DNA from: Lachnospiraceae bacterium NK4A144
GTDB taxonomy: Bacteria; Bacillota; Clostridia; Lachnospirales; Lachnospiraceae
Direction: 5' to 3'
DNA length: 64,000 nucleotides
Assembly (NCBI GenBank): GCA_000424365.1
Contig: AUJT01000002.1
Span: 62,001 to 126,000 of the forward strand
Shown here: piece by piece, positions 1-64,000 of the stretch
Layout of the letters: each line of letters begins with the position of its first letter
How positions within the stretch are numbered: position 1 is the stretch's first letter
Notes under the pieces: generated by a model
Database searches by the model: none
The model's input: only the letters and a program-made list of their open reading frames with translations
What the model was told of the DNA's origin: nothing
Program-made: the position numbers and the translations under genes

Positions 1-354
1 ATTTCGCCGCTGTAAAAGATCATAAAGAGACTCCAGGTACCTTGGATGCAGATAATCATCACTATCAAGAAAAGCTATATATCCATTGGTAAAATCCAAT
101 GTATCAAGACCCGTGTTTCTGGCCGCGGCAGCTCCGCCATTTTTCTCATGAAGGATCAGCTCTATACGTTCATCCCTTTCACTCCACTTTCTGCAGACCT
201 CTCTTGAGCCATCCGAAGAATGATCATCAACAAGGATAAGTTTCCAATTTGACCATGTCTGATCAATAACGCTCTGAACACAGCGGTCAAGAAATTTTTC
301 CGCATTATAAACCGGAACAATAATCGAAATAACGGCTTCTTCTCTTCTGCACAT
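1..354 (-). CDS. Family 2 glycosyltransferase, 3' part cut by window edge
   Basis: Reading leftward from an ATG at 354 there is an open frame of 118 codons that runs off the window. It has the GT-A fold signature of GT2 enzymes: an N-terminal strand ending IIVPVYNAEKFL, a VDDHSSDGS nucleotide-binding motif near residues 41-49, NGGAAAARNTG, and the FLDSDDYL acidic motif near residue 97. A GGGG stretch 5 bases upstream is the probable ribosome site. It lies 83 bases beyond the flippase gene in the same direction and is presumably the next gene of the polysaccharide operon, adding a sugar to the lipid-linked repeat unit on the cytoplasmic face. Donor and acceptor cannot be predicted. Confidence 0.88.
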   Translation of the reverse strand, partial: MCRREEAVISIIVPVYNAEKFLDRCVQSVIDQTWSNWKLILVDDHSSDGSREVCRKWSERDERIELILHEKNGGAAAARNTGLDTLDFTNGYIAFLDSDDYLHPRYLESLYDLLQRRN

Positions 355-437
355 AATTCCCCATGCATCACACTACAACAATAATATATTTTTCTTATAT
401 TTCTTAAACTCAAAAGCTTTGAATTACAAATATTCTT

Positions 438-1967
438 TTATCTAATCCTAACAATTTTAAGAGTTTTTAAGACCAACTGTATTAAGTATGCGTACTCCTC
501 GGTTTTCCTAAATAATATGTAATTGATAACATTAGGTACAACCACACAGATAACTGCTTTACAAACAAATAGAATATAAATATTAGATATAGGAATACTA
601 ATACATATAAAGTATGTTACTAATTCCTCAAAAACATATAAGGAAAAACACTCAAGCATCAACAATAAATATTTTCCGCTTCCTTCATAGAAATAATCAT
701 TGAATAAAAGTTTTGCTTTTAACAGCATCTGTACTGATTGCGAAATGATCGTTCCAAGTATTACTCCAACCAGTCCAAACTTCAGAACCAAAATGATAGA
801 TACAACTAAATTTGCTATCATTCCTATAAATGAAATATACTTATCCTTCTGAAACAGTCCTGCACTTGTAATTGTCAGCCACAGAGGTGTCTTTATAAAC
901 TGAAAAAAAGAATTAAACATAATGACAAAAACCGTTACAATAGGTAATGTCATATCCTCATTCCTTGACCAGACAATGGTGATAAAGTCATTTGAAAGAC
1001 AAAACAACGATATTGACGCAAATGATCCAATATATAATGTTATCATTGTCAGTTTCTTTAGAATTTTATAAACATATTCTTTTCCTTCTGATGCTATTGC
1101 ATTACCTACACTAGCCTGTGCCGAGTACAAGGAACCATTTATAAATGTTGTTACATAATTTATAAGCGTATTGTAATTGGACATAAAGCCAACAGAAATG
1201 ACATTTACAAAAGAAGATATTATCAGATTATCTGTTGAAGTCAGAACAGTTGTTGATACCTTACCTAAAAATATGTTCTGAACATCTTTCAATATTTTCT
1301 TTGTTTCAATCTTATCAAGCCTTGATCTTGTATCTTTGAGAACCGGATACTGCTTTCGCACATACGATGTACTAATGTAGTTAACAACCACAGTCAGAAC
1401 AATCTCTGTACATATGTAAGCAATAAAACTCTTGGTAATCGCAAGTACCGAAATCTTCAAAAGAGGAGTAGCAATATTGCTCACAACTCTGATTTTTCCG
1501 GTAATATAACCTCTTTGATCTGCTACCGCCAATGTATAGTTGTAAGAATACAAATATGTCACTGCAGTTTTTACCAAAAACAGAACATATACGATTTTTA
1601 CGAATCCAATATCAAAAGTCGAACCTTTTATAATAAACTGCAAAAAAGGAACCAGAATAATTCCTACAACAAAAATAAAACCCGCAACCATCCTGTAAAT
1701 CCACTTATAAAAATTCATGATAGCTGCTATTTTTTCATCATCTCTTTCTCGTAACGGTTTGTATAAATTAAATGTTACCGCAGAGCCGAAACCCAATTCA
1801 GATAAAGATAATAAAGATAAAATGTTGGTAAAAAGACCATCTATTCCCAAATACTCAGAGTTCAGGATATATATGAACAAAGTTCTGGATATAAAACCGA
1901 TCAGTATTGTGATAACCGTATTTATCGTCGTCCAGACACTATTTTTAATTACATTCTCACTACGCAT
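438..1967 (-). CDS. Polysaccharide flippase, Wzx/MOP superfamily
   Basis: A 509-residue polytopic protein with about 12-14 hydrophobic segments. The N-terminal NSVWTTINTVITILIGF and the early LGFGSAVTFNLYKPL stretch are typical of Wzx/RfbX-type oligosaccharide translocases of the MOP superfamily. Members flip undecaprenyl-diphosphate-linked repeat units across the membrane. The start codon overlaps the stop of the preceding glycosyltransferase gene (TAATG), so the two are translationally coupled. Place in the operon, length and topology all fit an exopolysaccharide or capsule flippase. The transported unit is unknown. Confidence 0.88.
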   Translation of the reverse strand: MRSENVIKNSVWTTINTVITILIGFISRTLFIYILNSEYLGIDGLFTNILSLLSLSELGFGSAVTFNLYKPLRERDDEKIAAIMNFYKWIYRMVAGFIFVVGIILVPFLQFIIKGSTFDIGFVKIVYVLFLVKTAVTYLYSYNYTLAVADQRGYITGKIRVVSNIATPLLKISVLAITKSFIAYICTEIVLTVVVNYISTSYVRKQYPVLKDTRSRLDKIETKKILKDVQNIFLGKVSTTVLTSTDNLIISSFVNVISVGFMSNYNTLINYVTTFINGSLYSAQASVGNAIASEGKEYVYKILKKLTMITLYIGSFASISLFCLSNDFITIVWSRNEDMTLPIVTVFVIMFNSFFQFIKTPLWLTITSAGLFQKDKYISFIGMIANLVVSIILVLKFGLVGVILGTIISQSVQMLLKAKLLFNDYFYEGSGKYLLLMLECFSLYVFEELVTYFICISIPISNIYILFVCKAVICVVVPNVINYILFRKTEEYAYLIQLVLKTLKIVRIR

Positions 1968-2806
1968 TATTTTACAAACTTCCTAATAATATACTTTTTA
2001 ATCCGATAGTATTGGTACAAAAAATAATTATAATCTTTTACAGTTTCAACAATTCTAACAAGCATACCAACATGAGCCTCCGGGTCATTTTTATAATCCT
2101 CGTAATACTTCTTGTAAACGATTTTATATCCTGTCCATGCTTTTTTCGGGCTCTTTGTTATCTGTTCCATTCCGTGCTGAATATAATGGAACAGGACTTT
2201 CCTTACTCCATATATCTTGTAATGCTTACTGATCCTTAGCCACATCTCATAATCCTGCCTAGCAGGAAGGCTTTCGTCAAACCCGCCAAGAGCCAACAGC
2301 GCTTTCTTTTTTATGAGTCCCTGCGACGTGCTTCCAATATAATCATATTTCAACTGATCATGGAACGTGATCTCATCCTTATACAAACCTGTCGTATAAT
2401 AATCTGTAACCGTCGGCGGATTTGTTGACATGTCTACAACATCTCCCAGGCAGTAAACCATGGCAACATCATCACTTGTCCCTGCAAATCTTTCAAGCTG
2501 CTTCTCAAGTTTATCCGGTTCCCATGTATCATCATCATCCAAAAAAGCAACATATTCACCTTGTGAATTCTTTATGCCAAGATTTCTGGCTGCGCATGCT
2601 CCTTTGTTTCCATCCTGCTTTATATACTTTATTCCGTCTCTGTTTGAAAATGCTTCGCGGATCAGATTACTCTCATTACTATTATTTTGATTATCATCAA
2701 TTATAAGAATCTCTATATCCTTATATGTCTGGCTTAAGACACTCTGTACAGCTTTTTCCACAGCCTCTGGCGGTCTCTTATATGTGGTTATTACAATCGA
2801 TACCAT
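1967..2806 (-). CDS. Family 2 glycosyltransferase
   Basis: 279 residues with a full GT2 domain in the N-terminal ~220: SIVITTYKRP at the start, IIDDN near residue 36, GACAARNLGI, and the FLDDDDTW metal-binding motif near residues 88-95. RQDYEMWLR near 183 matches the ED/xD..LxxR region that shapes the acceptor site. There is no transmembrane segment, so it is probably cytoplasmic and peripheral. The start has AGGAG 6 bases upstream, and the stop overlaps the flippase start by one base. It is one of at least six GT2 enzymes in the operon; its sugar specificity cannot be read from sequence. Confidence 0.92.
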   Translation of the reverse strand: MVSIVITTYKRPPEAVEKAVQSVLSQTYKDIEILIIDDNQNNSNESNLIREAFSNRDGIKYIKQDGNKGACAARNLGIKNSQGEYVAFLDDDDTWEPDKLEKQLERFAGTSDDVAMVYCLGDVVDMSTNPPTVTDYYTTGLYKDEITFHDQLKYDYIGSTSQGLIKKKALLALGGFDESLPARQDYEMWLRISKHYKIYGVRKVLFHYIQHGMEQITKSPKKAWTGYKIVYKKYYEDYKNDPEAHVGMLVRIVETVKDYNYFLYQYYRIKKYIIRKFVK

Positions 2807-2869
2807 TTTTTCTCCTATCGTACATAACCAAAGTGCAGCGCAAAATGGCTATTTTGTATTTATGATGCT

Positions 2870-3868
2870 TTATATATTTCCTAACAGTTTTGCCAATAAG
2901 TAGTACTTTAACCCACGAGACTTACCCATTGTTTTTATCTCAGACATCAGATTAAGTCCTGTTTTCTTTAGCATATCCCTGCAATAATCAAGGTCTGCAA
3001 TACCTCTTAACTGTTCCTTCATAACTTTAACAGGTCTGTCCATGATCTCGTGATAAAGGAGCAGCATATGGATCATGTAGAAATTATCTCTAAAATAATC
3101 AAGACCTTTTTCTACCGTATAGTCATATACATACTTACTGATCTCATTATATCTGCTAAGCTGCGATACTCCCGCTGCCTGACCTACAGTTGAGGTTTCT
3201 CTCCTCAAATAGTAGTAACTACGCCGATTTGACACATAGATTTTTGAAGCATACAGGAGATACAGCAGATTAAAGCATAAATCCTCTGCCATTACAGGCT
3301 GAAATTCCGGTATTTTTAAGTTATGCTCACGGATAACGTCTGCGCGATAAAGACGATTCCACAATTCAAAACCGCATTTGTAACTAAGAAATGTATTTGT
3401 AATGAACTTTAACCGGTTCACATCAGAGCTGACATCATATGCACCTTCAAAAAAATCACGCTCCATGTATATTTTCTCAACACCGGTATTCGTATAAACG
3501 TGATAGTAATTAAAGATAACCAGATCCGACTTGTATAAATTCATTTCCCTAAGGCTTTTCTCTACAAGATCAGGCGCGAGATAATCATCACTGTCAACAA
3601 AAAGAATGTAATCTCCCCGCGCCATCTCTAATCCTTGATTTCTTGTATCTGCCTGTCCGCTGTTCTCTTTATTTATAAGCCTTACCCTAGAATCATCCTG
3701 TACAAAAAATTGACATATCTCTTCTGTTCTGTCAGTCGATCCATCGTTTAAGAGAAGAATTTCAAGATTTGGATATGTCTGACTAACGACAGATTCAAGG
3801 CATTTTGAAATATATAGTTCCGTGTTGTACATCGGGATTATCACACTTACCAATGCATCTGTCTTCAT
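2870..3868 (-). CDS. Family 2 glycosyltransferase
   Basis: 332 residues. The GT2 domain spans about residues 1-220, with VSVIIPMYNTE, LLNDGSTDRTEE (the usual DD is ND here), GQADTRNQGLE and FVDSDDYL. A later AEDLCFNLL motif corresponds to the acceptor-side ED pair. The C-terminal ~100 residues are helical and family-variable. It starts one base after the stop of the upstream GT2 gene, which implies coupled translation. It is likely to extend the lipid-linked repeat unit in the cytoplasm. Confidence 0.91.
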   Translation of the reverse strand: MKTDALVSVIIPMYNTELYISKCLESVVSQTYPNLEILLLNDGSTDRTEEICQFFVQDDSRVRLINKENSGQADTRNQGLEMARGDYILFVDSDDYLAPDLVEKSLREMNLYKSDLVIFNYYHVYTNTGVEKIYMERDFFEGAYDVSSDVNRLKFITNTFLSYKCGFELWNRLYRADVIREHNLKIPEFQPVMAEDLCFNLLYLLYASKIYVSNRRSYYYLRRETSTVGQAAGVSQLSRYNEISKYVYDYTVEKGLDYFRDNFYMIHMLLLYHEIMDRPVKVMKEQLRGIADLDYCRDMLKKTGLNLMSEIKTMGKSRGLKYYLLAKLLGNI

Positions 3869-3869
3869 T

Positions 3870-4862
3870 TCATCCTCTCACTTTCTTGATCATCTTCCAT
3901 GCTGCATAGTAAAGCTTTGGAGCAGTTATAAAAAGATTTAATTCCACCTGTGTCTTAAACGGTGTCTTTTTTCGAAACACTCTGTCTTTTTTAATCTGAT
4001 TTCTAAATTCTTCAGTATACGTGCTAGCGAAAACATCTACGCTAACATTTGCATCTGTGTATTTCTGCTGCTGATAGCAAAGCATGTGTTCTGTATGCTT
4101 CACTTCCATTTCCCAAAGTTTCTGTTCTTTCTGTTCAGCAAAAAATCTTATCCTCGACAGATATCCGCCAAATACCTGCATGTTCTTTTCAGTAAGTTTT
4201 GAACCTATTATGCTGTCCTCTCTTTGAAAATATCTGCAAAACGGTATATTCATATAGATTATTTTTTTCGCCTTGTACAAGATCCTGAAAGTCGTATACT
4301 CGTCTTCGTAGATTTTTCCTTTTGGATACTCTATGCCATCTAAAAATGATCTTTTATAGATCTTATTCCATGCAACCGTTAATGGAAGTGTCAGATTACT
4401 CTCATAGTAACGGTACTGTGCTTCTCTGCCGTCCATAATAATCGTTTCGTACTTTTCGGGTATTACTCCGTAATCATCGACTTTTCCCTCATATACATAC
4501 TCATAACCACATATGCTTACATCTGCATTTTCTTTCATAAGTTCATCCATCATCATCCGATACATGTCCTTATGAAAATAATCATCTGAATCCGCAAAGG
4601 CTACATATTCTCCGATTGCTCTCTTCATTCCTGTATTTCGCGCATCGGAAAGACCGCCGTTCTTCTTGTGGATTACCTGTACTCTGGAATCCTTTTCTGC
4701 ATATTCATCACAGATTTCCCCGCAGCCATCATTTGATCCGTCGTCTACCAAAATAATCTGAAGTTTTTTATATGTTTGTCCAATGAGGGAATCTACACAT
4801 CGTCCAAGATATTTTTTTACGTGATACACGGGAACGATCACGGAAAGAAGTGGTTCATGCAT
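3870..4862 (-). CDS. Family 2 glycosyltransferase
   Basis: 330 residues with a GT2 domain: LLSVIVPVYHVKKYL, LVDDGSNDGCGE, GGLSDARNTGMK, FADSDDYF and a later YEDEYTTFRI acceptor-side acidic pair. It resembles EpsH/CpsJ-type enzymes of Gram-positive polysaccharide clusters, which often add galactose, glucose or N-acetylhexosamine; the substrate is not predictable. It lies 15 bases after the GT14 gene and 1 base before the next GT2 gene. No membrane segment is apparent. Confidence 0.91.
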   Translation of the reverse strand: MHEPLLSVIVPVYHVKKYLGRCVDSLIGQTYKKLQIILVDDGSNDGCGEICDEYAEKDSRVQVIHKKNGGLSDARNTGMKRAIGEYVAFADSDDYFHKDMYRMMMDELMKENADVSICGYEYVYEGKVDDYGVIPEKYETIIMDGREAQYRYYESNLTLPLTVAWNKIYKRSFLDGIEYPKGKIYEDEYTTFRILYKAKKIIYMNIPFCRYFQREDSIIGSKLTEKNMQVFGGYLSRIRFFAEQKEQKLWEMEVKHTEHMLCYQQQKYTDANVSVDVFASTYTEEFRNQIKKDRVFRKKTPFKTQVELNLFITAPKLYYAAWKMIKKVRG

Positions 4863-4877
4863 GCCTTCTCTAACCCC

Positions 4878-5801
4878 TTAACTATTTTTTGAATCTAATA
4901 TATCCAAAAGTCCGTCTGACTCTCCTGTGCGAACCTTTCGAATAAACAGTTCTTCCCTGTCTTTTATCCTGTCATAGTCCTTTTCCGTAAGGACCGTTAC
5001 CTCCTTTGGAAACTCAAAGTAATGAAGATTTCTCCAGTTTACGAGCCATCTCTGCTCCGGCTCGCCATACTTTATACAATGGGTACGGTACTTTGAATTA
5101 TGAACCACTGTATGGAAGTATTCTTCATCCGGAAACTGCATTGTGCGCATTTTTTTGTTAAATGCCGGATGCGTCTTCTCAAATTTATCTATGTACTCTG
5201 CACACTCTCTCGATACCGCCCACTGTGCACAACCGTAAAAGATCGGATAATCTCCGTCCTTTTCCTGTATGACACCATTACATCCAATGGTTGTGAGGCT
5301 CAGAGCCATTTCCTGAAGCCTTATAAGTATCTTCTGCAGGCTCTTTTCAGAAGTCTTTCCATACGGATTGTCCTTTTTATAGTAAAGGCGGTATTTACGC
5401 GAAAACTCCCAGTCTTCGGTACGTGCGATAGGACATCCTCTGATAAATTCCCTACCATTATTTATTTCAAAGAAATCTTTTATCTCTTTATTTGACTTTA
5501 TAGGATAGTCGAGATTTTGCAGCGTAACGAAATAGTCATAGTTTCTGTCACTCTGCAGTGCTTCTCTTAACAAAATATATGTGGCTTCTATAGCGTTATA
5601 TCCGCCCCAGTATACTTTCTCACGTTTATTTGTAAAAAAGACACGAGTAAGCCCCTGCATAGCTTTCCTAAAGGGTTCTATATCCTGTTTTGCATCCACA
5701 TGTATATACATATCAAAATCCGGATCAGCCGTAAGCCTTTTTGCAGCCCTTGCAACCAATTCCGGATCCGTATGACACAGATTCAAAAATGCAATTCTCA
5801 T
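4878..5801 (-). CDS. Family 14 (core-2/I-branching type) glycosyltransferase
   Basis: 307 residues matching the bacterial branch of GT14 (Branch domain, beta-1,6-N-acetylglucosaminyltransferase-like). It begins RIAFLNLCHTDPELV, followed by YIHVDAKQD near residue 33, then VYWGGYNAIEATYILLREAL and FVTLQNLDYPIKS near 100, the family's L.xG.DYPI element, and QWAVSRECAEYI near 195. Such enzymes usually add a branching sugar or, in some bacterial members, xylose. This suggests the polymer is branched. It is the only non-GT2 polymer-building transferase in this half of the operon. Confidence 0.83.
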   Translation of the reverse strand: MRIAFLNLCHTDPELVARAAKRLTADPDFDMYIHVDAKQDIEPFRKAMQGLTRVFFTNKREKVYWGGYNAIEATYILLREALQSDRNYDYFVTLQNLDYPIKSNKEIKDFFEINNGREFIRGCPIARTEDWEFSRKYRLYYKKDNPYGKTSEKSLQKILIRLQEMALSLTTIGCNGVIQEKDGDYPIFYGCAQWAVSRECAEYIDKFEKTHPAFNKKMRTMQFPDEEYFHTVVHNSKYRTHCIKYGEPEQRWLVNWRNLHYFEFPKEVTVLTEKDYDRIKDREELFIRKVRTGESDGLLDILDSKNS

Positions 5802-5839
5802 CTTTAGTCCAATCCTATTTTGCGCATTTACTGAAATTT

Positions 5840-6937
5840 CTACCGCTTAAACTCATAATGAACAGCATTTAAGAGAGATGTAGCAAAGAACAGTAGCCCA
5901 TATGTGCCACTCTTCATCATCATAAACGGGATTTTCTTTACAAGTGATCCTCTGCCCGGTCTGAAGTTCTTTACCGCTTTCTGAACTCTCGGATCATCTA
6001 TATAAGTGCGATATGCTCTGTAACGTTCGCTATATGACTTTTCGCCATTAGCCGAGAGCTTAAAAGCCATTTCTACGGCAGACATGACAATCGTACCTGC
6101 AAAGTATTCCGTAATATCTATTCCTGTTCTGCTCTGGATTCGCTCTGTAAGCTTCTCTCGCGCATCATTAAGCTTCTTCTTTCCATCAAGCTTGGAGAAT
6201 GGTTCTCTCTCATAGCGATATATAGCAGATGTGGAACGAGTCACCAGATAGTAATAGCACTTCTGTGTAACCGCTGCCCTCTTACAGCAGGACAGATAGT
6301 CTGATATAAATACCGTATCTTCTCCGACTTTTAGAGTCGTATCAAATTTCAGATCATTCTGAAGGATCACGCTTCGGCGGACAAGTATTCTCCAAAGCGC
6401 CGGATTTTCCACATAAAGCGCATCCTTTTCACCACGAAGCCAGTTATTTATATCTTTATTTGACAGACCTACAAATGCAGGCACTACCTTTTTTACGATA
6501 TCCTGACCCACATACAGCTCCTCCGAAAAATGAGGTGCACATATTTCCTTTATTTCCTCATCCTCGTATCGGCTGTATCCATAGATCACAGCATCCGCTG
6601 CCTGACTCTCTGCGATCTCGACTACCTCTCTGCAGGTATATGACTCCTCAAAGTCGTCACCGTCAAAGAAAAATATAAATTCACCTGTGGCTGCCTTTAC
6701 TCCATCATTTCTCGCAGCTGATACACCACCGTTTGCTTTGTGGATGACATGTACTCTGCTGTCTTTTTTTCGATATTCATCTGCTATGTCACCTGTGCCG
6801 TCAGTGGATCCATCATCTACGACGATGACTTCCAGAAGCTCCCTCGGAACGTCCTGTGTCAGCGCACACTCGATACTTCTGCCTATGAATCCGGCAATAT
6901 TATAAGCCGGTATGATAATACTGATCTTACTGTCCAT
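5840..6937 (-). CDS. Family 2 glycosyltransferase
   Basis: 365 residues. The GT2 domain has KISIIIPAYNIAGFIG, VVDDGSTDGTGD, GGVSAARNDGVK, FFFDGDDFEES and a VGEDTVFISDYL acceptor-side motif. A hydrophobic stretch near the C-terminus (FMMMKSGTYGLLFFATSLL) may be a membrane-association helix. The start overlaps the end of the polymerase-like gene by 11 bases, which indicates coupled translation in the polysaccharide operon. Confidence 0.91.
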   Translation of the reverse strand: MDSKISIIIPAYNIAGFIGRSIECALTQDVPRELLEVIVVDDGSTDGTGDIADEYRKKDSRVHVIHKANGGVSAARNDGVKAATGEFIFFFDGDDFEESYTCREVVEIAESQAADAVIYGYSRYEDEEIKEICAPHFSEELYVGQDIVKKVVPAFVGLSNKDINNWLRGEKDALYVENPALWRILVRRSVILQNDLKFDTTLKVGEDTVFISDYLSCCKRAAVTQKCYYYLVTRSTSAIYRYEREPFSKLDGKKKLNDAREKLTERIQSRTGIDITEYFAGTIVMSAVEMAFKLSANGEKSYSERYRAYRTYIDDPRVQKAVKNFRPGRGSLVKKIPFMMMKSGTYGLLFFATSLLNAVHYEFKR

Positions 6938-8168
6938 ACCTGTATACTTTCCTGTACTTTTTGTTACGTGTTACCTGTAACTGCTTTTTGATCTTTTCAC
7001 CTATAGATACATGCTTTGCGAACTGAGCTCCTATGAGCAAAAGCGGGAAGCAGATCGCTGCATTCATTACATACGCTTCCATGATAGTATAAAGCGTATA
7101 TACCAGGATAAAGATCTTGTCAACGAGAGACAGCTGTTTATTGTAGTAAATAAATGCGATAGATATAAGTGCCAGATAGAAAACACCGTAGCTTATAAAC
7201 ATCCAGATAAAGCAGTTATCAAAGATCATCGAATCTATCCAATGACCTCTCCAATAGATCTTGCTATCAAACGTTATTGACTTTCCAAACCATGACATAC
7301 CCTTTAGATCATACGCTACCGCTCCATACAGGAGCCGTCCCGTAAAGAATTTATTAAGGATATTGAAAAGCTCTTCATACAGGCCATTTACATACCCGAT
7401 GATAATTCCTACAAAGAATACAGAAAGAAAAGCGTACAGATATTTTGAAGCAAGTGAAATCACATTCTCAAAAACGACTGCTGGTCTGTTCTTTAAGCCC
7501 TTCTTTGTGATCAGAAGCAGGCAGGTAAGTGTCGATACGATAAACGAGGTATTTGAATCGCAAAACTTATAAAATGTAAAATTCACCAGCCAGACAAGTA
7601 CAATATGCCACCATTTAAGCTTTTCCTCATGTGCATAGAGGAATTCAAGTGATGTCCAACAAACATACATCGCAAATGTGTTTGCATGTCCCTGATAAAA
7701 GGTCATACGTGGATCACCACCGGTTCTATAGGAAAACGTAACCTTCCACGGATTTAAAAACAGATCATGCACATACACCATTACATGAATGGATAGCAGC
7801 AGCATCTTTGTATAACTCGTGTATTTTAAAGTTTTTCTTAGGTCTATGCCCTGCATCGCACATATCGATAACGAAGTAAAGAACAAATAAAAATAATAGC
7901 TCTTTATACATGTATATATACATATGCTCACAAGTACCACAGAGATCAGGAGCTTTTTCCACGTATAACGCTGTGTCATGAGCTTTATACCGATAAGTGC
8001 TATAAACAGCATTATCAAAGCATTGTCAAGCAATGCCGGTTTCTGCATTATCACAGATGAATCTGTGACATTCTTTACCGCCAGCACTACCATCGCTGCA
8101 GTAAAAAGATTTTGATAAAACTGTATTCTGTTTTCCTGATTTCGTTCCCTCAGGGTTTGTAATTTCAT
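6927..8168 (-). CDS. Probable polysaccharide polymerase, Wzy-like membrane protein
   Basis: 413 residues, mostly hydrophobic, with about 10-11 predicted transmembrane segments and a larger extracytoplasmic stretch between the later helices (about residues 255-310). Wzy proteins have little sequence identity to one another, so the call rests on topology, size and position between glycosyltransferases and near the flippase. The motif GGDPRMTFYQGHANTFAMY near residue 145 resembles the RxxxGHpN pattern of polymerases in streptococcal and Lactobacillus clusters. The start has AGGAG nearby and follows the repeat element at 8211-8353. It probably polymerises repeat units on the outer face of the membrane. 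Confidence 0.7.
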   Translation of the reverse strand: MKLQTLRERNQENRIQFYQNLFTAAMVVLAVKNVTDSSVIMQKPALLDNALIMLFIALIGIKLMTQRYTWKKLLISVVLVSICIYTCIKSYYFYLFFTSLSICAMQGIDLRKTLKYTSYTKMLLLSIHVMVYVHDLFLNPWKVTFSYRTGGDPRMTFYQGHANTFAMYVCWTSLEFLYAHEEKLKWWHIVLVWLVNFTFYKFCDSNTSFIVSTLTCLLLITKKGLKNRPAVVFENVISLASKYLYAFLSVFFVGIIIGYVNGLYEELFNILNKFFTGRLLYGAVAYDLKGMSWFGKSITFDSKIYWRGHWIDSMIFDNCFIWMFISYGVFYLALISIAFIYYNKQLSLVDKIFILVYTLYTIMEAYVMNAAICFPLLLIGAQFAKHVSIGEKIKKQLQVTRNKKYRKVYRYGQ

Positions 8169-8210
8169 CCTTTTACTGCTCTCCTATTGAAACCTAACGA
8201 TCATGCTAAT

Positions 8211-8353
8211 GATGTAAGGGTCAAAAGTAAATTTCAATCCTAAAACACTCGCATTCCGCGTAATAACGCTACTTGCTCGTGTTTTGCGGGTCCCAAGGTC
8301 TCAATCCTCTTTGTGCAAGCACAATCGGATTTTGACCTTTTGACCCTGACATC
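8211..8353. repeat. MITE-like palindromic element, copy 1 (143 bp)
   Basis: The ends are near-perfect inverted repeats (GATGTAAGGGTCAAAAG on the left, CTTTTGACCCTGACATC on the right). The core, AATCC-TCT-TTGTGC-AA-GCACAA-TC-GGATT, folds into a hairpin and is shared with the copies at 17629 and 62292. This copy carries about 60 extra bases between the left end and the core (about 8235-8295), themselves an imperfect hairpin (AAAACAC...GTGTTTT). The flanks ATGCTAAT (8203-8210) and ATACTAAT (8354-8361) agree at 7 of 8 bases, like a target-site duplication. No open frame fits inside. Confidence 0.82.
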
Positions 8354-8356
8354 ATA

Positions 8357-9691
8357 CTAATTCAAAATCACATTATTTCCGGATAATTCCTTTTGATCCA
8401 TGAGATCACCGTTATCATCAGATGCCGCTCCATCATCCGGTTCAGGCTGAACTACCTCCGTATCCGTTATCGCACCTGCGATCTCGGGGAAATACCAGGT
8501 ATTATCAGCTCTGTGTATCAGTGCATACTCTTTTACACCGGCTGCTGTGGCTGCGCTTCCTCCATTATCCCACCAGATAAAGGAAAGATTCTGCTCAAGA
8601 GCTTTCTCTCTAAACTCTTCACAGTATTTAACTCTGTCAAATTTAACCTTCGCTACCTGACCAAATTCACCAACCACCACAGGATATCCGCTTTTTCTTA
8701 GCGTTTTCACAGCGTCAAAAACATCATCAAGTCCTTCGGGGCCGGAATAGATATGTACACCCACTAACAACCTTCCATCTATCGTATCCTTAGGTAATGC
8801 AAAGTACGCTATATTTCTGTCATTTGGAGTTGCTGAATACAGATTTACCAGCAAAAATCTGCTTTCATTTCCACCACCTGTTGCTCTGACAGTATCCACA
8901 AAGAGCTGATTCCACTTATTAAAGGCCCTGTAAGAGTATCCCGGTATTTTATCCCAGCGAGATTTCTCATCGACCATTTCATTAAAGCCCTCAAGGATGA
9001 GCTTCTGATCATAGTCCTTAAAGTAATCCGCTATCTGAGTGATCATATTACGGACACGCGCTTCGTTCTCACTGTAATTTGTCTCTGAAGCACGTATCCA
9101 TCCGGCATTTCCTGTGTCATGATGAATATCTATGATCACATACAGATCCTGCTCTAAAGCCGCAGATACTACTGTTCCCACACGTTTTAGCCATGCTTCA
9201 TCTACATTACCGTCCTTATCGATGTGATTCATCCAGGTAACAGGGATGCGGACAGTATTGAAACCTGCATTGCTAACGAGCCGAAATACGCCCGGTGTGA
9301 TCTTTGGATTTCCCCAAATCGTTTCATATGTTTCAGTATTAGCATCCATATAAAACTTATTGTCCCAGTCACAGGAATCGAGGGCATTACCTATATTTAT
9401 GCCGGCTCCCATATCTGTAACAAGTATTTCCGCTGCATTCTGTGCCATAACGGTAATATGTGATGCTTCTCCTGCCGTACTCCAGGCAGCTGTGTCGTCT
9501 GTACTACTTTCGTCACTATGCTCCGCTGCCACGTTACTATCTGCAGCATCTGCAGATACGTACACGATTTCACCTGGCCTATATTCTTCATGTGTTTCCG
9601 GTATTCCTATTACATACCACGCTGCCCATATGAATATTGCAAGCGCGATTACTAAAAAGACTGTGCCTGCGGCAACTACCCATTTTTTCAA
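8357..9691 (-). CDS. Membrane-anchored GH5 endoglucanase-type glycoside hydrolase
   Basis: I choose a TTG start at 9691: GAGGG precedes it, and TTGA overlaps the upstream stop in the same way as ATGA elsewhere in this operon. An in-frame ATG at 9748 lies deep in the upstream gene. The 444-residue product has one N-terminal transmembrane helix (about residues 4-29), an acidic Ser/Thr-rich linker to ~85, and a GH5 domain at ~90-385 resembling subfamily 4: GINIGNALDS, WGNPKIT, VRIPVTW, IDIHHD, acid/base Glu in GFNEM (~238), nucleophile in VVGEFGQ (~342), and IWWDNGG. Retaining beta-glucan cleavage outside the cell is expected. In this operon it probably trims or releases the polymer rather than degrading food. 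Confidence 0.86.
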   Translation of the reverse strand: MKKWVVAAGTVFLVIALAIFIWAAWYVIGIPETHEEYRPGEIVYVSADAADSNVAAEHSDESSTDDTAAWSTAGEASHITVMAQNAAEILVTDMGAGINIGNALDSCDWDNKFYMDANTETYETIWGNPKITPGVFRLVSNAGFNTVRIPVTWMNHIDKDGNVDEAWLKRVGTVVSAALEQDLYVIIDIHHDTGNAGWIRASETNYSENEARVRNMITQIADYFKDYDQKLILEGFNEMVDEKSRWDKIPGYSYRAFNKWNQLFVDTVRATGGGNESRFLLVNLYSATPNDRNIAYFALPKDTIDGRLLVGVHIYSGPEGLDDVFDAVKTLRKSGYPVVVGEFGQVAKVKFDRVKYCEEFREKALEQNLSFIWWDNGGSAATAAGVKEYALIHRADNTWYFPEIAGAITDTEVVQPEPDDGAASDDNGDLMDQKELSGNNVILN

Positions 9692-10680
9692 AATGCTGCC
9701 CTCGCTTTCAATCTGAAGTAGATCACAGCTAATGAAATGAGTCTGCATTTAAGCATTATAAATTCCGGCTTCTTGTATCCCGGAACCATTCCTAAATGCA
9801 CATGTGACATAATTTCCTGCACGAGCGGATGATCAAGTATCAGTTTATAATCCCTTCTTGCCGAACTGTTCCCTGCAAATTCTCTAAAAAGATTTGTTAC
9901 TACTCTAAAGTAATAAGTATCTGCTTCATGAAGTAGTGTCTTGTCTTCCTTTGCTCTCACATCTCCAATTGCTGCATCATAAAGAGGCTCTGTAAATCTG
10001 AGTCTGTCCTCGATACCGTAACGCCTCATTGCACTTCCGGCATGTTGGCGATAAAGAAGTACTGTTGCATTTGACATAAAAAATGAACGGCATTTCTCGT
10101 AATATCTGAGCACAAAAAGAAAATCCTCACCAATCGGAACTCCCTCCGGGAAAGACAAGTGATACTCGTCAATGATCTTCTTTCTAAATATCTTTCCCCA
10201 GCACTCATTCCATTTGGATGAAGCATACATTATACGGTCAGCTTCTCTGGTATCTCTGCAAAAATCTCCCTTAAACTCGTAACGTTCTTCCTTATGCGTT
10301 CCGTCATCATAAAAGGTCTCATATGAAAATGCAATGAAATCTTCATTTTCATCACGGATCACATTGAGTATCTGCTCTACAGCCCCATCCTTCAGCATAT
10401 CATCTGCATCGAGGAACATGATATTACGTCCTTTTGCATTACGGATACCATTATTTCTAGCCTTTGATACTCCGCCATTTTCCTGATGGATCACTTTGAA
10501 TCTCGCATCCCTATGTGCAGCTGCGTTTAATACTTCCGAAGTCTCATCAGTACTTCCGTCATCAACGATCACTACTTCAAAATCTTCGGAGGAAGACTTT
10601 TCAATGCTTTCCAGACACTGATCCAGATATTTTCCGGCATTATAAGCCGGTATTATAATACTTAGTAATGGGCAACTCAT
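9688..10680 (-). CDS. Family 2 glycosyltransferase
   Basis: 330 residues with LLSIIIPAYNAGKYLDQCL, VIVDDGSTDETSE, GGVSKARNNGIR, the FLDADDML motif near residue 92, and PIGEDFLFVLRYY as acceptor-side acidic motif. The start forms an ATGA overlap with the stop of the Wzz-like gene, and the end overlaps the GH5 start. It is a cytoplasmic transferase of the polysaccharide operon; the substrate is unknown. Confidence 0.91.
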   Translation of the reverse strand: MSCPLLSIIIPAYNAGKYLDQCLESIEKSSSEDFEVVIVDDGSTDETSEVLNAAAHRDARFKVIHQENGGVSKARNNGIRNAKGRNIMFLDADDMLKDGAVEQILNVIRDENEDFIAFSYETFYDDGTHKEERYEFKGDFCRDTREADRIMYASSKWNECWGKIFRKKIIDEYHLSFPEGVPIGEDFLFVLRYYEKCRSFFMSNATVLLYRQHAGSAMRRYGIEDRLRFTEPLYDAAIGDVRAKEDKTLLHEADTYYFRVVTNLFREFAGNSSARRDYKLILDHPLVQEIMSHVHLGMVPGYKKPEFIMLKCRLISLAVIYFRLKARAAF

Positions 10681-11363
10681 TTTTTCTCCCTAATCTCAGG
10701 AAGGATTCCGAGGATCATATCCTCATCTTCCAGTGCGCACTGTTCTATAAGCCTTACTCTGTCTGAGAAAAGTTCCTTAACAAAGATCACTGCTGATGCT
10801 GCAGCTACTCCGGCGAGGAAAAACAGGATCCTGATCTTCCAAAGAGAACGGAATCCATCAGAAGTCTTATATGACGAATCAGCAGAATCCAACATCTGCA
10901 CAATATTTGTGCCGGTAGCAGAACGCATCTCTATTACAAAGGATTCAGCAACTGCGTTAGCCAGGTCCACTGCAAGTGCCGCATTACTTGAGGATGCAGA
11001 GAAATTCATCGTAAGTCCGGTCCCTGATGTAGACACATTTATAAGCCCCTGCACATCCCTTGCCGAAAGTCCGTATGACGGTATCATCTGAGCTGCTCTC
11101 TCGCAAACACGCGTACTCTTTGCCAGGTCTGTATAATCCGACATTGCTATCGTTATATTATAATTCTCCGTATGACTGCTCATCTGCGCCGCATACACGG
11201 ATGCTGATGCATGAAAGACATTTTCGACCGAACCTCCAAGTGTAAGGATGATTCCGATAATAAAACACAACAAACCTACCGCGATCGGAATAAGCTTCTT
11301 TCTCCATACAGCGATAAAACTCAGCTCAAAATCCGCAAAGCGAATATCTTCATTCAGATTCAT
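10677..11363 (-). CDS. Chain-length determinant / Wzz-type capsular polysaccharide protein
   Basis: 228 residues with the Wzz/CapA topology: a short cytoplasmic N-terminus, a transmembrane helix at about 28-46, an extracytoplasmic domain, and a second helix at about 175-195. DFELSFIAVWRKKLIPI near the N-terminus is a typical membrane-proximal stretch. The proline-rich motif normally before the second helix is not evident. In Gram-positive clusters such proteins activate the partner tyrosine kinase and set polymer length. The partner here would be the ATPase-like protein at 12309, two genes upstream. ATGA overlaps on both sides show tight coupling. Confidence 0.82.
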   Translation of the reverse strand: MNLNEDIRFADFELSFIAVWRKKLIPIAVGLLCFIIGIILTLGGSVENVFHASASVYAAQMSSHTENYNITIAMSDYTDLAKSTRVCERAAQMIPSYGLSARDVQGLINVSTSGTGLTMNFSASSSNAALAVDLANAVAESFVIEMRSATGTNIVQMLDSADSSYKTSDGFRSLWKIRILFFLAGVAAASAVIFVKELFSDRVRLIEQCALEDEDMILGILPEIREKK

Positions 11364-12319
11364 CTCATGCCTCCCTTACGCATTTTGATCACACCGAAAA
11401 GAATTATAAATAATACAACTGATGCCGAAAACGCTGCGCCTGTCATAATAAGGTTCATCATATATTTCTTTTCATTTCCAGCTGTTGTCTGAGCTTCCTC
11501 TCGTATACCAACATTAAATGAATAGGTCTGTGGCTTTGTCTCATGGGCAGCACCATCAACATCTGTATAGGTATAGTAAAAACTTACATTCTGCTGGCCG
11601 ATCTTCTTGAATGCAACATAGCAGTCTGTCGTGGTTGTACTATTTCCCATGATGGAACCGATACTCTGTTCCTGAGCATCAATAGATTCACCTTCCATAT
11701 GAAGGATAACGTTACTCAGCGCTGTACGACCACTGTTTGTGACAGTTACGCCGACACGGTTATTCGCTCCTACTTCAGCATTGCTGTCCATATCAAATCC
11801 GTTTACAGCCAGGATACCTGTTGATGATACCGGGAGCTGTATCTGAAATGAATTTGTATTATATGTCCTATATGCATCTGAGTAGGTTACTGTCACTGTA
11901 CAAAGTACAAACGGATCAGCAATATCATCAGACGCCATCAGACTAAATGACCCCTTTGCCTTTTCTTCAGTATCGAGATATCCCAAATAACACTCATTAC
12001 TCGAACCATACGTAGGATAGATCAACTGATCCTGCTGGGAAAATGTAGCATAAATATTTCCCGTCTTTCCTGTATAGCTTGTATTTTTTAATTTGATCTT
12101 AAGCTGAAATTCCTCTCCGGGAGTAATGGCATCTGCCCCTTCGATCTCGTACTTATCAAGTACTATAGTAGCGTTATCTAGTGGTTCAACATTAGTTATG
12201 ACACCTTCTGAAGCATTATATACCGGTGCCGCAGAAACAGAAGTAAGCGAAGCTGCCATAAAAACTCCGGAAAATACAACAGCCATTAGCTTTTTCAGAT
12301 AGATCTTATTACTTCGCAT
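11360..12319 (-). CDS. Secreted, C-terminally membrane-anchored protein with CARDB/Ig-like repeats
   Basis: I choose the ATG at 12319, preceded by GGAGG; the longer frame to 12448 runs through the upstream gene. The 319-residue product has a signal peptide (Lys-rich start, hydrophobic core, likely cleavage after SVSA near 30), then about 255 extracytoplasmic residues with beta-rich segments such as GVTVTNSGRTALSNVILHM, typical of CARDB/COG1361-like domains. A single helix at ~290-310 and a basic tail (KMRKGG) follow. The exact function is unknown. Sitting between the kinase-like and Wzz-like genes, it may be an outer-face assembly or polymer-binding partner. Confidence 0.75.
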   Translation of the reverse strand: MRSNKIYLKKLMAVVFSGVFMAASLTSVSAAPVYNASEGVITNVEPLDNATIVLDKYEIEGADAITPGEEFQLKIKLKNTSYTGKTGNIYATFSQQDQLIYPTYGSSNECYLGYLDTEEKAKGSFSLMASDDIADPFVLCTVTVTYSDAYRTYNTNSFQIQLPVSSTGILAVNGFDMDSNAEVGANNRVGVTVTNSGRTALSNVILHMEGESIDAQEQSIGSIMGNSTTTTDCYVAFKKIGQQNVSFYYTYTDVDGAAHETKPQTYSFNVGIREEAQTTAGNEKKYMMNLIMTGAAFSASVVLFIILFGVIKMRKGGMR

Positions 12320-13076
12320 CTGATGCCTCCTTCTTTTTCCCCTTTTTCTTAAATTTTCGTGCCAAGGCGCGCTTCTGCATATTTTCGAGATTTTCACGTG
12401 AGAAATAATCAAAATCTCTGATCTGTCTGCGATACTGACGTGCCTCAACTCTGTTTACTATCATTCCCGCATAGTGATCTTCAAAGCGGCTGAGCTCCAG
12501 TCTTGCATCCAGTATTTCTCTCTTTGTAGAAACATTGAGCGCTGTTACAAGGATAAAGCGATCTGTCTCAGGTATAAGGATTTCCGCGTCATTAACTGTA
12601 TTAATGGACGGAAGATCAAAGATCACATAATCATATTTTTCCTTAAGCAAACGCACCATCTCTTCCATGCGTCCCGTACATAAGAGTCGTACCGGATTTT
12701 CCACGCAGTCACCCGAAGGAATGAAGGAAAGACCCTTATAATTTGTTTCATATACAGCATCCTCAACTGATATAGATGTATCCATGAGATAGCCTGCAAG
12801 GCTATGTGTGCTGCTTTCTCCGCTTATTCTCTTGTAATCTGTTCCCTTACGAAGATCACAGTCAACAAAAACAGTCTTCCATCCGGCTTCCGCCAATGCT
12901 ATAGCTACGTTGATAGCTACAGATGTAGTTCCTGCATGACTTCCTACTCCTGTAAATATGAAGGATCCGGCATTACTCTCTTTTCTTATGCCATAAAGGC
13001 GTACTACTACCCGGTCTATCGCATCATTCATGACACTGTCTTCAGTGTTATAAAGTTCAAGAATCTGCTTTCCCAT
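12309..13076 (-). CDS. CpsD/CapB-like BY-kinase ATPase with degenerate P-loop
   Basis: The start is set at the ATG at 13076 (AAAGGA upstream) rather than a GTG at 13112. The 255-residue protein has the bacterial tyrosine-kinase/MinD fold: Walker A' VFVDCDLRKG at ~70-78 and Walker B YDYVIFDLP at ~148-156. The Walker A region at ~42-52, GVGSHAGTTS, has Thr where the invariant GK(S/T) lysine belongs. The C-terminus is Lys/Arg-rich and lacks the tyrosine cluster that BY-kinases phosphorylate. It may therefore be a non-catalytic or altered regulator of the Wzz-like protein. It overlaps the next gene by 11 bases. Confidence 0.8.
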   Translation of the reverse strand: MGKQILELYNTEDSVMNDAIDRVVVRLYGIRKESNAGSFIFTGVGSHAGTTSVAINVAIALAEAGWKTVFVDCDLRKGTDYKRISGESSTHSLAGYLMDTSISVEDAVYETNYKGLSFIPSGDCVENPVRLLCTGRMEEMVRLLKEKYDYVIFDLPSINTVNDAEILIPETDRFILVTALNVSTKREILDARLELSRFEDHYAGMIVNRVEARQYRRQIRDFDYFSRENLENMQKRALARKFKKKGKKKEASDAK

Positions 13077-13113
13077 TTTTTCCTTTCTTGCTGACATTAT
13101 TGTCAATATCACT

Positions 13114-15129
13114 TCACTGTTCTGTCTTTTCAGAAGTATTTTTCTGACCTTCGGTATTTAACCATTGTATAAACTCTGCGCTTCCATCCTCAAAAAAATG
13201 GACACTTCCGCTATTTATCTTACTCATGAGCTGTGTATAAAATGTTCCCTTATGAGGCGCCTCACCCGTATACCAACTGATCTCAGGAACTGCTGTTACT
13301 GCATTTGCCGGAACCGTAAATGAATCTCCGGGCTGCAATTCCTCATAGCCTATATCCTTGCCCTTCTCATCAAAGAAATATACTCTCATAAATCTTGCAG
13401 ATTTTACCCAGTCCTGTATCGATGACTGGAATGTATATTTACTTGACGGTATGACGTTCATCTGTCCATTTACACGAATAACTGAATAGTTCTGACTATA
13501 CAACCCATTTGCAAACCAGTATGCTTCATCTCCGAGTTCAACGGAATCAAGATTTGCACCGGAAACACTCTTCTTTTTTTCAGAATGATCAGTAACAGTG
13601 AGTTCCAGCGTACTCTTTACCCCAGTCTTTACATCCGTAACTGTAAGTGTTGTCTTCCCTTCCTTTTTACCGAGGATCAACCCCGAATGCTCTGTGAAAT
13701 CTCCCATTGCATCTGCTACTTCCGGATCAGATGACACAATGGTCACTGCTCTCTGCTCCACAGTTTCAGGAGTGTATACCGGCATAAACACTGCAGCATC
13801 GTTTAGATTCAGTTCTGCGCTCTTTCCGTCTTTACTCATGACCGCACGTCCGTCTTTTCCTATGTACCTAAGTGACACAGCGGTCGGAACAAGTTCTTTA
13901 TCTGGATCTGTGACATCTTCCGGCGCATATTCACGAACCCAGTCGACCCACATATTGATTTCTTTAGTATCAGACGGAATTGTGTTCTTATCCCAAAAGC
14001 CAATATCGAACTTTATGACCTTCAACATGTTTTCAAACGGATTTACGCCCTCATAATAATCGCTTATTGATGAGGTATCGTATGTCCAAAGCTGTTTATC
14101 ATCCACGAACAACGTAAGATTTGTTCCCTTCATCTCAACAGCATAGATATGATACTCTCCGTCAAAAGCTCCCCATCCGGGCTGTACCTGTGAATTATTC
14201 CAAGGTGAGCCATTAAACCAATGTAGTGCGCTCGCAAATGTTCCGTCAGGATATGTCTCTAACATATCTATCTCACCGAACAAAGGCCATTGGCCGGCAC
14301 CCATGGTCCAAAAAGCGATATTTGAACCATTCACCCGATCCATCTTTATCCTTGCTTCAATACGCCCCTGTCTTATTCCTTTATCTGGATTCTGTATAAC
14401 TACAGGATCATACCATTCACCTGCAGTATCCCCCTCTTTCAAAGGAGCTGCCTTTAAGTGAAGCACTGAGTTTTCGACTTTAACACTATCTTCATTGAAA
14501 TTTCCGGACGCAAGACTTCCTACTGTTTCCCAGTTATCGCTATTCACAGCAGTTCCGTCAAACTCATCATGCCAGACCAGGATCCTGCCTTCCTGCACAT
14601 CCGAAAGCCCCGTAGTATCTACACTCGGAGATTTATCTGCAAAAGCTGTGTCATAATGTACCAACGTGCTCTGCAGCGGGAAATCTGTTATGGATTTTAC
14701 AGTTTTTTCATCCTTATCAGAAAAAAGATCCCAGATTTCTGACGGATCGGCATCAACATTCCATACATTTCCATCCCCTGTGATCCATGTATTACCTGAC
14801 ATGGCTACATACAGATCGGTACCATCCACCGCTGCGCACCAAAAGCCATATGCCGGAACAGAGAATGAAACGTCACCATTTCCACTTACACTCTCTGCTT
14901 TTCCGGAATGGAGCTTTTTCAGTATCTGTTCTTCCGCCTTTGGATCATATACTGTACGACACTTTATTTCAGCACCATCGTAATAGTACATCTGCATGGC
15001 ACTTGCCGATGCTGATGCATCAGCAAGGATATCATTACCTGTGTTGCTGTCTTCTGTTACAGATAGATTCGCACAGCCTGTAAGCGTGATCACTACTGCT
15101 GCACAGATCGTCAACAAGTATTTTTTCAA
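13114..15129 (-). CDS. GH16-family glycoside hydrolase lipoprotein
   Basis: 671 residues. The N-terminus is a lipoprotein signal with lipobox LTGC (Cys 19), so the mature enzyme should be tethered to the outer membrane face. The GH16 domain spans about 185-415: VWHDEFDGTAVNSDNW, GRIEARIKMD, and the catalytic GEIDMLE (nucleophile Glu ~286, acid/base Glu ~291), all intact. A bacterial Ig-like Big2-type domain follows (~425-515: LTVTDVKTGVKSTLELTVTD) and then an unassigned beta-rich tail. GH16 enzymes cut beta-1,3/1,4-glucans or galactans. Encoded between the priming transferase and the kinase-like gene, it is probably a polymer-processing enzyme of this cluster. Confidence 0.87.
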   Translation of the reverse strand: MKKYLLTICAAVVITLTGCANLSVTEDSNTGNDILADASASASAMQMYYYDGAEIKCRTVYDPKAEEQILKKLHSGKAESVSGNGDVSFSVPAYGFWCAAVDGTDLYVAMSGNTWITGDGNVWNVDADPSEIWDLFSDKDEKTVKSITDFPLQSTLVHYDTAFADKSPSVDTTGLSDVQEGRILVWHDEFDGTAVNSDNWETVGSLASGNFNEDSVKVENSVLHLKAAPLKEGDTAGEWYDPVVIQNPDKGIRQGRIEARIKMDRVNGSNIAFWTMGAGQWPLFGEIDMLETYPDGTFASALHWFNGSPWNNSQVQPGWGAFDGEYHIYAVEMKGTNLTLFVDDKQLWTYDTSSISDYYEGVNPFENMLKVIKFDIGFWDKNTIPSDTKEINMWVDWVREYAPEDVTDPDKELVPTAVSLRYIGKDGRAVMSKDGKSAELNLNDAAVFMPVYTPETVEQRAVTIVSSDPEVADAMGDFTEHSGLILGKKEGKTTLTVTDVKTGVKSTLELTVTDHSEKKKSVSGANLDSVELGDEAYWFANGLYSQNYSVIRVNGQMNVIPSSKYTFQSSIQDWVKSARFMRVYFFDEKGKDIGYEELQPGDSFTVPANAVTAVPEISWYTGEAPHKGTFYTQLMSKINSGSVHFFEDGSAEFIQWLNTEGQKNTSEKTEQ

Positions 15130-15130
15130 G

Positions 15131-16534
15131 TCAGTATGCTCCTTTGTGCTTTAACAGTTCCAATACGGTAGCAAATAAAATACGTATATCCAAGAAAGGA
15201 GTCCAGTTATCTATGTACTCCAAGTCCAGTTCCACAACTTTATCAAAATCAGTAATGTCGCTCCGACCTGTAACCTGCCAGAGTCCGGTTATTCCGGGCT
15301 TTATACTGATACGTCTCCACTGTCCGCGATGATACTTCTGCACTTCATCCAACGTCGGCGGACGGGTTCCAACGAGACTCATCTCTCCCTTAAGGACATT
15401 AAAGAGCTGTGGCAGTTCATCGATACTTGTCTTACGAATAAATCGTCCAAAACGCGTAACCCTCGGATCATTCTTCATCTTGAACATCATGCCGTCCTTG
15501 ACTTCATTCTGCTCCATGAGTTCTTTCTTTTTTTCTTCAGCATCCTGAACCATGCTGCGGAATTTATACATATAGAAGTTTCTACCGTTCTGTCCGACTC
15601 TTAACTGCTTAAAGATCACAGGCCCCGACGAATCCAGTTTGATAATTATCGCAACTATCAAAAGAAGTGGTGACAGAATTATAAGTCCGAGAAGCGAGCT
15701 TACAAAATCCACCACCCGCTTAAATAACTGATCATTTGTATTTAGAGTGATCGTATGATATGTGATCATGGGATAAATGCCTATGGAACTCACAAAACTA
15801 TTGGTTCTGCGAACCGAATGTGAATCAAGTACCATTCGAACAGTCACACCCATCTCAAGACAGAGATCTGCATACTCCCGATATCTTTCCGGAGATTCAT
15901 CCTTATGAACCATGAAATAGACCTGATCCACTTCATTTTCTCTGATGATATCCTCCAACTCGTCCATATATCCAAGTACGTTAAAAATACCCACACCTTT
16001 ATTTTCATTATGATCACGGAGCACATACCCGATCTCATCGATACGCATACTGGTCTTATTAAGGAAATAATTAAACTTCTCATACTCTTCAAATACACCC
16101 ACAAATACCGCTCTCGGTGCCTGATATCTGGTAGTTACTGTCTGAAGAAATCTGCTAAAAATAGTGTTTATAGCCATAAATATATATGCAGTTGCTATAA
16201 ATAAGTAATAAAACACCCTTATATTATTGTCAGGATTGTAGACAAAAAGAACGACCGCCATAGATACCGAGGCGATCAGCCATGATTTGGTTATTATCTT
16301 GTAAAATCTATCGAGATAAAAGAAAAGCGTAACATCATAAATCCTCCCCTGTTTATTGGCAAGGATATAGATCACTGCAAAAATAACTGCAATAGAAAGA
16401 CATTTAATTGTGACCCTATCATTATACTTCCCTATCGTCAACAGGCAGTCAAATAAAAACGCCAGTCCGAGTACTGCCATGTCTATAAGGATCTGGTTTG
16501 TATTAGTATTGGCTCCTCTGTTTCTACGATTCAT
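15131..16534 (-). CDS. Priming sugar transferase (undecaprenyl-phosphate glycosyl-1-P transferase)
   Basis: 467 residues with the layout of WbaP/CpsE/EpsL-type polyprenyl glycosylphosphotransferases: four N-terminal transmembrane helices, a cytoplasmic Rossmann-like domain (~120-250), a membrane re-entrant helix at ~275-300, and the catalytic domain to the end. Catalytic motifs are [42 protein letters not shown], and [15 protein letters not shown]. It transfers a sugar-1-phosphate, commonly glucose or galactose, to undecaprenyl phosphate to start the repeat unit. It is followed two bases later by the GH16 gene. Confidence 0.93.
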
Positions 16535-16609
16535 AAATCACTCACCCAACTACTTTATTAATACTCTCAGGAAAACAAAAACACTCTCCTTTTGCCCCTG
16601 CATTATTAA

Positions 16610-17083
16610 TCAGAACATATAAATAAAGTTCTGAACTATATCCTCGATCTTTCCGCCATGAACCACATAAGGCTCAAACTCAAAGGTCTCAGCTTTTTTT
16701 ATAACTTCCTGAAGCGTATCAACCTCCGTACAGCTCAAAACATTTTTTTTCTTAGCAAATGCCTTTGCGATCTCCAGCTGATGATCGTCTACATGCTCAT
16801 GGAACTTCTTTAGACGAGGTACTACTATCACCGGCTTACCGGCTGTAAGCCCCGAAATGATGGTTCCCACCCCGGCATGTGTGATAAGGATCCTGCACTC
16901 TCTGATCTTTTCATTGTAATCGTTTTCATTCATAAACTGGGTGTGCCCGCACTTTGTAGGCACATATGTAGAATGTCCTGTCTGGACAAAAATCTCTTCA
17001 TCTATTTTCATCGCCAGGTCATCAGCAGCCTGAACCAGCCTGTTCATCTGGAACTTCTGCGTACCTAATGTAAAGAAAATCAC
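16610..17083 (-). CDS. pssE: PssE/EpsF-like glycosyltransferase catalytic subunit (Alg13-like)
   Basis: 157 residues, GTG start directly after the PssD-like stop, with GGGGAGG inside the upstream gene. It matches the C-terminal half of GT28: FFTLGTQKFQMNRLVQ at the N-terminus, LITHAGVGTIISGL at ~85-98 for the UDP-sugar site, and KPVIVVPRLKKFHEHVDDHQLEIA. In this family it pairs with a membrane-anchored PssD/Alg14 subunit to add the second sugar to the lipid carrier, for example glucuronic acid or galactose. The adjacent pair is complete here. Confidence 0.87.
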   Translation of the reverse strand: MIFFTLGTQKFQMNRLVQAADDLAMKIDEEIFVQTGHSTYVPTKCGHTQFMNENDYNEKIRECRILITHAGVGTIISGLTAGKPVIVVPRLKKFHEHVDDHQLEIAKAFAKKKNVLSCTEVDTLQEVIKKAETFEFEPYVVHGGKIEDIVQNFIYMF

Positions 17084-17551
17084 TTAGAAAATACCTCCCC
17101 CGAGAACTGACTTGGGATACTTCTTTAACATATCCTCCCACTGAACCACAAACAGATCCGCAAAATTATAAAGCAGACGACCTGTAAGTGACGGGCTCGT
17201 AACCCTGGCAAAAGACTCGACATAGATGATCTTTATCCCGAGAAATTTACCTACCACGCAGAAAGGATACGCGATCAGAGCACCTGTAGTTACGATAAAG
17301 TCCGGCTTCTCCCGATTCAGGAAAAATACAGCATAAATAAACAGCCACAGAAACTTAGGTAAAAACAGTATCTGACGCCTGTTCATCTGACCAACAAAAA
17401 AAATATCATCACAGAAATTTTTGACTTTGAAATCGCTCTTTTCTGTTAAAAGAAAAGAATCCGCTCCCTGGGCAATCGACTTCAATCTCGATATTTCCTC
17501 CAGATGACCTCCTGAAGAAGCAATAAATCCTATTTTCTTTCTCTCTCCCAT
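17084..17551 (-). CDS. pssD: PssD/Alg14-like glycosyltransferase membrane subunit
   Basis: 155 residues: KIGFIASSGGHLEEISRLK (an Alg14 motif) at the N-terminus, a hydrophobic helix at ~65-80, KPDFIVTTGALIAYPFCVVGK, and IIYVESFARVTSPSLTGRLLY. Alg14-type subunits recruit the soluble Alg13-type catalytic subunit to the membrane. It is the first gene of the polysaccharide operon as seen here. A candidate extended -10 lies about 70 bases upstream, next to repeat copy 2. Confidence 0.87.
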   Translation of the reverse strand: MGERKKIGFIASSGGHLEEISRLKSIAQGADSFLLTEKSDFKVKNFCDDIFFVGQMNRRQILFLPKFLWLFIYAVFFLNREKPDFIVTTGALIAYPFCVVGKFLGIKIIYVESFARVTSPSLTGRLLYNFADLFVVQWEDMLKKYPKSVLGGGIF

Positions 17552-17617
17552 TGCTCCCTGCTTCCTCTCTTACTTAACGGTTTAAACCATTAAAGAGCAG
17601 TCAAAATTTGCTTTCAT

Positions 17618-17626
17618 ATTATATCA
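17618..17626 (-). promoter_or_regulatory. Candidate extended -10 of the polysaccharide operon
   Basis: On the minus strand TGATATAAT (TG-N-TATAAT) sits about 70 bases before the PssD-like start. No good -35 lies 16-18 bases further upstream; that position falls inside the palindromic element at 17629-17709. The TATAAT overlaps the target-site-like repeat flanking that element. Inferred from sequence only. Confidence 0.45.
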
Positions 17627-17628
17627 CT

Positions 17629-17709
17629 GATGTAAGGGTCAAAAGTAAATTTTGTCTCAGTCCTCTTTGTGCAAGCACAATCGGATTTTGACCTTTTAAC
17701 CCTGACATC
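17629..17709. repeat. MITE-like palindromic element, copy 2 (81 bp)
   Basis: The ends are GATGTAAGGGTCAAAAG and CTTTTAACCCTGACATC, with the same core hairpin as the other copies. It is flanked by a perfect 8-bp direct repeat, ATATCACT, at 17621-17628 and 17710-17717, which is strong evidence for insertion with target duplication. It lies between the opp terminator and the first gene of the polysaccharide operon, in the same orientation as the other two copies. Confidence 0.87.
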
Positions 17710-17840
17710 ATATCACTCTATGAGGCAATACTTTAATAGAATATCAGAAAATCGTATCTCATGTTATACAAAAAATTAATTATCCTTTAAGAAATTCACA
17801 GCAAATTCACAAATGGTGTCGTTTATCTATAAATTAGCTT

Positions 17841-17875
17841 AAAACAGCGCGGTCTGCCTAAACAAACCGCGCTGT
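17841..17875 (-). terminator. Rho-independent terminator of the opp operon
   Basis: On the minus strand a perfect 10-bp stem, ACAGCGCGGT/ACCGCGCTGT (17866-17875 with 17844-17853), has a 12-base loop and is followed by TTTT. It lies 42 bases after the oppA stop. Confidence 0.85.
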
Positions 17876-17916
17876 CTGAAACTATTCTTTCTTATTATAA
17901 AGAATACGTTTATAAC

Positions 17917-19644
17917 TTACTTCTTTGTAGCGTACATGAAGAACTTATGACCGAAGATTGTTGAATAAACACCATCAACATTTCCCTTCTGTACATAAAG
18001 GTCATTGTAGTAGTATACAGGAATAACTGCCCATGTATTCATAAGCATATCCTCTGCCTGATGCATCATCTCTACACGCTTTGCAAAATCAGTTGTTGAT
18101 TTAATGTCAGAGATCAGCTTATCGTACTCGTCCCATGCAGGAGCGGCCGGGCTGTCAGACTTACCGAGCTGAGGATCATCGTTTCCGGAGTTGGAAGCGA
18201 ACATCTCGAGCATGTTGATCGGGTCATCAAAGTCAGCGAGCCATCCCTCACGAGCGAATGTGTAGTTGCCCTTCTTACGATCCTCAAGGAATACGTTCCA
18301 GTCTTCTGTCTGGATATTCATCTCGATACCAAGTACTGCGAGATCCTGCTGGATACACTCAGCAACACCCTGGTGAACAGTATTCTCGTTGATGATATAA
18401 GGGATTGTCAGAGCCGGAGAAATAGCATATGTGCCATCACCGTTATCTGTAAAGCTGTAGCCTGCGCCCTCAAGGAGAGACTTAGCCTGCTCTACATCAG
18501 TTGACTCTGCATCATAATAGGAAACTTTGTCATCCTTAAAGATACCGCCGTTACCATCAGACATACCAACCGGGATATAGGAATCAGCCGGAATCTGATC
18601 GCACTGTGCAACAGTATCAACGATATATCTGCGATCGATAAGCAGAGCGATCGCATGACGGATGTCAGCAGCCTGCTGAGCTGTCTTATCCTTGAAAAGA
18701 TCTGCACCTACATTAAATGCAAGGTAATATGTTCCGAGGTTATCAATTACGTGGAACTCCGGATTGCTCTTAAGTGCCGGAACCTCATCATTCGGAACAG
18801 TATCAGCAAAGTCAAGATCACCGCTGTTGTATGCAGCATAGATAGCTGTATCATCAGCACTGAGCATGAAGTGAAGCTCATCCATAGTTACGTTCTCAGC
18901 GTCATAGTAGTTCGGATTCTTTACATAAACCATGCTCTCGTTGTGCTTCCACTCAGAAAGTGTATAAGCACCGTTGGAAACAAATCCTGCTTCCTGAGCC
19001 CATGCGCCCGGGTTTGTTCCGTCCGGATCAGCAGCCTCTACAGAAGCCTGCGGAACAGGGAAGAATGTCGGGAATGCCATAAGTGAAGTAAAGTACGGGC
19101 ACGGAGCTGCAAGAGTGATCACGAGTGTGTAATCATCTGTTGCCTCTACTTCAAGAGTACCGTCATCCTTATGCTTGATAACATCAAAGAGATAGCCATA
19201 GTCTGCAGCTGTCTTCTCATCAACTGCACGGTTCCAGCTGTATACAAAGTCATTAGCTGTGAGATCGGAACCATCGCTCCACTTTGTCTCCTTAAGCTTT
19301 ACTGTGTATGTAATACCGTCATCTGAAACCTCAGGCATCTCAGATGCGATAGCCGGTACGAGCTCCTCCTGCTGATTGTATCTGTAGAGACCTGCGAAAG
19401 AGTTCTCTGCAAGAGATCCGCCATCACTGGATGAGCTGAGTGTTGGATCAAGATAATCCGGCTCACTCGCAAGGTTGATTGCGAGTACGTTTGATGCTGT
19501 GTTTGTTACAGATGCTGTAGCTGCAGCCTCAGAACCTGCTTCTGTTGATGATGCGCCTGCACCGGCATTTCCTGATCCACCGCATGCTGTGAGCGACAGG
19601 ATCATGGAAGCTGCCAGAAGGACTGACACGATCTTCTTTTTCAT
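17917..19644 (-). CDS. oppA: Oligopeptide ABC transporter substrate-binding lipoprotein
   Basis: 575 residues, SBP family 5 (OppA/DppA). A lipoprotein signal with lipobox LTAC leads to Cys 21, then a Gly/Ala/Ser linker. Landmarks are EPDYLDPTLSSSSDG, LAENSFAGLYRYN, TVKLKETKWSDGSDLTANDFVYSWNR split across the N-lobe, and GAWAQEAGFVSNGAYTLSEW. It captures peptides outside the cell for the OppBC channel. It is the last gene of the operon, 128 bases after oppF, and ends at a strong terminator. The preference among oligopeptides is unknown. Confidence 0.94.
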   Translation of the reverse strand: MKKKIVSVLLAASMILSLTACGGSGNAGAGASSTEAGSEAAATASVTNTASNVLAINLASEPDYLDPTLSSSSDGGSLAENSFAGLYRYNQQEELVPAIASEMPEVSDDGITYTVKLKETKWSDGSDLTANDFVYSWNRAVDEKTAADYGYLFDVIKHKDDGTLEVEATDDYTLVITLAAPCPYFTSLMAFPTFFPVPQASVEAADPDGTNPGAWAQEAGFVSNGAYTLSEWKHNESMVYVKNPNYYDAENVTMDELHFMLSADDTAIYAAYNSGDLDFADTVPNDEVPALKSNPEFHVIDNLGTYYLAFNVGADLFKDKTAQQAADIRHAIALLIDRRYIVDTVAQCDQIPADSYIPVGMSDGNGGIFKDDKVSYYDAESTDVEQAKSLLEGAGYSFTDNGDGTYAISPALTIPYIINENTVHQGVAECIQQDLAVLGIEMNIQTEDWNVFLEDRKKGNYTFAREGWLADFDDPINMLEMFASNSGNDDPQLGKSDSPAAPAWDEYDKLISDIKSTTDFAKRVEMMHQAEDMLMNTWAVIPVYYYNDLYVQKGNVDGVYSTIFGHKFFMYATKK

Positions 19645-19772
19645 AATTTCCCTCCTAAAATGTTTTTATGACGACTATTGCCGCGTGTTTCGGATCGACT
19701 TTTCTCGGTCCATCTATGTTCAACCCCGTGACGAGATAAAACATCTACTACTAATACCCTTAAAATTTCTGC

Positions 19773-20816
19773 TTATTTATTCCAGCAGGCTACCATATGA
19801 CCATTTCCGCGATCTGTGAGCGGCGGCATCTCTGCAGCACACTGCTCCGTAGCATAACGGCATCTCGTGCGGAAAGGACAGCCTGTCGGCATTCTGAGAG
19901 GACTCGGTACATCTCCCTCAAGGATTATTCTCTTGCTCTTTCTGGCTGTTTCCGGATCAGGGATCGGAACTGCAGAAAGAAGGCTCAATGTATATGGATG
20001 GATCGGATTATTATTAAGTTCATCCGATTCAGCTACTTCCATCATATGACCGAGATACATAACTGCGATACGGTCTGAAATATGATGTACTACCAGCAGG
20101 TCATGCGCGATAAAGAGGTATGCCACTCCAAGTTTTTCCTGAAGCTCCTCAAACATATTTACGACCTGAGCCTGGATAGATACGTCAAGGGCTGATACAG
20201 CCTCATCACAAACGATGAACTTTGGATTAACCGCAAGCGCTCTTGCGATACCAATTCTCTGTCTCTGTCCACCGGAGAACTCATGCGCATATCTCATGGC
20301 ATGCTCAGCGTTCAGTCCTACAAGTTCCATAAGAGACAGGATCTTCTCACGTCTCTCAGCCTTGTTTTTATAAAGCTTATGAACATCGAGAGGTTCACCG
20401 ATGATATCCTCGACTGTCATACGGGGATCCAGTGATGAATACGGATCCTGGAATACCATCTGCATTTCCTTACGATAAGGAAGCATGTTTTTATTAACTT
20501 TATTTCCGATCACAGGCTTACCGTCAGCACCGAGGATCAGATGTCCGTTTTCGTCGTACTGCTCACCGCTGTCAAAAAGCACCTCACCGTCAAAGGTGAT
20601 CTTTCCGCCTGTAGGCTCATAAAGACGAAGAAGTGTACGACCTACTGTAGTCTTACCGCATCCGGACTCACCTACAAGTCCGAGTGTCTCACCAGGCTTT
20701 ATCGCAAACGAAATATCATCTACGGCCTTCAGATATGTTTTCTTAAATCCGTTCTGAACGGGAAAATACTGTTTTAAATGCTCAACCTTGAGCAGACTCT
20801 TTTCACTCTCACTCAT
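19773..20816 (-). CDS. oppF: Oligopeptide ABC transporter ATP-binding protein OppF
   Basis: 347 residues. Walker A GESGCGKT at ~53-60, signature LSGGQ-type motif [15 protein letters not shown], Walker [14 protein letters not shown], switch His in AHDL. The C-terminal extension typical of Opp/Dpp ATPases carries Cys residues in [14 protein letters not shown], which bind an iron-sulfur cluster in homologues. The start ATGA overlaps the oppD stop. It pairs with OppD to power peptide uptake. Confidence 0.95.
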
Positions 20817-21823
20817 GCTTCTGCGCCCTCCTGTGATTCATAGAGTGCCTTCACATTCATCCAGCAGCTGGCGAGATGTGAATCACTTATCCGGAGTTCA
20901 TCCGGCTTCTTTGTCAAACATATCTTCATAGCATCCTGACAACGAGGACAGAAAGCGCAGCCTTTCGGCATGTTTAACAGATTGATCGGTGTTCCGCCGA
21001 TCGGTACGAGCTTCTCATTCATATTGGAAGCTGTAGGAATGGAACGAAGAAGTCCCTTTGTATAAGAATGTGCAGGACGATAGAAAATGTCATCCGCAAC
21101 ACCTCTCTCACAGACACGACCGCCGTACATTACCATGATCTCATCACACATACTTGCGATGACACCGAGATCATGTGTAACCATGATGATAGCCATTCCG
21201 AGCTTTTTCTGGAGTTCCTGCATAAGCTCAAGGATCTGTGCCTGAATAGTAACGTCAAGAGCTGTAGTCGGCTCATCCGCGATCAGGATATCCGGTTCAC
21301 AGCAAAGTGCCATAGCGATCATTACACGCTGTCTCATACCACCTGAAAGCTCGTGGGGATACTGCTTCACACGACTCTCAGGCTCGTTCACGCCTACGAG
21401 AGTCAGCATCTCGATTGCTCTCTCCTCTGCTTCCTTACGTGTCTTATCAGTATGCAGGAGAACTGCTTCCACAAGCTGATATCCGACTGTAAATACAGGA
21501 TTAAGGCTTGTCATGGGATCCTGGAAGATAATGGAGATCTTCTCACCTCTGAATTTCTCCATCTTCTTTTCATTCCACTTTGTGATATCTTCACCCTTGT
21601 AGAGAACCTCACCGCCGGTGATCTTACCTGCGGATGCGAGGATCTGCATGATGGAATATGCTGTTACAGACTTTCCGGAACCGGACTCACCAACGATACC
21701 GAGAGTCTTACCTGCTTCCAGATTAAAAGATATACCGTTTACCGCTTTTACTTCACCATTTTCAGTAAAGAAACTTGTATGAAGATCCTTCACCTGAAGG
21801 ATATATTTACTTTCATCACTCAT
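20813..21823 (-). CDS. oppD: Oligopeptide ABC transporter ATP-binding protein OppD
   Basis: 336 residues. Walker A GESGSGKS at ~45-52, signature LSGGMRQRVMIAMAL, Walker B DILIADEPTTALD, switch His in VTHDLG. The Opp C-terminal domain contains CAFCPRCQDAMKIC, again a four-cysteine pattern. It lies between oppC and oppF with a 4-base overlap to oppF. It forms the heterodimeric motor with OppF. Confidence 0.95.
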   Translation of the reverse strand: MSDESKYILQVKDLHTSFFTENGEVKAVNGISFNLEAGKTLGIVGESGSGKSVTAYSIMQILASAGKITGGEVLYKGEDITKWNEKKMEKFRGEKISIIFQDPMTSLNPVFTVGYQLVEAVLLHTDKTRKEAEERAIEMLTLVGVNEPESRVKQYPHELSGGMRQRVMIAMALCCEPDILIADEPTTALDVTIQAQILELMQELQKKLGMAIIMVTHDLGVIASMCDEIMVMYGGRVCERGVADDIFYRPAHSYTKGLLRSIPTASNMNEKLVPIGGTPINLLNMPKGCAFCPRCQDAMKICLTKKPDELRISDSHLASCWMNVKALYESQEGAEA

Positions 21824-21872
21824 AAGATTTGCATTACCCTTTCACGCCGTTTCGCTCCGGCTTGTTTTTGTA

Positions 21873-22964
21873 TCAGTTAAGCTTTGAATCGAACGCATCA
21901 CGAAGACCGTCTCCGAGAAGGTTCAGAGCAAGCACGATAAGGCAGATAAGTACTGCCGGAACGATCAGTCTGTGAGGATAAGACTGAAGACCCTCACGTG
22001 CTGAGTTTGCAAGAGATCCGAGACTTGTAAGAGGCGCGGATACACCAAGTCCGAGGAAGCTCAGGTAACTCTCTGTAAAGATCGCACTCGGAACCTGAAG
22101 TGCTGTAGTGATGATGATAACTGACAGACAGTTCGGGATTATGTGACGAAGGAGGATCTTTACATTGCTTGTACCGATACAACGGGCTGCAAGAACATAT
22201 TCATTATTTTTGATAGATAGGATCTGGCCACGGATAAGACGTGCCATACTTACCCAGTAAAGGAGACCAAATACCAGGAACATTGAGATCATATTCGCAC
22301 CAAGCTTAGCCAAAGCCGTTCCCTCAATGTAAGGTGTTATTCTTTCATTAAGTACAACCGAAAGAAGGATGATGATAAGCATATCCGGCAATGAATAAAT
22401 GATGTCGACGATTCTCATCATTACCAGATCGACCGTTCCTCCAAAGTATCCCGCTACCGAACCATAAATAAGTCCGATGATAAGTACCATGATAGCCGCA
22501 ACTACACCGACAGAAAGTGATACGCGTGTTCCGTATACAACTCTGATAAAGTAGTCACGTCCGAGACTGTCTGTACCGAGGATATGAGGAAAAAGTTTCT
22601 CTCCGCTCTTCTGCATGTACTGTGTCTCAAGCTTTGAATACTCAAAAGGAGCCAGGTTGTTTGCACGCTTATCTCTTGTGCCGTTTACTGTTACTATCTG
22701 TGAATAAGTATACGGGCAGACCTTCGGAATGATCACGATTCCTGCAATTATCAGGAAAAGTACGATAAGGCTTCCGACTGCAAGCGGATTCTTCATGAGT
22801 CGTCTCATTCCATCCTTAAAGAAGGTAGTGGACTCACCCATTACATCCTGCTGCTTTTTCTCATCATCTGTTGCCAGTCTAAAATCATCTGCATTAAATT
22901 TTGAAAGATCTACCTGCGCAGAAAGTAAATTTTTCTTCGGAAGATCTGATGTATTGTTCTGCAT
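21873..22964 (-). CDS. oppC: Oligopeptide ABC transporter permease OppC
   Basis: 363 residues. An extended cytoplasmic N-terminus (~60 residues) is followed by six transmembrane segments. LGTDSLGRDYFIRVVYGTRVSLSVG and the EAA-type coupling loop (EYVLAARCIGTSNVKILLRHIIPN) identify the DppC/OppC family. It contains a long extracytoplasmic insertion between helices 1 and 2. It forms the channel with OppB. Confidence 0.94.
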   Translation of the reverse strand: MQNNTSDLPKKNLLSAQVDLSKFNADDFRLATDDEKKQQDVMGESTTFFKDGMRRLMKNPLAVGSLIVLFLIIAGIVIIPKVCPYTYSQIVTVNGTRDKRANNLAPFEYSKLETQYMQKSGEKLFPHILGTDSLGRDYFIRVVYGTRVSLSVGVVAAIMVLIIGLIYGSVAGYFGGTVDLVMMRIVDIIYSLPDMLIIILLSVVLNERITPYIEGTALAKLGANMISMFLVFGLLYWVSMARLIRGQILSIKNNEYVLAARCIGTSNVKILLRHIIPNCLSVIIITTALQVPSAIFTESYLSFLGLGVSAPLTSLGSLANSAREGLQSYPHRLIVPAVLICLIVLALNLLGDGLRDAFDSKLN

Positions 22965-22987
22965 TTCAAATTCCTCTCAATCCGGTA

Positions 22988-23899
22988 TTAATTAAATGTG
23001 ATTCTGGGATCAACCAGCTTATATGCGATATCTGTAAGCAGGTTTGCGATAACCATAAGGATCGCAAGGAACAGAGTAACTGCCATGATAGTAGGATAAT
23101 CACGGTTTGTGATAGATGTTACAAACTCAGTTCCAAGTCCGCCGATCGTAAAGATATTCTCAACGACCATTGATCCTGTAAGGATATAAGCAACCATCGG
23201 ACCCACGTATGTAATTACCGGAATAAGAGCATTTCTAAGCGCATGAAGGAAAATAACCTTTACAGTTGAAACACCCTTAGCCTTTGCTGTTCTGATGTAA
23301 TCCTGGCCAAGCGCATCCAGCATACTTGTCTTTGCAAGTCTTGTAACATATGCCATCGGATAAAGACTAAGCGCAATGATTGGAAGGATATAATTGGGAT
23401 TCGTAGGACTCCATACCGGTATCAGTCTCAGCTGTAAACAAAATACCAGCAGTAAAAGTGTTGCAAGTACGAAGGACGGCATTGCTGTCGCGAGAGTCGT
23501 AAAGAACACGATAAGTCGGTCAGGCCACCTGTTTCTGGTAAGCGCCGCAAGTGAACCAAGTATAAGACCTGCAATAATCGCCAGGATCGCCGCCGTACCA
23601 CCAAGACGCGCGGAAACCGCAAACTTTGATGTGATATTGTTCCAGATGTCTCGACCTGTCTTAAGAGACACGCCCCAGTCACCATGGAGGATATTTCTCA
23701 TGTAAAGTACGTACTGTACCTGTACAGGTTTATCCAGATTATAACGTTCTTCAAGGACAGCCTGTGCCTGAGCACTGGTAGCCTTTTCCTTATTGAAAGG
23801 ACCTCCCGGGATCAATTCCATTACAAAGAAGGTGATAGCACTTACGATAAGGATCGATAAAATTGCGAGGATAACTCGCTTGATAATGTATTTAGCCAC
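22988..23899 (-). CDS. oppB: Oligopeptide ABC transporter permease OppB
   Basis: 303 residues with six transmembrane helices, an N-terminal MAKYIIKRVILAILSIL, the FxMELIPGGPF element of the OppB/DppB family, and the EAA loop (LGQDYIRTAKAKGVSTVKVIFLHALRNA). It is the first gene of oppBCDFA. The ATP-hydrolysing partners and binding protein follow in order, so the transporter is complete. Its leader of about 215 bases contains a terminator-like hairpin. Confidence 0.95.
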   Translation of the reverse strand: MAKYIIKRVILAILSILIVSAITFFVMELIPGGPFNKEKATSAQAQAVLEERYNLDKPVQVQYVLYMRNILHGDWGVSLKTGRDIWNNITSKFAVSARLGGTAAILAIIAGLILGSLAALTRNRWPDRLIVFFTTLATAMPSFVLATLLLLVFCLQLRLIPVWSPTNPNYILPIIALSLYPMAYVTRLAKTSMLDALGQDYIRTAKAKGVSTVKVIFLHALRNALIPVITYVGPMVAYILTGSMVVENIFTIGGLGTEFVTSITNRDYPTIMAVTLFLAILMVIANLLTDIAYKLVDPRITFN

Positions 23900-24045
23900 G
23901 TTCTTTCTCCTATCAAGATTCTTTCCCGCTTTTGTTTTCCGCCGGCCGATGCGGATTCAGCATAATAGCCAAATTTATTAACGGGATTTCAGCAGGTCAA
24001 TGCATCAACATTGCGTCACTTTAATTCAATAAAGCAAGGCTATAT

Positions 24046-24088
24046 AAAAAATGCGATGACGTATAGCCTGAAGTCATGCATCATCGCA
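24046..24088 (-). terminator. Intrinsic-terminator-like hairpin in the opp leader (possible attenuator)
   Basis: On the minus strand the 8-bp stem TGCGATGA/TCATCGCA (24081-24088 with 24052-24059), with a 21-base loop, is followed directly by TTTTTT. It lies between the opp promoter and oppB, about 30 nt into the predicted transcript and 150 bases before the oppB start. There is no other gene it could end on this strand. A competing pairing, ATGCA with TGCAT, overlaps the 5' arm of the stem. Confidence 0.6.
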
Positions 24089-24122
24089 TCATCTCTTGCA
24101 TATATCCTGCGTAATCCTGTTT

Positions 24123-24150
24123 ATTTTAACATTCGATGTATTTATGTCAA
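24123..24150 (-). promoter_or_regulatory. oppB: Sigma-A-type promoter of the opp operon
   Basis: The -35 TTGACA (24145-24150) is perfect, followed by a 16-base spacer and the -10 TAAAAT (24123-24128). Transcription would start near 24116 and run toward oppB. Confidence 0.75.
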
Positions 24151-24163
24151 GATACAACAGTAC

Positions 24164-24176
24164 GTCCGTCGCGGAC
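24164..24176. promoter_or_regulatory. Inverted repeat upstream of the opp promoter, possible operator
   Basis: GTCCG-TCG-CGGAC is a 13-base G+C-rich palindrome in very A+T-rich DNA, 13 bases upstream of the opp -35. The position suits an activator or repressor site. No known consensus is recognised. Confidence 0.3.
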
Positions 24177-24425
24177 ATTTTGACTTGCTTTATCCGTCTG
24201 CTGAATATTATTACATGTATACACGTATATTTCAATACATTTATACATTAAAATTAATCAAATTTGTATATTTATACATGTATTTAAATTAGTCCGTCAT
24301 TTTTAACAAATTTTATTTATATTCTCCGAAAATGCTTTATACTATACATATAAAGCCGATATAAAATTCTATATAAGCATTCATGTTTGCACAAAATGAG
24401 GATTTTTTACCCGGAGGTGTTGATT

Positions 24426-24608
24426 ATGTTCAGATTCAGTGATGAGATCAGCCCCGAAGAGGCACGTGAATATGGTCTTTCAGATCACGCACTCACAAAC
24501 AGTCTTGATATGCGCTCTCCTATTTTGCAGGAGGAGTTTATGAGAGAAAGCCGGACTGTTGACGAGAAAGCAGGTCATGTAAGGAAGTCCATGATCCGCG
24601 GACTCTGA
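24426..24608 (+). CDS. Small protein of unknown function (60 aa)
   Basis: This is one of only two genes on the plus strand. The ATG at 24426 has a strong GGAGG 7 bases upstream; the frame also opens earlier, without a ribosome site. The product begins MFRFSDEISPEEAREYGL, is soluble and charged, has no membrane segment, and ends RKSMIRGL. I recognise no family. It is divergent from opp and convergent with the aminopeptidase gene, and a bidirectional terminator lies about 115 bases after its stop. The good ribosome site and terminator support a real gene. Confidence 0.6.
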   Translation: MFRFSDEISPEEAREYGLSDHALTNSLDMRSPILQEEFMRESRTVDEKAGHVRKSMIRGL

Positions 24609-24722
24609 CCACCAGGCTATACAGGACATTTCCTGCAGATAGCATATTAGCAAAAGAAGCGAAAGCATCAGCGCTTATACGTTAAACGGACTGCCTTCGC
24701 CGATCATAGAGAAAAACAAAAA

Positions 24723-24760
24723 GAACTGCAGTACTGGAAAGCTTTCCATGTACTGCAGTT
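24723..24760. terminator. Bidirectional terminator between convergent genes
   Basis: AACTGCAGTAC (24724-24734) pairs with GTACTGCAGTT (24750-24760), and the inner TGGAAAG/CTTTCCA extends the stem. The minus strand continues TTCTTTTTGTTTTTC, ending the aminopeptidase transcript; the plus strand continues TTCTTTATGTTT, serving the small plus-strand gene. Confidence 0.85.
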
Positions 24761-24819
24761 TCTTTATGTTTATCGTCACTTTACCATTCTTTGTTGTAGT
24801 ATAGCCGCTTTCAGCTCAC

Positions 24820-26676
24820 TCAGATACCTGCATATTCCTTGACCCAGGCTTTTTCTTCTTCTGTGAGGTACGGATTCAGTGCATTGACCACTTCTGTCTG
24901 ATACTCAATGTACTGCGCCAGTTCTCTCTCACTCATGATCGAGCGGTCCATTCCCTTATCATCGATCGGAACCATGGTAATATTTTCAAACTTCATGAAC
25001 TGACCGTCTTCTGTGTGAACATCTTTCTTTACGATGAGCACATTCTCTGTTCTGATACCGAATTTACCCGCACGGTAAACTCCCGGTTCATCCGTAACAT
25101 CCATTCCTTCCTCAAGGACAGCCTCATCCGGAAGCGGTTTCCATCTGATCCCCTGAGGTCCTTCGTGAACATTCAGGATATATCCAACGCCATGCCCTGT
25201 TCCGCACTTGTAATCCATTCCTTCATTCCACATCCTCTGACGGGCAAGGATATCAAGATTACGTCCAGTACATCCATAAAGCCACTTTGCATTTAAGAGA
25301 TTAAGCATCGAACATGCTGTAAGCGTAAATGCATGCTTTTCCTCTTCTGTGATCGGTCCGAGCACGATAGTTCTCGTAACATCAGTCGTTCCGCCATTAT
25401 ACTGTCCGCCGGAATCCACGAGAAGCATATGTTCTGCCTTGAGTTCCACAGGATTTTCCTCTGACGGCTCATAGTGCATCATCGCTGCATTTGCGCCATA
25501 TGCGCTGATAGTTCCGAAAGACAGATCTCTGAATTCCGGTATTGCACGGCGAAACTCAAGCAGTTCTTCCGCAGCGCTCATCTCCGTATATTTCTCTTTA
25601 CCTATATTGGTCACGAGCTTATATATAAACTTCGTAAGAGCAACACTATCTTTCAGATAGATCTTTTTCATATGTGCGATCTCGGTACCGTTCTTCACAG
25701 CTTTCATCGCTGTAGTCGGATTTGTCTCCGCCATGATCTTTGCTCTTTTTTTCAGAGTCTTATACAGAGTGTAATTTACCTCCGAAGTATCCAGCATCAC
25801 AGGGCGAAGTTCCTCTATCGGCAGATTACTGCCTCTAACTGCTCCGCTATCAGCTGAAACATACGCTACATTGCTTCCGAGGCTACCATTTTTCAGAAAT
25901 TTCTTCACATAGTTGTAGTCCGAGATGATGACACCCGCTCTGTCCATTACAGAGCGAAGTTCCTCTGTAGCTGCCTTTTTCTGGAGAAAGAGTATCGCAC
26001 TCTGCTCCGTGATATATGCGTAGCTCATAAGAACCGGATTGCACTCTACATCATTTCCTCTGATGTTAAAAAGCCACATAATATCATCGAGCTTACTTAA
26101 GAAAAGTGCTGCTGCGCCCTTTTCTTTAAGCTCACGGCGAACTCTGTCAAGTTTCTGCACAGTAGTCTCACCAACAAGCTTCGGCTGCAGGATCTCCGCC
26201 TTACTCACAGGAAACTCCGGTCTTTCAAATATATCCTTTGAAAGATCCTTTTTGTAAGAGATACGAAAGCCTTTCTTTTTTGCGAGCGCCTTCAGTTTCT
26301 TACCAAAAGCTGCCGTTACAGTGCGTCCGTCAAAACCAAGAACACTTCCTCTACCGAGCTTTTCCTCCAGAAATTCCGTAACCGTCGGAACTCCTTCCTC
26401 TCCCATTCTGTAGAGAGTGATGCCACTGCCCTTAAGCTCCTGCTCTGCCTGCACGAAATATCTGCCATCCGTCCAGAGACCGGCTTCATTCTGCATGATG
26501 ACCAGATCTCCATTAGATCCTGTAAAGCCTGAGAAAAATTCTCTGACCTTGAAATAGTCACTGACATATTCCGAATTGTGAAAATCCGCTGTGTTGATAT
26601 AGTATGCGCTAACCTCTTCACGGATCATCTTTTCTCTGAGTTTCTTAAGTCTCTTCTCAATGATATTTGCACTCAT
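24820..26676 (-). CDS. Xaa-Pro aminopeptidase (aminopeptidase P family, M24)
   Basis: 618 residues, the long (~600 aa) three-domain form: two creatinase-type N-terminal domains (about 1-310) and a pita-bread M24B catalytic domain. The five metal ligands are present: Asp 421 (LLVDSGGQY), Asp 432 (GTTDVTRT), His 495 (GTGHGVGY), Glu 530 (VTDEPGVY) and Glu 544 (IRTENVL). It removes N-terminal residues preceding proline and is probably cytoplasmic, with no signal peptide. The start overlaps the stop of the membrane-protein gene (TAATG). It ends at a bidirectional terminator. A neighbouring oligopeptide importer fits peptide use but is a separate transcript. Confidence 0.94.
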   Translation of the reverse strand: MSANIIEKRLKKLREKMIREEVSAYYINTADFHNSEYVSDYFKVREFFSGFTGSNGDLVIMQNEAGLWTDGRYFVQAEQELKGSGITLYRMGEEGVPTVTEFLEEKLGRGSVLGFDGRTVTAAFGKKLKALAKKKGFRISYKKDLSKDIFERPEFPVSKAEILQPKLVGETTVQKLDRVRRELKEKGAAALFLSKLDDIMWLFNIRGNDVECNPVLMSYAYITEQSAILFLQKKAATEELRSVMDRAGVIISDYNYVKKFLKNGSLGSNVAYVSADSGAVRGSNLPIEELRPVMLDTSEVNYTLYKTLKKRAKIMAETNPTTAMKAVKNGTEIAHMKKIYLKDSVALTKFIYKLVTNIGKEKYTEMSAAEELLEFRRAIPEFRDLSFGTISAYGANAAMMHYEPSEENPVELKAEHMLLVDSGGQYNGGTTDVTRTIVLGPITEEEKHAFTLTACSMLNLLNAKWLYGCTGRNLDILARQRMWNEGMDYKCGTGHGVGYILNVHEGPQGIRWKPLPDEAVLEEGMDVTDEPGVYRAGKFGIRTENVLIVKKDVHTEDGQFMKFENITMVPIDDKGMDRSIMSERELAQYIEYQTEVVNALNPYLTEEEKAWVKEYAGI

Positions 26677-28322
26677 TAGTCTTTACACTCCTTAAGTCCT
26701 ATAAAATATCCATCATAAGCATAATAAGTCAACTCAAAGTTATCAAGCATATTTTGCTGAGCCATCGTAAATATGTATATAGTATCTTCCGACGGATGTC
26801 TCGCAGAATCCTCTGCGATCTCCCTTGTATGCAGGTCAAAAGCCCTGGCAAAGTTAAAATCATTTATGGTCATACCATTCATTGCTGCATAATTTGCAAA
26901 AGCATACTGCTCATTTTGCATGAGAAGATCCTTATTCATGAAAACGATATGCCTGTATTTTCCGCTTTCTGCCAGTTCTTCCCATATAGGCGCATCTAAC
27001 ACCTCCATTGCCGGCTGCGCCTCTCTTATCGACCTTCCTTTATCTGATATGCCCGGATAAAGATCGACGATCTGCAGCACAAGACAGCTTATAGTCAATA
27101 CCATGACGATCTTTTCCATACTAGTCTTCGTATTTAACACATTTTCCTGCCCAAGCACAGCAAATGCCCCAAATATCAAGAGATACATAGGTATCCATGC
27201 AAATCTTCCTGTAGAGCGAAAAACCTCCCATGCACTCCTTATAAATCCGGCGCTTCCAATGTCATACATCCAGAGCAAATGCCGCCCTGCGCTAACTTCC
27301 GTAGACAAGGAAAAAAGCAGTGAAAACACAAAGAGCCCTATTCCGAATCCAACCGCCGGTCTTTCCCATATTTTTTTCCGGATTCCTGCGTACAAAGCTG
27401 CAAAGACAAGAACGATAAGGCCAAGCCCCAGATACGAAAAACCCTCGGTCTGACCTTCTGCATAATACGGTATCTCCGGCATAAATAGTGACCACCGCTC
27501 CGGGATAAAAAAGCCCAAAAGATTAAAGCTGTAATACCCAAGCCCGGGAGCACCGGAACTCATACCGGAACTAAAGCCCCCGAGGATCCATAGAGGAAAG
27601 ACCGATGCAGTGCCAAAAGATACGATTATCAACAAAGCACGTAGTAACCCTCTCTGCTCATACCATGTGCGAAGCGCCGAAAATACTATAATAAAAGCGC
27701 AAATCCCCAGTAAATAGATGTGCACAGATGCACAGAGTACTCCCGTAAGCCCCCATCTCAACGCAATCATAAGTGTACGTTTTTTTGCAGAAACTCCCTG
27801 CACACGATCTGCATCCGAAAGGAAAAGATATAAAGCCAGCAATATTATCCAATGTGATGAAACAGCGGTGTGCCAGAAAACCCGTCGCACAAAGGCAGGG
27901 ATAAATATGAGAAATGACGTGTCTATAAGACGCAGAACAGGATTTTTTACATATCGCGCAAGAATTCTTTCTGACAGAATACCCTGCATTACAAAGCAGA
28001 AAAGTCCCCATAGACCAAAATACTGAAATGTCTTCGGAAGAAACGCCCGAAAGAGCTTGAAAAAGACCGCGCACAAAGGAATTGAATCCGTAAAGATCAC
28101 AGATACGCTGTACGGATGATCTGCGGTGTTCATCATGCCGACCATAGGCTGCCATGGCGCCTCTCTAAATAAAAGCCAACCATAATAGTGCTGTCCCGGA
28201 TCACCCTCTGTCAAAAAATCCGTATAAAAAGGCAGCAGGACTTTGGGGCCAAAGATCAAAATAAAGATCATCAGTCCCATAAGTCCTGCTGCAATCGTTA
28301 CAACTCTCCCCTTTAGTTTCAT
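26676..28322 (-). CDS. Polytopic membrane protein, DUF6311-like
   Basis: 548 residues with about 10-11 transmembrane segments and a soluble C-terminal tail of ~130 residues. GDPGQHYYGWLLFREAPW near residue 40 and VIFTDSIPLCAVFFKLF near 73 resemble DUF6311 proteins, which look like GT-C-type glycosyltransferases. The Asp in the first loop (EGDPGQHY) would match the GT-C catalytic Asp, but this is inference. The start has GGGGG 5 bases upstream. It lies between recG and the aminopeptidase with no functional tie to either. Cell-envelope glycan modification is the most plausible role. Confidence 0.68.
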   Translation of the reverse strand: MKLKGRVVTIAAGLMGLMIFILIFGPKVLLPFYTDFLTEGDPGQHYYGWLLFREAPWQPMVGMMNTADHPYSVSVIFTDSIPLCAVFFKLFRAFLPKTFQYFGLWGLFCFVMQGILSERILARYVKNPVLRLIDTSFLIFIPAFVRRVFWHTAVSSHWIILLALYLFLSDADRVQGVSAKKRTLMIALRWGLTGVLCASVHIYLLGICAFIIVFSALRTWYEQRGLLRALLIIVSFGTASVFPLWILGGFSSGMSSGAPGLGYYSFNLLGFFIPERWSLFMPEIPYYAEGQTEGFSYLGLGLIVLVFAALYAGIRKKIWERPAVGFGIGLFVFSLLFSLSTEVSAGRHLLWMYDIGSAGFIRSAWEVFRSTGRFAWIPMYLLIFGAFAVLGQENVLNTKTSMEKIVMVLTISCLVLQIVDLYPGISDKGRSIREAQPAMEVLDAPIWEELAESGKYRHIVFMNKDLLMQNEQYAFANYAAMNGMTINDFNFARAFDLHTREIAEDSARHPSEDTIYIFTMAQQNMLDNFELTYYAYDGYFIGLKECKD

Positions 28323-28337
28323 TGTCCCCCTTGAAAT

Positions 28338-30377
28338 TTACAGCGTTACCCTTCCTGTATCCGCTTCGTAATTCATCAAGCGGTCTTCCGCTTCTTTAGA
28401 AATGCTATGAACAAACTGCGATGCCGCTTTCAGCATATCTGCATCATTATAAACATCCGCGATCTTGAAATCCATTACACCGGACTGGCGGATACCAAAA
28501 AGATCCCCCGGTCCCCTGAGTTTCAGATCCTCAGAGGCGATCTTGAAGCCGTCATTCGTGGAATTAAGCACCTTCAATCTCTTATTTTCATCTTCTCCAC
28601 CGGCGGTGTTCACAAAGATACAGTAGGACTGTGCTTTTCCTCTGCCCACACGACCTCTTATCTGGTGAAGTGCTGCCAGTCCAAATTTTTGTGCATCTTC
28701 TATCATCATGACAGTCGCATTCGGAACATCTACGCCAACTTCAATAACTGTTGTAGACACCAGCACGTCCGTCTCATGTTCAGAAAATTGCCTCATGATC
28801 TCGTTTTTATCTTTTGGTTTCATTTTACCATGAAGCATAGCCACGCGAACCTGATCTCCGTAAATTTCCCTGAGTTTTTCAGAGTAATCCGTGACATTTT
28901 CACCTTCTACCATCTCAGAATCTTCCACCTGAGGGCAGATAACATACGCCTGATGACCTTCTTCAACCTGCTTCCGTATAAAGTTATACGCTTTTTTTCT
29001 GTACTCGATCCCTACAACCGCATTTTTTATAGGCAGACGGGCTGCAGGAAGTTCATCCATTACAGAAATATCAAGATCTCCATAAAGAATGATCGCCAAA
29101 GTCCGCGGTATAGGCGTCGCTGACATTACGAGTACATGAGGTACCTTTTTGTCAATTGCCTTGTCCGCAAGCACCTGCCTCTGATTTACTCCGAAGCGAT
29201 GCTGTTCATCTGTAACAACCAGTGCCAGATTCTGAAAAACCACATCCTCCTGTATCAGCGCGTGTGTACCGATCACGATCTTTGCGTTCCCGTTCTCGAT
29301 TTCTTTCTTCGCCTCTCTCTTTTCCTTCGCAGTGAGAGATCCTGTGAGAAGCACAACCTTATAATCGAGTCCATATTCCTCAAAAAGTCCTCTGATCTTC
29401 TCCGCATGCTGGGAAGCAAGCACTTCCGTCGGTGCCATCATCGCACTCTGATAACCATTTGATGCAGCTGTGATCATAGCAAGGAGCGCCACAATAGTCT
29501 TTCCACTGCCGACGTCTCCCTGTACCAGACGATTCATCGCACGCTCTCCACCAACGTCATTCAGAACGTCCTGAAAAGCTTTTTTCTGAGCATTTGTCAG
29601 CTGATACGGAAGCCTGTTTATCAACTCCGCTGCTTCCTGCGACTCTTTCATCACAAAGTCATTATGCGATGACGCATTCTCAGTCTTCATCCGCCTCACA
29701 GAGAGAAGAAACGACAGATATTCATCAAAAGCCAGCCGCTTTCGCGCCTTTGTCATGATCTCGGGGGATGCCGGTGAATGTACCGTCCTAAGCGCAGACT
29801 CCAGATCCGGCAAAGACAGCGCTTCTCTCTCCTCATCCGTCAAAAAGTCCCTGATAGGAGAAACTGCATCAAAGGCACTTTGAACCGCCTTCCCAATTCC
29901 TTTTGACGTAAGGCCATGAGTCAGAGGATATACAGGATTCAGTATCCCAACCATTTTCTCATATTCCTCTGCATGAAACATGCGCGGATGATCCAGTACA
30001 AAAGAACCTTTATTGAAATTCACCTTACCCAGAAAAACTCTGGTTATCCCGGGCTGAAGTGCTTTCTTAAGGTAAGGCTGATTAAACCATGTGAGCTTTA
30101 TACCGCCTGTATCATCACTGCCAACCACATTCAAAATAGACAGCCGCCTAACATGAATAAGCGACGGCACCCCCTGCACCGTAAGACGCAGCGCAACCAT
30201 TTCGCCTTTTTTCGCCTCCGAAAGTTCCGAAACCTTTCTAACAGGTGGATTAACCACAAAATCCCGGGGGATATACAATAAAAGATCCCATAAAGAAAAG
30301 ACGCCCACTTTGCCGAACAAAGCGGATGTCTTTTCCCCGATTCCTTTTATATTATTAACAGAATCCGATAACTTCAT
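28338..30377 (-). CDS. recG: ATP-dependent DNA helicase RecG
   Basis: 679 residues, normal RecG length. The N-terminal wedge/OB region comes first, then SF2 helicase motifs: GDVGSGKT (I), DEQHRFGVNQR (II, DEQH), MSATPIPRTLA (III), and QIRGRVGRGKAQSYC (VI) with the TRG element after it. It remodels stalled replication forks and Holliday junctions. It follows the DAK2-kinase gene by 5 bases in one operon. Confidence 0.97.
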   Translation of the reverse strand: MKLSDSVNNIKGIGEKTSALFGKVGVFSLWDLLLYIPRDFVVNPPVRKVSELSEAKKGEMVALRLTVQGVPSLIHVRRLSILNVVGSDDTGGIKLTWFNQPYLKKALQPGITRVFLGKVNFNKGSFVLDHPRMFHAEEYEKMVGILNPVYPLTHGLTSKGIGKAVQSAFDAVSPIRDFLTDEEREALSLPDLESALRTVHSPASPEIMTKARKRLAFDEYLSFLLSVRRMKTENASSHNDFVMKESQEAAELINRLPYQLTNAQKKAFQDVLNDVGGERAMNRLVQGDVGSGKTIVALLAMITAASNGYQSAMMAPTEVLASQHAEKIRGLFEEYGLDYKVVLLTGSLTAKEKREAKKEIENGNAKIVIGTHALIQEDVVFQNLALVVTDEQHRFGVNQRQVLADKAIDKKVPHVLVMSATPIPRTLAIILYGDLDISVMDELPAARLPIKNAVVGIEYRKKAYNFIRKQVEEGHQAYVICPQVEDSEMVEGENVTDYSEKLREIYGDQVRVAMLHGKMKPKDKNEIMRQFSEHETDVLVSTTVIEVGVDVPNATVMMIEDAQKFGLAALHQIRGRVGRGKAQSYCIFVNTAGGEDENKRLKVLNSTNDGFKIASEDLKLRGPGDLFGIRQSGVMDFKIADVYNDADMLKAASQFVHSISKEAEDRLMNYEADTGRVTL

Positions 30378-30382
30378 CTAAA

Positions 30383-32089
30383 TTATTCCACCGAAATAAT
30401 GTAATAATAGATAGGCTGATTGCCCTCCTGAACTTCTACTTCAACATCAGGATAAGCCTCATTTAAGAGCTCTGCGAGGACATTTGCCTTTTCTTCTGTG
30501 ATCTGATCTCCATAGTAAAGTGTGATGAGCTCTGTGTCATCATCGACCATAGCCTCAACCATATCCTTTACTGTAGCGTTGATCTCCTGACCAACAGCAA
30601 GGATCGCATGATCACCGATTCCCATGATATCTCCGGAATGGATAGTATGACCATCGATCTCTGTATCACGAACAGCATAAGTAACTTCACCGGTCTTTAC
30701 AAGAGACAGTGCATCTGTCATTTCCTGACGATTTTCCTCTGCTGTATGATCTGGGATAAAGTTAATAAGAGCTGTGATTCCCTGAGGAATAGACTTACTC
30801 GGGATAACGATCACATTCTTATCTTCACTGAGGTCAGCAGCCTGGCTTGCAGCGAGGATGATGTTTTTATTGTTCGGAAGAACAAATACTGTATCTGCAT
30901 TAACCTTTGCAACAGCATCAAGGATATCCTCAGTAGACGGATTCATGGTCTGACCACCGGATATTACAACATCCGCTCCGAGTCCCTTAAATACTTCTGT
31001 AAGACCATCACCAACGGAAACCGTGATAAAGCCGAAATCCTTCTTCTCAGCAGGTACATCTGCTTCTTCTGCCTTATCTACAGCGCCGCTGCCGTTGCCG
31101 TCGATCTCCTCGTACTTTCCGCCATTAAGCTTGAAGAGACGCTCATTGTGCTCTTCTCTCATGTTATCTACCTTCATGTTGGTGAGATAACCATACTTTA
31201 GGCCTTCCTCAAATGCACGACCCGGGTGATTTGTATGAACATGGACCTTAACAATATCTTCCATAGCCACACAAACAATAGAATCACCGATAGACTCAAG
31301 GAATTTCTTAAAATCAGCCTCGTTCTGAGAATTAAATACTCTCTCAAGATTTACGATGAACTCTGTGCAGTAACCAAACTTGATGTCTGCATTTGCGACA
31401 GCATCACGATTGATTCCCTGAGGCTCAGCAGATGTCTGTGTCACCTCGAGGTTCAGAGTAACTTCCTTGCCCTGGATGCAATCCAAAACGCCGCGGATAA
31501 CTTCGATAAGACCTGTTCCGCCGGAATCAACAACTCCTGCTTCTTTAAGTACAGGAAGCAGCTCCGGTGTCTGGGAAAGAACATATTCACCATGCTGAAG
31601 AACCTGGCTTACAAACTCCTCTGTTGAAAGGGATGTATCCTCTGCGAGTTCATTTGCCTTTTCGGAAATACCTCTCGCAACTGTAAGGATCGTACCTTCC
31701 TTCGGCTTCATAACAGCCTTATATGCAGTCTCAACAGCCTTGTTGAATGCAGCTGCGAGAATAGGCGCATCGAGTTCATCATAATCCTGAGCTACCTTTG
31801 TAAAACCTCTTAAAAGCTGAGACAGGATAACTCCGGAATTTCCGCGGGCACCTCTTAAAGATCCCATGGAAATACCCTTACATACAGTCCTCATATCTGC
31901 TGTCTCAGGAAGAGATGCTACTTCCTTTGCTGCAGATGTGATAGTCATAGTCATGTTCGTACCAGTGTCTCCATCCGGTACCGGGAATACATTTAATTCG
32001 TTGATCCGTTCTTTGTTAGCGTTCAGATTGTTCGCAGCGCAAAGGAAGCACTGACGAACAGCACGCGCATCGATCTTCTCAATGGACAA
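30383..32089 (-). CDS. DAK2-domain kinase, YloV/FakA-like
   Basis: I choose a TTG start at 32089 with AGGAGG 9 bases upstream; an earlier TTG at 32113 precedes that ribosome site. The 568-residue product has the DhaL-like N-terminal domain (LNVFPVPDGDTGTNMTMT near residue 35, GARGNSGVILSQLL near 95), a middle domain, and a C-terminal EDD/DegV-like domain. FakA phosphorylates fatty acids bound to a FakB/DegV partner; no fakB lies here. The asp23 (yloU) gene directly upstream reproduces the yloU-yloV-recG order of many Firmicutes, which supports the call. Confidence 0.9.
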   Translation of the reverse strand: MSIEKIDARAVRQCFLCAANNLNANKERINELNVFPVPDGDTGTNMTMTITSAAKEVASLPETADMRTVCKGISMGSLRGARGNSGVILSQLLRGFTKVAQDYDELDAPILAAAFNKAVETAYKAVMKPKEGTILTVARGISEKANELAEDTSLSTEEFVSQVLQHGEYVLSQTPELLPVLKEAGVVDSGGTGLIEVIRGVLDCIQGKEVTLNLEVTQTSAEPQGINRDAVANADIKFGYCTEFIVNLERVFNSQNEADFKKFLESIGDSIVCVAMEDIVKVHVHTNHPGRAFEEGLKYGYLTNMKVDNMREEHNERLFKLNGGKYEEIDGNGSGAVDKAEEADVPAEKKDFGFITVSVGDGLTEVFKGLGADVVISGGQTMNPSTEDILDAVAKVNADTVFVLPNNKNIILAASQAADLSEDKNVIVIPSKSIPQGITALINFIPDHTAEENRQEMTDALSLVKTGEVTYAVRDTEIDGHTIHSGDIMGIGDHAILAVGQEINATVKDMVEAMVDDDTELITLYYGDQITEEKANVLAELLNEAYPDVEVEVQEGNQPIYYYIISVE

Positions 32090-32109
32090 TTTCAAAATCC
32101 TCCTGAATG

Positions 32110-32466
32110 TCAATCAATAACTCTGACGCCCTCGACATAGATATTGATCTTCTCTACTTCAAAGCCTGTGTATTTCTCAAGCTTATATTTCACTGCATCG
32201 ACCAGATTTTCAGCAACAGCCTGGATGCTGACACCATACGCAACGATCACGTGCAGATCGATGATCAGTTTATTTGCATTAAATGTGACGTTGATTCCTC
32301 TTGCAAGGCTGTCCCCTCCAAGAAGTTTTACCAGACCGTCCTTAACAGATACCGCAGCCATTCCGACTATACCAAAGCACTCTGTTGCTTCGTTGCCTGC
32401 GTACTGCGCAATCGCATCTGTGTCAATGACAATATTGCCAAGTTCGGTACTCATGCGTCCCTTCAT
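32110..32466 (-). CDS. Asp23/Gls24 family envelope-stress protein (YloU)
   Basis: The start is set at an ATG at 32466 with TTGGAGA upstream; the longer frame begins with TTG at 32496 and lacks a good ribosome site. The 118-residue product contains IDTDAIAQYAGNEATECFGIVGMA and a C-terminal VIVAYGVSIQAVAENL, both typical of Asp23. Homologues sit at the membrane and affect envelope homeostasis. It is the first gene of an operon with the DAK2 kinase, recG, the DUF6311-like gene and the aminopeptidase. Confidence 0.9.
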   Translation of the reverse strand: MKGRMSTELGNIVIDTDAIAQYAGNEATECFGIVGMAAVSVKDGLVKLLGGDSLARGINVTFNANKLIIDLHVIVAYGVSIQAVAENLVDAVKYKLEKYTGFEVEKINIYVEGVRVID

Positions 32467-32584
32467 GTCTGTCTCCAATCCGAAGCGTCTTTTCAAAAAA
32501 CTGCTGTCTGCCGCGCTTCAAAGCTTACAGCAACCGAAAATGGTATCTGTCCGATCAACTTAACAGAAACCGAAAATCTACAAT

Positions 32585-32613
32585 ATTATATCTCTTAAAG
32601 CAGAAAATGAAAA
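32585..32613 (-). promoter_or_regulatory. Promoter of the asp23-DAK2-recG operon
   Basis: The -10 is a perfect TATAAT (32585-32590), with a 17-base spacer and a weak -35 TTTTCA (32608-32613). It lies between the rpmB terminator and the asp23 start. Confidence 0.6.
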
Positions 32614-32630
32614 GGGTTATTGAACACATC

Positions 32631-32660
32631 AAAAAAGTCGGATGACATTCATCACCCGAC
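32631..32660 (-). terminator. Rho-independent terminator of rpmB
   Basis: The minus-strand stem GTCGGGTGA/TCATCCGAC (with a G-T pair) is followed by TTTTTT. It lies 30 bases after the rpmB stop. Confidence 0.85.
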
Positions 32661-32690
32661 TTTACCGATCTCAATATTATAAAGAAGATG

Positions 32691-32876
32691 TTATGCACGC
32701 TCAACTGCGCCGGAACGCAGGCAGCGGCTGCAAACATAAAGTCTCTTCGGAACGCCGTTCACCTTACACTTAACATGCTTGATATTAGACTTCCAGATAT
32801 GGTTTGACCTTCTATGAGAATGGCTGACATTATTTCCGAAATGAACGTCTTTACCACAAATAGCACACTTTGCCAT
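32691..32876 (-). CDS. rpmB: 50S ribosomal protein L28, zinc-binding form
   Basis: 61 residues, MAKCAICGKDVHFGNN at the start and RLYVCSRCLRSG near the end. CAIC and CSRC give the four-cysteine zinc-ribbon (C+) form of L28. The SHSHRRSNHIWKSN segment is the conserved rRNA-binding part. GGAGG precedes the ATG by 7 bases. It is monocistronic, with its own promoter and terminator. The leader holds a short hairpin (CGAGT/ACTCG). Confidence 0.97.
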   Translation of the reverse strand: MAKCAICGKDVHFGNNVSHSHRRSNHIWKSNIKHVKCKVNGVPKRLYVCSRCLRSGAVERA

Positions 32877-32935
32877 GATAACACCTCCTTGCAGACGAAG
32901 TTTTTCGAGTTCTCTTTGAGACTCGCAACGTTGAT

Positions 32936-32964
32936 ATTCTAACAGAACAATTTTACAAATGCAA
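32936..32964 (-). promoter_or_regulatory. rpmB: Promoter of rpmB
   Basis: The -35 is TTGCAT (32959-32964), the spacer is 17 bases, and the -10 is TAGAAT (32936-32941). Transcription would start near 32930, giving a leader of about 54 nt. Confidence 0.7.
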
Positions 32965-32996
32965 GCATTTTTTTCATTTAGAAAAAATCGTGCTGT

Positions 32997-33398
32997 TTAA
33001 CCGTTTTCAGTACGGTCAAATGCTATATCTACTGCTGCCTCATCAGACACATCAGTAGAACCTGCCTTGGGCTCTGTAAACTTATTTACAAGTTCCGGAA
33101 CCATATCCAGGATCTTTGTCATTGTATCCTGATTCTTTACATTTACAAGACGTACTTTTCCATCGTGAAGTACGAGAACTGCGGACGGAGACATCTTTCC
33201 GCCGATACCGCCTCCGCTCTTTCCTTTCTTTTCACCGGTGCCTGTGCCTGCGCCCATTCCAAATGCCACTTCTACAAGCGGGACCAGTGTCGTATCGCCT
33301 AAGACGATAGGTTCACCGACCACGGTCTTTGTTGAAAGGAAGGAACTCATCCCATTCATCAGCTGTCCGATCACTTCATCAACATTTTTTTCTGACAT
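32997..33398 (-). CDS. GerW/YtfJ-family sporulation protein
   Basis: 133 residues. TKTVVGEPIVLGDTTLVPLVEVAFGMG near 24-50 and a Gly/Lys-rich GGGIGGKMSPSAVLVL are diagnostic of YtfJ (GerW). In Bacillus it is needed for spore germination in some conditions, but it is also kept in Lachnospiraceae that are not seen to sporulate. AAAGGAG precedes the start. It follows the DUF2953 gene, its frequent neighbour. Confidence 0.93.
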   Translation of the reverse strand: MSEKNVDEVIGQLMNGMSSFLSTKTVVGEPIVLGDTTLVPLVEVAFGMGAGTGTGEKKGKSGGGIGGKMSPSAVLVLHDGKVRLVNVKNQDTMTKILDMVPELVNKFTEPKAGSTDVSDEAAVDIAFDRTENG

Positions 33399-33429
33399 TT
33401 ATGCTCCTTTTATCGCGTATAGGTAACTC

Positions 33430-34440
33430 CTACGCTGCTTTTTTTCTGCTGTTTTCTCTTCTGCGACCTCTCTTAAAACGACCGATCACAGCCTTCAGTT
33501 TTTTATTGAAATAAATCTTTAATGCTATAACCACTACAAAGAAAAGCTGTATGTGCCCCGACAGTTCAAAATCACCTTCTATGATCTCCTCGTCAAAATC
33601 GGGCTGAAGCTGTATATGCTCGCCATACAAAGGATTAAACGCACACATCGCTCCGAGTGCCTCACCTGTAGTTGCCGGATCGGAAAAACCAAAATGCAGC
33701 CGCATATTCCACTTCCGCGGTCGTATACGTCTCCATAAAAATGCTGTTTTCTCTAAAAGATCTGCGACAACTTCCTGAGTTTCTGCAGATTCCCACAATT
33801 CTTTATAGTAAGAAATATCCAATAAAATCTGTTTTATTTTATCACATATATTTTTTATTGTGTAGCTGAGATTACGCACAGCAGATACACATTTATCAAT
33901 GATCTCACGGATTTTTACGAAGAAACTTTTATGCTCACGATCAAATTCTTTTAAAACCCTGTCATCGATGGGATCTTGAGACTCTGATGATTCCGGTTCC
34001 TTCTGCTCAGCCACGTACTTCTCAATTACATTCTTTTCAGCTACATCCTGCTCAGCCGAGTCCTGTCCGGTAGTTTCCGGCACGGTCACTTCCTCACCAA
34101 GATCCATATCTCCGAGAACAGGGTCATAATCCGGAAGTCCTTCATCTTCTTCCTGCGCCTCATCTTCAGAAGACATGAGCTTTATTCCTGCGACTTTCAC
34201 TTCATAGCCGATACCATTTCCGTCTTCGCCGCTTTCCGCCCAGGCTCTTGCGTGCAGAAATCTAAAAAGCCACGTTACATTTACATGTCCGTCATATTTC
34301 TTTATCCTCTGATCCGCGTCAGCATCCATGCGATACCTTACAGGTAAAAAGAGTACGAGTCCCAGAACAAATAATACTATGCCGAGTATCACAAGCAGTA
34401 TGATGCCTATGACTTTAAGCACTGTGAGAAAGATCATCAT
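33430..34440 (-). CDS. DUF2953 domain membrane-associated protein
   Basis: 336 residues. One or two N-terminal transmembrane helices (residues ~5-31) are followed by RYRMDAD and HVNVTWLFRFLHARA, then a low-complexity acidic stretch (~95-155, Glu/Asp/Gln-rich). The C-terminal ~150 residues carry the DUF2953 core (RPRKWNMRLHFGFSDPATTGEALGA split here as RPRKWNMRLHFGF and the DPATTGEALG loop). The start forms an ATGA overlap with the upstream gene. Function unknown; linkage to gerW is widespread in Clostridia. Confidence 0.85.
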   Translation of the reverse strand: MMIFLTVLKVIGIILLVILGIVLFVLGLVLFLPVRYRMDADADQRIKKYDGHVNVTWLFRFLHARAWAESGEDGNGIGYEVKVAGIKLMSSEDEAQEEDEGLPDYDPVLGDMDLGEEVTVPETTGQDSAEQDVAEKNVIEKYVAEQKEPESSESQDPIDDRVLKEFDREHKSFFVKIREIIDKCVSAVRNLSYTIKNICDKIKQILLDISYYKELWESAETQEVVADLLEKTAFLWRRIRPRKWNMRLHFGFSDPATTGEALGAMCAFNPLYGEHIQLQPDFDEEIIEGDFELSGHIQLFFVVVIALKIYFNKKLKAVIGRFKRGRRRENSRKKAA

Positions 34441-34823
34441 TTCTCATCCTCGCCTTCCGCTGCCTCGACAATTCCCTTTACCTCTATGGGCCGATTCAGC
34501 AATATATATTTTCTCTGATGGCCAAGCAGATATTCCCTGACCTTATAATTTCCCTGCTCCTTAACAGTATCTTCCAATATTTGTTCCACGATTTTTAATG
34601 CCTCATCGTATCCACATGCGATACCTGCTATCATAACCTCTTTATGCAGAAACGGCTGCAGCAATACATACGACGGATATATTTCCAAGAGATCCGTTCC
34701 ATACTGTGGGATGACGATACAGTACACATTTATCATTCCCGCTCGTGACTGCAATTTTCTCTTTATCTTCCCGGCTTTTTTACATGCCTTTTCTCCGCAA
34801 TACAAATTCCGGATAAACTTCAA
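34437..34823 (-). CDS. Conserved hypothetical protein (128 aa)
   Basis: I prefer a TTG start at 34823, 8 bases after AAGGAGG; the TTG at 34829 is too close to it. The product starts MKFIRNLYCGEKACKKAGKI and is basic at the N-terminus, with YCIVIPQYGTDLLEIYPSY in the middle and an acidic tail. It has no transmembrane helix or signal peptide. I recognise no named family. It heads a three-gene operon with DUF2953 and gerW, overlapping the former by 4 bases, so a role with them is likely. Confidence 0.78.
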   Translation of the reverse strand: MKFIRNLYCGEKACKKAGKIKRKLQSRAGMINVYCIVIPQYGTDLLEIYPSYVLLQPFLHKEVMIAGIACGYDEALKIVEQILEDTVKEQGNYKVREYLLGHQRKYILLNRPIEVKGIVEAAEGEDEK

Positions 34824-34913
34824 GACCAAGCCCTCCTTTTTTAAACCCTGCCATCATAGTACCATAATTTTCTCCCCCTCCCCTATTCTTTTCCTAAAAA
34901 ATCCCGATAAAAA

Positions 34914-34922
34914 TGATATAAC
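34914..34922 (+). promoter_or_regulatory. Candidate extended -10 of the HD-GYP-like gene
   Basis: TGATATAAC (TG-N-TATAAC) lies 32 bases before the ATG at 34954. No convincing -35 is seen at the correct distance, which is tolerated with an extended -10. Confidence 0.45.
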
Positions 34923-34953
34923 AGTAAATTTTGTTTATAGAGGGAGAGATAAT

Positions 34954-36015
34954 ATGCATCTGATACCATCCTCATGGCTTGAAAACGGCATGATACTTGC
35001 CGAAGATATAAAAAGCGGTTCAACCGTAATACTCCGCGAAGGTTCAAAAATCGACAGCATTGCAATAAAGCAGCTGCAGGCATATCACATCGTCGCAGTA
35101 AACATCATGGATCCCGAGGATTTTGAAACAACTTTCTACGGTAAAACCCGTGTTTCAAAAGCCTTTAAGAAATTCGAACAGGACTATACCGCAAACCTTA
35201 TGGCTTATAAAGTAGCCGTTGACTCCTTTATATTCAAGAAAGTCCCGTTCCGTCTCGATGACCTTATCGCCATCGTAAACAATCTTGTACCCGATGATAT
35301 GTCCGGAAAGACCCTGTTTGCATATCTGTATCTCCATCTGCCAACAGAAGACGAACTGACTTACGCTCACGGATTGAACGTTGCCCTTATCTGTAAGATC
35401 GTTGCTCAGTGGCTAAACTTCTCAAAAGAAGACACAAGAGACCTGTGCCTGTGCGGTTTTTTATATGATATAGGAAAATTCAATATTCCAAACGAAATAA
35501 TCTGGAAGCCTGAAAAATTAAATAAAATGGAATATGACCTGATGAAGACGCACGCTTTCTTTGGATGGCATCTTCTCTCTCACTATTCAAAGAATGTAAG
35601 CGAACGTGTTCTGAATGCTACACTTCAGCACCATGAACGAAGTGATGGTTCCGGCTATCCTCAGGGACTGAATCAAAACGAGATCGATCAATTCGCCAAG
35701 ATAATGGCTGTATTAGATGTTTATGAAGCTATGACAAGCGCACGCCCGTATCGTACTTCAAAGTGTCCTTATGAAGTTATCCAGATACTGGAAGATACGG
35801 GACTGCAGCTTTATGATGTGAGTTTTATAATGACTTTCTTAAATCATATTGTTGACGAGCTTATAGGAAACCGCGTCAAACTAAGTGATGACACAGAGGG
35901 CGAGGTAATCATGAACAATCCTCAAAACCTCGCACGACCGATGTTAAAGACAGATGAAAATAACGTAATAAATCTGGCTCAACGGAAAGACTTAAAGATA
36001 ATCGCTATTATCTAG
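34954..36015 (+). CDS. HD-GYP-type domain protein with altered HD motif
   Basis: The start is the ATG at 34954 with AGAGGGAGAG upstream; the longer frame from 34711 covers the divergent gene. The 353-residue product has an uncharacterised N-terminal ~125 residues and an HD-GYP domain at ~130-310. H139, the HHE near 226-228, DGSGYP at ~231 and LDVYEAMTSARPYR at ~254 match the cyclic-di-GMP phosphodiesterase family. The signature HD itself reads YD (GFLYDIGK, Tyr 171). Losing that metal-ligand histidine may impair or change catalysis, so a sensor or altered enzyme is possible. It is the only long plus-strand gene and overlaps the NUDIX gene tail by 8 bases. Confidence 0.85.
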   Translation: MHLIPSSWLENGMILAEDIKSGSTVILREGSKIDSIAIKQLQAYHIVAVNIMDPEDFETTFYGKTRVSKAFKKFEQDYTANLMAYKVAVDSFIFKKVPFRLDDLIAIVNNLVPDDMSGKTLFAYLYLHLPTEDELTYAHGLNVALICKIVAQWLNFSKEDTRDLCLCGFLYDIGKFNIPNEIIWKPEKLNKMEYDLMKTHAFFGWHLLSHYSKNVSERVLNATLQHHERSDGSGYPQGLNQNEIDQFAKIMAVLDVYEAMTSARPYRTSKCPYEVIQILEDTGLQLYDVSFIMTFLNHIVDELIGNRVKLSDDTEGEVIMNNPQNLARPMLKTDENNVINLAQRKDLKIIAII

Positions 36016-36481
36016 ACTGCTCTCTCCTTTGTTTTCTCTTTTTACGTTCCTGGAACAACGCGTATCCTTTCTGAAGGATCTCGCGTTCGTTCTGGAAACG
36101 GATCAGATGTATCGCTTCATGATACTTATAATATCCCGAATCAAAGAAGTATTCCTGTCTCTGGGGATGACTGAAATAACTGTCCGCTTCCATAAGGAAC
36201 CAGTGCACTGTCTTATTTACAACGCCTTCCGGCACTCTGAATGTATATCCGCTTTTCCCTATATAATCCACGATTCTTGCATCCACGCCGGTTTCTTCTT
36301 TTACTTCTCTGAGCGCGGTCTGCATTTCATTTTCTCCCGGTTCCATGGTTCCCTTAGGCAGAACCCATCCATCATAGTGATTTTTATAGTCCTTATACAG
36401 AAGGAGAATTTTACCCCTGTACACTACAATTCCACCGCAGCTGGTCGCTTCGATCACATGCTCCCTCCGAACTGCATCCAT
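36008..36481 (-). CDS. NUDIX hydrolase
   Basis: I use the ATG at 36481 (GGAGG 4 bases upstream); the longer frame from 36532 overlaps the PBP gene. The 157-residue product has a perfect NUDIX box at ~44-66, G-x5-E-x7-REVKEETGV, preceded by YDGWVLPKGTMEPGE. Such enzymes hydrolyse nucleoside diphosphates linked to other groups; the substrate (for example diadenosine polyphosphate or oxidised nucleotide) is not clear. The C-terminus is very basic. It follows the PBP gene in the same direction. Confidence 0.9.
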   Translation of the reverse strand: MDAVRREHVIEATSCGGIVVYRGKILLLYKDYKNHYDGWVLPKGTMEPGENEMQTALREVKEETGVDARIVDYIGKSGYTFRVPEGVVNKTVHWFLMEADSYFSHPQRQEYFFDSGYYKYHEAIHLIRFQNEREILQKGYALFQERKKRKQRREQSR

Positions 36482-36509
36482 ATAACCTCCGTCCGGGCAT
36501 TTTGCCCTG

Positions 36510-37916
36510 TTACCTTTTGTAATACGCATCAAATACTCTTTTCGCTACCGGAACGGCATAATCACCACCGCTGCCGGCGCCTTCCATGATCACTGTCACT
36601 ACAAGTTCAGGATCTTCCACATTTGAAAAACCCGTGAACCACGCATGGCTGTTTCCTTTTATCGTACCATATTCTGCCGAACCTGTCTTTCCCGCAACAG
36701 AATATGATAAGCCTTTAAGACGCTTTCCTGTACCGTTCTCAACTACTCCAACCATGAAATCTGTGAGTATTTCCGCTTCTTTCTCAGTCATGAGGGTCTT
36801 GTATTTTTTCGGTTCTGTTTCAGAAATAAGCTCTCCGAGATAATTTGTTCTTTTTTCAATCTCATAAGGCCGCATAAGAATGCCGTCATTGGCGATCGCT
36901 GATGTTATAAGCGCCATGTGAAGCGGTGTTATCAGCGTTTTTCCCTGTCCCATGGCAGTCTGAAGTATTTCTTCCGATCCCGATTCCTCATCAAGGACAA
37001 AACTGCTCTTTGAATATGCAAGATCCGTAGGGATAGTTTTTCCAAAAAGCAGATCTCCTGCCGTTCCCGAAAACTTCTTTATCCCGAGCAGAGTTCCGAT
37101 ATTTGCAAAGGAACAGTTACAGGACTTTTCAAAGGATTCTCTAAGATCTTCGCTTCCATGGACAGAGCGATGATAGCATTCTATATCCACCCCATCATAA
37201 TTCATTTTACCCTTACATGTATAGCTATAATTCTCATAATCATCCGGATGTTCTCTGATATATTCCAAAAGAGTCACTATCTTAAACGTGGATCCCGGCG
37301 GATAAAGTCCCTGTGTCGCTCTGTTTACGAGCGGTGAATTATCGGTATCACTGCTTATCGCTGCCCAGTTTTCGGATACTGTATTTGGATCATAGTCAGG
37401 CTTGGAAACCATCGCCAGGATCTTTCCGGTCTTTGGTTCCATTGCGATCACTGCGCCTTTGTACACTCCCAGTGCATCATAAGCCGCTTTCTGGAGATCT
37501 GCATCATATGTTGTGTAGATATTGTCTCCATAATTTCTGAGGCCGTCCATTTCTTTCTGCAGCCTCTCTCCAATAGGTGCATTAGATGTCAGGAGCTCGA
37601 TATTTGCCGCACTTTCCACTCCGGTCTTTCCGTGTGTCGAAAACCCCACCGCATGGGCAAAGAGTTCATTATACGGATAATACCTGACCTCCACGTTCTG
37701 GGAGTTCATGGCCTCTTCTGCCAGTATTTCTCCTTTAGCAGAAAAAATAGTTCCGCGTATCACCTGACGTTCCAGATCATTTTGTCTCATATTGTATGAG
37801 CTGTTAATGGCTTTAGGCGCATTAAACTGCACATACCAGACAAAATACCCGATCATCGCCGTAAAGATCACCATAAAGAACGAAAGGATCACATAAAACA
37901 CATGCTTATTTCGCAT
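36510..37916 (-). CDS. Penicillin-binding protein transpeptidase (class B, PbpA-like)
   Basis: The start is set at 37916, with GCGGAGG upstream and an 11-base overlap with the SEDS gene. 468 residues: a transmembrane helix at ~7-27, a short pedestal domain, and a transpeptidase domain with active-site PGSTFKIVTLLE (STFK), the SxN motif in KSCNCSFAN, and KTGSAEYG near residue 392. Its brevity matches the PbpA-type class B PBPs of Clostridia. It crosslinks peptidoglycan outside the membrane and presumably works with the SEDS glycosyltransferase next door. Confidence 0.93.
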   Translation of the reverse strand: MRNKHVFYVILSFFMVIFTAMIGYFVWYVQFNAPKAINSSYNMRQNDLERQVIRGTIFSAKGEILAEEAMNSQNVEVRYYPYNELFAHAVGFSTHGKTGVESAANIELLTSNAPIGERLQKEMDGLRNYGDNIYTTYDADLQKAAYDALGVYKGAVIAMEPKTGKILAMVSKPDYDPNTVSENWAAISSDTDNSPLVNRATQGLYPPGSTFKIVTLLEYIREHPDDYENYSYTCKGKMNYDGVDIECYHRSVHGSEDLRESFEKSCNCSFANIGTLLGIKKFSGTAGDLLFGKTIPTDLAYSKSSFVLDEESGSEEILQTAMGQGKTLITPLHMALITSAIANDGILMRPYEIEKRTNYLGELISETEPKKYKTLMTEKEAEILTDFMVGVVENGTGKRLKGLSYSVAGKTGSAEYGTIKGNSHAWFTGFSNVEDPELVVTVIMEGAGSGGDYAVPVAKRVFDAYYKR

Positions 37917-39267
37917 GACGCACCTCCGCTCTGGCATCACTTTCTGCTTTTATAAGGTATATCCCCTGCACAATGGAAAACATTATAAGAGTCGCAAGTA
38001 CTGACGAACCGCCGTAACTCACAAGCGGAAGTGTCACACCTGTAAGAGGGATAAACTTTGTAACACCTCCCACAGTGAGGAATACCTGGAAAATATAATT
38101 GATAGCTATGCCGAGGACCACGAGCCTGTAATAAGTCTGATGAACAGCCATAGCAAGATTCATAAAAAGCAAAAATGTACTGAGGCACACAAGTATCAGG
38201 CATACACTGAATATGCAACCCATTTCCTCAGAGACTGCCGAAAAGATAAAATCCTGCTCAACTACCGGGATCTTATCAGGAGATCCCATGTAAAGTCCCA
38301 TACCGAACCAGCTGCCTGTACCGATGGCAAATAAAGACTGGGTAATCTGGTACCCCTGACCATCGATATAGGAAAAAGGCTCTCTCCACGCAAGGAATCG
38401 CGTCCGCACGTGCGAAAACAGGCGATAACCAAGCAGTGCCCCCGCAACCGCGCCAAAAGCACCCGCTCCAAGCACTAACGGATTATTAAGCGCCGCATAT
38501 ACCATAAACACCATTATCACAAAAAGTATCAATGCACCACCGAGATCTCTCGAAAGCGCAAGTATCAGTATATGCGCAAAGCCAAGTCCCACCGCTCCCG
38601 CAAAGTACAGGAGCCAGTCTTCGCCCTTTGCTCTTTTCTGATTAACATCAGTAAGAATTCCCGCAAGGAACAGAACAAAAATTATTTTTACAAATTCAGA
38701 AGGCTGAAATGTTATCCCTGCGATCGAATATGACAGCTTTGAACCATTTGTAACGGCTCCGGCCACAAGGACGGCAGACAGAGCCGCAACCCCGGCAAAT
38801 CCATACACCCACGTAACCTTTGATAAAAGCCTTAGGTCTGAAACAAGATATGGTACTGCCATAGAAATGCAGACAGAAACCGCAGCTATCAAAAACTGCC
38901 TCAATGATTTTCCTTCCGACAGACGCATCAGCATGATAAATCCGATAGCAAGAAACATGCATGTGTTATTTACTATCATCGGACTCCCGGAAGGATAAAC
39001 GATATGAAAGATCACTATCGTGCCTATAAACAAAACACTCTGAAGCGCACCGTAATAAACGCAGCGAGGATCATCTGTTCTGAAATACAGCACCGTAAAT
39101 CCCAGTATATGGATCAGCATGAGAAAAACGATCTGAAAGATGTAAAAACCGCCCCGTTCTTTTTCTGACCCATAGGCAAATGGCATAAAACAGTGAAACG
39201 TGTAAAATGCCATAAGTATCGCCAGTAAATACCTCGAAAGACCGAGTAATGCAGTACTCATTGTCAC
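37906..39267 (-). CDS. SEDS-family peptidoglycan glycosyltransferase (FtsW/RodA/SpoVE)
   Basis: 453 residues with about 10-12 transmembrane helices. The C-terminal GGVTKFIPLTGVTLPLVSYGGSS (split: FIPLTGVTLPLVSYGGSS) is the SEDS signature. The catalytic Asp region lies in the larger extracytoplasmic loop. SEDS proteins polymerise lipid II glycan strands with a class B PBP. The PBP gene downstream overlaps it, so the pair is almost certainly functional. It cannot be assigned to division or elongation from sequence. Confidence 0.93.
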   Translation of the reverse strand: MTMSTALLGLSRYLLAILMAFYTFHCFMPFAYGSEKERGGFYIFQIVFLMLIHILGFTVLYFRTDDPRCVYYGALQSVLFIGTIVIFHIVYPSGSPMIVNNTCMFLAIGFIMLMRLSEGKSLRQFLIAAVSVCISMAVPYLVSDLRLLSKVTWVYGFAGVAALSAVLVAGAVTNGSKLSYSIAGITFQPSEFVKIIFVLFLAGILTDVNQKRAKGEDWLLYFAGAVGLGFAHILILALSRDLGGALILFVIMVFMVYAALNNPLVLGAGAFGAVAGALLGYRLFSHVRTRFLAWREPFSYIDGQGYQITQSLFAIGTGSWFGMGLYMGSPDKIPVVEQDFIFSAVSEEMGCIFSVCLILVCLSTFLLFMNLAMAVHQTYYRLVVLGIAINYIFQVFLTVGGVTKFIPLTGVTLPLVSYGGSSVLATLIMFSIVQGIYLIKAESDARAEVRHAK

Positions 39268-40118
39268 TCCACTCCCTTCCGGAAGTGCCCTTTAGTGAAA
39301 TGAGGTACCAGACGGCTTATCTCACTCTGATCAAAACTCCTGCCTGACAGGAGATTCAGATACAGCTCCGTAATATCCGCTGCCTCCTCAGCTCTTTCCG
39401 TAGTAAAGTCGAGACGGATACCGTAAATATCCATATCCAGTATCCTGTCCATCTCTCCATGAAGAGAAAGAGGCACAGAGTTGTAAATGACATTATAGCA
39501 GGCCCTGCAGTCCATCACTGCTGGAAATTTCACGTTCATCCTGTCTACCAGTATCTCCGCTCTGCCGTTTTCCAGATTTTTTCCGCATTTACCATTCTTT
39601 GTCCTGTAAATGCACTGAGCTGAGATCATGAGCGGTGTTCTGCCGTATGCCACGAGCACCGAACCTGATACACCCCTGCCCCGCATCTCATGTATATTTA
39701 ATTCCAACGGAACCGTATCCATATCGGAGCCGGCATCTTTAAGAGCCATGAGAGCTTCTTTGTTAAAAGCATAAAGCGAAGTATCAGTGATAACTCTTCC
39801 GGTAAATCCTGACTGCTTTACATATCCAAGCTCCTCATAATTTCGGACCAGTACGCAGTCCTCATTTTCCGGCACTGCATAAACTCTGTCATACAAAGCT
39901 TTTCTGTCATTTTCCCTATAGGTCGGATCATTTTTTCCTCTCATGATCCATGGCATAACGCGAACATACGTCGGACCATTCTCACCACCAAAGCCTATGG
40001 CAGCAGGTTTTTCCGGTGAATAAAATTCAGAGATCCTTTCTGCGATTCCTCTATTCTTAAAAAGCTCTGCCGCTTCTTCCGCTGTTTTCTGATTTTCAAA
40101 GAGAACGCCTAAATTCAC
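39264..40118 (-). CDS. U32 peptidase-family protein, C-terminal part (separate frame)
   Basis: I choose a GTG start at 40118, 6 bases after GGAGGAG. The 284-residue product corresponds to the C-terminal half of the long Firmicute U32/RlhA-like proteins: NLGVLFENQKTAEEAAEL, CVLVRNYEELGY, VPLELNIHEM, VLVAYGRTPLMISAQC, CRACYNVIYNSVPLSL, RLDFTT, and the terminal GHFRKGVE. The N-terminal half is in the frame at 40096-41391. The two frames overlap by 23 bases. Either the gene has undergone natural fission or a frameshift joined two formerly contiguous halves. Confidence 0.8.
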   Translation of the reverse strand: MNLGVLFENQKTAEEAAELFKNRGIAERISEFYSPEKPAAIGFGGENGPTYVRVMPWIMRGKNDPTYRENDRKALYDRVYAVPENEDCVLVRNYEELGYVKQSGFTGRVITDTSLYAFNKEALMALKDAGSDMDTVPLELNIHEMRGRGVSGSVLVAYGRTPLMISAQCIYRTKNGKCGKNLENGRAEILVDRMNVKFPAVMDCRACYNVIYNSVPLSLHGEMDRILDMDIYGIRLDFTTERAEEAADITELYLNLLSGRSFDQSEISRLVPHFTKGHFRKGVE

Positions 40119-41391
40119 GTAACAGCTCCTCCGATAATTTTTCAAAAGCACCTCTGCGCAATTCATTTAATGCGCTTACAGGCACAAATACATTTCCTTC
40201 TATTTCGATATCAAGTGATTCAAAGCAGAACACGCTTCCACCTGTTTTCTGGAGCTGTTTTCTTATCTGCTTTTCTTCCATGGGACGATTTTTTGCACAC
40301 TCAACAACCGCTCCGGAAAACTCGACTGTCACTTCATCAGAACTTCCATCCCCATGATATGACACAGTCTGAAGCCTTAGAGACAGCGGTTCTCCAACTC
40401 TGACCACTGCTTTTCCCTTAACAGGAAGCTGCATGATCTTCAGCTCAAAATCATCAGGTAAAGACCTGCTGTAGCTTCCACGTCCCATAGTGATCATTTC
40501 CTTGCCGTTATGACGATCAAAATAACCGGGATTAAGTCCGCTTCTTGAATATAATCCGAGAAGCTCATCTCTATCTGCTTTTTTTACCTTGAATCCTTCT
40601 CTGCCCTTTTCGTAATACAGATCCAGATATTTTCTGTAGATCGAAGTAACCCCTGCCACATACTGCGGAGTCTTCATCCGTCCCTCGATCTTCATGCTGT
40701 CCACGCCGGCTTCTATCATATCCGGAAGCTGTTCGATGGAACTTAAGTCCTTCATGGACAAAATGTACTCATCACTGCCCTTTCCGCCATAAGGCTGACG
40801 GCACGGACCTGCACAGCGGCCACGGTTTCCGCTTCTGCCTCCAAGCATTGATGACATGAGGCACATACCGGAATAACAGTAGCACATGGCACCATGAATA
40901 AAGCACTCGATCTCAAGGCCGGTCTTTTCATGTATCTCTCTGATCTCTCCTACAGACAGTTCCCTTGCAGGAACGATACGGACAGCACCCATGCTCTTCA
41001 GCAATTCTGCCCCATACACGCCTGTAAGTGCCATCTGCGTACTTGCATGGAGCGGCAGATAAGGAAAATGCTCCTTAAGGTGACGGAAGATACCGAGATC
41101 CTGCACTATGACACCATCAAGTCCTGCTTCATAAAGAGGCGCGAGAAAACCCGGAAGATCCTTCATCTCCGACTCTTTTGTAAGCGTGTTCAGCGTCAGA
41201 TAAAATTTTTTTCCAAAAAGGTGAGCATAATCAATAGCACGGATAAGTTCTTCATCCGAGAAATTTCCCGCATATGCTCTTGCTCCGAATCTGGTTCCAC
41301 CTGCGTATACCGCATCAGCTCCTGCACTCATTGCCGCATAAAAGCAATCGATAGTTCCCGCCGGCGCTAAAAGTTCTGTTCTATTTCCCAT
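40096..41391 (-). CDS. U32 peptidase-family protein, N-terminal part
   Basis: The ATG at 41391 begins MGNRTELLAPAGTID. The 431-residue frame holds the U32 domain with the family signature ECFIHGAMCYCYSGMC (~166-181), the Cys-rich RCAGPCRQPY, SMKIEGRMKTPQYVAGV, and the start of a DUF3656-like segment (about 310-430). U32 proteins such as RlhA and TrhP hydroxylate rRNA or tRNA; others are called collagenase-like. Full-length relatives have ~650-750 residues, so this is the front part. No Shine-Dalgarno is visible, and a terminator hairpin ends 13 bases before the start. Confidence 0.88.
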   Translation of the reverse strand: MGNRTELLAPAGTIDCFYAAMSAGADAVYAGGTRFGARAYAGNFSDEELIRAIDYAHLFGKKFYLTLNTLTKESEMKDLPGFLAPLYEAGLDGVIVQDLGIFRHLKEHFPYLPLHASTQMALTGVYGAELLKSMGAVRIVPARELSVGEIREIHEKTGLEIECFIHGAMCYCYSGMCLMSSMLGGRSGNRGRCAGPCRQPYGGKGSDEYILSMKDLSSIEQLPDMIEAGVDSMKIEGRMKTPQYVAGVTSIYRKYLDLYYEKGREGFKVKKADRDELLGLYSRSGLNPGYFDRHNGKEMITMGRGSYSRSLPDDFELKIMQLPVKGKAVVRVGEPLSLRLQTVSYHGDGSSDEVTVEFSGAVVECAKNRPMEEKQIRKQLQKTGGSVFCFESLDIEIEGNVFVPVSALNELRRGAFEKLSEELLREFRRSL

Positions 41392-41404
41392 TTCTACGCA
41401 CAAG

Positions 41405-41437
41405 AAAAGCTGCCATATTACAGCGGCAGCTTTTTTT
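41405..41437. terminator. Terminator hairpin after zapA
   Basis: AAAAGCTGCC (41405-41414) pairs with GGCAGCTTTT (41425-41434), with a 10-base loop. On the minus strand it is followed by TTTTCTTG, 8-40 bases after the zapA stop. The plus strand would have T7. It ends 13 bases before the U32 start, so any U32 transcript from upstream must read through it. Confidence 0.75.
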
Positions 41438-41444
41438 CATTACA

Positions 41445-41909
41445 TTACCTTCTGTTACGACTTCTCTTACTGCTGCCTGTCGCACCGTCTCCGATGTCAT
41501 ACATTTCCCTGGCAGCCGCAAGCTCTGTTTCTAACTGAACTATACGCTTCTGATTTTCATTATTCTCATCCTTAAGCTGCTGAAGTGTTTCTTCCATGCT
41601 CTTAAGTTTGATCCGCTCAGTGATAAGGTCATGCTTTACATCGTAAAGTTCCTTATCCTTTGCGTCGACAGACTCCTGTAGGAGATCTACCTGCTGTTTT
41701 GCTTTGAAATAATCATCAGCAATATTCAGTTCTAAAAGAACATTCTGAGTATCCACAGGCTGTCGCATAAAGCTCTCAATCTTGCCATACTCAGAAATCT
41801 TCCCATTGATGTAGGAAGCAACCCTTTGAAGATACTCTTCGCTCTCATTTCCGGTCAGCGTATAAACCTTCCCGCCGATCAGAACTTCTGTGTCTGTTCT
41901 TGCAGCCAT
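41445..41909 (-). CDS. zapA: Cell division protein ZapA
   Basis: 154 residues. N-terminal EVLIGGKVYTLTGNESEEYLQRVASYIN is typical of Gram-positive ZapA, which bundles FtsZ at midcell. Beyond the usual ~85 residues it has an extended coiled-coil (about 80-135, rich in Glu/Lys/Gln) and a short basic Ser/Arg tail. The start has GAGGAG upstream. It is transcribed alone, downstream of ruvB, with its own leader motif and an extended -10. Confidence 0.9.
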   Translation of the reverse strand: MAARTDTEVLIGGKVYTLTGNESEEYLQRVASYINGKISEYGKIESFMRQPVDTQNVLLELNIADDYFKAKQQVDLLQESVDAKDKELYDVKHDLITERIKLKSMEETLQQLKDENNENQKRIVQLETELAAAREMYDIGDGATGSSKRSRNRR

Positions 41910-41924
41910 TTACACTCTCCTCAA

Positions 41925-41970
41925 TAAACGCTAGCTTATATCTGACAAAAAAATGTCGGATTCACGTTTG
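41925..41970 (-). promoter_or_regulatory. 46-base leader motif of zapA, shared with the suf operon
   Basis: As transcribed: CAAACGTGAATCCGACA, then a T-rich stretch, then GTCAG...GCGTTTA. It aligns without gaps to 59918-59963 (35 of 46 identical), also at a fixed distance before a GAGGAG ribosome site. AAACG/CGTTT and GACA/TGTC can pair, giving a nested stem. Function unknown. Confidence 0.55.
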
Positions 41971-41991
41971 AATATCTTTTTTGCTACATAG

Positions 41992-42000
41992 ATTATATCA
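41992..42000 (-). promoter_or_regulatory. zapA: Extended -10 promoter of zapA
   Basis: Minus-strand TGATATAAT has the perfect TG-N-TATAAT form. A weak -35 (GTTACA) lies 17 bases upstream, between ruvB and the promoter. Confidence 0.6.
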
Positions 42001-42019
42001 AATCTTGTGCCATTTGTAA

Positions 42020-43024
42020 CTAACGATTCCCTTCTCTGTCTAACCCCAAGTGATGATAAGCGAGATCTGTTACCACACGACCTCTGGGTGTGCGATTTAT
42101 AAAGCCGTTTTTCAGCAGATACGGCTCATATACGTCTTCAATAGTTCCGGAATCTTCACCGATCGCAGCTGCAAGAGTATCCAGCCCCACAGGTCCTCCG
42201 TCAAATTTTCCTATCATGGTATTAAGTATCGTGCGGTCAAGATTATCCAGACCATACTTGTCTACTTCCATGAGATCCAGTGCGAGATTAGCCACTTCCT
42301 CAGTGATTTCTCCGCCATACTTAACTTCTGCGAAGTCACGAACTCTCTTTAACAGGCGGTTCGCGATTCTGGGTGTACCTCTGGAACGCCTTCCCATTTC
42401 ATAGGCACCCTTTTCATCGATCTTTACTTTTAAGACTTTTGCAGAATTTATTATTATCGTCGATAATTCTTCATAAGAGTAAAATTCAAGATGATTTATA
42501 ACACCAAATCTGTCACGAAGCGGCGCTGACAGCAGACCTGCTCTGGTAGTCGCTCCTATCAACGTGAATTTCGGAAGCGGCAGATGCAGAGATTTCGCAG
42601 TCGGCCCCTTTCCGATCATGATATCTATCGCAAAATCCTCCATGGCAGGATAAAGAACTTCTTCTACCTGACGGTTAAGCCTGTGTATCTCATCGACAAA
42701 TAAAATGTCTCCATCCTGAAGATTATTAAGGATCGCAGCCATATCACCCGGTTTTTCTATGGCAGGACCGCTGGTGATCTTTAGATGCGCCCCCATCTCC
42801 TCCGCAATGATACCGGCAATAGTGGTTTTTCCAAGTCCCGGAGGGCCGTAAAATAAACAGTGATCCAGCGGATCATTTCTGTTTTTCGCCGCATCTATAT
42901 AAATCCTGAGTGTTTTCTTCATTTTTTCCTGACCAATATAGTCTTCCAGACATTTCGGACGAAGAGAACCCTCTATTTTCACATCTTCTTCCGTAATCTT
43001 GGTCTCGATCACTCTTTTTTCCAT
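42020..43024 (-). CDS. ruvB: Holliday junction branch migration ATPase RuvB
   Basis: 334 residues, the normal RuvB length. [15 protein letters not shown], Walker [10 protein letters not shown] near 61-68, Walker [11 protein letters not shown] (DEIH), sensor [18 protein letters not shown], and the winged-helix GLDREGNR tail are all intact. It is a hexameric motor that works with RuvA on recombination junctions. It lies 24 bases after ruvA in the same operon. Confidence 0.97.
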
Positions 43025-43048
43025 CTGTATCCTCGTTTAAAAAAGCAT

Positions 43049-43666
43049 TTATCTCGCCATTTGCTTAAGCGCTGCTTTCAATATATCATTCGCATCCATA
43101 TCCTCTGTAACAGTCACCATCTTCACAGCCCTGTAAGCATCAGATGCAGAATATCCGAGAGCTTCCAGTGCTTCCACTGCTTCATCTCTGGCATTATTTG
43201 CTGCGGCAGACACCTTGTTACCGGCCTTTTCATCGCCTCCAAACGCACTCTCAAATGCCGCATCCTGAGAAATCTTGTCTCTGAGATCAAGTATCACTCG
43301 CTCCGCCGTCTTTTTTCCGATGCCCGGAGCCTGCGAAATAGCCTTTGCATCTCCTGCAAGTATGGCAAAACGCAGGTCATCAGGTGAAAGCACTGACAAT
43401 ATCATCTGCGCTCCCTTAGGCCCTATACCGCTGACAGTGATGAGCATACGGAATATAGCCAGATCATCCCTGGTCGGAAACCCATATAATGTCATGCCGT
43501 CTTCCCTGACAGAAAGATGAGTATAAATAATCGTGTCTTCTCCCACCGGAGGCAGTTCTTCCGCAGTACCCGCAGAGATCACGACTTCATACCCCACTCC
43601 GTTAACATCAAGGAGCAGCATGTTGTCCGTTACAGAAAATACTTTTCCTTTCAAAAAACCGATCAT
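43049..43666 (-). CDS. ruvA: Holliday junction DNA helicase subunit RuvA
   Basis: 205 residues. OB domain (MIGFLKGKVFSVTDNMLLLDVNGVGYEV, quoted in part as MIGFLKGKV and DVNGVGYEV), the helix-hairpin-helix motifs ITVSGIGPKGAQMIL and APGIGKKTAERVILDL, and the RuvB-binding C-terminal three-helix domain (ALGYSASDAYRAV). It forms the tetrameric clamp on four-way junctions. ruvB follows directly. Confidence 0.97.
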   Translation of the reverse strand: MIGFLKGKVFSVTDNMLLLDVNGVGYEVVISAGTAEELPPVGEDTIIYTHLSVREDGMTLYGFPTRDDLAIFRMLITVSGIGPKGAQMILSVLSPDDLRFAILAGDAKAISQAPGIGKKTAERVILDLRDKISQDAAFESAFGGDEKAGNKVSAAANNARDEAVEALEALGYSASDAYRAVKMVTVTEDMDANDILKAALKQMAR

Positions 43667-43667
43667 A

Positions 43668-44165
43668 TCAACCTCTAAGCTTTATACGCCGAAGAACCTC
43701 ATCTGACAGAAAGCCTATAAAAAATCCCGTGATACAGCCTGTAACGATAAGTATCGGCATATAATGAAATATTTTGTCATTATGAATAAGTATTACGGCA
43801 ACAAGGATCTGTCCTACATTATGAAAGATTCCTCCTGCCATACTCACGCCATATACAGAAAAGAGTCCTGTTTTACGAAAAGCAAGCATAGACGCAAAAC
43901 TCAGAACGCCTCCCGCAAGACTGTATGCGATGCTATACGGATTTCCAAAAAGGATACCGGACAGAAATATCCGGACAAGATTGATAAATGCCGCATCAGA
44001 CTTTCCTGTGCCGTACAAAGAAAAGACAACGACCAGATTTGTAAGTCCCAGCTTCATTCCGGGATAAGGAAAGAAATTAGGCAGCTGACTCTCTATCCAT
44101 GACAATATCATAGCCAGGGCTGTAAATACCGCAAGACGGGCAAGTCTCTTAGTTTGCAACTGCAT
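43668..44165 (-). CDS. Gx transporter family membrane protein
   Basis: The ATG at 44165 has AGGAGGG upstream; the frame to 44186 has none. 165 residues with about five transmembrane helices, including LPNFFPYPGMKLGLTNLVVV and MAGGIFHNVGQILVA, landmarks of the ECF-S-like Gx/heptaprenyl-diphosphate-synthase-component-I family. The substrate is unknown; relatives are linked to isoprenoid or vitamin transport. It overlaps the NusG-II gene end by 17 bases. Confidence 0.85.
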   Translation of the reverse strand: MQLQTKRLARLAVFTALAMILSWIESQLPNFFPYPGMKLGLTNLVVVFSLYGTGKSDAAFINLVRIFLSGILFGNPYSIAYSLAGGVLSFASMLAFRKTGLFSVYGVSMAGGIFHNVGQILVAVILIHNDKIFHYMPILIVTGCITGFFIGFLSDEVLRRIKLRG

Positions 44166-44541
44166 CGTAGTCTCCCTCCTCTCCATGAACGATCTCTACC
44201 ACCACTTCATTCGGGAGACAAACTATCAAGTCACCGTCTTTTGAAATTGCTTTTTGATGAACGCAGAGCTTGTCCGGGCAGTCAGCCTCGACAACATTTG
44301 CTTCTCCATCATGTATGACCAGATGATTATTCAGTCCTCTCGCACCCGGGATTATGACATCTGTCTCACTGTTAAGCGAATAAACAGCATATCCTTTTCC
44401 CGAAACAGTTACCACTACCTTGTCCCCATAATCTCCAGCGTTTGCTGTGGTAGCCGAAGCCGGCTTAAAGATCAGAAGTCCATACCATATAGCCGCCGTC
44501 ACAACAGCAGCCGCAGGAATCAGCCAATCCGCTTTTTTCAT
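44149..44541 (-). CDS. NusG domain II protein, membrane-anchored
   Basis: Two starts are possible, 44541 (weak GCAGGA) and 44613 (in the upstream gene); I prefer 44541. The 130-residue product has one transmembrane helix near the N-terminus (LIPAAAVVTAAIWYGLLIF) and an extracytoplasmic NusG-II domain with a VVTVSGKGYAVYSL core and a Cys in DCPDKLCVHQKAI. It frequently neighbours Gx-type transporter genes in Clostridia, as here. Function unknown. Confidence 0.8.
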   Translation of the reverse strand: MKKADWLIPAAAVVTAAIWYGLLIFKPASATTANAGDYGDKVVVTVSGKGYAVYSLNSETDVIIPGARGLNNHLVIHDGEANVVEADCPDKLCVHQKAISKDGDLIVCLPNEVVVEIVHGEEGDYDAVAN

Positions 44542-44584
44542 GCGGCTAATTCCTGCGGCTTCTGAATCATTGCTTATGTTTTTA

Positions 44585-45178
44585 TCAATAGAATTTTGCC
44601 TTAAGTTTCGCATAAGTGTCTTTTACCTGTCTGAAGTGTTCTTCTGTCCTGAAGTGAAGCACTCTCATAAGCTGTGTACTGAAATCTAGCATAAAGATCA
44701 CTGCTATCATATAACAAAATGCCCGTCCGTACCTCATGTCGATCCGGTCTGAAAAATCCCAGACAATGCGATGAAGGAATCCAAAGAAGCAACATGCATA
44801 TAATCCCCAGCCAAGTGTACTCTCCAGGCAGATGATACCTTTGTAATTAAAAGGCTTATCATTATAATCCCACCAAAGCGCTCCCAGGAGCTTTATCATC
44901 ATTATACCGACAATATATTCAAAAACCGTCGCAACGATGGCTGCTGATATAAAGAGCAGAACATAATGTGAAGCTATCGGCCGGAAAATAAAATAAGCTC
45001 CGACAAAACCAAATCCATATATCGGGCAAAAGGGTCCTCTCACGAATCCGCGGTTTGTGATTTTTTTATTACAGAACGACATATAAACGCTCTCAAGGAA
45101 CCAGCCTATAATGCTGTAAAAGATAAACCAAAGCACGATATGATAAAAATCAATTCCTAAAAAAGATAATTCCCACAT
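44585..45178 (-). CDS. CmpB-like (type IV ABC permease-like) membrane protein
   Basis: 197 residues with about five transmembrane helices. WFIFYSIIGWFLESVYMSF and NRGFVRGPFCPIYGFG are diagnostic of PF06541 (COG4905, ABC_trans_CmpB). Despite the name, no ABC ATPase lies nearby and transport has not been shown. It heads a five-gene operon with NusG-II, Gx, ruvA and ruvB. Confidence 0.86.
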   Translation of the reverse strand: MWELSFLGIDFYHIVLWFIFYSIIGWFLESVYMSFCNKKITNRGFVRGPFCPIYGFGFVGAYFIFRPIASHYVLLFISAAIVATVFEYIVGIMMIKLLGALWWDYNDKPFNYKGIICLESTLGWGLYACCFFGFLHRIVWDFSDRIDMRYGRAFCYMIAVIFMLDFSTQLMRVLHFRTEEHFRQVKDTYAKLKAKFY

Positions 45179-45226
45179 ACTAACATCCCCTATCCTGTAC
45201 TATTTTTTAAACACAAATGCTAAGAT

Positions 45227-45255
45227 AGTTTACATGAAAAAAGAATGTATCGCAA
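45227..45255 (-). promoter_or_regulatory. Promoter of the CmpB-like/ruvAB operon
   Basis: The -35 is TTGCGA (45250-45255), the spacer 17 bases, the -10 TAAACT (45227-45232). A second possible -10 (TACAAT) lies about 45 bases upstream. Confidence 0.6.
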
Positions 45256-45318
45256 CCATTTGTTCAATAACATTGTACACCATTAGCCACGAAAAATAAA
45301 AGTATTTATACCTAACGG

Positions 45319-45348
45319 AAAAAAGCCCCGACAAGGACATGCCGGGGC
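45319..45348 (-). terminator. Rho-independent terminator of rpsU
   Basis: GCCCCG/CGGGGC (45343-45348 with 45325-45330) has a 12-base loop and is followed by TTTTTT on the minus strand, 11 bases after the rpsU stop. Confidence 0.9.
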
Positions 45349-45359
45349 CTAAGAATAAC

Positions 45360-45536
45360 TTAGTTATATTTCCGCTTACGAGCAGCTTCAGACTTCTTCT
45401 TACGTCTTACGCTGGGCTTTTCATAATGCTCTCTCTTGCGGATCTCCTGCTGAATACCAGCCTTAGCGCAGTTTCTCTTGAAACGGCGTAAAGCACTGTC
45501 AAGAGACTCGTTTTCTTTTACGATAACATTTGACAT
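45360..45536 (-). CDS. rpsU: 30S ribosomal protein S21
   Basis: 58 residues, [20 protein letters not shown] at the start and a very basic tail ([15 protein letters not shown]). It is a full match to bacterial S21, which helps anti-Shine-Dalgarno pairing on the 30S subunit. It is monocistronic with its own promoter (45616-45643) and terminator. The leader contains TTCAGA/TCTGAA that can fold up to the ribosome site. Confidence 0.97.
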
Positions 45537-45615
45537 ACTTTCTCACCTGACCTCCCTTCAGACCAACAGAAAAATCTGAATGGGTATTTATGTGTCTTTC
45601 AAAACACACATTGAC

Positions 45616-45643
45616 ATTATATCATGATTTTCTAATTCGTCAA
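45616..45643 (-). promoter_or_regulatory. rpsU: Promoter of rpsU
   Basis: The -35 is TTGACG (45638-45643), the spacer 16 bases, the -10 a perfect TATAAT (45616-45621). It gives a leader of about 75 nt. Confidence 0.8.
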
Positions 45644-45657
45644 GGATTTTTTGAAAT

Positions 45658-45951
45658 TTATTCCTCAACCTTTTCATATCTGTTCCAGATCTTATCCGCT
45701 CCGCATACATGCTTTGTGTGATCTGCATCTTCGATAATATAATCACCCTCACAGATGAAGATACGACCTCTCCTGTCATTGATATACGGAGAAATGATCA
45801 AACCGCTATCCTTTTTGATCTGTACCAGATTGTCTGTCACGAACCATCCCTTGGTAACAACATCGGTATACGGCTCAAATCCATCTTCGAGGCCTTTGCC
45901 TATTTCATATTTTACGACATTGGCGTCCATAGTTCTTCTTCTGCATTTCAT
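45658..45951 (-). CDS. Small hypothetical protein (97 aa)
   Basis: The ATG at 45951 has GAGGAGGAG 7 bases upstream. The product starts MKCRRRTMDANVVKYEIGKG, contains LEDGFEPYTDVVTKGWFV and CEGDYIIEDADHTKHVCG, and is soluble and acidic. It looks like a single compact beta-rich domain. I recognise no family. It follows the FliD-like gene by 27 bases, so the two are probably co-transcribed. Confidence 0.75.
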   Translation of the reverse strand: MKCRRRTMDANVVKYEIGKGLEDGFEPYTDVVTKGWFVTDNLVQIKKDSGLIISPYINDRRGRIFICEGDYIIEDADHTKHVCGADKIWNRYEKVEE

Positions 45952-45978
45952 TAATATTCTCCTCCTCACCCGATCTGG

Positions 45979-46728
45979 TCAAACAGTAGCAGAATAAAGC
46001 GTATCAAGCGTATCTGACGATTTCTTTCCGCTGGAACTGTATGTTGAAGTCCCAAGCTTATTGGAAGCTATAGAGTTCATCATCGAAGCCCTGGATGACG
46101 TAACATCGCCATACGAACCGCTTCCTTGGAACAGACTCTTGATAGTCGTGATACGCGCCTGATTAAACTTATCTCTGTCTATGGAGAGTTTTCCATCAGA
46201 ATCAGCGGTAACTCCGATATCTTCCAGCTCATATACATTAGTTGCAGTAGTTCCGACCATCCTGAGTGCGATATTATTTGTAGCTGTAGCATTCTCTGAC
46301 GCAGCCGAGCTTAAAAGAGAATTATAGCTGTCCACAAATTTCGAAAGCTTATCGTAAATCTTATCATAATCATACTCAGAAGTTGTTTTCTTACCATCAG
46401 ATCCGGTAACTTCGTATTCGCCCTTCTTATAAAGGCTCTCACTGCTGAGTGCTGTCACCGCATCTTTGAGATCAGCCGAATTATTCTTTACCATACTGTA
46501 AGCTTTCTTAGCATCATCAGAAACGGTAGAACCAGATTTCTCCGAGCTCTGTTTTGCATAATATGCTTTTAAGAGCTTACCGTAACTTCCATTTCTAATA
46601 CTTGAATAATCACCAAGCATACCAATTATGCCTGTTTTGTCAGCCGAATTATTTGTGGTCTTTCTGTTCGCTGCGCTGCTGAACAAATATGAGTAATCAT
46701 TTGAAGAAATACCGTTTAATGTTGACAT
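45979..46728 (-). CDS. FliD C-terminal-like, Ser-rich protein of unknown function
   Basis: 249 residues, rich in Ser, Thr, Asn and Ala, starting MSTLNGISSNDYSYLFSS. The segments FVDSYNSLLSSAAS and DIGVTADSDGKLSIDRDKFNQA resemble the C-terminal half of flagellar cap FliD, whose LxxIGI-TxDGxLxLDxxKL pattern is kept. The FliD N-terminal domain is absent, as are flagellar genes in the window. It has no signal peptide. It may be a flagellar accessory or a repurposed fragment. A promoter (46895-46924) gives a ~165-nt leader. Confidence 0.68.
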   Translation of the reverse strand: MSTLNGISSNDYSYLFSSAANRKTTNNSADKTGIIGMLGDYSSIRNGSYGKLLKAYYAKQSSEKSGSTVSDDAKKAYSMVKNNSADLKDAVTALSSESLYKKGEYEVTGSDGKKTTSEYDYDKIYDKLSKFVDSYNSLLSSAASENATATNNIALRMVGTTATNVYELEDIGVTADSDGKLSIDRDKFNQARITTIKSLFQGSGSYGDVTSSRASMMNSIASNKLGTSTYSSSGKKSSDTLDTLYSATV

Positions 46729-46894
46729 ATGATCACACTCCTTTTCTACCCACGGTTTTTACACCGTCCGACTTCCATGTCGTTCACAGGCATATATACT
46801 GCTCATGACTAGTATCGTCCGAAAACAACAATTACATTAGTATTTTTGACTCTAATATCAAAAATACATCTTTCACAGCTTCTATTTCAGTTAA

Positions 46895-46924
46895 ATTATA
46901 TGACATGTTGTATGCAATATGCAA
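46895..46924 (-). promoter_or_regulatory. Promoter of the FliD-like gene
   Basis: The -35 is TTGCAT (46919-46924), the spacer 18 bases, the -10 a perfect TATAAT (46895-46900). The rest of the 318-base gap 46729-47046 holds this long leader and the nifJ terminator; nothing else was seen. Confidence 0.65.
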
Positions 46925-46954
46925 TGTTGTGCAGACATTTCAGTTTTCTGTTTA

Positions 46955-46995
46955 CTAAAAAATACAAAACCGGGCACATCTTTCGACGTGCCCGG
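46955..46995 (-). terminator. Rho-independent terminator of nifJ
   Basis: CCGGGCAC/GTGCCCGG (46988-46995 with 46970-46977) has a 10-base loop; the minus strand continues TTTTGTATTTTTT. It lies 51 bases after the nifJ stop. Confidence 0.88.
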
Positions 46996-47046
46996 CCTTA
47001 AAAGCTCTCTACCGCAAAGTATCAAGTTTTAGTATTGCTTATCAAA

Positions 47047-50000
47047 TTACTCTTTTCCGTACAGATCAACGAGACCCTGCAGATGAGCAAAGTGCTTTTC
47101 TGCGTTCTCAGCAGCTGCCTTGAAGAGCTTATCTGCCTTTTCAGCATTAACCTTCTTAAGCGCTGTGTAACGAGCCTCACCATCAAGGAATTCCTGATAA
47201 GGTACTGTAGCAGCCTTAGAATCAAGAGTGAACTTCTTGTCTCCGCCATCCGGATTGAATCTGAAGAGATTCCAGTATCCAGCGTCAACAGCCTTCTTCT
47301 CCTCATCCATAGCTTTGCCCATACCTGCTCTGATACGGTGGTTGATACAAGGAGCATATCCGATGATAAGTGAAGGTCCGTGATAAGCCTCAGCCTCGGA
47401 AATAGCCTTTACAAGCTGGTTCATATTTGCGCCCATGGAAACCTGAGCTACATATACATAACCATAAGACATAGCGATTGCTGCGAGATCCTTCTGCTTG
47501 ATCTCCTTACCACCTGCTGCGAACTGTGCAACAGCACCGGTAGGTGTAGCCTTGGAGGACTGTCCACCTGTATTGGAGTAAACCTCAGTATTGAATACGA
47601 ATACGTTTACATCCTCACCGGAAGCAAGTACATGGTCAAGTCCACCAAATCCGATATCGAATGACCATCCGTCACCACCGAAGATCCACTGTGACTTCTT
47701 AGCCAGGAAGTCCTTATTCTTTACGAGCTCAAGAGCCTCAGGAGCGTCGTTTCCCTCGAGTGCAGCAACGAGCTCATTAGCAGCCTCTGTATTCAGAGCT
47801 GTAGAATCATAAGTCTCGATCCACTTATCAACAGCAGCCTTTACAGAAGAATCCTTCTCAACGAGTGCAAGTGCCTGATCCTTCAGATTTCCTCTCAGAG
47901 TCTTCTGTGCGAGGTACATACCAAAACCGAACTCTGCATTGTCCTCAAACAGTGAGTTATCCCATGCAGGTCCGTGTCCAGCCTTATTAACTGTATAAGG
48001 TGTGGACGGTGAAGAGTTACCCCAGATAGATGAGCATCCTGTAGCATTTGCGATGTACATTCTGTCACCAAAGAGCTGGGTTATGAGCTTAGCATAAGGT
48101 GTCTCACCACAGCCTGCGCATGCGCCTGAGAACTCAAGCAGCGGCTGCTTGAACTGTGAACCCTTTACAGAATTGATCTTGAACTTATCGATAACTTCCT
48201 GCTTCTCATCAAGAGATACAGCGTAATCGAAGTACTTCTGCTCAGCCTTAAGAGCATCATCAAGAGTCTTCATCTCAAGAGCCTTAGCACCCTTCATGCC
48301 AGGACATACATTTGCGCAGGATCCGCATCCAAGGCAGTCCATGTCGGATACAACGATAGCAAACTTGTAACCCGGCATGCCTGTAAGATCCTTGCACTTC
48401 ATTCCTTCAGGAGCAGCCTTGCACTCATCCTCTGTCATAGCTACCGGACGGATAGCTGCGTGAGGACATACATATGAACAGAACTCACACTGGATACAGT
48501 TATCAGCATTCCATACAGGTACTGCAACAGAAACTCCACGCTTCTCGTATGCAGCTGTTCCGGAAGGAGTAGAACCATCTGTGTATCTCTGAACAACGGA
48601 TACAGGGATAGAGTTACCTTCCTGAGCAGAAACCTTGATCTGGATATCGTTAACAAAGTCGATAACTTCCTTACGTCCTGTAACAGCCTTAGCATAGTCA
48701 AGACCCTCATCCTTTGCATCAGCCCAGGACTCAGGAACCTTAACTTCTACGACACCTGTTGCACCGAGATCGATAGCCTTCCAGTTCTTCTGAACGACAT
48801 CATCACCCTTAAGACCATAAGTCTTCTTAGCAGCAGCCTTCATGAGCTCGATAGCCTTCTCCTCAGGGATAATGCCTGTGAGCTTGAAGAATGCAGACTG
48901 AAGAATAGTATTGATACGTGTCGGGCCCATGCCGGACTCGATACCGAGCTTAACACCATCGATAGTGTAGAACTTGATGTGATGCTTAGCGATGTAGGCC
49001 TTTACCTGTCCCGGAAGGTGCTCATCGAGCTCGTCTCCTGTCCAAGGGCAGTTAAGAAGGAATGTACCGCCATCTACAAGTTCCTGAACCATGTTGTACT
49101 TTCTTACGTATGCAGCATTGTGGCATGCAACGAAGTTAGCCTGATGGATGAGGTATGTGGACTTGATCGGCTTATCACCAAATCTCAGGTGAGACATTGT
49201 GATACCGCCGGACTTCTTTGAATCATAGTCAAAGTAAGCCTGTACATACTTATCAGTATTATCACCGATGATCTTAATGGAGTTCTTATTTGCTCCGACA
49301 GTACCATCAGCACCAAGACCCCAGAACTTACAGCAAACGGTTCCTTCAGGTGTTGTAACGAGATCCGGACCTGCATCCAGAGACAGATGTGTTACATCAT
49401 CCTTGATACCGATAGTAAATTCTTTCTTTGCCTTGTTAGCATAAACAGCTACGATCTGGTTCGGAGTAGTATCCTTGGAACCAAGTCCGTAACGACCGCA
49501 GAGGATCGGAACATCTGCGAAGTGTGTTCCGCGAACTGCTGTCATAACGTCCTGTGCCAGAGGCTCTGCGATAGAACCCGGCTCCTTTGTACGATCCAGA
49601 ACGGAGATGATCTTTGTAGTTGTAGGAAGAGCACTGATAAATGCTTCCTGGCTGAACGGTCTGAACAGGCGAACCTTTACAAGACCAACCTTCTCGCCCT
49701 GAGATGCAAGATAATCAATAGTCTCTTCAATAGTGTCATTAACAGAACCCATAGCAACGATAACGTGCTCTGCGTCCTTTGCACCATAGTAGTTGAAAAG
49801 TTTATAATCTGTACCGATCTTTGCATTGATCTTGTCCATGTAATCCTGAACAATATCCGGCAGATCGTTATATGCAGTATTGCAGGACTCTCTTGTCTGG
49901 AAGAAAACATCCGGGTTCTGAGCGGATCCCTTTTCACAAGGATGATTCGGGTTCAGCGCTGTTGCACGGAATTTATCGATTTCTTCGCGAGGAAGGATAT

Positions 50001-50577
50001 CCTCAAAGTCCTCATTTGACCAGCAATCAATCTTCTGGATCTCGTGAGATGTACGGAATCCATCAAAGAAATTGATGAAAGGAACTGATCCCTTGATTGC
50101 AGAAAGATATGCAACGGGTGTCAGGTCCATTACTTCCTGTACGGATGACTCACAAAGCATAGCGCATCCGGTCTGACGGCACGCATAAACGTCAGAATGA
50201 TCACCGAAAATATTAAGAGCATGGGTTGCTATACAACGAGCGGATACGTTGATAACACCGGGAAGTCTCTCACCAGCGATCTTATACAGATTCGGGATCA
50301 TGAGAAGAAGTCCCTGGGACGCTGTATAAGTAGATGTAAGTGCACCTGCAACCAGAGATCCGTGAACTGCACCTGCAGCGCCTCCCTCTGATTCCATCTC
50401 TACCATTTTTACAGTGTTGCCAAAAATGTTCTTGCGACCCTGTGTAGCCCACTCATCGGTGTGTTCTGCCATCGGTGATGAAGGCGTGATGGGATAGATC
50501 GCTGCCACATCAGTAAAAATATACGATGCATGAGCGGCGGCCTCATTACCATCCATGGTCTTTTTAAATCTTGCCAT
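47047..50577 (-). CDS. nifJ: Pyruvate:ferredoxin (flavodoxin) oxidoreductase
   Basis: 1176 residues, the fused single-chain PFOR. N-terminal domain I (FTDVAAIYPITPSSPMAEH), then a ferredoxin-like insert with CIQCEFCSYVCPHA and CLGCGSCANVCPG for two [4Fe-4S] clusters, and the thiamine-pyrophosphate domain with CAGCGETPYAKL, GGDGWSFDIGFGGLDH and NTEVYSNTGGQ. It converts pyruvate and CoA to acetyl-CoA, CO2 and reduced ferredoxin in the cytoplasm, the central step of anaerobic fermentation here. It is monocistronic, with GGAGG 7 bases before the ATG. It supports an obligately anaerobic host. Confidence 0.98.
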   Translation of the reverse strand: MARFKKTMDGNEAAAHASYIFTDVAAIYPITPSSPMAEHTDEWATQGRKNIFGNTVKMVEMESEGGAAGAVHGSLVAGALTSTYTASQGLLLMIPNLYKIAGERLPGVINVSARCIATHALNIFGDHSDVYACRQTGCAMLCESSVQEVMDLTPVAYLSAIKGSVPFINFFDGFRTSHEIQKIDCWSNEDFEDILPREEIDKFRATALNPNHPCEKGSAQNPDVFFQTRESCNTAYNDLPDIVQDYMDKINAKIGTDYKLFNYYGAKDAEHVIVAMGSVNDTIEETIDYLASQGEKVGLVKVRLFRPFSQEAFISALPTTTKIISVLDRTKEPGSIAEPLAQDVMTAVRGTHFADVPILCGRYGLGSKDTTPNQIVAVYANKAKKEFTIGIKDDVTHLSLDAGPDLVTTPEGTVCCKFWGLGADGTVGANKNSIKIIGDNTDKYVQAYFDYDSKKSGGITMSHLRFGDKPIKSTYLIHQANFVACHNAAYVRKYNMVQELVDGGTFLLNCPWTGDELDEHLPGQVKAYIAKHHIKFYTIDGVKLGIESGMGPTRINTILQSAFFKLTGIIPEEKAIELMKAAAKKTYGLKGDDVVQKNWKAIDLGATGVVEVKVPESWADAKDEGLDYAKAVTGRKEVIDFVNDIQIKVSAQEGNSIPVSVVQRYTDGSTPSGTAAYEKRGVSVAVPVWNADNCIQCEFCSYVCPHAAIRPVAMTEDECKAAPEGMKCKDLTGMPGYKFAIVVSDMDCLGCGSCANVCPGMKGAKALEMKTLDDALKAEQKYFDYAVSLDEKQEVIDKFKINSVKGSQFKQPLLEFSGACAGCGETPYAKLITQLFGDRMYIANATGCSSIWGNSSPSTPYTVNKAGHGPAWDNSLFEDNAEFGFGMYLAQKTLRGNLKDQALALVEKDSSVKAAVDKWIETYDSTALNTEAANELVAALEGNDAPEALELVKNKDFLAKKSQWIFGGDGWSFDIGFGGLDHVLASGEDVNVFVFNTEVYSNTGGQSSKATPTGAVAQFAAGGKEIKQKDLAAIAMSYGYVYVAQVSMGANMNQLVKAISEAEAYHGPSLIIGYAPCINHRIRAGMGKAMDEEKKAVDAGYWNLFRFNPDGGDKKFTLDSKAATVPYQEFLDGEARYTALKKVNAEKADKLFKAAAENAEKHFAHLQGLVDLYGKE

Positions 50578-50644
50578 TTGATAATTCCTCCTACCTTATT
50601 TAATTGTTGAAAGCGCCAATCGGACGCAAACTACCGCATAGACT

Positions 50645-50673
50645 AGTTTAGCACGAAGTTACATAAAAGTAAA
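50645..50673 (-). promoter_or_regulatory. nifJ: Promoter of nifJ
   Basis: The -35 is TTTACT (50668-50673), the spacer 17 bases, the -10 TAAACT (50645-50650). The region upstream, to 50816, is A+T-rich and contains GTGAA-TAT-TTCAC at about 50693-50705. Confidence 0.6.
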
Positions 50674-50816
50674 CGATAGCAATGGCTAACATTGTGAATA
50701 TTTCACTATTGAAAAATCAACATTTCTCGCTATAATGTTATTTTTTTATCAAAGTTCAACAAATTATACAATTTTCAATTACGCTTTCCGGCCTGATTTT
50801 TGACTCAAGAATACCG

Positions 50817-50856
50817 AAAAGGCAGCTGACACATATCAATGCATCAACTGCCTTTT
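50817..50856 (-). terminator. Rho-independent terminator of the PqqD-like gene
   Basis: AAAAGGCAG...CTGCCTTTT, extended by TGA/TCA, forms a stem 3 bases after the gene. Its A/T arms give a T-run on the minus strand. Confidence 0.75.
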
Positions 50857-50858
50857 AA

Positions 50859-51218
50859 TCATTGTTTCCACGAAAGAAATTCGTAGCGTTCCAACAATTC
50901 AAAGAATTTTATCATCCTCTCATACAAAGGATCCGCCTTTTCTCCAAAGTGCTCATGAACAAGCTCACCGATCTCACCAACCGTACGCTCTCCGTCCATA
51001 AGATTCCAGATAAAGCTGCCATTCTCTTCCATGTGTATATGAGAGATTCTTGGCTTTTTAAAGAAAGTCTGGGCGATCTTGTTAAAAAGTCCGGTATTTT
51101 CCATATGAATCACTACTAATCCGTCTTTTTCCGTATCCCAGGCTATCCCCTCCTTCCGGCAAGGAACAGCTTTCTTATAATCTTCTATTATCTGTTTTCT
51201 GCTGCGTTTTTCTTTCAT
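50859..51218 (-). CDS. PqqD-family (RRE-like) protein
   Basis: 119 residues. GSFIWNLMDGERTVGEIGELVHEHFG at ~67-92 (quoted in part as IWNLMDGERTV) is the PqqD signature, a winged-helix peptide-recognition fold. PqqD proteins usually deliver precursor peptides to radical-SAM enzymes. No radical-SAM or precursor gene is in the window, and the gene sits 22 bases after the OPT transporter gene. Its role may instead be binding another peptide or protein. The gene ends at its own terminator. Confidence 0.88.
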   Translation of the reverse strand: MKEKRSRKQIIEDYKKAVPCRKEGIAWDTEKDGLVVIHMENTGLFNKIAQTFFKKPRISHIHMEENGSFIWNLMDGERTVGEIGELVHEHFGEKADPLYERMIKFFELLERYEFLSWKQ

Positions 51219-51239
51219 AAAACTCCATAATAAATCTAA

Positions 51240-53144
51240 TTATGCCTTTTTCTTATTCTCAGAAAGTGAGAACTTGAATACAAGAGCGATCATGATAGCA
51301 AAAGTTATAAGGCTTCCGATATCGCCTGCTGTTCCTGTAAGGGAGAAGTTGAGCATTTTCGCCGGATTAATTCCAAATGCTGCAGGTACTGCAAGAAGGA
51401 TACCTATAATACCTTCACCCGCGATAAGTCCTGAGCAGTAAAGAATTCCCTTATTTACTCTCTCATCTCTCTGCTCATCAGACTTTGCAGTCTTCTCAAG
51501 GAAGAGACGTACAAGACCGCCCACCATGATGCACGCATTGAGGTGGATAGGAAGGTATGCACCGATAGCAAAAGGAAGTACCGGAATATGAAGGATCTCA
51601 ACTACGATTGCAAGACATACACCTGCAAATACAAGCCCCCAAGGAAGGTTGTTACCCATAACACCCTCAATGATCATCTTCATAAGAGTTGCCTGAGGAG
51701 CACCAAGCTCATCTGTACCAAATCCATAAGCAGAATCAAGGAGATAAAGTACTCCTCCGATTGCAAACGCAGATACAAGAACACCGATAAGCTCACCAAT
51801 CTGCTGCTTAACAGGTGTCGCACCAAGGAGATAACCGGTCTTAAGGTCCTGTGAAGTATCACCTGCAATAGCTGCTACGATACATACGATAGAGCCTATA
51901 GCGATCGCGCCCTGCATACCGTGAACACCCGTATCACCTGTAGCCTTGAGGATCAGGGATGTGAAAAGCAGCGCTGCGATAGACATACCTGAAACCGGGT
52001 TATTTGAACTTCCTACGATACCAACCATACGAGAAGATACTGTAGCAAAGAAGAAACCAAATACAACTACAAGGATCGCACCGACAAGTGTTACCGGTAC
52101 TGCGGGAAGAAGCCAGATCAGAACTGTAAGTGCTGCAACAGCGAGAAGAATGATCTTCATATCGATATTACGGTTTGTTCTGATATCCTCAACGTCTGAG
52201 CCACCTGCAAGAGACTTCATTGAGTCACGGAAAGTAGTAACGATCTGAGGAAGTGACTTGATAAGGGAGATAACACCACCGGCAGCAAGAGCACCTGCAC
52301 CAATATATCGAAGGTAGCTTCCCCAGATAGCACTTACGCCATCATTAGCAAACATTGCACTGATAGACTCTGTACCCGGGTAGATCACTGCATCTCCGCC
52401 AAACATTACAAGAAGAGGCGCAATTACCATCCATGACACAAGTGAACCTGCAAACATGAATGAAGCGATCCTGGGGCCGCAGATCATACCTACAGAGAAT
52501 ACTGCAGGATAGATCTGTGTTCCGATAGCACCTGCATACCCCTTAAAGGTCTTTGTGACCTGTGAAGGAACGATCGCAAAACCATCGATTACAAGCTTAA
52601 ATATAGCGGAAATTCCAAGTCCTGCGAATACTGTAGAAGCACTGGAGCCACCATCTTCACCTGCGAGAAGAACCTCTGCACATGCAGTTCCTTCAGGATA
52701 AGGAAGAGTGCCATGCTCTTTAACGATCAGAGCGTTTCTAAGAGGTACCATGAAAAGGATTCCAAGGAAACCGCCTACAAGAGCGATAACTGTAATAGAA
52801 AGAACGCTCGGCTTGTCCATCATGCCTTCACGAGCCCAAAGGAAAAGGGCCGGAAGTGTGAAAATGGCACCTGCCGCAAGCGATTCACCGGCAGAACCGA
52901 TAGTCTGCACAATATTATTCTCAAGTACAGAATCTCTGCGAAGGATCACACGGATCACACCCATGGAAATAACAGCAGCCGGAATAGAAGCCGAAACTGT
53001 CATACCTACCTTAAGTCCGAGATACGCATTGGCTGCACCGAATACCACTGCAAGAACGATACCCATGATGCAGGAAGTCACTGTAAATTCCGGTGTGATC
53101 TTCTCCGCCGGAACATACGGTTTGAACTGTTCGTTATTGTTCAT
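51240..53144 (-). CDS. OPT-family oligopeptide transporter
   Basis: 634 residues, about 14-16 transmembrane helices. The N-terminal FTVTSCIMGIVLAVVFGAANAYLGLKVG (quoted in part: NAYLGLKVG) and the LPYPEGTACAEVLLAGE element match the bacterial OPT/YSL-type family, which moves small peptides or metal chelates with protons. Three repeats of GS/GG-rich helices are present. It has its own promoter, and the PqqD-like gene follows it, 22 bases away. Confidence 0.93.
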   Translation of the reverse strand: MNNNEQFKPYVPAEKITPEFTVTSCIMGIVLAVVFGAANAYLGLKVGMTVSASIPAAVISMGVIRVILRRDSVLENNIVQTIGSAGESLAAGAIFTLPALFLWAREGMMDKPSVLSITVIALVGGFLGILFMVPLRNALIVKEHGTLPYPEGTACAEVLLAGEDGGSSASTVFAGLGISAIFKLVIDGFAIVPSQVTKTFKGYAGAIGTQIYPAVFSVGMICGPRIASFMFAGSLVSWMVIAPLLVMFGGDAVIYPGTESISAMFANDGVSAIWGSYLRYIGAGALAAGGVISLIKSLPQIVTTFRDSMKSLAGGSDVEDIRTNRNIDMKIILLAVAALTVLIWLLPAVPVTLVGAILVVVFGFFFATVSSRMVGIVGSSNNPVSGMSIAALLFTSLILKATGDTGVHGMQGAIAIGSIVCIVAAIAGDTSQDLKTGYLLGATPVKQQIGELIGVLVSAFAIGGVLYLLDSAYGFGTDELGAPQATLMKMIIEGVMGNNLPWGLVFAGVCLAIVVEILHIPVLPFAIGAYLPIHLNACIMVGGLVRLFLEKTAKSDEQRDERVNKGILYCSGLIAGEGIIGILLAVPAAFGINPAKMLNFSLTGTAGDIGSLITFAIMIALVFKFSLSENKKKA

Positions 53145-53288
53145 TATTTTACTCCTTACTATTTTCTGTGTACGACCCTCTGCAAGCCAATCAGATAAGA
53201 TCCAAAACTGTAATTCAGCAATCGTTTACACTTCTAAACTTTAACCAGATAAAGCAAACAACATATAATTCGCACACGCAACTGCTCC

Positions 53289-53317
53289 ATTGTACTTAAA
53301 AACAGTCAATTATGCAA
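53289..53317 (-). promoter_or_regulatory. Promoter of the OPT transporter gene
   Basis: The -35 is TTGCAT (53312-53317), the spacer 17 bases, the -10 TACAAT (53289-53294). The leader is about 135 nt with no obvious terminator. Confidence 0.65.
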
Positions 53318-53415
53318 GATAAAAATGATCAAAATAATTTACAAAAATGCCGATTTAACAGGCTTTTCTAGCTTAATGCGTCACCGTGTTAAATCAGCAC
53401 ATCGTATTCTTATTA

Positions 53416-54753
53416 TTATTTTTCTTTTTCTTTTGCTTCTTCCAGCGAAATGTCTAAAGCTCCGGCTTTTCTGTCTATGTACTGTGTACGGAACTTTGAA
53501 TATACAATTTTCTGCTCAGAGTAAAGGCCAAAGTAGCCCGACATCACATAGCTCACCGCGATAGCCTGCAGAAAGTATACCGATGCGCCTCTGAAGCCAA
53601 ATAATTCAGATACTATCAATAATGTCGTAACCGGACAGTTTGTCACACCGCAAAACATCGCTGCCATACCGCAGGATGCCCCAAGCGCAACAGGAATATC
53701 TGCAATTCCTGCAAAAGCCGCTCCAAATGTTGCACCGATAAAGAGCGACGGAACGATCTCTCCGCCTTTATATCCGGATCCGATACAAAGTGCAGTAAGA
53801 AAAATCTTGAAAATAAAGTCAAACCAATAGACATCTCCCTTTACTGCTTTCTCAATAATATCCATACCTGCGCCCATATATCTCGGTATACCGAGCCATA
53901 CGGTAATTATCGATATTATGACAAAAACAAGTCCACCGGCAACCACTCTTATGTATGGAGACGGAAAGATCTTTGCAAGTACTTTTCCCGAATTTTTCAA
54001 GATCAGGCAAAAAGCTATACTTATGATAGCTACACAAATTGAAAGTATAAAAACTTTCCCCGTCAGAGCAAGGCTCAGATCCGGTGCGTCAACCATATCA
54101 AAGCTTTCTTTCTCAATTCCGACAGCTGCCGCAACCGCGCCTGCCGTTACCGAAGCAAAAAAACACGGAAGGATCGCCGAATATTGTATTATACCAATGC
54201 TTATAAACTCGATAGGGAAAAACACTGCCGCGATCGGTGTCCCGAAAATAGCAGAAAATGCTGCACTCATTCCACAGAGTATCACCATTCTCTTATCCCC
54301 GTCATCCAGTTTCAAAAATGGAATCTGTCCGATTCCCGATCCCAATGCGCCTCCCAACTGGAGCGCAGCACCCTCTCGTCCTACAGATCCTCCACAGAGA
54401 TGCGTAAGTATCGTAGATACAAAGATCAGCGGAGCCATTCTCACAGGCAGCTTTGTCTGCGCTCTGAGGGTCGTAAGCAGCAGATTTGTTCCTCTGACTT
54501 TATATTCACCTGCATGCTGATATATGTATGTAATGAACAGACCCGCTACCGGCAATAGCAGCAGCGTTATAGGAAAATGCTCATTTCTGGTTGTATTTGC
54601 AAGTTTATCTCCTATAGAAAAAGCTGCACTGACTGCTCCAACTATCAGTCCAACTATGATCGCCAACAGGATCCATCGCATCATATGCACAAAATTCCAG
54701 CTTGATTCTCTCCATGCTTTATCCAACTCGTTAGATAAATTATCTTTCTTCAA
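53416..54753 (-). CDS. ClC-family chloride/anion channel or antiporter
   Basis: 445 residues with about 10-12 hydrophobic segments. Landmarks are CGGSVGREGAALQLGGALG near 118-136 (selectivity/gating Glu in GREG), IFGTPIAAVFFPIEF near 165, and YKGGEIVPSLFIGATFG near 325. The canonical GREGP has Ala in place of Pro, and the GSGIP segment is not clear; this resembles distant branches of the family, including fluoride-exporting ones. The transported ion cannot be settled from sequence. It is a single gene upstream of OPT. Confidence 0.86.
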   Translation of the reverse strand: MKKDNLSNELDKAWRESSWNFVHMMRWILLAIIVGLIVGAVSAAFSIGDKLANTTRNEHFPITLLLLPVAGLFITYIYQHAGEYKVRGTNLLLTTLRAQTKLPVRMAPLIFVSTILTHLCGGSVGREGAALQLGGALGSGIGQIPFLKLDDGDKRMVILCGMSAAFSAIFGTPIAAVFFPIEFISIGIIQYSAILPCFFASVTAGAVAAAVGIEKESFDMVDAPDLSLALTGKVFILSICVAIISIAFCLILKNSGKVLAKIFPSPYIRVVAGGLVFVIISIITVWLGIPRYMGAGMDIIEKAVKGDVYWFDFIFKIFLTALCIGSGYKGGEIVPSLFIGATFGAAFAGIADIPVALGASCGMAAMFCGVTNCPVTTLLIVSELFGFRGASVYFLQAIAVSYVMSGYFGLYSEQKIVYSKFRTQYIDRKAGALDISLEEAKEKEK

Positions 54754-54860
54754 AACAAATCCTCTCTCCTAAACAAAATTAACAGATATCCCTATAAACG
54801 ACATCAAGATCCTATGATCAAAAGTCAAAACACTTTTGCCTCTGTCATCATTTTTTAACC

Positions 54861-54893
54861 CAAAAAACAGGCATGAAAATTTCATACCTGTTT
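54861..54893 (-). terminator. Rho-independent terminator of the suf operon
   Basis: AAACAGGTATGAAA/TTTCATGCCTGTTT on the minus strand (a 14-bp stem with one G-T pair) is followed by TTTT, 11 bases after the sufU stop. Confidence 0.88.
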
Positions 54894-54903
54894 ATTGAGA
54901 ACT

Positions 54904-55383
54904 TTATGAATTTACCGGACATTCCTCATGATCGGCGTGTGCTGAACCCTCTGTTTCATTCTTTTCGATCATCTCACGAAGTGTACGCCAACCAAGCACT
55001 GCACATTTTACACGCGCAGGCATATGTGAAATGTCTCGAAGGATTCCTGCTTCATCCAGATCATCAATATCTTCTTCCGATGCCTCCCCGCGAATCATTC
55101 TCATAAACTTATCCGCAAAATCAAGAGCAGTATCCTTATCCTCACCGATTATCAGATCCAGCATCATATCAGTAGACGCCTGACTTATAGCACATCCGCT
55201 GCCGGAAAATGAAGCATCGACTATCGTATCATCCTCTATCTGAAGCTCAAGGAAGATATCATCACCGCAAGTAGGATTAACACCCTCAAGGATCATTGTA
55301 GGATTCTCAAGCTTTCCCTTATGGGAAGGTCTGAGATTATGCTCATTCAGGATACCGTTATTATAAAGATTATTAATCGCCAT
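54904..55383 (-). CDS. sufU: Iron-sulfur cluster scaffold/sulfur acceptor SufU
   Basis: 159 residues. The three conserved Cys lie in NPTCGDDIFLEL, GSGCAISQAST and RVKCAVLGWRTL, with Asp in the first motif; together they bind zinc in SufU. The protein accepts sulfur from SufS. It overlaps the sufS stop by 11 bases and is the last gene of sufCBDSU. Confidence 0.95.
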   Translation of the reverse strand: MAINNLYNNGILNEHNLRPSHKGKLENPTMILEGVNPTCGDDIFLELQIEDDTIVDASFSGSGCAISQASTDMMLDLIIGEDKDTALDFADKFMRMIRGEASEEDIDDLDEAGILRDISHMPARVKCAVLGWRTLREMIEKNETEGSAHADHEECPVNS

Positions 55384-56590
55384 AACCCATGATTCCTCTT
55401 ATTTCTTTTACTTTATCCATGAAGAAACGGACATCTTCCTCATTATTATAGAGGTAAAGGCTGGCACGTGCCGTACTTGAAACATTCAGGTACTCAAGAA
55501 GCGGCTGTGCACAGTGATGTCCTGCTCGGATACAGATTTTATCGCCATCAAGGATTGATGATATATCGTGAGGGTGTACTCCGTCAATAGTAAATGAAAC
55601 AATGCCATTGTGCTTCTTCGGATCACTGCTTCCGAGAATATGAAAATACGGAAGCTTCGCTGCTTCTTCAAAAATAATGGATGTGAGTGCATCTTCTGTC
55701 TCACGGATAAAATCAAAACCAACATTTTTTAGATACTTTATCGCTGCATCAAGACCTACTGCACCCGTTGCATTGACAGTTCCTGCCTCAAACTTATGCG
55801 GTATCTCAGCCCATTTCTCAGTATCGCGCGTCACATACTCGATCATCTCACCGCCGCGAAGGAACGGAGGCATGGCTTCGAGAAGTTCTTTTCTGCCATA
55901 AAGAACGCCGATTCCAAAGGGTGCCATGAGCTTATGACCGGAAAATACCAGAAAATCTGCGCCGAGTTCTTTTACATCCACCTTCATATGCGGTGCTGAC
56001 TGGGCAGCATCTACTACAACAACTGCTCCGACAGCATGCGCCATATCAGAAATCTTCTTTACAGGATTTACGCAGCCAAGTACATTTGACACATGTCCCA
56101 CAGCGACAATCTTTACGCCATTAACGATCTTTTTCTGAAGTTCTGCGTCTGTAAAAGTACCGTCTGTCTCCGGCTCAAGATACTCAACCTTCGCACCGGT
56201 TCTCTCTGCTGCCATCCTCCAGGGAAGGATATTTGAGTGATGCTCCATAATAGTCGTGAGCACCGTGTCTCCCGGCTTAAGAACACTGCAGGCATAAGTA
56301 TAAGCAATGAGATTAAGGGATTCCGAAGCATTTCGGGTAAATACGATTTCTTTTGCAGAATCAGCTCCGATAAACTCTCTGACAGTCTCTCTGGCGTTTT
56401 CATAAGCATCCGTAGCCTCAATGCTGATACCATAGAGACCTCTGAGCGGATTAGCATTCATTTTTTCATTAAATTCACGTTCAGCATCTATCACAACCTG
56501 AGGTCTCTGTGATGTTGCCGCACTGTCAAGATAAGTAACTCCGGTCTTTTCAAAAATCGGAAAATCCTTTCGGAACTGATTTTCTAGCAT
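55373..56590 (-). CDS. sufS: Cysteine desulfurase SufS
   Basis: 405 residues, class-V aminotransferase fold. The PLP lysine lies in FSGHKLMAPFGIGVLYG (~225), the HHSNILPW element near 118, and the active cysteine in CIRAGHHCAQPLL (~360). It takes sulfur from cysteine and passes it to SufU. The start is AT-rich and lies 95 bases after sufD, with a strong RNA hairpin between the two. Confidence 0.96.
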   Translation of the reverse strand: MLENQFRKDFPIFEKTGVTYLDSAATSQRPQVVIDAEREFNEKMNANPLRGLYGISIEATDAYENARETVREFIGADSAKEIVFTRNASESLNLIAYTYACSVLKPGDTVLTTIMEHHSNILPWRMAAERTGAKVEYLEPETDGTFTDAELQKKIVNGVKIVAVGHVSNVLGCVNPVKKISDMAHAVGAVVVVDAAQSAPHMKVDVKELGADFLVFSGHKLMAPFGIGVLYGRKELLEAMPPFLRGGEMIEYVTRDTEKWAEIPHKFEAGTVNATGAVGLDAAIKYLKNVGFDFIRETEDALTSIIFEEAAKLPYFHILGSSDPKKHNGIVSFTIDGVHPHDISSILDGDKICIRAGHHCAQPLLEYLNVSSTARASLYLYNNEEDVRFFMDKVKEIRGIMGYGD

Positions 56591-56632
56591 AATCCCACTA
56601 CTCCTAATCTATATTTATCGTATTTCTAACAT

Positions 56633-56666
56633 AGCGACTATTCCGTTGATCAACAGAACAGCCGCT
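56633..56666 (-). other. 34-nt RNA hairpin between sufD and sufS
   Basis: The transcript strand reads AGCGGCTGTTCTGTTGAT followed by CAACGGAATAGTCGCT. It pairs end to end: of 15 stem pairs around a GATC loop, three are G-U wobble and the others are Watson-Crick. In the DNA sense of the plus strand these same three positions are A-C mismatches, so only the transcribed strand folds fully. There is no T-run after it, so it is not an ordinary terminator. Confidence 0.72.
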
Positions 56667-56685
56667 AATGAGATAATTCTGTATT

Positions 56686-57747
56686 TTACAACACTTCTTC
56701 TATAAACTGCTGGATACGTCCGAGTGTATTTACGTCCTGTATCATTCGGTTTACATTATTAAGTCTTGCCTTTGTCATGAGTATCTCTGCTTCTCTCTCG
56801 GAAATACCGCGAGATTCCATATAGAAAAGCATATCCTCAGAAAGACGTCCAATGGTTGCTCCGTGAGTACCTTCCACATCTTCCTCGCTGCAAAGGATAT
56901 TCGGAAGCGACTTATTATGCACATCCTTGGAAAGCAGAAGTACATTTTCCTGCTCATCGCCGACCGCGCCCTTTGCACCGCGGATAAGGTTGATGGTTCC
57001 ACGGAAATTCTTTACAGACTTATCCATCATCGCACCGTTCAGGATAAGCTCACTTTCGCTCTTCTTTCCGTGATGGCGGATATTGTAGTTCATGTCGAGA
57101 AGCTGTGTGCCTCGTGTGAGGTATCCCACATTTCCGTCAAAACGGCTCTTTCTGCCATACAGATCTGCCTGGACACCGATAAAGTTCCTGCCGCCGCCAA
57201 GCTCCATCTGGATAATATCTACATGTGCATCGTCCGCAGTTACAGCACCTATATCATCAAAATGAAGATACTGGTCACCGAGCAGATTTGTTTTTACAAG
57301 GTGAATAGTTGCTCCTGCCTCAGCCTTGAGCTTTGTCTGGATTCCAAAGAAACCGGACTCATTTCTCTTAGATGTATAATTCATGATAACAGTGATCTCA
57401 CTGCCTTCCTCTGCAATGATCTCCTGCTTTCTAAGAAGTCCGTCACCCTCACCAAGCTTATAATCAAGACAGATCGGCTCTGAAACAGTTTTGCCCTTCT
57501 GAGCGCGTATTACCAGTGTCGGTACGTTTTCGCGCTTCATAAGATTTTCCATCTCAGGACCAACTCCGCCCTGTACATCATCTAAAAGACTTCCGTCCTT
57601 TTCAACAGTAACGCCATTCGGAAGATCCTGTATCACGAGATCTCCACGATTATTCAGCTTTACTGTCTCATCTATTCCAACTCCGTTCAGATCCAGAAAG
57701 TTCCAGGTCAGCGTCGGGAGCGGATTAAATACACCCTTAATTTCCAT
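56686..57747 (-). CDS. sufD: SufD, Fe-S cluster assembly protein
   Basis: 353 residues with the right-handed beta-helix SufBD core: GVQADLYGRKSRFDGNVGY (split here), LLDMNYNIRHHGKKSESELILNGAMMDKS (quoted as NYNIRHHGKKSESEL) and the conserved C-terminal helix motif with SEEDVEGTHGATIGRL and ISEREAEILM. It partners SufB and SufC in the scaffold complex. It lies 4 bases after sufB. Confidence 0.93.
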   Translation of the reverse strand: MEIKGVFNPLPTLTWNFLDLNGVGIDETVKLNNRGDLVIQDLPNGVTVEKDGSLLDDVQGGVGPEMENLMKRENVPTLVIRAQKGKTVSEPICLDYKLGEGDGLLRKQEIIAEEGSEITVIMNYTSKRNESGFFGIQTKLKAEAGATIHLVKTNLLGDQYLHFDDIGAVTADDAHVDIIQMELGGGRNFIGVQADLYGRKSRFDGNVGYLTRGTQLLDMNYNIRHHGKKSESELILNGAMMDKSVKNFRGTINLIRGAKGAVGDEQENVLLLSKDVHNKSLPNILCSEEDVEGTHGATIGRLSEDMLFYMESRGISEREAEILMTKARLNNVNRMIQDVNTLGRIQQFIEEVL

Positions 57748-57751
57748 TTGA

Positions 57752-59152
57752 TCAGCCTCCTGTCATTTCCAGATTGATAAGGTTATTCATCTCTACTGCA
57801 TATTCCAGCGGAAGTTCCTTAGATACAGGGTTTGCAAATCCGCTGACGATCATTGCACGAGCCTCATTCTCGGAAATACCACGGCTCATCAGATAAAATA
57901 CCGCATCGTCACTGATACGGCCGATCTTTGCCTCATGTCCGATATCTGCATCATCTGTACGGATATCCATTGCAGGAACCGTATCAGAAACGGAAATATC
58001 ATCAAGCATAAGTGACTGACAGGAAACAGTAGCCTTGGCATTCTTCGCCTGAGGCATAACTGTAATAGAGCTTCTGTATGTGCTTATACCGCCATCTTTA
58101 CTGATGGACTTGGAGCTGATACTGGAAGCTGTATTCTTACCGATCTGAATAACCTTTGCACCTGTATCCAGATTCTGAGTCTTTCCTGCAAATGTGATAC
58201 CTGTAAACTCCATGTGGGAATTATCACCCTTAAGTATCGTAGTCGGGTACAGGTAGCTTACATGAGAACCGAACGAACCGCTAACCCATTCCATTGTAGC
58301 GCCTTCTTCGCAGATAGCACGCTTGGTATTAAGGTTGTACATATTTTTGGACCAGTTCTCGATCGTAGAATAACGAAGATGCGCATTCTTGCCCACATAC
58401 AGCTCTACACATCCCGCATGAAGGTTTGCAACGCTGTACTTCGGAGCTGAACATCCCTCGATAAAGTGCAGGTCTGCACCTTCCTCAACGATAATAAGTG
58501 TATGCTCAAACTGACCTGCTCCCGGAGCATTCAGTCTGAAATATGACTGCAGCGGTATCTCTACCTTTACTCCTGCCGGTACATATACGAATGATCCGCC
58601 GGACCAAACCGCACCGTGAAGAGCAGCAAATTTATGATCTGTCGGAGGCACAAGCTTCATGAAATGTGACTTTACGAGGTCCTCATGATCCCTTAACGCA
58701 CTTTCCATATCAGTATAAACTACGCCCTGTGCCAGAACTTCTTCCTTAACATTATGATAAACAAGCTCTGAGTCATACTGGGCACCTACACCTGCAAGAC
58801 TCTTTCGCTCTGCATCCGGAATACCAAGTCTTTCAAAAGTGTTCTTGATATCGTCCGGAACCTCGGACCACTTGCCCTTCATTCCTGTGTTCGGACGCAC
58901 GTATGTTACGATATCGTCCATATTAAGTCCGGAAATATCCGGTCCCCACTCAGGGATCTTCTGCTCATTATATGTCTCCAGAGCCTTCAGACGAAATTCC
59001 GTCATCCACTCCGGATCATTCTTTTCCTTAGAGATCTGACGGACTATATCTTCTGTCAAACCTTCCTTAACCTTATAAAAATCTTTTTCATCGTAACGGA
59101 AATCGTAAAGGCTTCGGTCAATATCCTTTACATCCGGTTTGATTTCAGCCAT
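57752..59152 (-). CDS. sufB: SufB, Fe-S cluster scaffold protein
   Basis: 466 residues, the normal SufB length. WSGGSFVYVPAGVKVEIPLQ, EGADLHFIEGCSAPKYS, RAICEEGATMEWVSGSFGSHVSY (part), and the C-terminal DADIGHEAKIGRISDDAVFYL are family landmarks. It forms the cluster scaffold with SufC and SufD. It starts directly at the sufC stop. Confidence 0.96.
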   Translation of the reverse strand: MAEIKPDVKDIDRSLYDFRYDEKDFYKVKEGLTEDIVRQISKEKNDPEWMTEFRLKALETYNEQKIPEWGPDISGLNMDDIVTYVRPNTGMKGKWSEVPDDIKNTFERLGIPDAERKSLAGVGAQYDSELVYHNVKEEVLAQGVVYTDMESALRDHEDLVKSHFMKLVPPTDHKFAALHGAVWSGGSFVYVPAGVKVEIPLQSYFRLNAPGAGQFEHTLIIVEEGADLHFIEGCSAPKYSVANLHAGCVELYVGKNAHLRYSTIENWSKNMYNLNTKRAICEEGATMEWVSGSFGSHVSYLYPTTILKGDNSHMEFTGITFAGKTQNLDTGAKVIQIGKNTASSISSKSISKDGGISTYRSSITVMPQAKNAKATVSCQSLMLDDISVSDTVPAMDIRTDDADIGHEAKIGRISDDAVFYLMSRGISENEARAMIVSGFANPVSKELPLEYAVEMNNLINLEMTGG

Positions 59153-59904
59153 CAGTCTTTCTCCTGTCCGCCGATAAAGCGCTCAAATCCATGCTCATTG
59201 ATCTCAGTAACGAGCGATGCATCACCTGTTTCAACTATCTTTCCTTTAACAAGGACATGAGTATAGTCAACATTCAGTGATTCAAGGATACGTGTTGAAT
59301 GTGTGATTATAAGGAGTGCACCGTCACGCTTTTTCTGATATTCTTCAATACCTCTGGAAACTGTGCGAACAGCATCTACATCAAGACCTGAATCTGTCTC
59401 ATCAAGTATCGCCAGCTTAGGATTCAGCATGAGAAGCTGAAGGATCTCAGCCTTCTTTTTCTCACCACCGGAAAATCCAACGTTAAGATCACGATCCTTA
59501 TAGGAAGAATCGAAAGAAAGAACTTCCATTGCTTCCTTAAGATTTTTTTTGAACTCAGAATATTTGATCTTTTCTCCGGACTGCTGAACGATCGAATTAC
59601 GGATAAAGCTTGAAAGAGAGATTCCCGGAACCTCGAGCGGATTCTGGAAAGAAAGGAACATTCCTGCCTTTGCTCTTTTATCAGCTGATTCATCTTTTAT
59701 AGAAAGGCCATTAAAGAAAATATCTCCTCCTGTGACCTTATAATTCGGATTACCCATCAGAGCATAGCCAAGGGTAGATTTACCGGCACCATTCGGGCCC
59801 ATAAGTACATGTGTCTCACCCTTATTGATCTCAAGTGTGACTCCGTGAAGGATCTCGCTATCCTCCACCCCTACCGAAAGATTCCTAACGTCAAGTAAAG
59901 CCAT
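59152..59904 (-). CDS. sufC: SufC, ABC-type ATPase of Fe-S assembly
   Basis: 250 residues. Walker A GPNGAGKST near 38-46, signature FSGGEKKKAEILQ, Walker B KLAILDETDSGLD, and switch His in ITHSTRIL. It drives conformational change of SufB/SufD. It is the first gene of the suf operon, with an approximately 120-nt leader carrying the motif at 59918-59963. Confidence 0.97.
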   Translation of the reverse strand: MALLDVRNLSVGVEDSEILHGVTLEINKGETHVLMGPNGAGKSTLGYALMGNPNYKVTGGDIFFNGLSIKDESADKRAKAGMFLSFQNPLEVPGISLSSFIRNSIVQQSGEKIKYSEFKKNLKEAMEVLSFDSSYKDRDLNVGFSGGEKKKAEILQLLMLNPKLAILDETDSGLDVDAVRTVSRGIEEYQKKRDGALLIITHSTRILESLNVDYTHVLVKGKIVETGDASLVTEINEHGFERFIGGQEKD

Positions 59905-59917
59905 TTTTTTCTCCTCA

Positions 59918-59963
59918 TAAACGTCAGTTTAAAACTGACTTAATATTGTCGGATTTACGTTTT
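59918..59963 (-). promoter_or_regulatory. 46-base leader motif of suf, shared with zapA
   Basis: As transcribed AAAACGTAAATCCGACA, then ATATTAAGTCAG, then TTTTAAACTGACGTTTA. It includes the near-palindrome GTCAGTTT-T-AAACTGAC. It aligns over its full length with 41925-41970, at 35 of 46 bases. Function unknown. Confidence 0.55.
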
Positions 59964-60030
59964 ATATCCTCTATATATACTAGGTTTTGTATGATTTCTT
60001 ACATTTCCTAGTGAGATACCGTAGAATGAA

Positions 60031-60059
60031 ATGATAACACATCCATATTATACAGTCAA
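60031..60059 (-). promoter_or_regulatory. sufC: Promoter of the suf operon
   Basis: The -35 is TTGACT (60054-60059), the spacer 17 bases, the -10 TATCAT (60031-60036). Transcription would start near 60024. Confidence 0.65.
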
Positions 60060-60094
60060 CTTGCACGCAATCTATTGGATCAAACATCTTTTCT

Positions 60095-60268
60095 TTATTT
60101 CTGATGTCTTACAACTGCATACTCATCATCTGCCGAATAATATGGACAATCAAAGTTGGTCCCTGACAAAAAGCGATACATCTCATCCTGATCCAGATTT
60201 ACCTCACAGGTATAATACTCCGCTTCTTCATCATAAACATAATTAACACAGCTGTCACAATTAGTCAT
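60095..60268 (-). CDS. DUF6472-type small protein (57 aa)
   Basis: MTNCDSCVNYVYDEEAEYYT at the start, CEVNLDQDEMYRFLSG, and CPYYSADDEYAVVRHQK at the end. The four Cys in CDSC, C and C-containing segments suggest a small metal-binding or redox protein. The pattern matches the DUF6472 mini-proteins widespread in Lachnospiraceae, whose function is unknown. GAGGG precedes the ATG. The gene lies between the pyruvate kinase terminator and the suf promoter and is too short for many gene finders. Confidence 0.82.
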   Translation of the reverse strand: MTNCDSCVNYVYDEEAEYYTCEVNLDQDEMYRFLSGTNFDCPYYSADDEYAVVRHQK

Positions 60269-60304
60269 AGCACCCTCTTTAACAAAATTCCAACGGAATT
60301 AAAC

Positions 60305-60348
60305 AAAACCGCTGTGCAGTCAGTTCTTACTGACCATACAGCGGTTTT
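60305..60348 (-). terminator. Terminator-like hairpin after pyruvate kinase
   Basis: AAAACCGCTGT/ACAGCGGTTTT on the minus strand, with an inner TCAGT/ACTGA, is followed by TTTTG. It lies 130 bases after the pyk stop. A promoter (60350-60378) lies just before it, so the hairpin may form the 5' end of the DUF6472 transcript. Confidence 0.7.
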
Positions 60349-60349
60349 T

Positions 60350-60378
60350 ATTATAATGTCGAGGCACTTTCATGTAAA
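60350..60378 (-). promoter_or_regulatory. Promoter upstream of the DUF6472 gene
   Basis: The -35 is TTTACA (60373-60378), the spacer 17 bases, the -10 a perfect TATAAT (60350-60355). It drives transcription through the hairpin at 60305-60348. Confidence 0.6.
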
Positions 60379-60475
60379 GTTACATCGGTTACAAATCTCC
60401 GATACTCGACAATCTTGTTGAATTACGCCATGCTAACACACGACATTCTATTTTTTAAGAAAAGACCTGCAGGAA

Positions 60476-61897
60476 TTAAACTTCCTCTACACGGATCATG
60501 TTTGTCTTTCCGGATACACCAAGCGGAAGACCGGCTGTAAGAACAACCTTGCTGCCATGGCGGATAATACCTGCAAGCTCAGCCTGATGAATAGCTGACT
60601 CAAACAGAGCCTCAGCATCTTCTTCCTGCTTGATCACAAGCGGAATAGTATCGAAGAGAAGATTTGTCTGGTAAGCAACTCTTGACTCTGTGCTGCATGC
60701 CACGATCGGGCATGTAGGCTTAAATCTTGAAAGTCTCTCTGCTGTAAAGCCGGACATTGTAACTGCGATGATAGCATCAGCATTAATATCCTGAGCAACT
60801 GTACATGCTGCATGTGAGATAGCCATTGTTGTCTCCGGAATAATGGCATTACGATAACGGTCGATCATACGCTGCTCATAATCGATATCGCCCTCTGTTC
60901 TCTCAGCGATACGGGACATGATCTCAACTGCCTCTACAGGATAAGAACCGTTTGCAGTCTCACCGGAAAGCATGATAGCTGTAGTACCATCATAGATAGC
61001 GTTAGCTACGTCAGTGGTCTCAGCACGTGTCGGACGCGGATTGTGGATCATGGAATCCAGCATCTGAGTAGCTGTGATAACGATCTTACCCTCTCTCTCA
61101 GCGAGCTTGATCATCTTTTTCTGAAGTGAAGGAACTTCCTCAAGCGGAACCTCAACACCGAGGTCACCTCTTGCTACCATGATTCCGTCTGCAACCTTAA
61201 GGATCTCTTCTATATTACGAACACCCTGTACAGACTCGATCTTTGCGATGATCTTCATCTTGCTTCCGTGACGGTCAAGAAGCTTTCTTACCTGCATGAT
61301 ATCATCTGCTGTACGTGTAAAGGATGCTGCGATAAAGTCAAAACCAAGTCTGCATCCGAATACGATATCTTCACGATCCTTATCGCTAATGAAAGGCATT
61401 GAAAGGTCTGCACCCGGAACGTTTACGCCCTTACGATCTGATACAGGACCATCGTTCATTACTGTACAAACAATATCAGTAGAACCAACCTTATCAACAT
61501 GAAGCTCGATAAGACCATCATCGATAAGGATAGAACCACCCTCTTTTACATCATTAACAAGACCAGCATAGTTTACATATGCCTTTGTCTCATCACCAAC
61601 TATCTCCTCAGTTGTAAGAGTGAATGTCTGTCCCTTCTTCAGCTGATACTTTTTATTTTCTTCCTTGAATGTACCAAGACGGATCTCCGGTCCTCTGGTA
61701 TCAAGGAGAGTACCGATAGGCTTATCCATCTCTGTTCTGATCTTCTTCAGATTTTTGAACTTTGCTCCATGCTCCTCATGATCACCATGAGAGAAGTTAA
61801 ATCTGGCAATGTTCATGCCTGCCTTTATAAGTTTACGGAGCATATCCTCGCTCTGTGATGCAGGTCCGATGGTACATACAATTTTGGTTCTTCTCAT
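60476..61897 (-). CDS. pyk: Pyruvate kinase
   Basis: 473 residues, lacking the extra C-terminal PEP-like domain seen in some Firmicutes. RTKIVCTIGPASQSEDML, MNIARFNFSHGDHEEH, the ATP/metal site ARGDLGVEVPLEEVP and ITATQMLDSMIHNPRPTRAE are intact. It converts phosphoenolpyruvate and ADP to pyruvate and ATP, feeding PFOR. AAAGGA precedes the start. It is monocistronic; its promoter is near 61968-61996. Confidence 0.97.
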   Translation of the reverse strand: MRRTKIVCTIGPASQSEDMLRKLIKAGMNIARFNFSHGDHEEHGAKFKNLKKIRTEMDKPIGTLLDTRGPEIRLGTFKEENKKYQLKKGQTFTLTTEEIVGDETKAYVNYAGLVNDVKEGGSILIDDGLIELHVDKVGSTDIVCTVMNDGPVSDRKGVNVPGADLSMPFISDKDREDIVFGCRLGFDFIAASFTRTADDIMQVRKLLDRHGSKMKIIAKIESVQGVRNIEEILKVADGIMVARGDLGVEVPLEEVPSLQKKMIKLAEREGKIVITATQMLDSMIHNPRPTRAETTDVANAIYDGTTAIMLSGETANGSYPVEAVEIMSRIAERTEGDIDYEQRMIDRYRNAIIPETTMAISHAACTVAQDINADAIIAVTMSGFTAERLSRFKPTCPIVACSTESRVAYQTNLLFDTIPLVIKQEEDAEALFESAIHQAELAGIIRHGSKVVLTAGLPLGVSGKTNMIRVEEV

Positions 61898-61967
61898 TCG
61901 TTTGTTCCTTTCTCATGCCCGTATTCGCTACAGACAGTGGTCTTTTCTCTCGTTTCAAAACACGCGT

Positions 61968-61996
61968 AGTATCGTATCACAGTTAATGCACGACAA
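61968..61996 (-). promoter_or_regulatory. pyk: Promoter of pyk
   Basis: The -35 is TTGTCG (61991-61996), the spacer 17 bases, the -10 GATACT (61968-61973); moderate fit to consensus. Confidence 0.5.
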
Positions 61997-62083
61997 ACAC
62001 CCCTTTTTTCGTAAAAATCTAAAATTCTCCTTTTCTATATCATTCGTGTACATATATCAGCAATCCACTGTACAAAATGTATA

Positions 62084-62095
62084 TGAAACGTTTCA
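62084..62095. promoter_or_regulatory. Palindrome upstream of pyk, possible LacI-type operator
   Basis: TGAAACGTTTCA is a perfect 12-base palindrome centred on CG, about 90 bases upstream of the pyk -35. It resembles LacI/CcpA-family sites but is 2 bases shorter than a standard cre. The rest of 61997-62291 is A+T-rich and without a gene. Confidence 0.35.
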
Positions 62096-62291
62096 AACTT
62101 TAATTTTTATATTGCACATTTTTGTTCTATATCGACACATTATTGTAGTTTGCATATACACCCCGTCCCATTTTATCCTTTTTTATATATCTATGATGAC
62201 CATATGACACAAATGGTTTTTAGACACTTTTATCATTTTGTGTGCATTTTTCACTTTTAGGAATTCAATTGTTATTTCCTATAAGTTAAAT

Positions 62292-62377
62292 AATGTAAGG
62301 GGCAAAAGTAAGGGTCAAAAGGTCTCAATCCTCTTTGTGCAAGCACAATCGGATTTTGACCTTTTGACCCTTACATC
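62292..62377. repeat. MITE-like palindromic element, copy 3 (86 bp)
   Basis: It begins AATGTAAGGGGCAAAAG and ends CTTTTGACCCTTACATC, with the common core. The internal arms GGGTCAAAAGGTC and GACCTTTTGACCC pair almost perfectly around the core hairpin. The flanks AGTTAAAT (62284-62291) and ATTTAATT (62378-62385) match at 6 of 8. It lies 36 bases after the PH-domain gene stop. Confidence 0.8.
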
Positions 62378-62413
62378 ATTTAATTATAGATTCAGCGATA
62401 AACCCATTACGTT

Positions 62414-62833
62414 TCAGTTTCTATAATCATCCTCATAATCTTCATCAAGATGGCCTTCATGCTCGTCATGCAGAAATTCTCTGCTGCTTACGCGCTTTCT
62501 GTCTCTTTCTTTTTCGATGAGACTTGATAACTGTTCCATAACTGCCGTTGAATTCTTAATGTTTTTAATCTCGAAATCGCCGAGAGATCTGTCACCTGAA
62601 CAGCATCTTATAGTTCCAAGTCCAAAGATCCTCTGCCCTAGCGTCCTGCTAAGAGATATATCCATGATCCTGTAAAGACGTACCTCATCTCTTTTCAGAT
62701 TAAAGAACCCTTTTTCGATAAAAAGCCGTTCTTCCGTCAGTGAATAGATCGTAAAACTCCACGGAAGCCCAAAAATAGTACGCTTGCGATCTCTCCACAG
62801 GTATTCTGTATTTCCGTTTGCATTTTTACTCAT
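62414..62833 (-). CDS. PH-domain (bPH2-like) protein
   Basis: 139 residues. EYLWRDRKRTIFGLPWSFTIYSLTEERLFIEKG and DEVRLYRIMDISLSRTLGQRIFGLGTI (both in part) match bacterial PH domains of the YdbS/bPH2 type. The C-terminus is charged and variable (ending HLDEDYEDDYRN). It has no membrane segment and may bind lipids or proteins. GAGGG precedes the ATG. It is followed by repeat copy 3 and preceded by a palindrome-rich gap. Confidence 0.85.
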   Translation of the reverse strand: MSKNANGNTEYLWRDRKRTIFGLPWSFTIYSLTEERLFIEKGFFNLKRDEVRLYRIMDISLSRTLGQRIFGLGTIRCCSGDRSLGDFEIKNIKNSTAVMEQLSSLIEKERDRKRVSSREFLHDEHEGHLDEDYEDDYRN

Positions 62834-62925
62834 CTGTTTTCCGTCCCTCTGTAATATTCGTTTTGATCCTGATCGATCGTTATCGGATCGTTACTGTTCA
62901 CTCGCTTCCAGCTCGCTCACGTAAC

Positions 62926-62967
62926 GGATTTTGCCAATTAAATCGCCTTCGGCGATGGGCAAAATCC
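62926..62967. repeat. Intergenic palindrome (REP-like) upstream of the PH gene
   Basis: GGATTTTGCC (62926-62935) pairs with GGCAAAATCC (62958-62967), and inside it ATCGCC-TTC-GGCGAT forms a second hairpin. No T-run follows on either strand, so it is not an ordinary terminator. Nearby CGATC...GGATCG also pairs. It differs in sequence from the three MITE-like copies. Confidence 0.6.
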
Positions 62968-63060
62968 AATGGCTTTTCATCGTTCTTGGTCGTAAACTCC
63001 GCAGTAAATGCTCCGTTTACGTCTGAACTGTAACATCGGATCTTCATTTCTCAAATGACA

Positions 63061-63705
63061 TCAGTCAAAGATGTCATCTCCGAATCTGACCTTTGAATAA
63101 GCCTTGATTTCTTCTACGCATTTGTCAAAACCAAGTCGTCCGCTGTTTAGACAAAGGTCATAGTTTCTCGCATCTGTCCACAGCTGTCCGGTGTGATAGT
63201 GATAATAATCGGCCTTGTACCGGTCAGTTTTTTCGATAAATTTTTCCAGCTCTTTGTCGCGATAGCTCTGTTTCTTGGCGGCCTGCTCCATAAGGAAATC
63301 CTTGGGTGCATGCACAAATACCGAAACTACATTATCATAATCCTTAAGAACAAAATCAGCGCATCTGCCGATTATCACACAGGATTCTGTCTCCGCGAGT
63401 TTCTTTAAGACCTTCGCCTGATAATTAAAAAGATTTTCTCTGGAAACGAAATCATCGCTCTTCGGTGAGATAAGTTCCCCCTGATAAACGTTCTTCATAA
63501 CACGTACAAGCAGAGGATTCTTGTCATCAACATTTTCATCTGCCTGAACAAAGAGACTCTCATTTATACCGCTTTCTTCCGCAGCGAGCTTCATGAGTTC
63601 CTTATCATAGTAGTGGATGCCAAGCTCATCGGCCAGCATTTTTCCTACGGTACGACCACCGCTTCCGTACTGACGTGAAATAGTGAATACGATATTCTTT
63701 TTCAT
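63061..63705 (-). CDS. Cytidylate-kinase-like protein
   Basis: The ATG at 63705 follows AAAGGAAG; the longer frame lacks a good site. 214 residues: FTISRQYGSGGRTVGKMLAD at the N-terminus (a P-loop variant, GSGGRTVG), IIGRCADFVL, and VFVHAPKDFLMEQ. The family is annotated as cytidylate kinase-like and often lacks proven substrates. It lies directly after the livF-like gene, 20 bases away, and may not be linked to it functionally. Confidence 0.85.
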   Translation of the reverse strand: MKKNIVFTISRQYGSGGRTVGKMLADELGIHYYDKELMKLAAEESGINESLFVQADENVDDKNPLLVRVMKNVYQGELISPKSDDFVSRENLFNYQAKVLKKLAETESCVIIGRCADFVLKDYDNVVSVFVHAPKDFLMEQAAKKQSYRDKELEKFIEKTDRYKADYYHYHTGQLWTDARNYDLCLNSGRLGFDKCVEEIKAYSKVRFGDDIFD

Positions 63706-63725
63706 TTCAGTAACTTCCTTTCTGA

Positions 63726-64000
63726 TCACTCCCCGAGGTAAGCCTTTCTAATGGAGTCATTATTAAGCATATCCGCTGCTTTTCCTTCCATTGTGATGCT
63801 TCCTGTCTCAAGAACATATGCCCTGTCGGCGATCGTAAGCGCCTTCTTCGCATTCTGCTCTACGAGGAGTACCGTCGTTCCATCTTTGTGGACACTCTTT
63901 ATTATATCAAAAATCTCGTTAACAAAGATAGGTGAAAGTCCCATAGATGGCTCATCCATAAGAATTATGTCCGGATGCGACATCAACGCGCGTCCCATTG
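63726..64000 (-). CDS. livF: Branched-chain amino acid ABC ATPase LivF, C-terminal part (cut by window edge)
   Basis: The frame is open beyond the window and ends at 63726. The visible ~91 residues hold the end of the ATPase domain: MGRALMSHPDIILMDEPSMGLSP (split) with Walker B and its DEPSMGL, VLLVEQNAKKALTIADRAYVLETG and a C-terminal GE. These are typical of LivF/BraG, whose partners LivH, LivM, LivG and LivK should lie to the right. Confidence 0.9.
   Translation of the reverse strand, partial: MGRALMSHPDIILMDEPSMGLSPIFVNEIFDIIKSVHKDGTTVLLVEQNAKKALTIADRAYVLETGSITMEGKAADMLNNDSIRKAYLGE

Follow-up and report, generated by a model that had tools for sequence, protein, structure and literature searches.

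The window, a stretch of 64,000 nucleotides from Lachnospiraceae bacterium NK4A144 (contig AUJT01000002.1, positions 62,001 to 126,000), contains three copies of one palindromic element, with the positions, common orientation and degree of flank matching that a preliminary description of the sequence had given them (Table 1). The conserved hairpin core reported there was confirmed as a 22-base segment, TTTGTGCAAGCACAATCGGATT, which is the same in all three copies and had no match in 100 shuffles. The end motif occurs seven times in the window at up to 3 mismatches, compared with 0.06 expected. All three copies are internally shortened versions of a common form of 190 bp. An empty target site and a second, unrelated mobile palindromic element also lie in the window.

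Table 1. Features of the window (positions count from its first letter).
Feature	Position	Strand	Remarks
Copy 1	8211..8353	-	RF01699 element, 143 bp; hairpin P4 and some of the 3' end are missing; minus is the RNA strand; from cmscan and 190-bp relatives
Left target duplication, copy 1 (ATGCTAAT)	8203..8210		Matches 8354-8361 at 7/8
Right target duplication, copy 1 (ATACTAAT)	8354..8361
Copy 2	17629..17709	-	81 bp, internally shortened to the two inverted ends and hairpin P2; fold computed
Left target duplication, copy 2 (ATATCACT)	17621..17628		Identical (8/8) to 17710-17717
Right target duplication, copy 2 (ATATCACT)	17710..17717
Copy 3	62292..62377	-	86-bp shortened form with P2 and both ends; flanks 6/8
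Empty target site (ATCAAGAT)	54803..54810		Single in window; relative G030 holds a full-length element; blastn and sequences
Second mobile palindrome, 145 bp, unrelated to the copies above (ends GTTACTGTTCA / TGAACTGTAAC)	62890..63034
Left 8-bp target duplication of second element (ATCGGATC)	62882..62889		Recurs at 63035-63042

The window repeats belong to Rfam family RF01699 (Clostridiales-1), an existing entry for what the preliminary description had left as an unrecognised family. Copy 1 matched the covariance model at 81.7 bits (cmscan, 8210-8354, minus strand) and a common-form copy of the same genome (L003) at 128.7 bits, both above the gathering score of 48 bits that defines membership. 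The shortened copies stayed below it: copy 3 scored 42.9 bits and copy 2 gave no match at E<=1. Among 295 genomes of the order, 57 matched RF01699; they represent 26 of 130 genera. Copy 1 and the common copies of the NK4A144 genome match the whole model in sequence and fold; the element, however, reaches past the model to a second hairpin, terminal inverted repeats and target duplications. In Rfam, Clostridiales-1 is a probable structured RNA whose function is unknown; the table of Weinberg et al. 2010 (PMC2864571) lists it as a probable RNA that is not cis-regulatory. The passages of that paper that were consulted do not mention mobility of Clostridiales-1, and literature searches limited to papers without their supplements found none calling it mobile.

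Further copies, which the preliminary description expected elsewhere in the genome, were abundant. A 141-base query around copy 2 matched the 4.09 Mb genome in 102 pieces, an element accounting for several of them. The end motif, with 2 mismatches allowed, occurred 137 times forward and 134 times in reverse; the reversed pattern, used as a control, gave 3 and 4. The common form of ~190 bp consists of inverted ends of ~17 bp around a four-way-junction fold. The element is short, gene-less and dispersed in many copies, as MITEs are, and it has their terminal inverted repeats: GATGTMAGGGTCAAAAG at both ends in this genus and GACGTAAGGGTCAAAAG / GAGGTAGGTGTCAAAAG in Butyrivibrio, the end also being written as the pattern GA[CT]GTAAGGGTCAAAAG. 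Two-ended elements ranged from 34 to 415 bp, 60 of 118 falling within 188-195 bp, and one relative (G282) carries near-identical 188-bp copies on both replicons. Gene context could be assigned to 98 elements after 20 of the 118 had been dropped for missing flanking ORFs or 700 bp flank; 87 lie between ORFs and 11 inside a called ORF. The neighbouring gene pairs are tandem in 58 cases, divergent in 23 and convergent in 6. Hairpin P2 with its flanking A and T runs resembles a terminator, yet convergent gene pairs are few.

Target site duplication, another mark of MITEs, was evaluated in the two-ended elements, pairing each end with the outermost partner within 420 bp and excluding one-ended copies; the NK4A144 loci came from the first 100 of 271 end places listed and from the copy 2 query. 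Perfect, flush duplications of 7-8 bp were present in 81 of 118 elements, whereas 2.98 were expected from mismatched flanks; 37 had none. They were found in 20/34 elements of the NK4A144 genome, 14/16 of G282, 14/17 of G313, 6/8 of G146 and 27/43 of the scan loci among the matches listed. Duplicates had been removed within these groups; two insertions shared between groups were then recognised, and their removal left 80/116. The preliminary description was right that the flanking repeats are true duplications, but their length is mostly 7 bp (67 elements) and less often the 8 bp it had given (14 elements). Their GC content was 7.6%, counted without regard to strand. In strand-oriented counts, 91-93% of 44 NK4A144 RNA-5' ends adjoined AT, and of 39 RNA-3' ends 82% adjoined A and 64% T. 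Because 0 of 28 diverse copies showed a flush 7-bp repeat where the Rfam model itself ends, mobility is established for some genera only. In L153 and L178, a repeat was found by eye further out than the model ends.

Sites that are empty in one genome and filled in another were observed between relatives, as is characteristic of MITEs. The single target site at 54803-54810 of the window corresponds in G030 to an element with TCAAAAT on both sides. Likewise, G009 is filled at ATATTCT, where the NK4A144 genome has a single ATATTCT (L027 vs L214) and an independent 73-bp insertion less than 20 bp away. Other sites share the insertion between genomes (L009/L293 and L023/L327), so that orthologous sites differ among relatives in part. 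The preliminary description had named the lack of further copies, or orthologous sites always filled with diverged flanks, as grounds to reject mobility; on both counts the outcome favoured mobility. Decay by deletion was seen in the few cases traced: two one-ended copies of the NK4A144 genome are full in G030 and are deletion products; in one of them the deletion occurred at a GTGCA repeat. Composites carrying a second element were found at 10 different sites, and 7 of the 10 have perfect flush duplications, all different. There is good support for the family being a small mobile element with numerous insertions in gut and rumen bacterial genomes.

We therefore favour, with a probability of about 0.88, the reading that a non-autonomous transposable element, with a common full form of ~190 bp and RF01699 as its body, gave rise to the repeats, which are shortened copies of it. 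We infer that a DDE-type transposase, supplied in trans, recognises the inverted ends of ~17 bp. It would cut AT-rich sites (AT-N3-AT) with a stagger of 7-8 bp. The copies that remain are mostly intergenic, and later deletions convert them into shortened forms and one-ended stubs.

The preliminary description had likewise proposed a non-autonomous element moved by a transposase elsewhere. A gene-less mobile palindrome in many copies agrees with that proposal; a transposase with these ends was not found in the sets searched, which covered part of the genomes for each of three Pfam families, plus 76 scan loci among the matches listed. No examined match was flanked by element ends for Transposase_mut (PF00872, 2 + 14 genomes), DDE_Tnp_1 (PF01609, 5 + 9 genomes) or DDE_Tnp_ISL3 (PF01610, 5 genomes). 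As candidate movers, IS256/Mutator transposases (PF00872) were rejected, being present in G319, G335 and G336 and absent from the NK4A144 genome (G000), G282, G313, G146 and G030. The ISL3-like element of the NK4A144 genome differs in its end, GGCTCTTCAGGGG; another ISL3-type element lies in G020. IS4-type elements (PF01609) had readable ends of CAATGTCA with 10 bp, CCATATGCACTAACTT with 9 bp and AGGGCACAGTCTTCAG; those with CAATGTCA ends and 10-bp duplications occur in G032 and G030. G282, a genome of 2 contigs in which the element looks recently active, had no match to PF00872 and 9 to PF01609, none with element ends in the fetched loci. No GATGTMAGGGTCAAAAG ends occurred among the IS elements of relatives whose ends were read. 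The 76 scan loci, among the matches listed, held no pair longer than 400 bp with matching ends and a duplication. Of two end-like matches near transposases, the one in L276 is not an element end, and the one in L364 is an element-like stub just outside an IS whose ends differ. A 3.47-kb end pair with the same flanks (L096) was rejected as an autonomous element, as no transposase-like ORF was recognised by eye among those read.

The fold of the element is strongly conserved through compensatory change. All 25 aligned pairs vary on both sides, pairing was retained in 97.0% of 738 cells compared with 73.6% in shuffles, and 168 changes affected both sides of a pair, compared with few on one side. 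The modelled strand was the more stable in folding in 30/30 cases, and in the L153 fold the invariant G and A residues do not pair. G-U pairs occupied 11 of 738 cells, compared with 29 of 287 tRNA pairs. Across the 25 pair columns there were 11 G-U and 3 A-C, and G-U on the two strands numbered 34 and 27, counts compatible with either an RNA or a DNA fold. Why the four-way-junction body is kept is likewise something we infer. A tentative possibility is that Clostridiales-1 functions as a structured RNA, or as single-stranded DNA, and persists as a transposon, its junction being retained across Lachnospirales genera for the element's own life cycle, by recruiting or controlling the transposase or by protecting surrounding host genes; such a fold-bearing non-autonomous transposon would be of a new kind, though we consider this possibility rather doubtful.

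Movement without a DDE transposase, by a single-strand (hairpin) transposase or by reverse transcription of a structured RNA, would account for the conserved fold, the variable 7-8 bp duplications and an AT rule that holds less strictly at the RNA-3' end than at the RNA-5' end. The strict pairing with few G-U, the excess of both-side changes and the orientation of elements in the NK4A144 genome, where 42 of 55 follow positive local GC skew, are consistent with it. However, the orientation bias is absent from G282, G313 and G146 (38 of 68) and was set aside as a general rule, and forms of 36-47 bp, with little beyond the inverted ends, still have flush duplications, although these forms may have arisen by later deletions. 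We regard such a mechanism as unlikely.

A spread of the repeats through homologous recombination, or through exchange of intergenic hairpins (terminators), instead of insertion, appears very unlikely. It is suggested by the intergenic gap of copy 3, which holds a different terminator-like hairpin in each of G009, G030 and G336, but this was seen at that site only, and elsewhere simple insertions with duplications were found. Copy 3 does not represent an insertion into the G009 sequence and does not count on its own: because the G009 site, within near-identical flanks, is occupied by an unrelated hairpin sequence of similar length and is not empty, the 6/8 duplication at copy 3 taken alone is not good evidence. 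No clean empty site for copies 1-3 was found in relatives. An ordinary, stationary small-RNA gene family, with the repeats as paralogues and the duplications as coincidence, is an extremely improbable reading of RF01699. The conserved fold, the more stable modelled strand, the unpaired invariant residues and some insertions shared between species would suit it, but as sole explanation it is already contradicted by the flush duplications (81/118, about 3 expected) and the empty and filled sites, and the many near-identical copies per genome also count against it.

RF01699 has so far been an orphan 'sRNA', and its reading as a mobile element explains the many scattered intergenic copies. That reading makes the question of function testable, namely which transposase acts and whether the fold is that of RNA, single-stranded DNA or both. 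It also cautions that covariation alone is insufficient to call a motif a cellular RNA gene. For rumen Lachnospiraceae, the element provides a marker at strain level and may serve as a genetic tool.

The bacterial MITEs RUP, NEMIS/Correia, CIR and YPAL/RU-2, as treated in the parts of Delihas (PMC2229807) consulted, resemble the present element in being shorter than 200 bp and gene-less, with terminal inverted repeats, target duplications and RNA secondary structures; RUP is linked there to an IS through shared ends. Most of the MITEs in those parts end in a TA motif, whereas the present element has the form GATG...CATC with AT-rich duplications of 7-8 bp and differs from them in its four-way-junction body, conserved in sequences from 17 genera. 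An IS6-like element of G032 is flanked by 8-bp duplications, and one of its ends, GGTAGTGTCAAA, is similar to the Butyrivibrio end GAGGTAGGTGTCAAAAG with one inserted base; its transposase matches Pfam DDE_Tnp_IS240 above the cut-off and NCBIfam IS6 at 69.6 bits, below the cut-off of 125. No relatives of this transposase were confirmed in viral contigs. A search of viral contigs for the palindromic element gave three matches, all of the same stretch, with its other half absent from the bases read. Phage records gave 4 partial, unannotated matches. Relatives of the IS6-like transposase occur on plasmids in 27 records, all less than 60% identical.

The minus strand of copy 1, one of three palindromic repeats in the window, was assigned by an Rfam scan to RF01699, the Clostridiales-1 RNA (81.7 bits; cut-off 48). 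L003, a copy of the common form, scored 128.7 bits, copy 3 scored 42.9 bits, which is under the cut-off, and copy 2, of which the ends and one hairpin alone remain, gave no match. The positions noted earlier for the three repeats were confirmed in the window sequence. Their 22-base core is identical, which is beyond chance, and the window contains seven end motifs where 0.06 would be expected. In the 2010 description, a table lists the RF01699 motif as 'probably' an RNA and as non-cis-regulatory (PMC2864571). Other papers retrieved under the family name or accession do no more than list it. The comparisons reported here indicate that in Lachnospiraceae this orphan RNA family, already known as such, behaves like a non-autonomous transposon.

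Features of the window, with their target duplications
Feature	Position	Strand	Length	Description	Target duplication
Copy 1	8211-8353	minus	143 bp	internally shortened form of the 190-bp element	7 of 8
Copy 2	17629-17709	minus	81 bp	internally shortened	perfect
Copy 3	62292-62377	minus	86 bp	internally shortened form of the 190-bp element	
Unoccupied site	54803-54810			single ATCAAGAT	
Second element	62890-63034 (62882-63042 with duplications)		145 bp	ends GTTACTGTTCA / TGAACTGTAAC	perfect 8-bp, ATCGGATC

Further copies were found across the whole genome (4.09 Mb, 68 contigs), where the end motif, allowing up to two mismatches, has 137 forward hits and 134 reverse hits; the reversed motif, used as a control, has 3 and 4. 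The common form among the own-genome loci read is 190 bp. When ends were paired within 420 bp and direct repeats were required to be perfect, flush and at least 7 bp long, 81 of 118 two-ended elements carried duplications, compared with 2.98 expected from left and right flanks taken from different elements. The own genome contributed 20 of 34, the genomes G282, G313 and G146 contributed 14 of 16, 14 of 17 and 6 of 8, and the scan loci 27 of 43. The count was 80 of 116 after dropping two insertions whose flanks match in two genomes. The duplications are 7 bp in 67 cases and 8 bp in 14, with a GC content of 7.6%. Of 44 own-genome 5' ends of the RNA strand, 91-93% have AT adjoining; the rule is looser at the 3' end (adjoining A 82%, T 64%; n = 39, own genome). 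Several forms of 36-47 bp in G282, barely more than the two ends, retain flush duplications. The duplications first described at copies 1 and 2 were also recovered.

Empty sites were revealed by comparison with relatives. At the unoccupied site of the window, the relative G030 has a full element with TCAAAAT on either side, and the flanks are 91-92% identical. At the locus L027, the own genome has one ATATTCT and the relative G009 has an element between two copies of it; a separate 73-bp insertion lies less than 20 bp beyond ATATTCT in the own genome. The relative G336 is without copies 1 and 2, with flanks too diverged to place the site exactly; in G030 this stretch is rearranged. Copy 3, which had been put forward as an insertion too, is discounted as such evidence because other hairpins occupy the same gap in relatives. 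At its site G009 has an unrelated hairpin of similar length between flanks that are both near-identical to those of the own genome. In the own genome the RF01699 copy fills this gap (window 62240-62420); G009, G030 and G336 (L184, L198, L202) have terminator-like hairpins there that differ from genome to genome. In two orthologous pairs, the own genome has a one-ended stub where G030 has a full element; one of these stubs arose by a deletion between GTGCA repeats. A third pair has the stub on the G030 side. The decay traced in these pairs offers an explanation for other one-ended copies.

RF01699 was detected at E ≤ 0.001 in 57 of 295 genomes sampled from the order (26 of 130 genera), above its cut-off in 42 of the 295, and in none of 14 control genomes. 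A 196-base own-genome element used as a query matched 25 of 61 genomes, the own genome counted. An exact scan with the 18-base end gave at least 76 stretches; the matches listed are chiefly from Lachnospiraceae and include MC2017, KH1P17, KH1T2, Oribacterium and Butyrivibrio. In Butyrivibrio fibrisolvens D1, the 243-kb plasmid carries the element too. Matches in Halalkalibacter, Cytophagaceae and Chloroflexi look like chance, the second half of the element being absent from the 200-300 bases read.

For the 190-bp form, the predicted fold of the RNA strand consists of a four-way junction and, after it, a hairpin containing the second inverted end. In every one of 30 sequences, which represent 17 genera, the modelled strand was stabler than its complement (mean -79.0 versus -70.4 kcal/mol). 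In the pairing statistics, for which the structure was predicted from the same alignment and is hence favoured over slid versions, and which relatedness can inflate, 97.0% of 738 cells were paired (73.6% when shuffled, 25-48% when slid), 168 cells differed on both sides against 42 when shuffled, and changes on both sides were seen in 25 of 25 pairs. The 738 cells comprised 705 Watson-Crick, 11 G-U, 3 A-C and 19 other pairs; in 12 tRNAs from the fetched loci, G-U made up 29 of 287 pairs. The six invariant columns, each G or A, all fall at unpaired positions of the fold predicted for one locus (L153). Judged from these alignments, the RF01699 fold is maintained with unusual strictness, and selection may act on it either as RNA or as single-stranded DNA. 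By eye, RF01699 copies of other genera at five loci (L160, L170, L172, L176, L177) are followed by apparent partial tandem hairpin copies. In the own genome, 42 of 55 elements with strong local skew sit on the positive-GC-skew strand, a bias absent in three other genomes.

MITEs are a known kind of element. Among the papers listed by MITE searches of a library with few of the subscription journals, none deals with RF01699. Two points appear to be new within the literature searched: that RF01699 is read as mobile, and that a MITE has a body whose fold is conserved across genera.

The preliminary description proposed a non-autonomous element moved by a transposase elsewhere. Mobility is borne out by the duplications and empty sites, but a transposase with these ends was not found: among PF00872, PF01609 and PF01610 transposases with readable ends in the genome subsets searched, none had the ends of the RF01699 element. 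The inverted ends and short duplications suggest a DDE transposase acting in trans. An IS6-like element of the relative G032 has 8-bp duplications, and its end GGTAGTGTCAAA resembles the Butyrivibrio RF01699-element end; as the mover it is a lead only. Separately, five own-genome contigs (L148-L152) begin or stop within one ISL3-like transposase gene, so this multi-copy IS breaks the assembly. In the genome G170 (L364), an IS with ends AGGGCACAGTCTTCAG lies inside a terminator-like hairpin repeated on either side, and an element-like stub, GATGTGAGTGTCAAAAG, adjoins it.

Nested within some of the longer RF01699 copies (up to 399 bp) is the second palindromic element, about 145 bp long, of which the window has a copy as well. 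Of 13 paired copies of this second element, among them two that overlap, 10 carry 8-bp duplications, one nested junction being counted twice among these ten; mismatched pairings agree in 3 of 156. The window copy is absent from the matching stretches of G009 and G030, where the flanks are partly diverged. Ten RF01699 copies bearing the nested junction were seen, some cut down to 112 bp. Since seven of the ten have perfect flush duplications of 7-8 bp, all different, the composites probably moved as units. In G032 (L124, L126, L129, L134, L136), an IS4-like element with ends CAATGTCAG lies repeatedly next to hairpin ends of the GTGTGAACAGTAAC type, a placement that would fit a target preference for the second small element.
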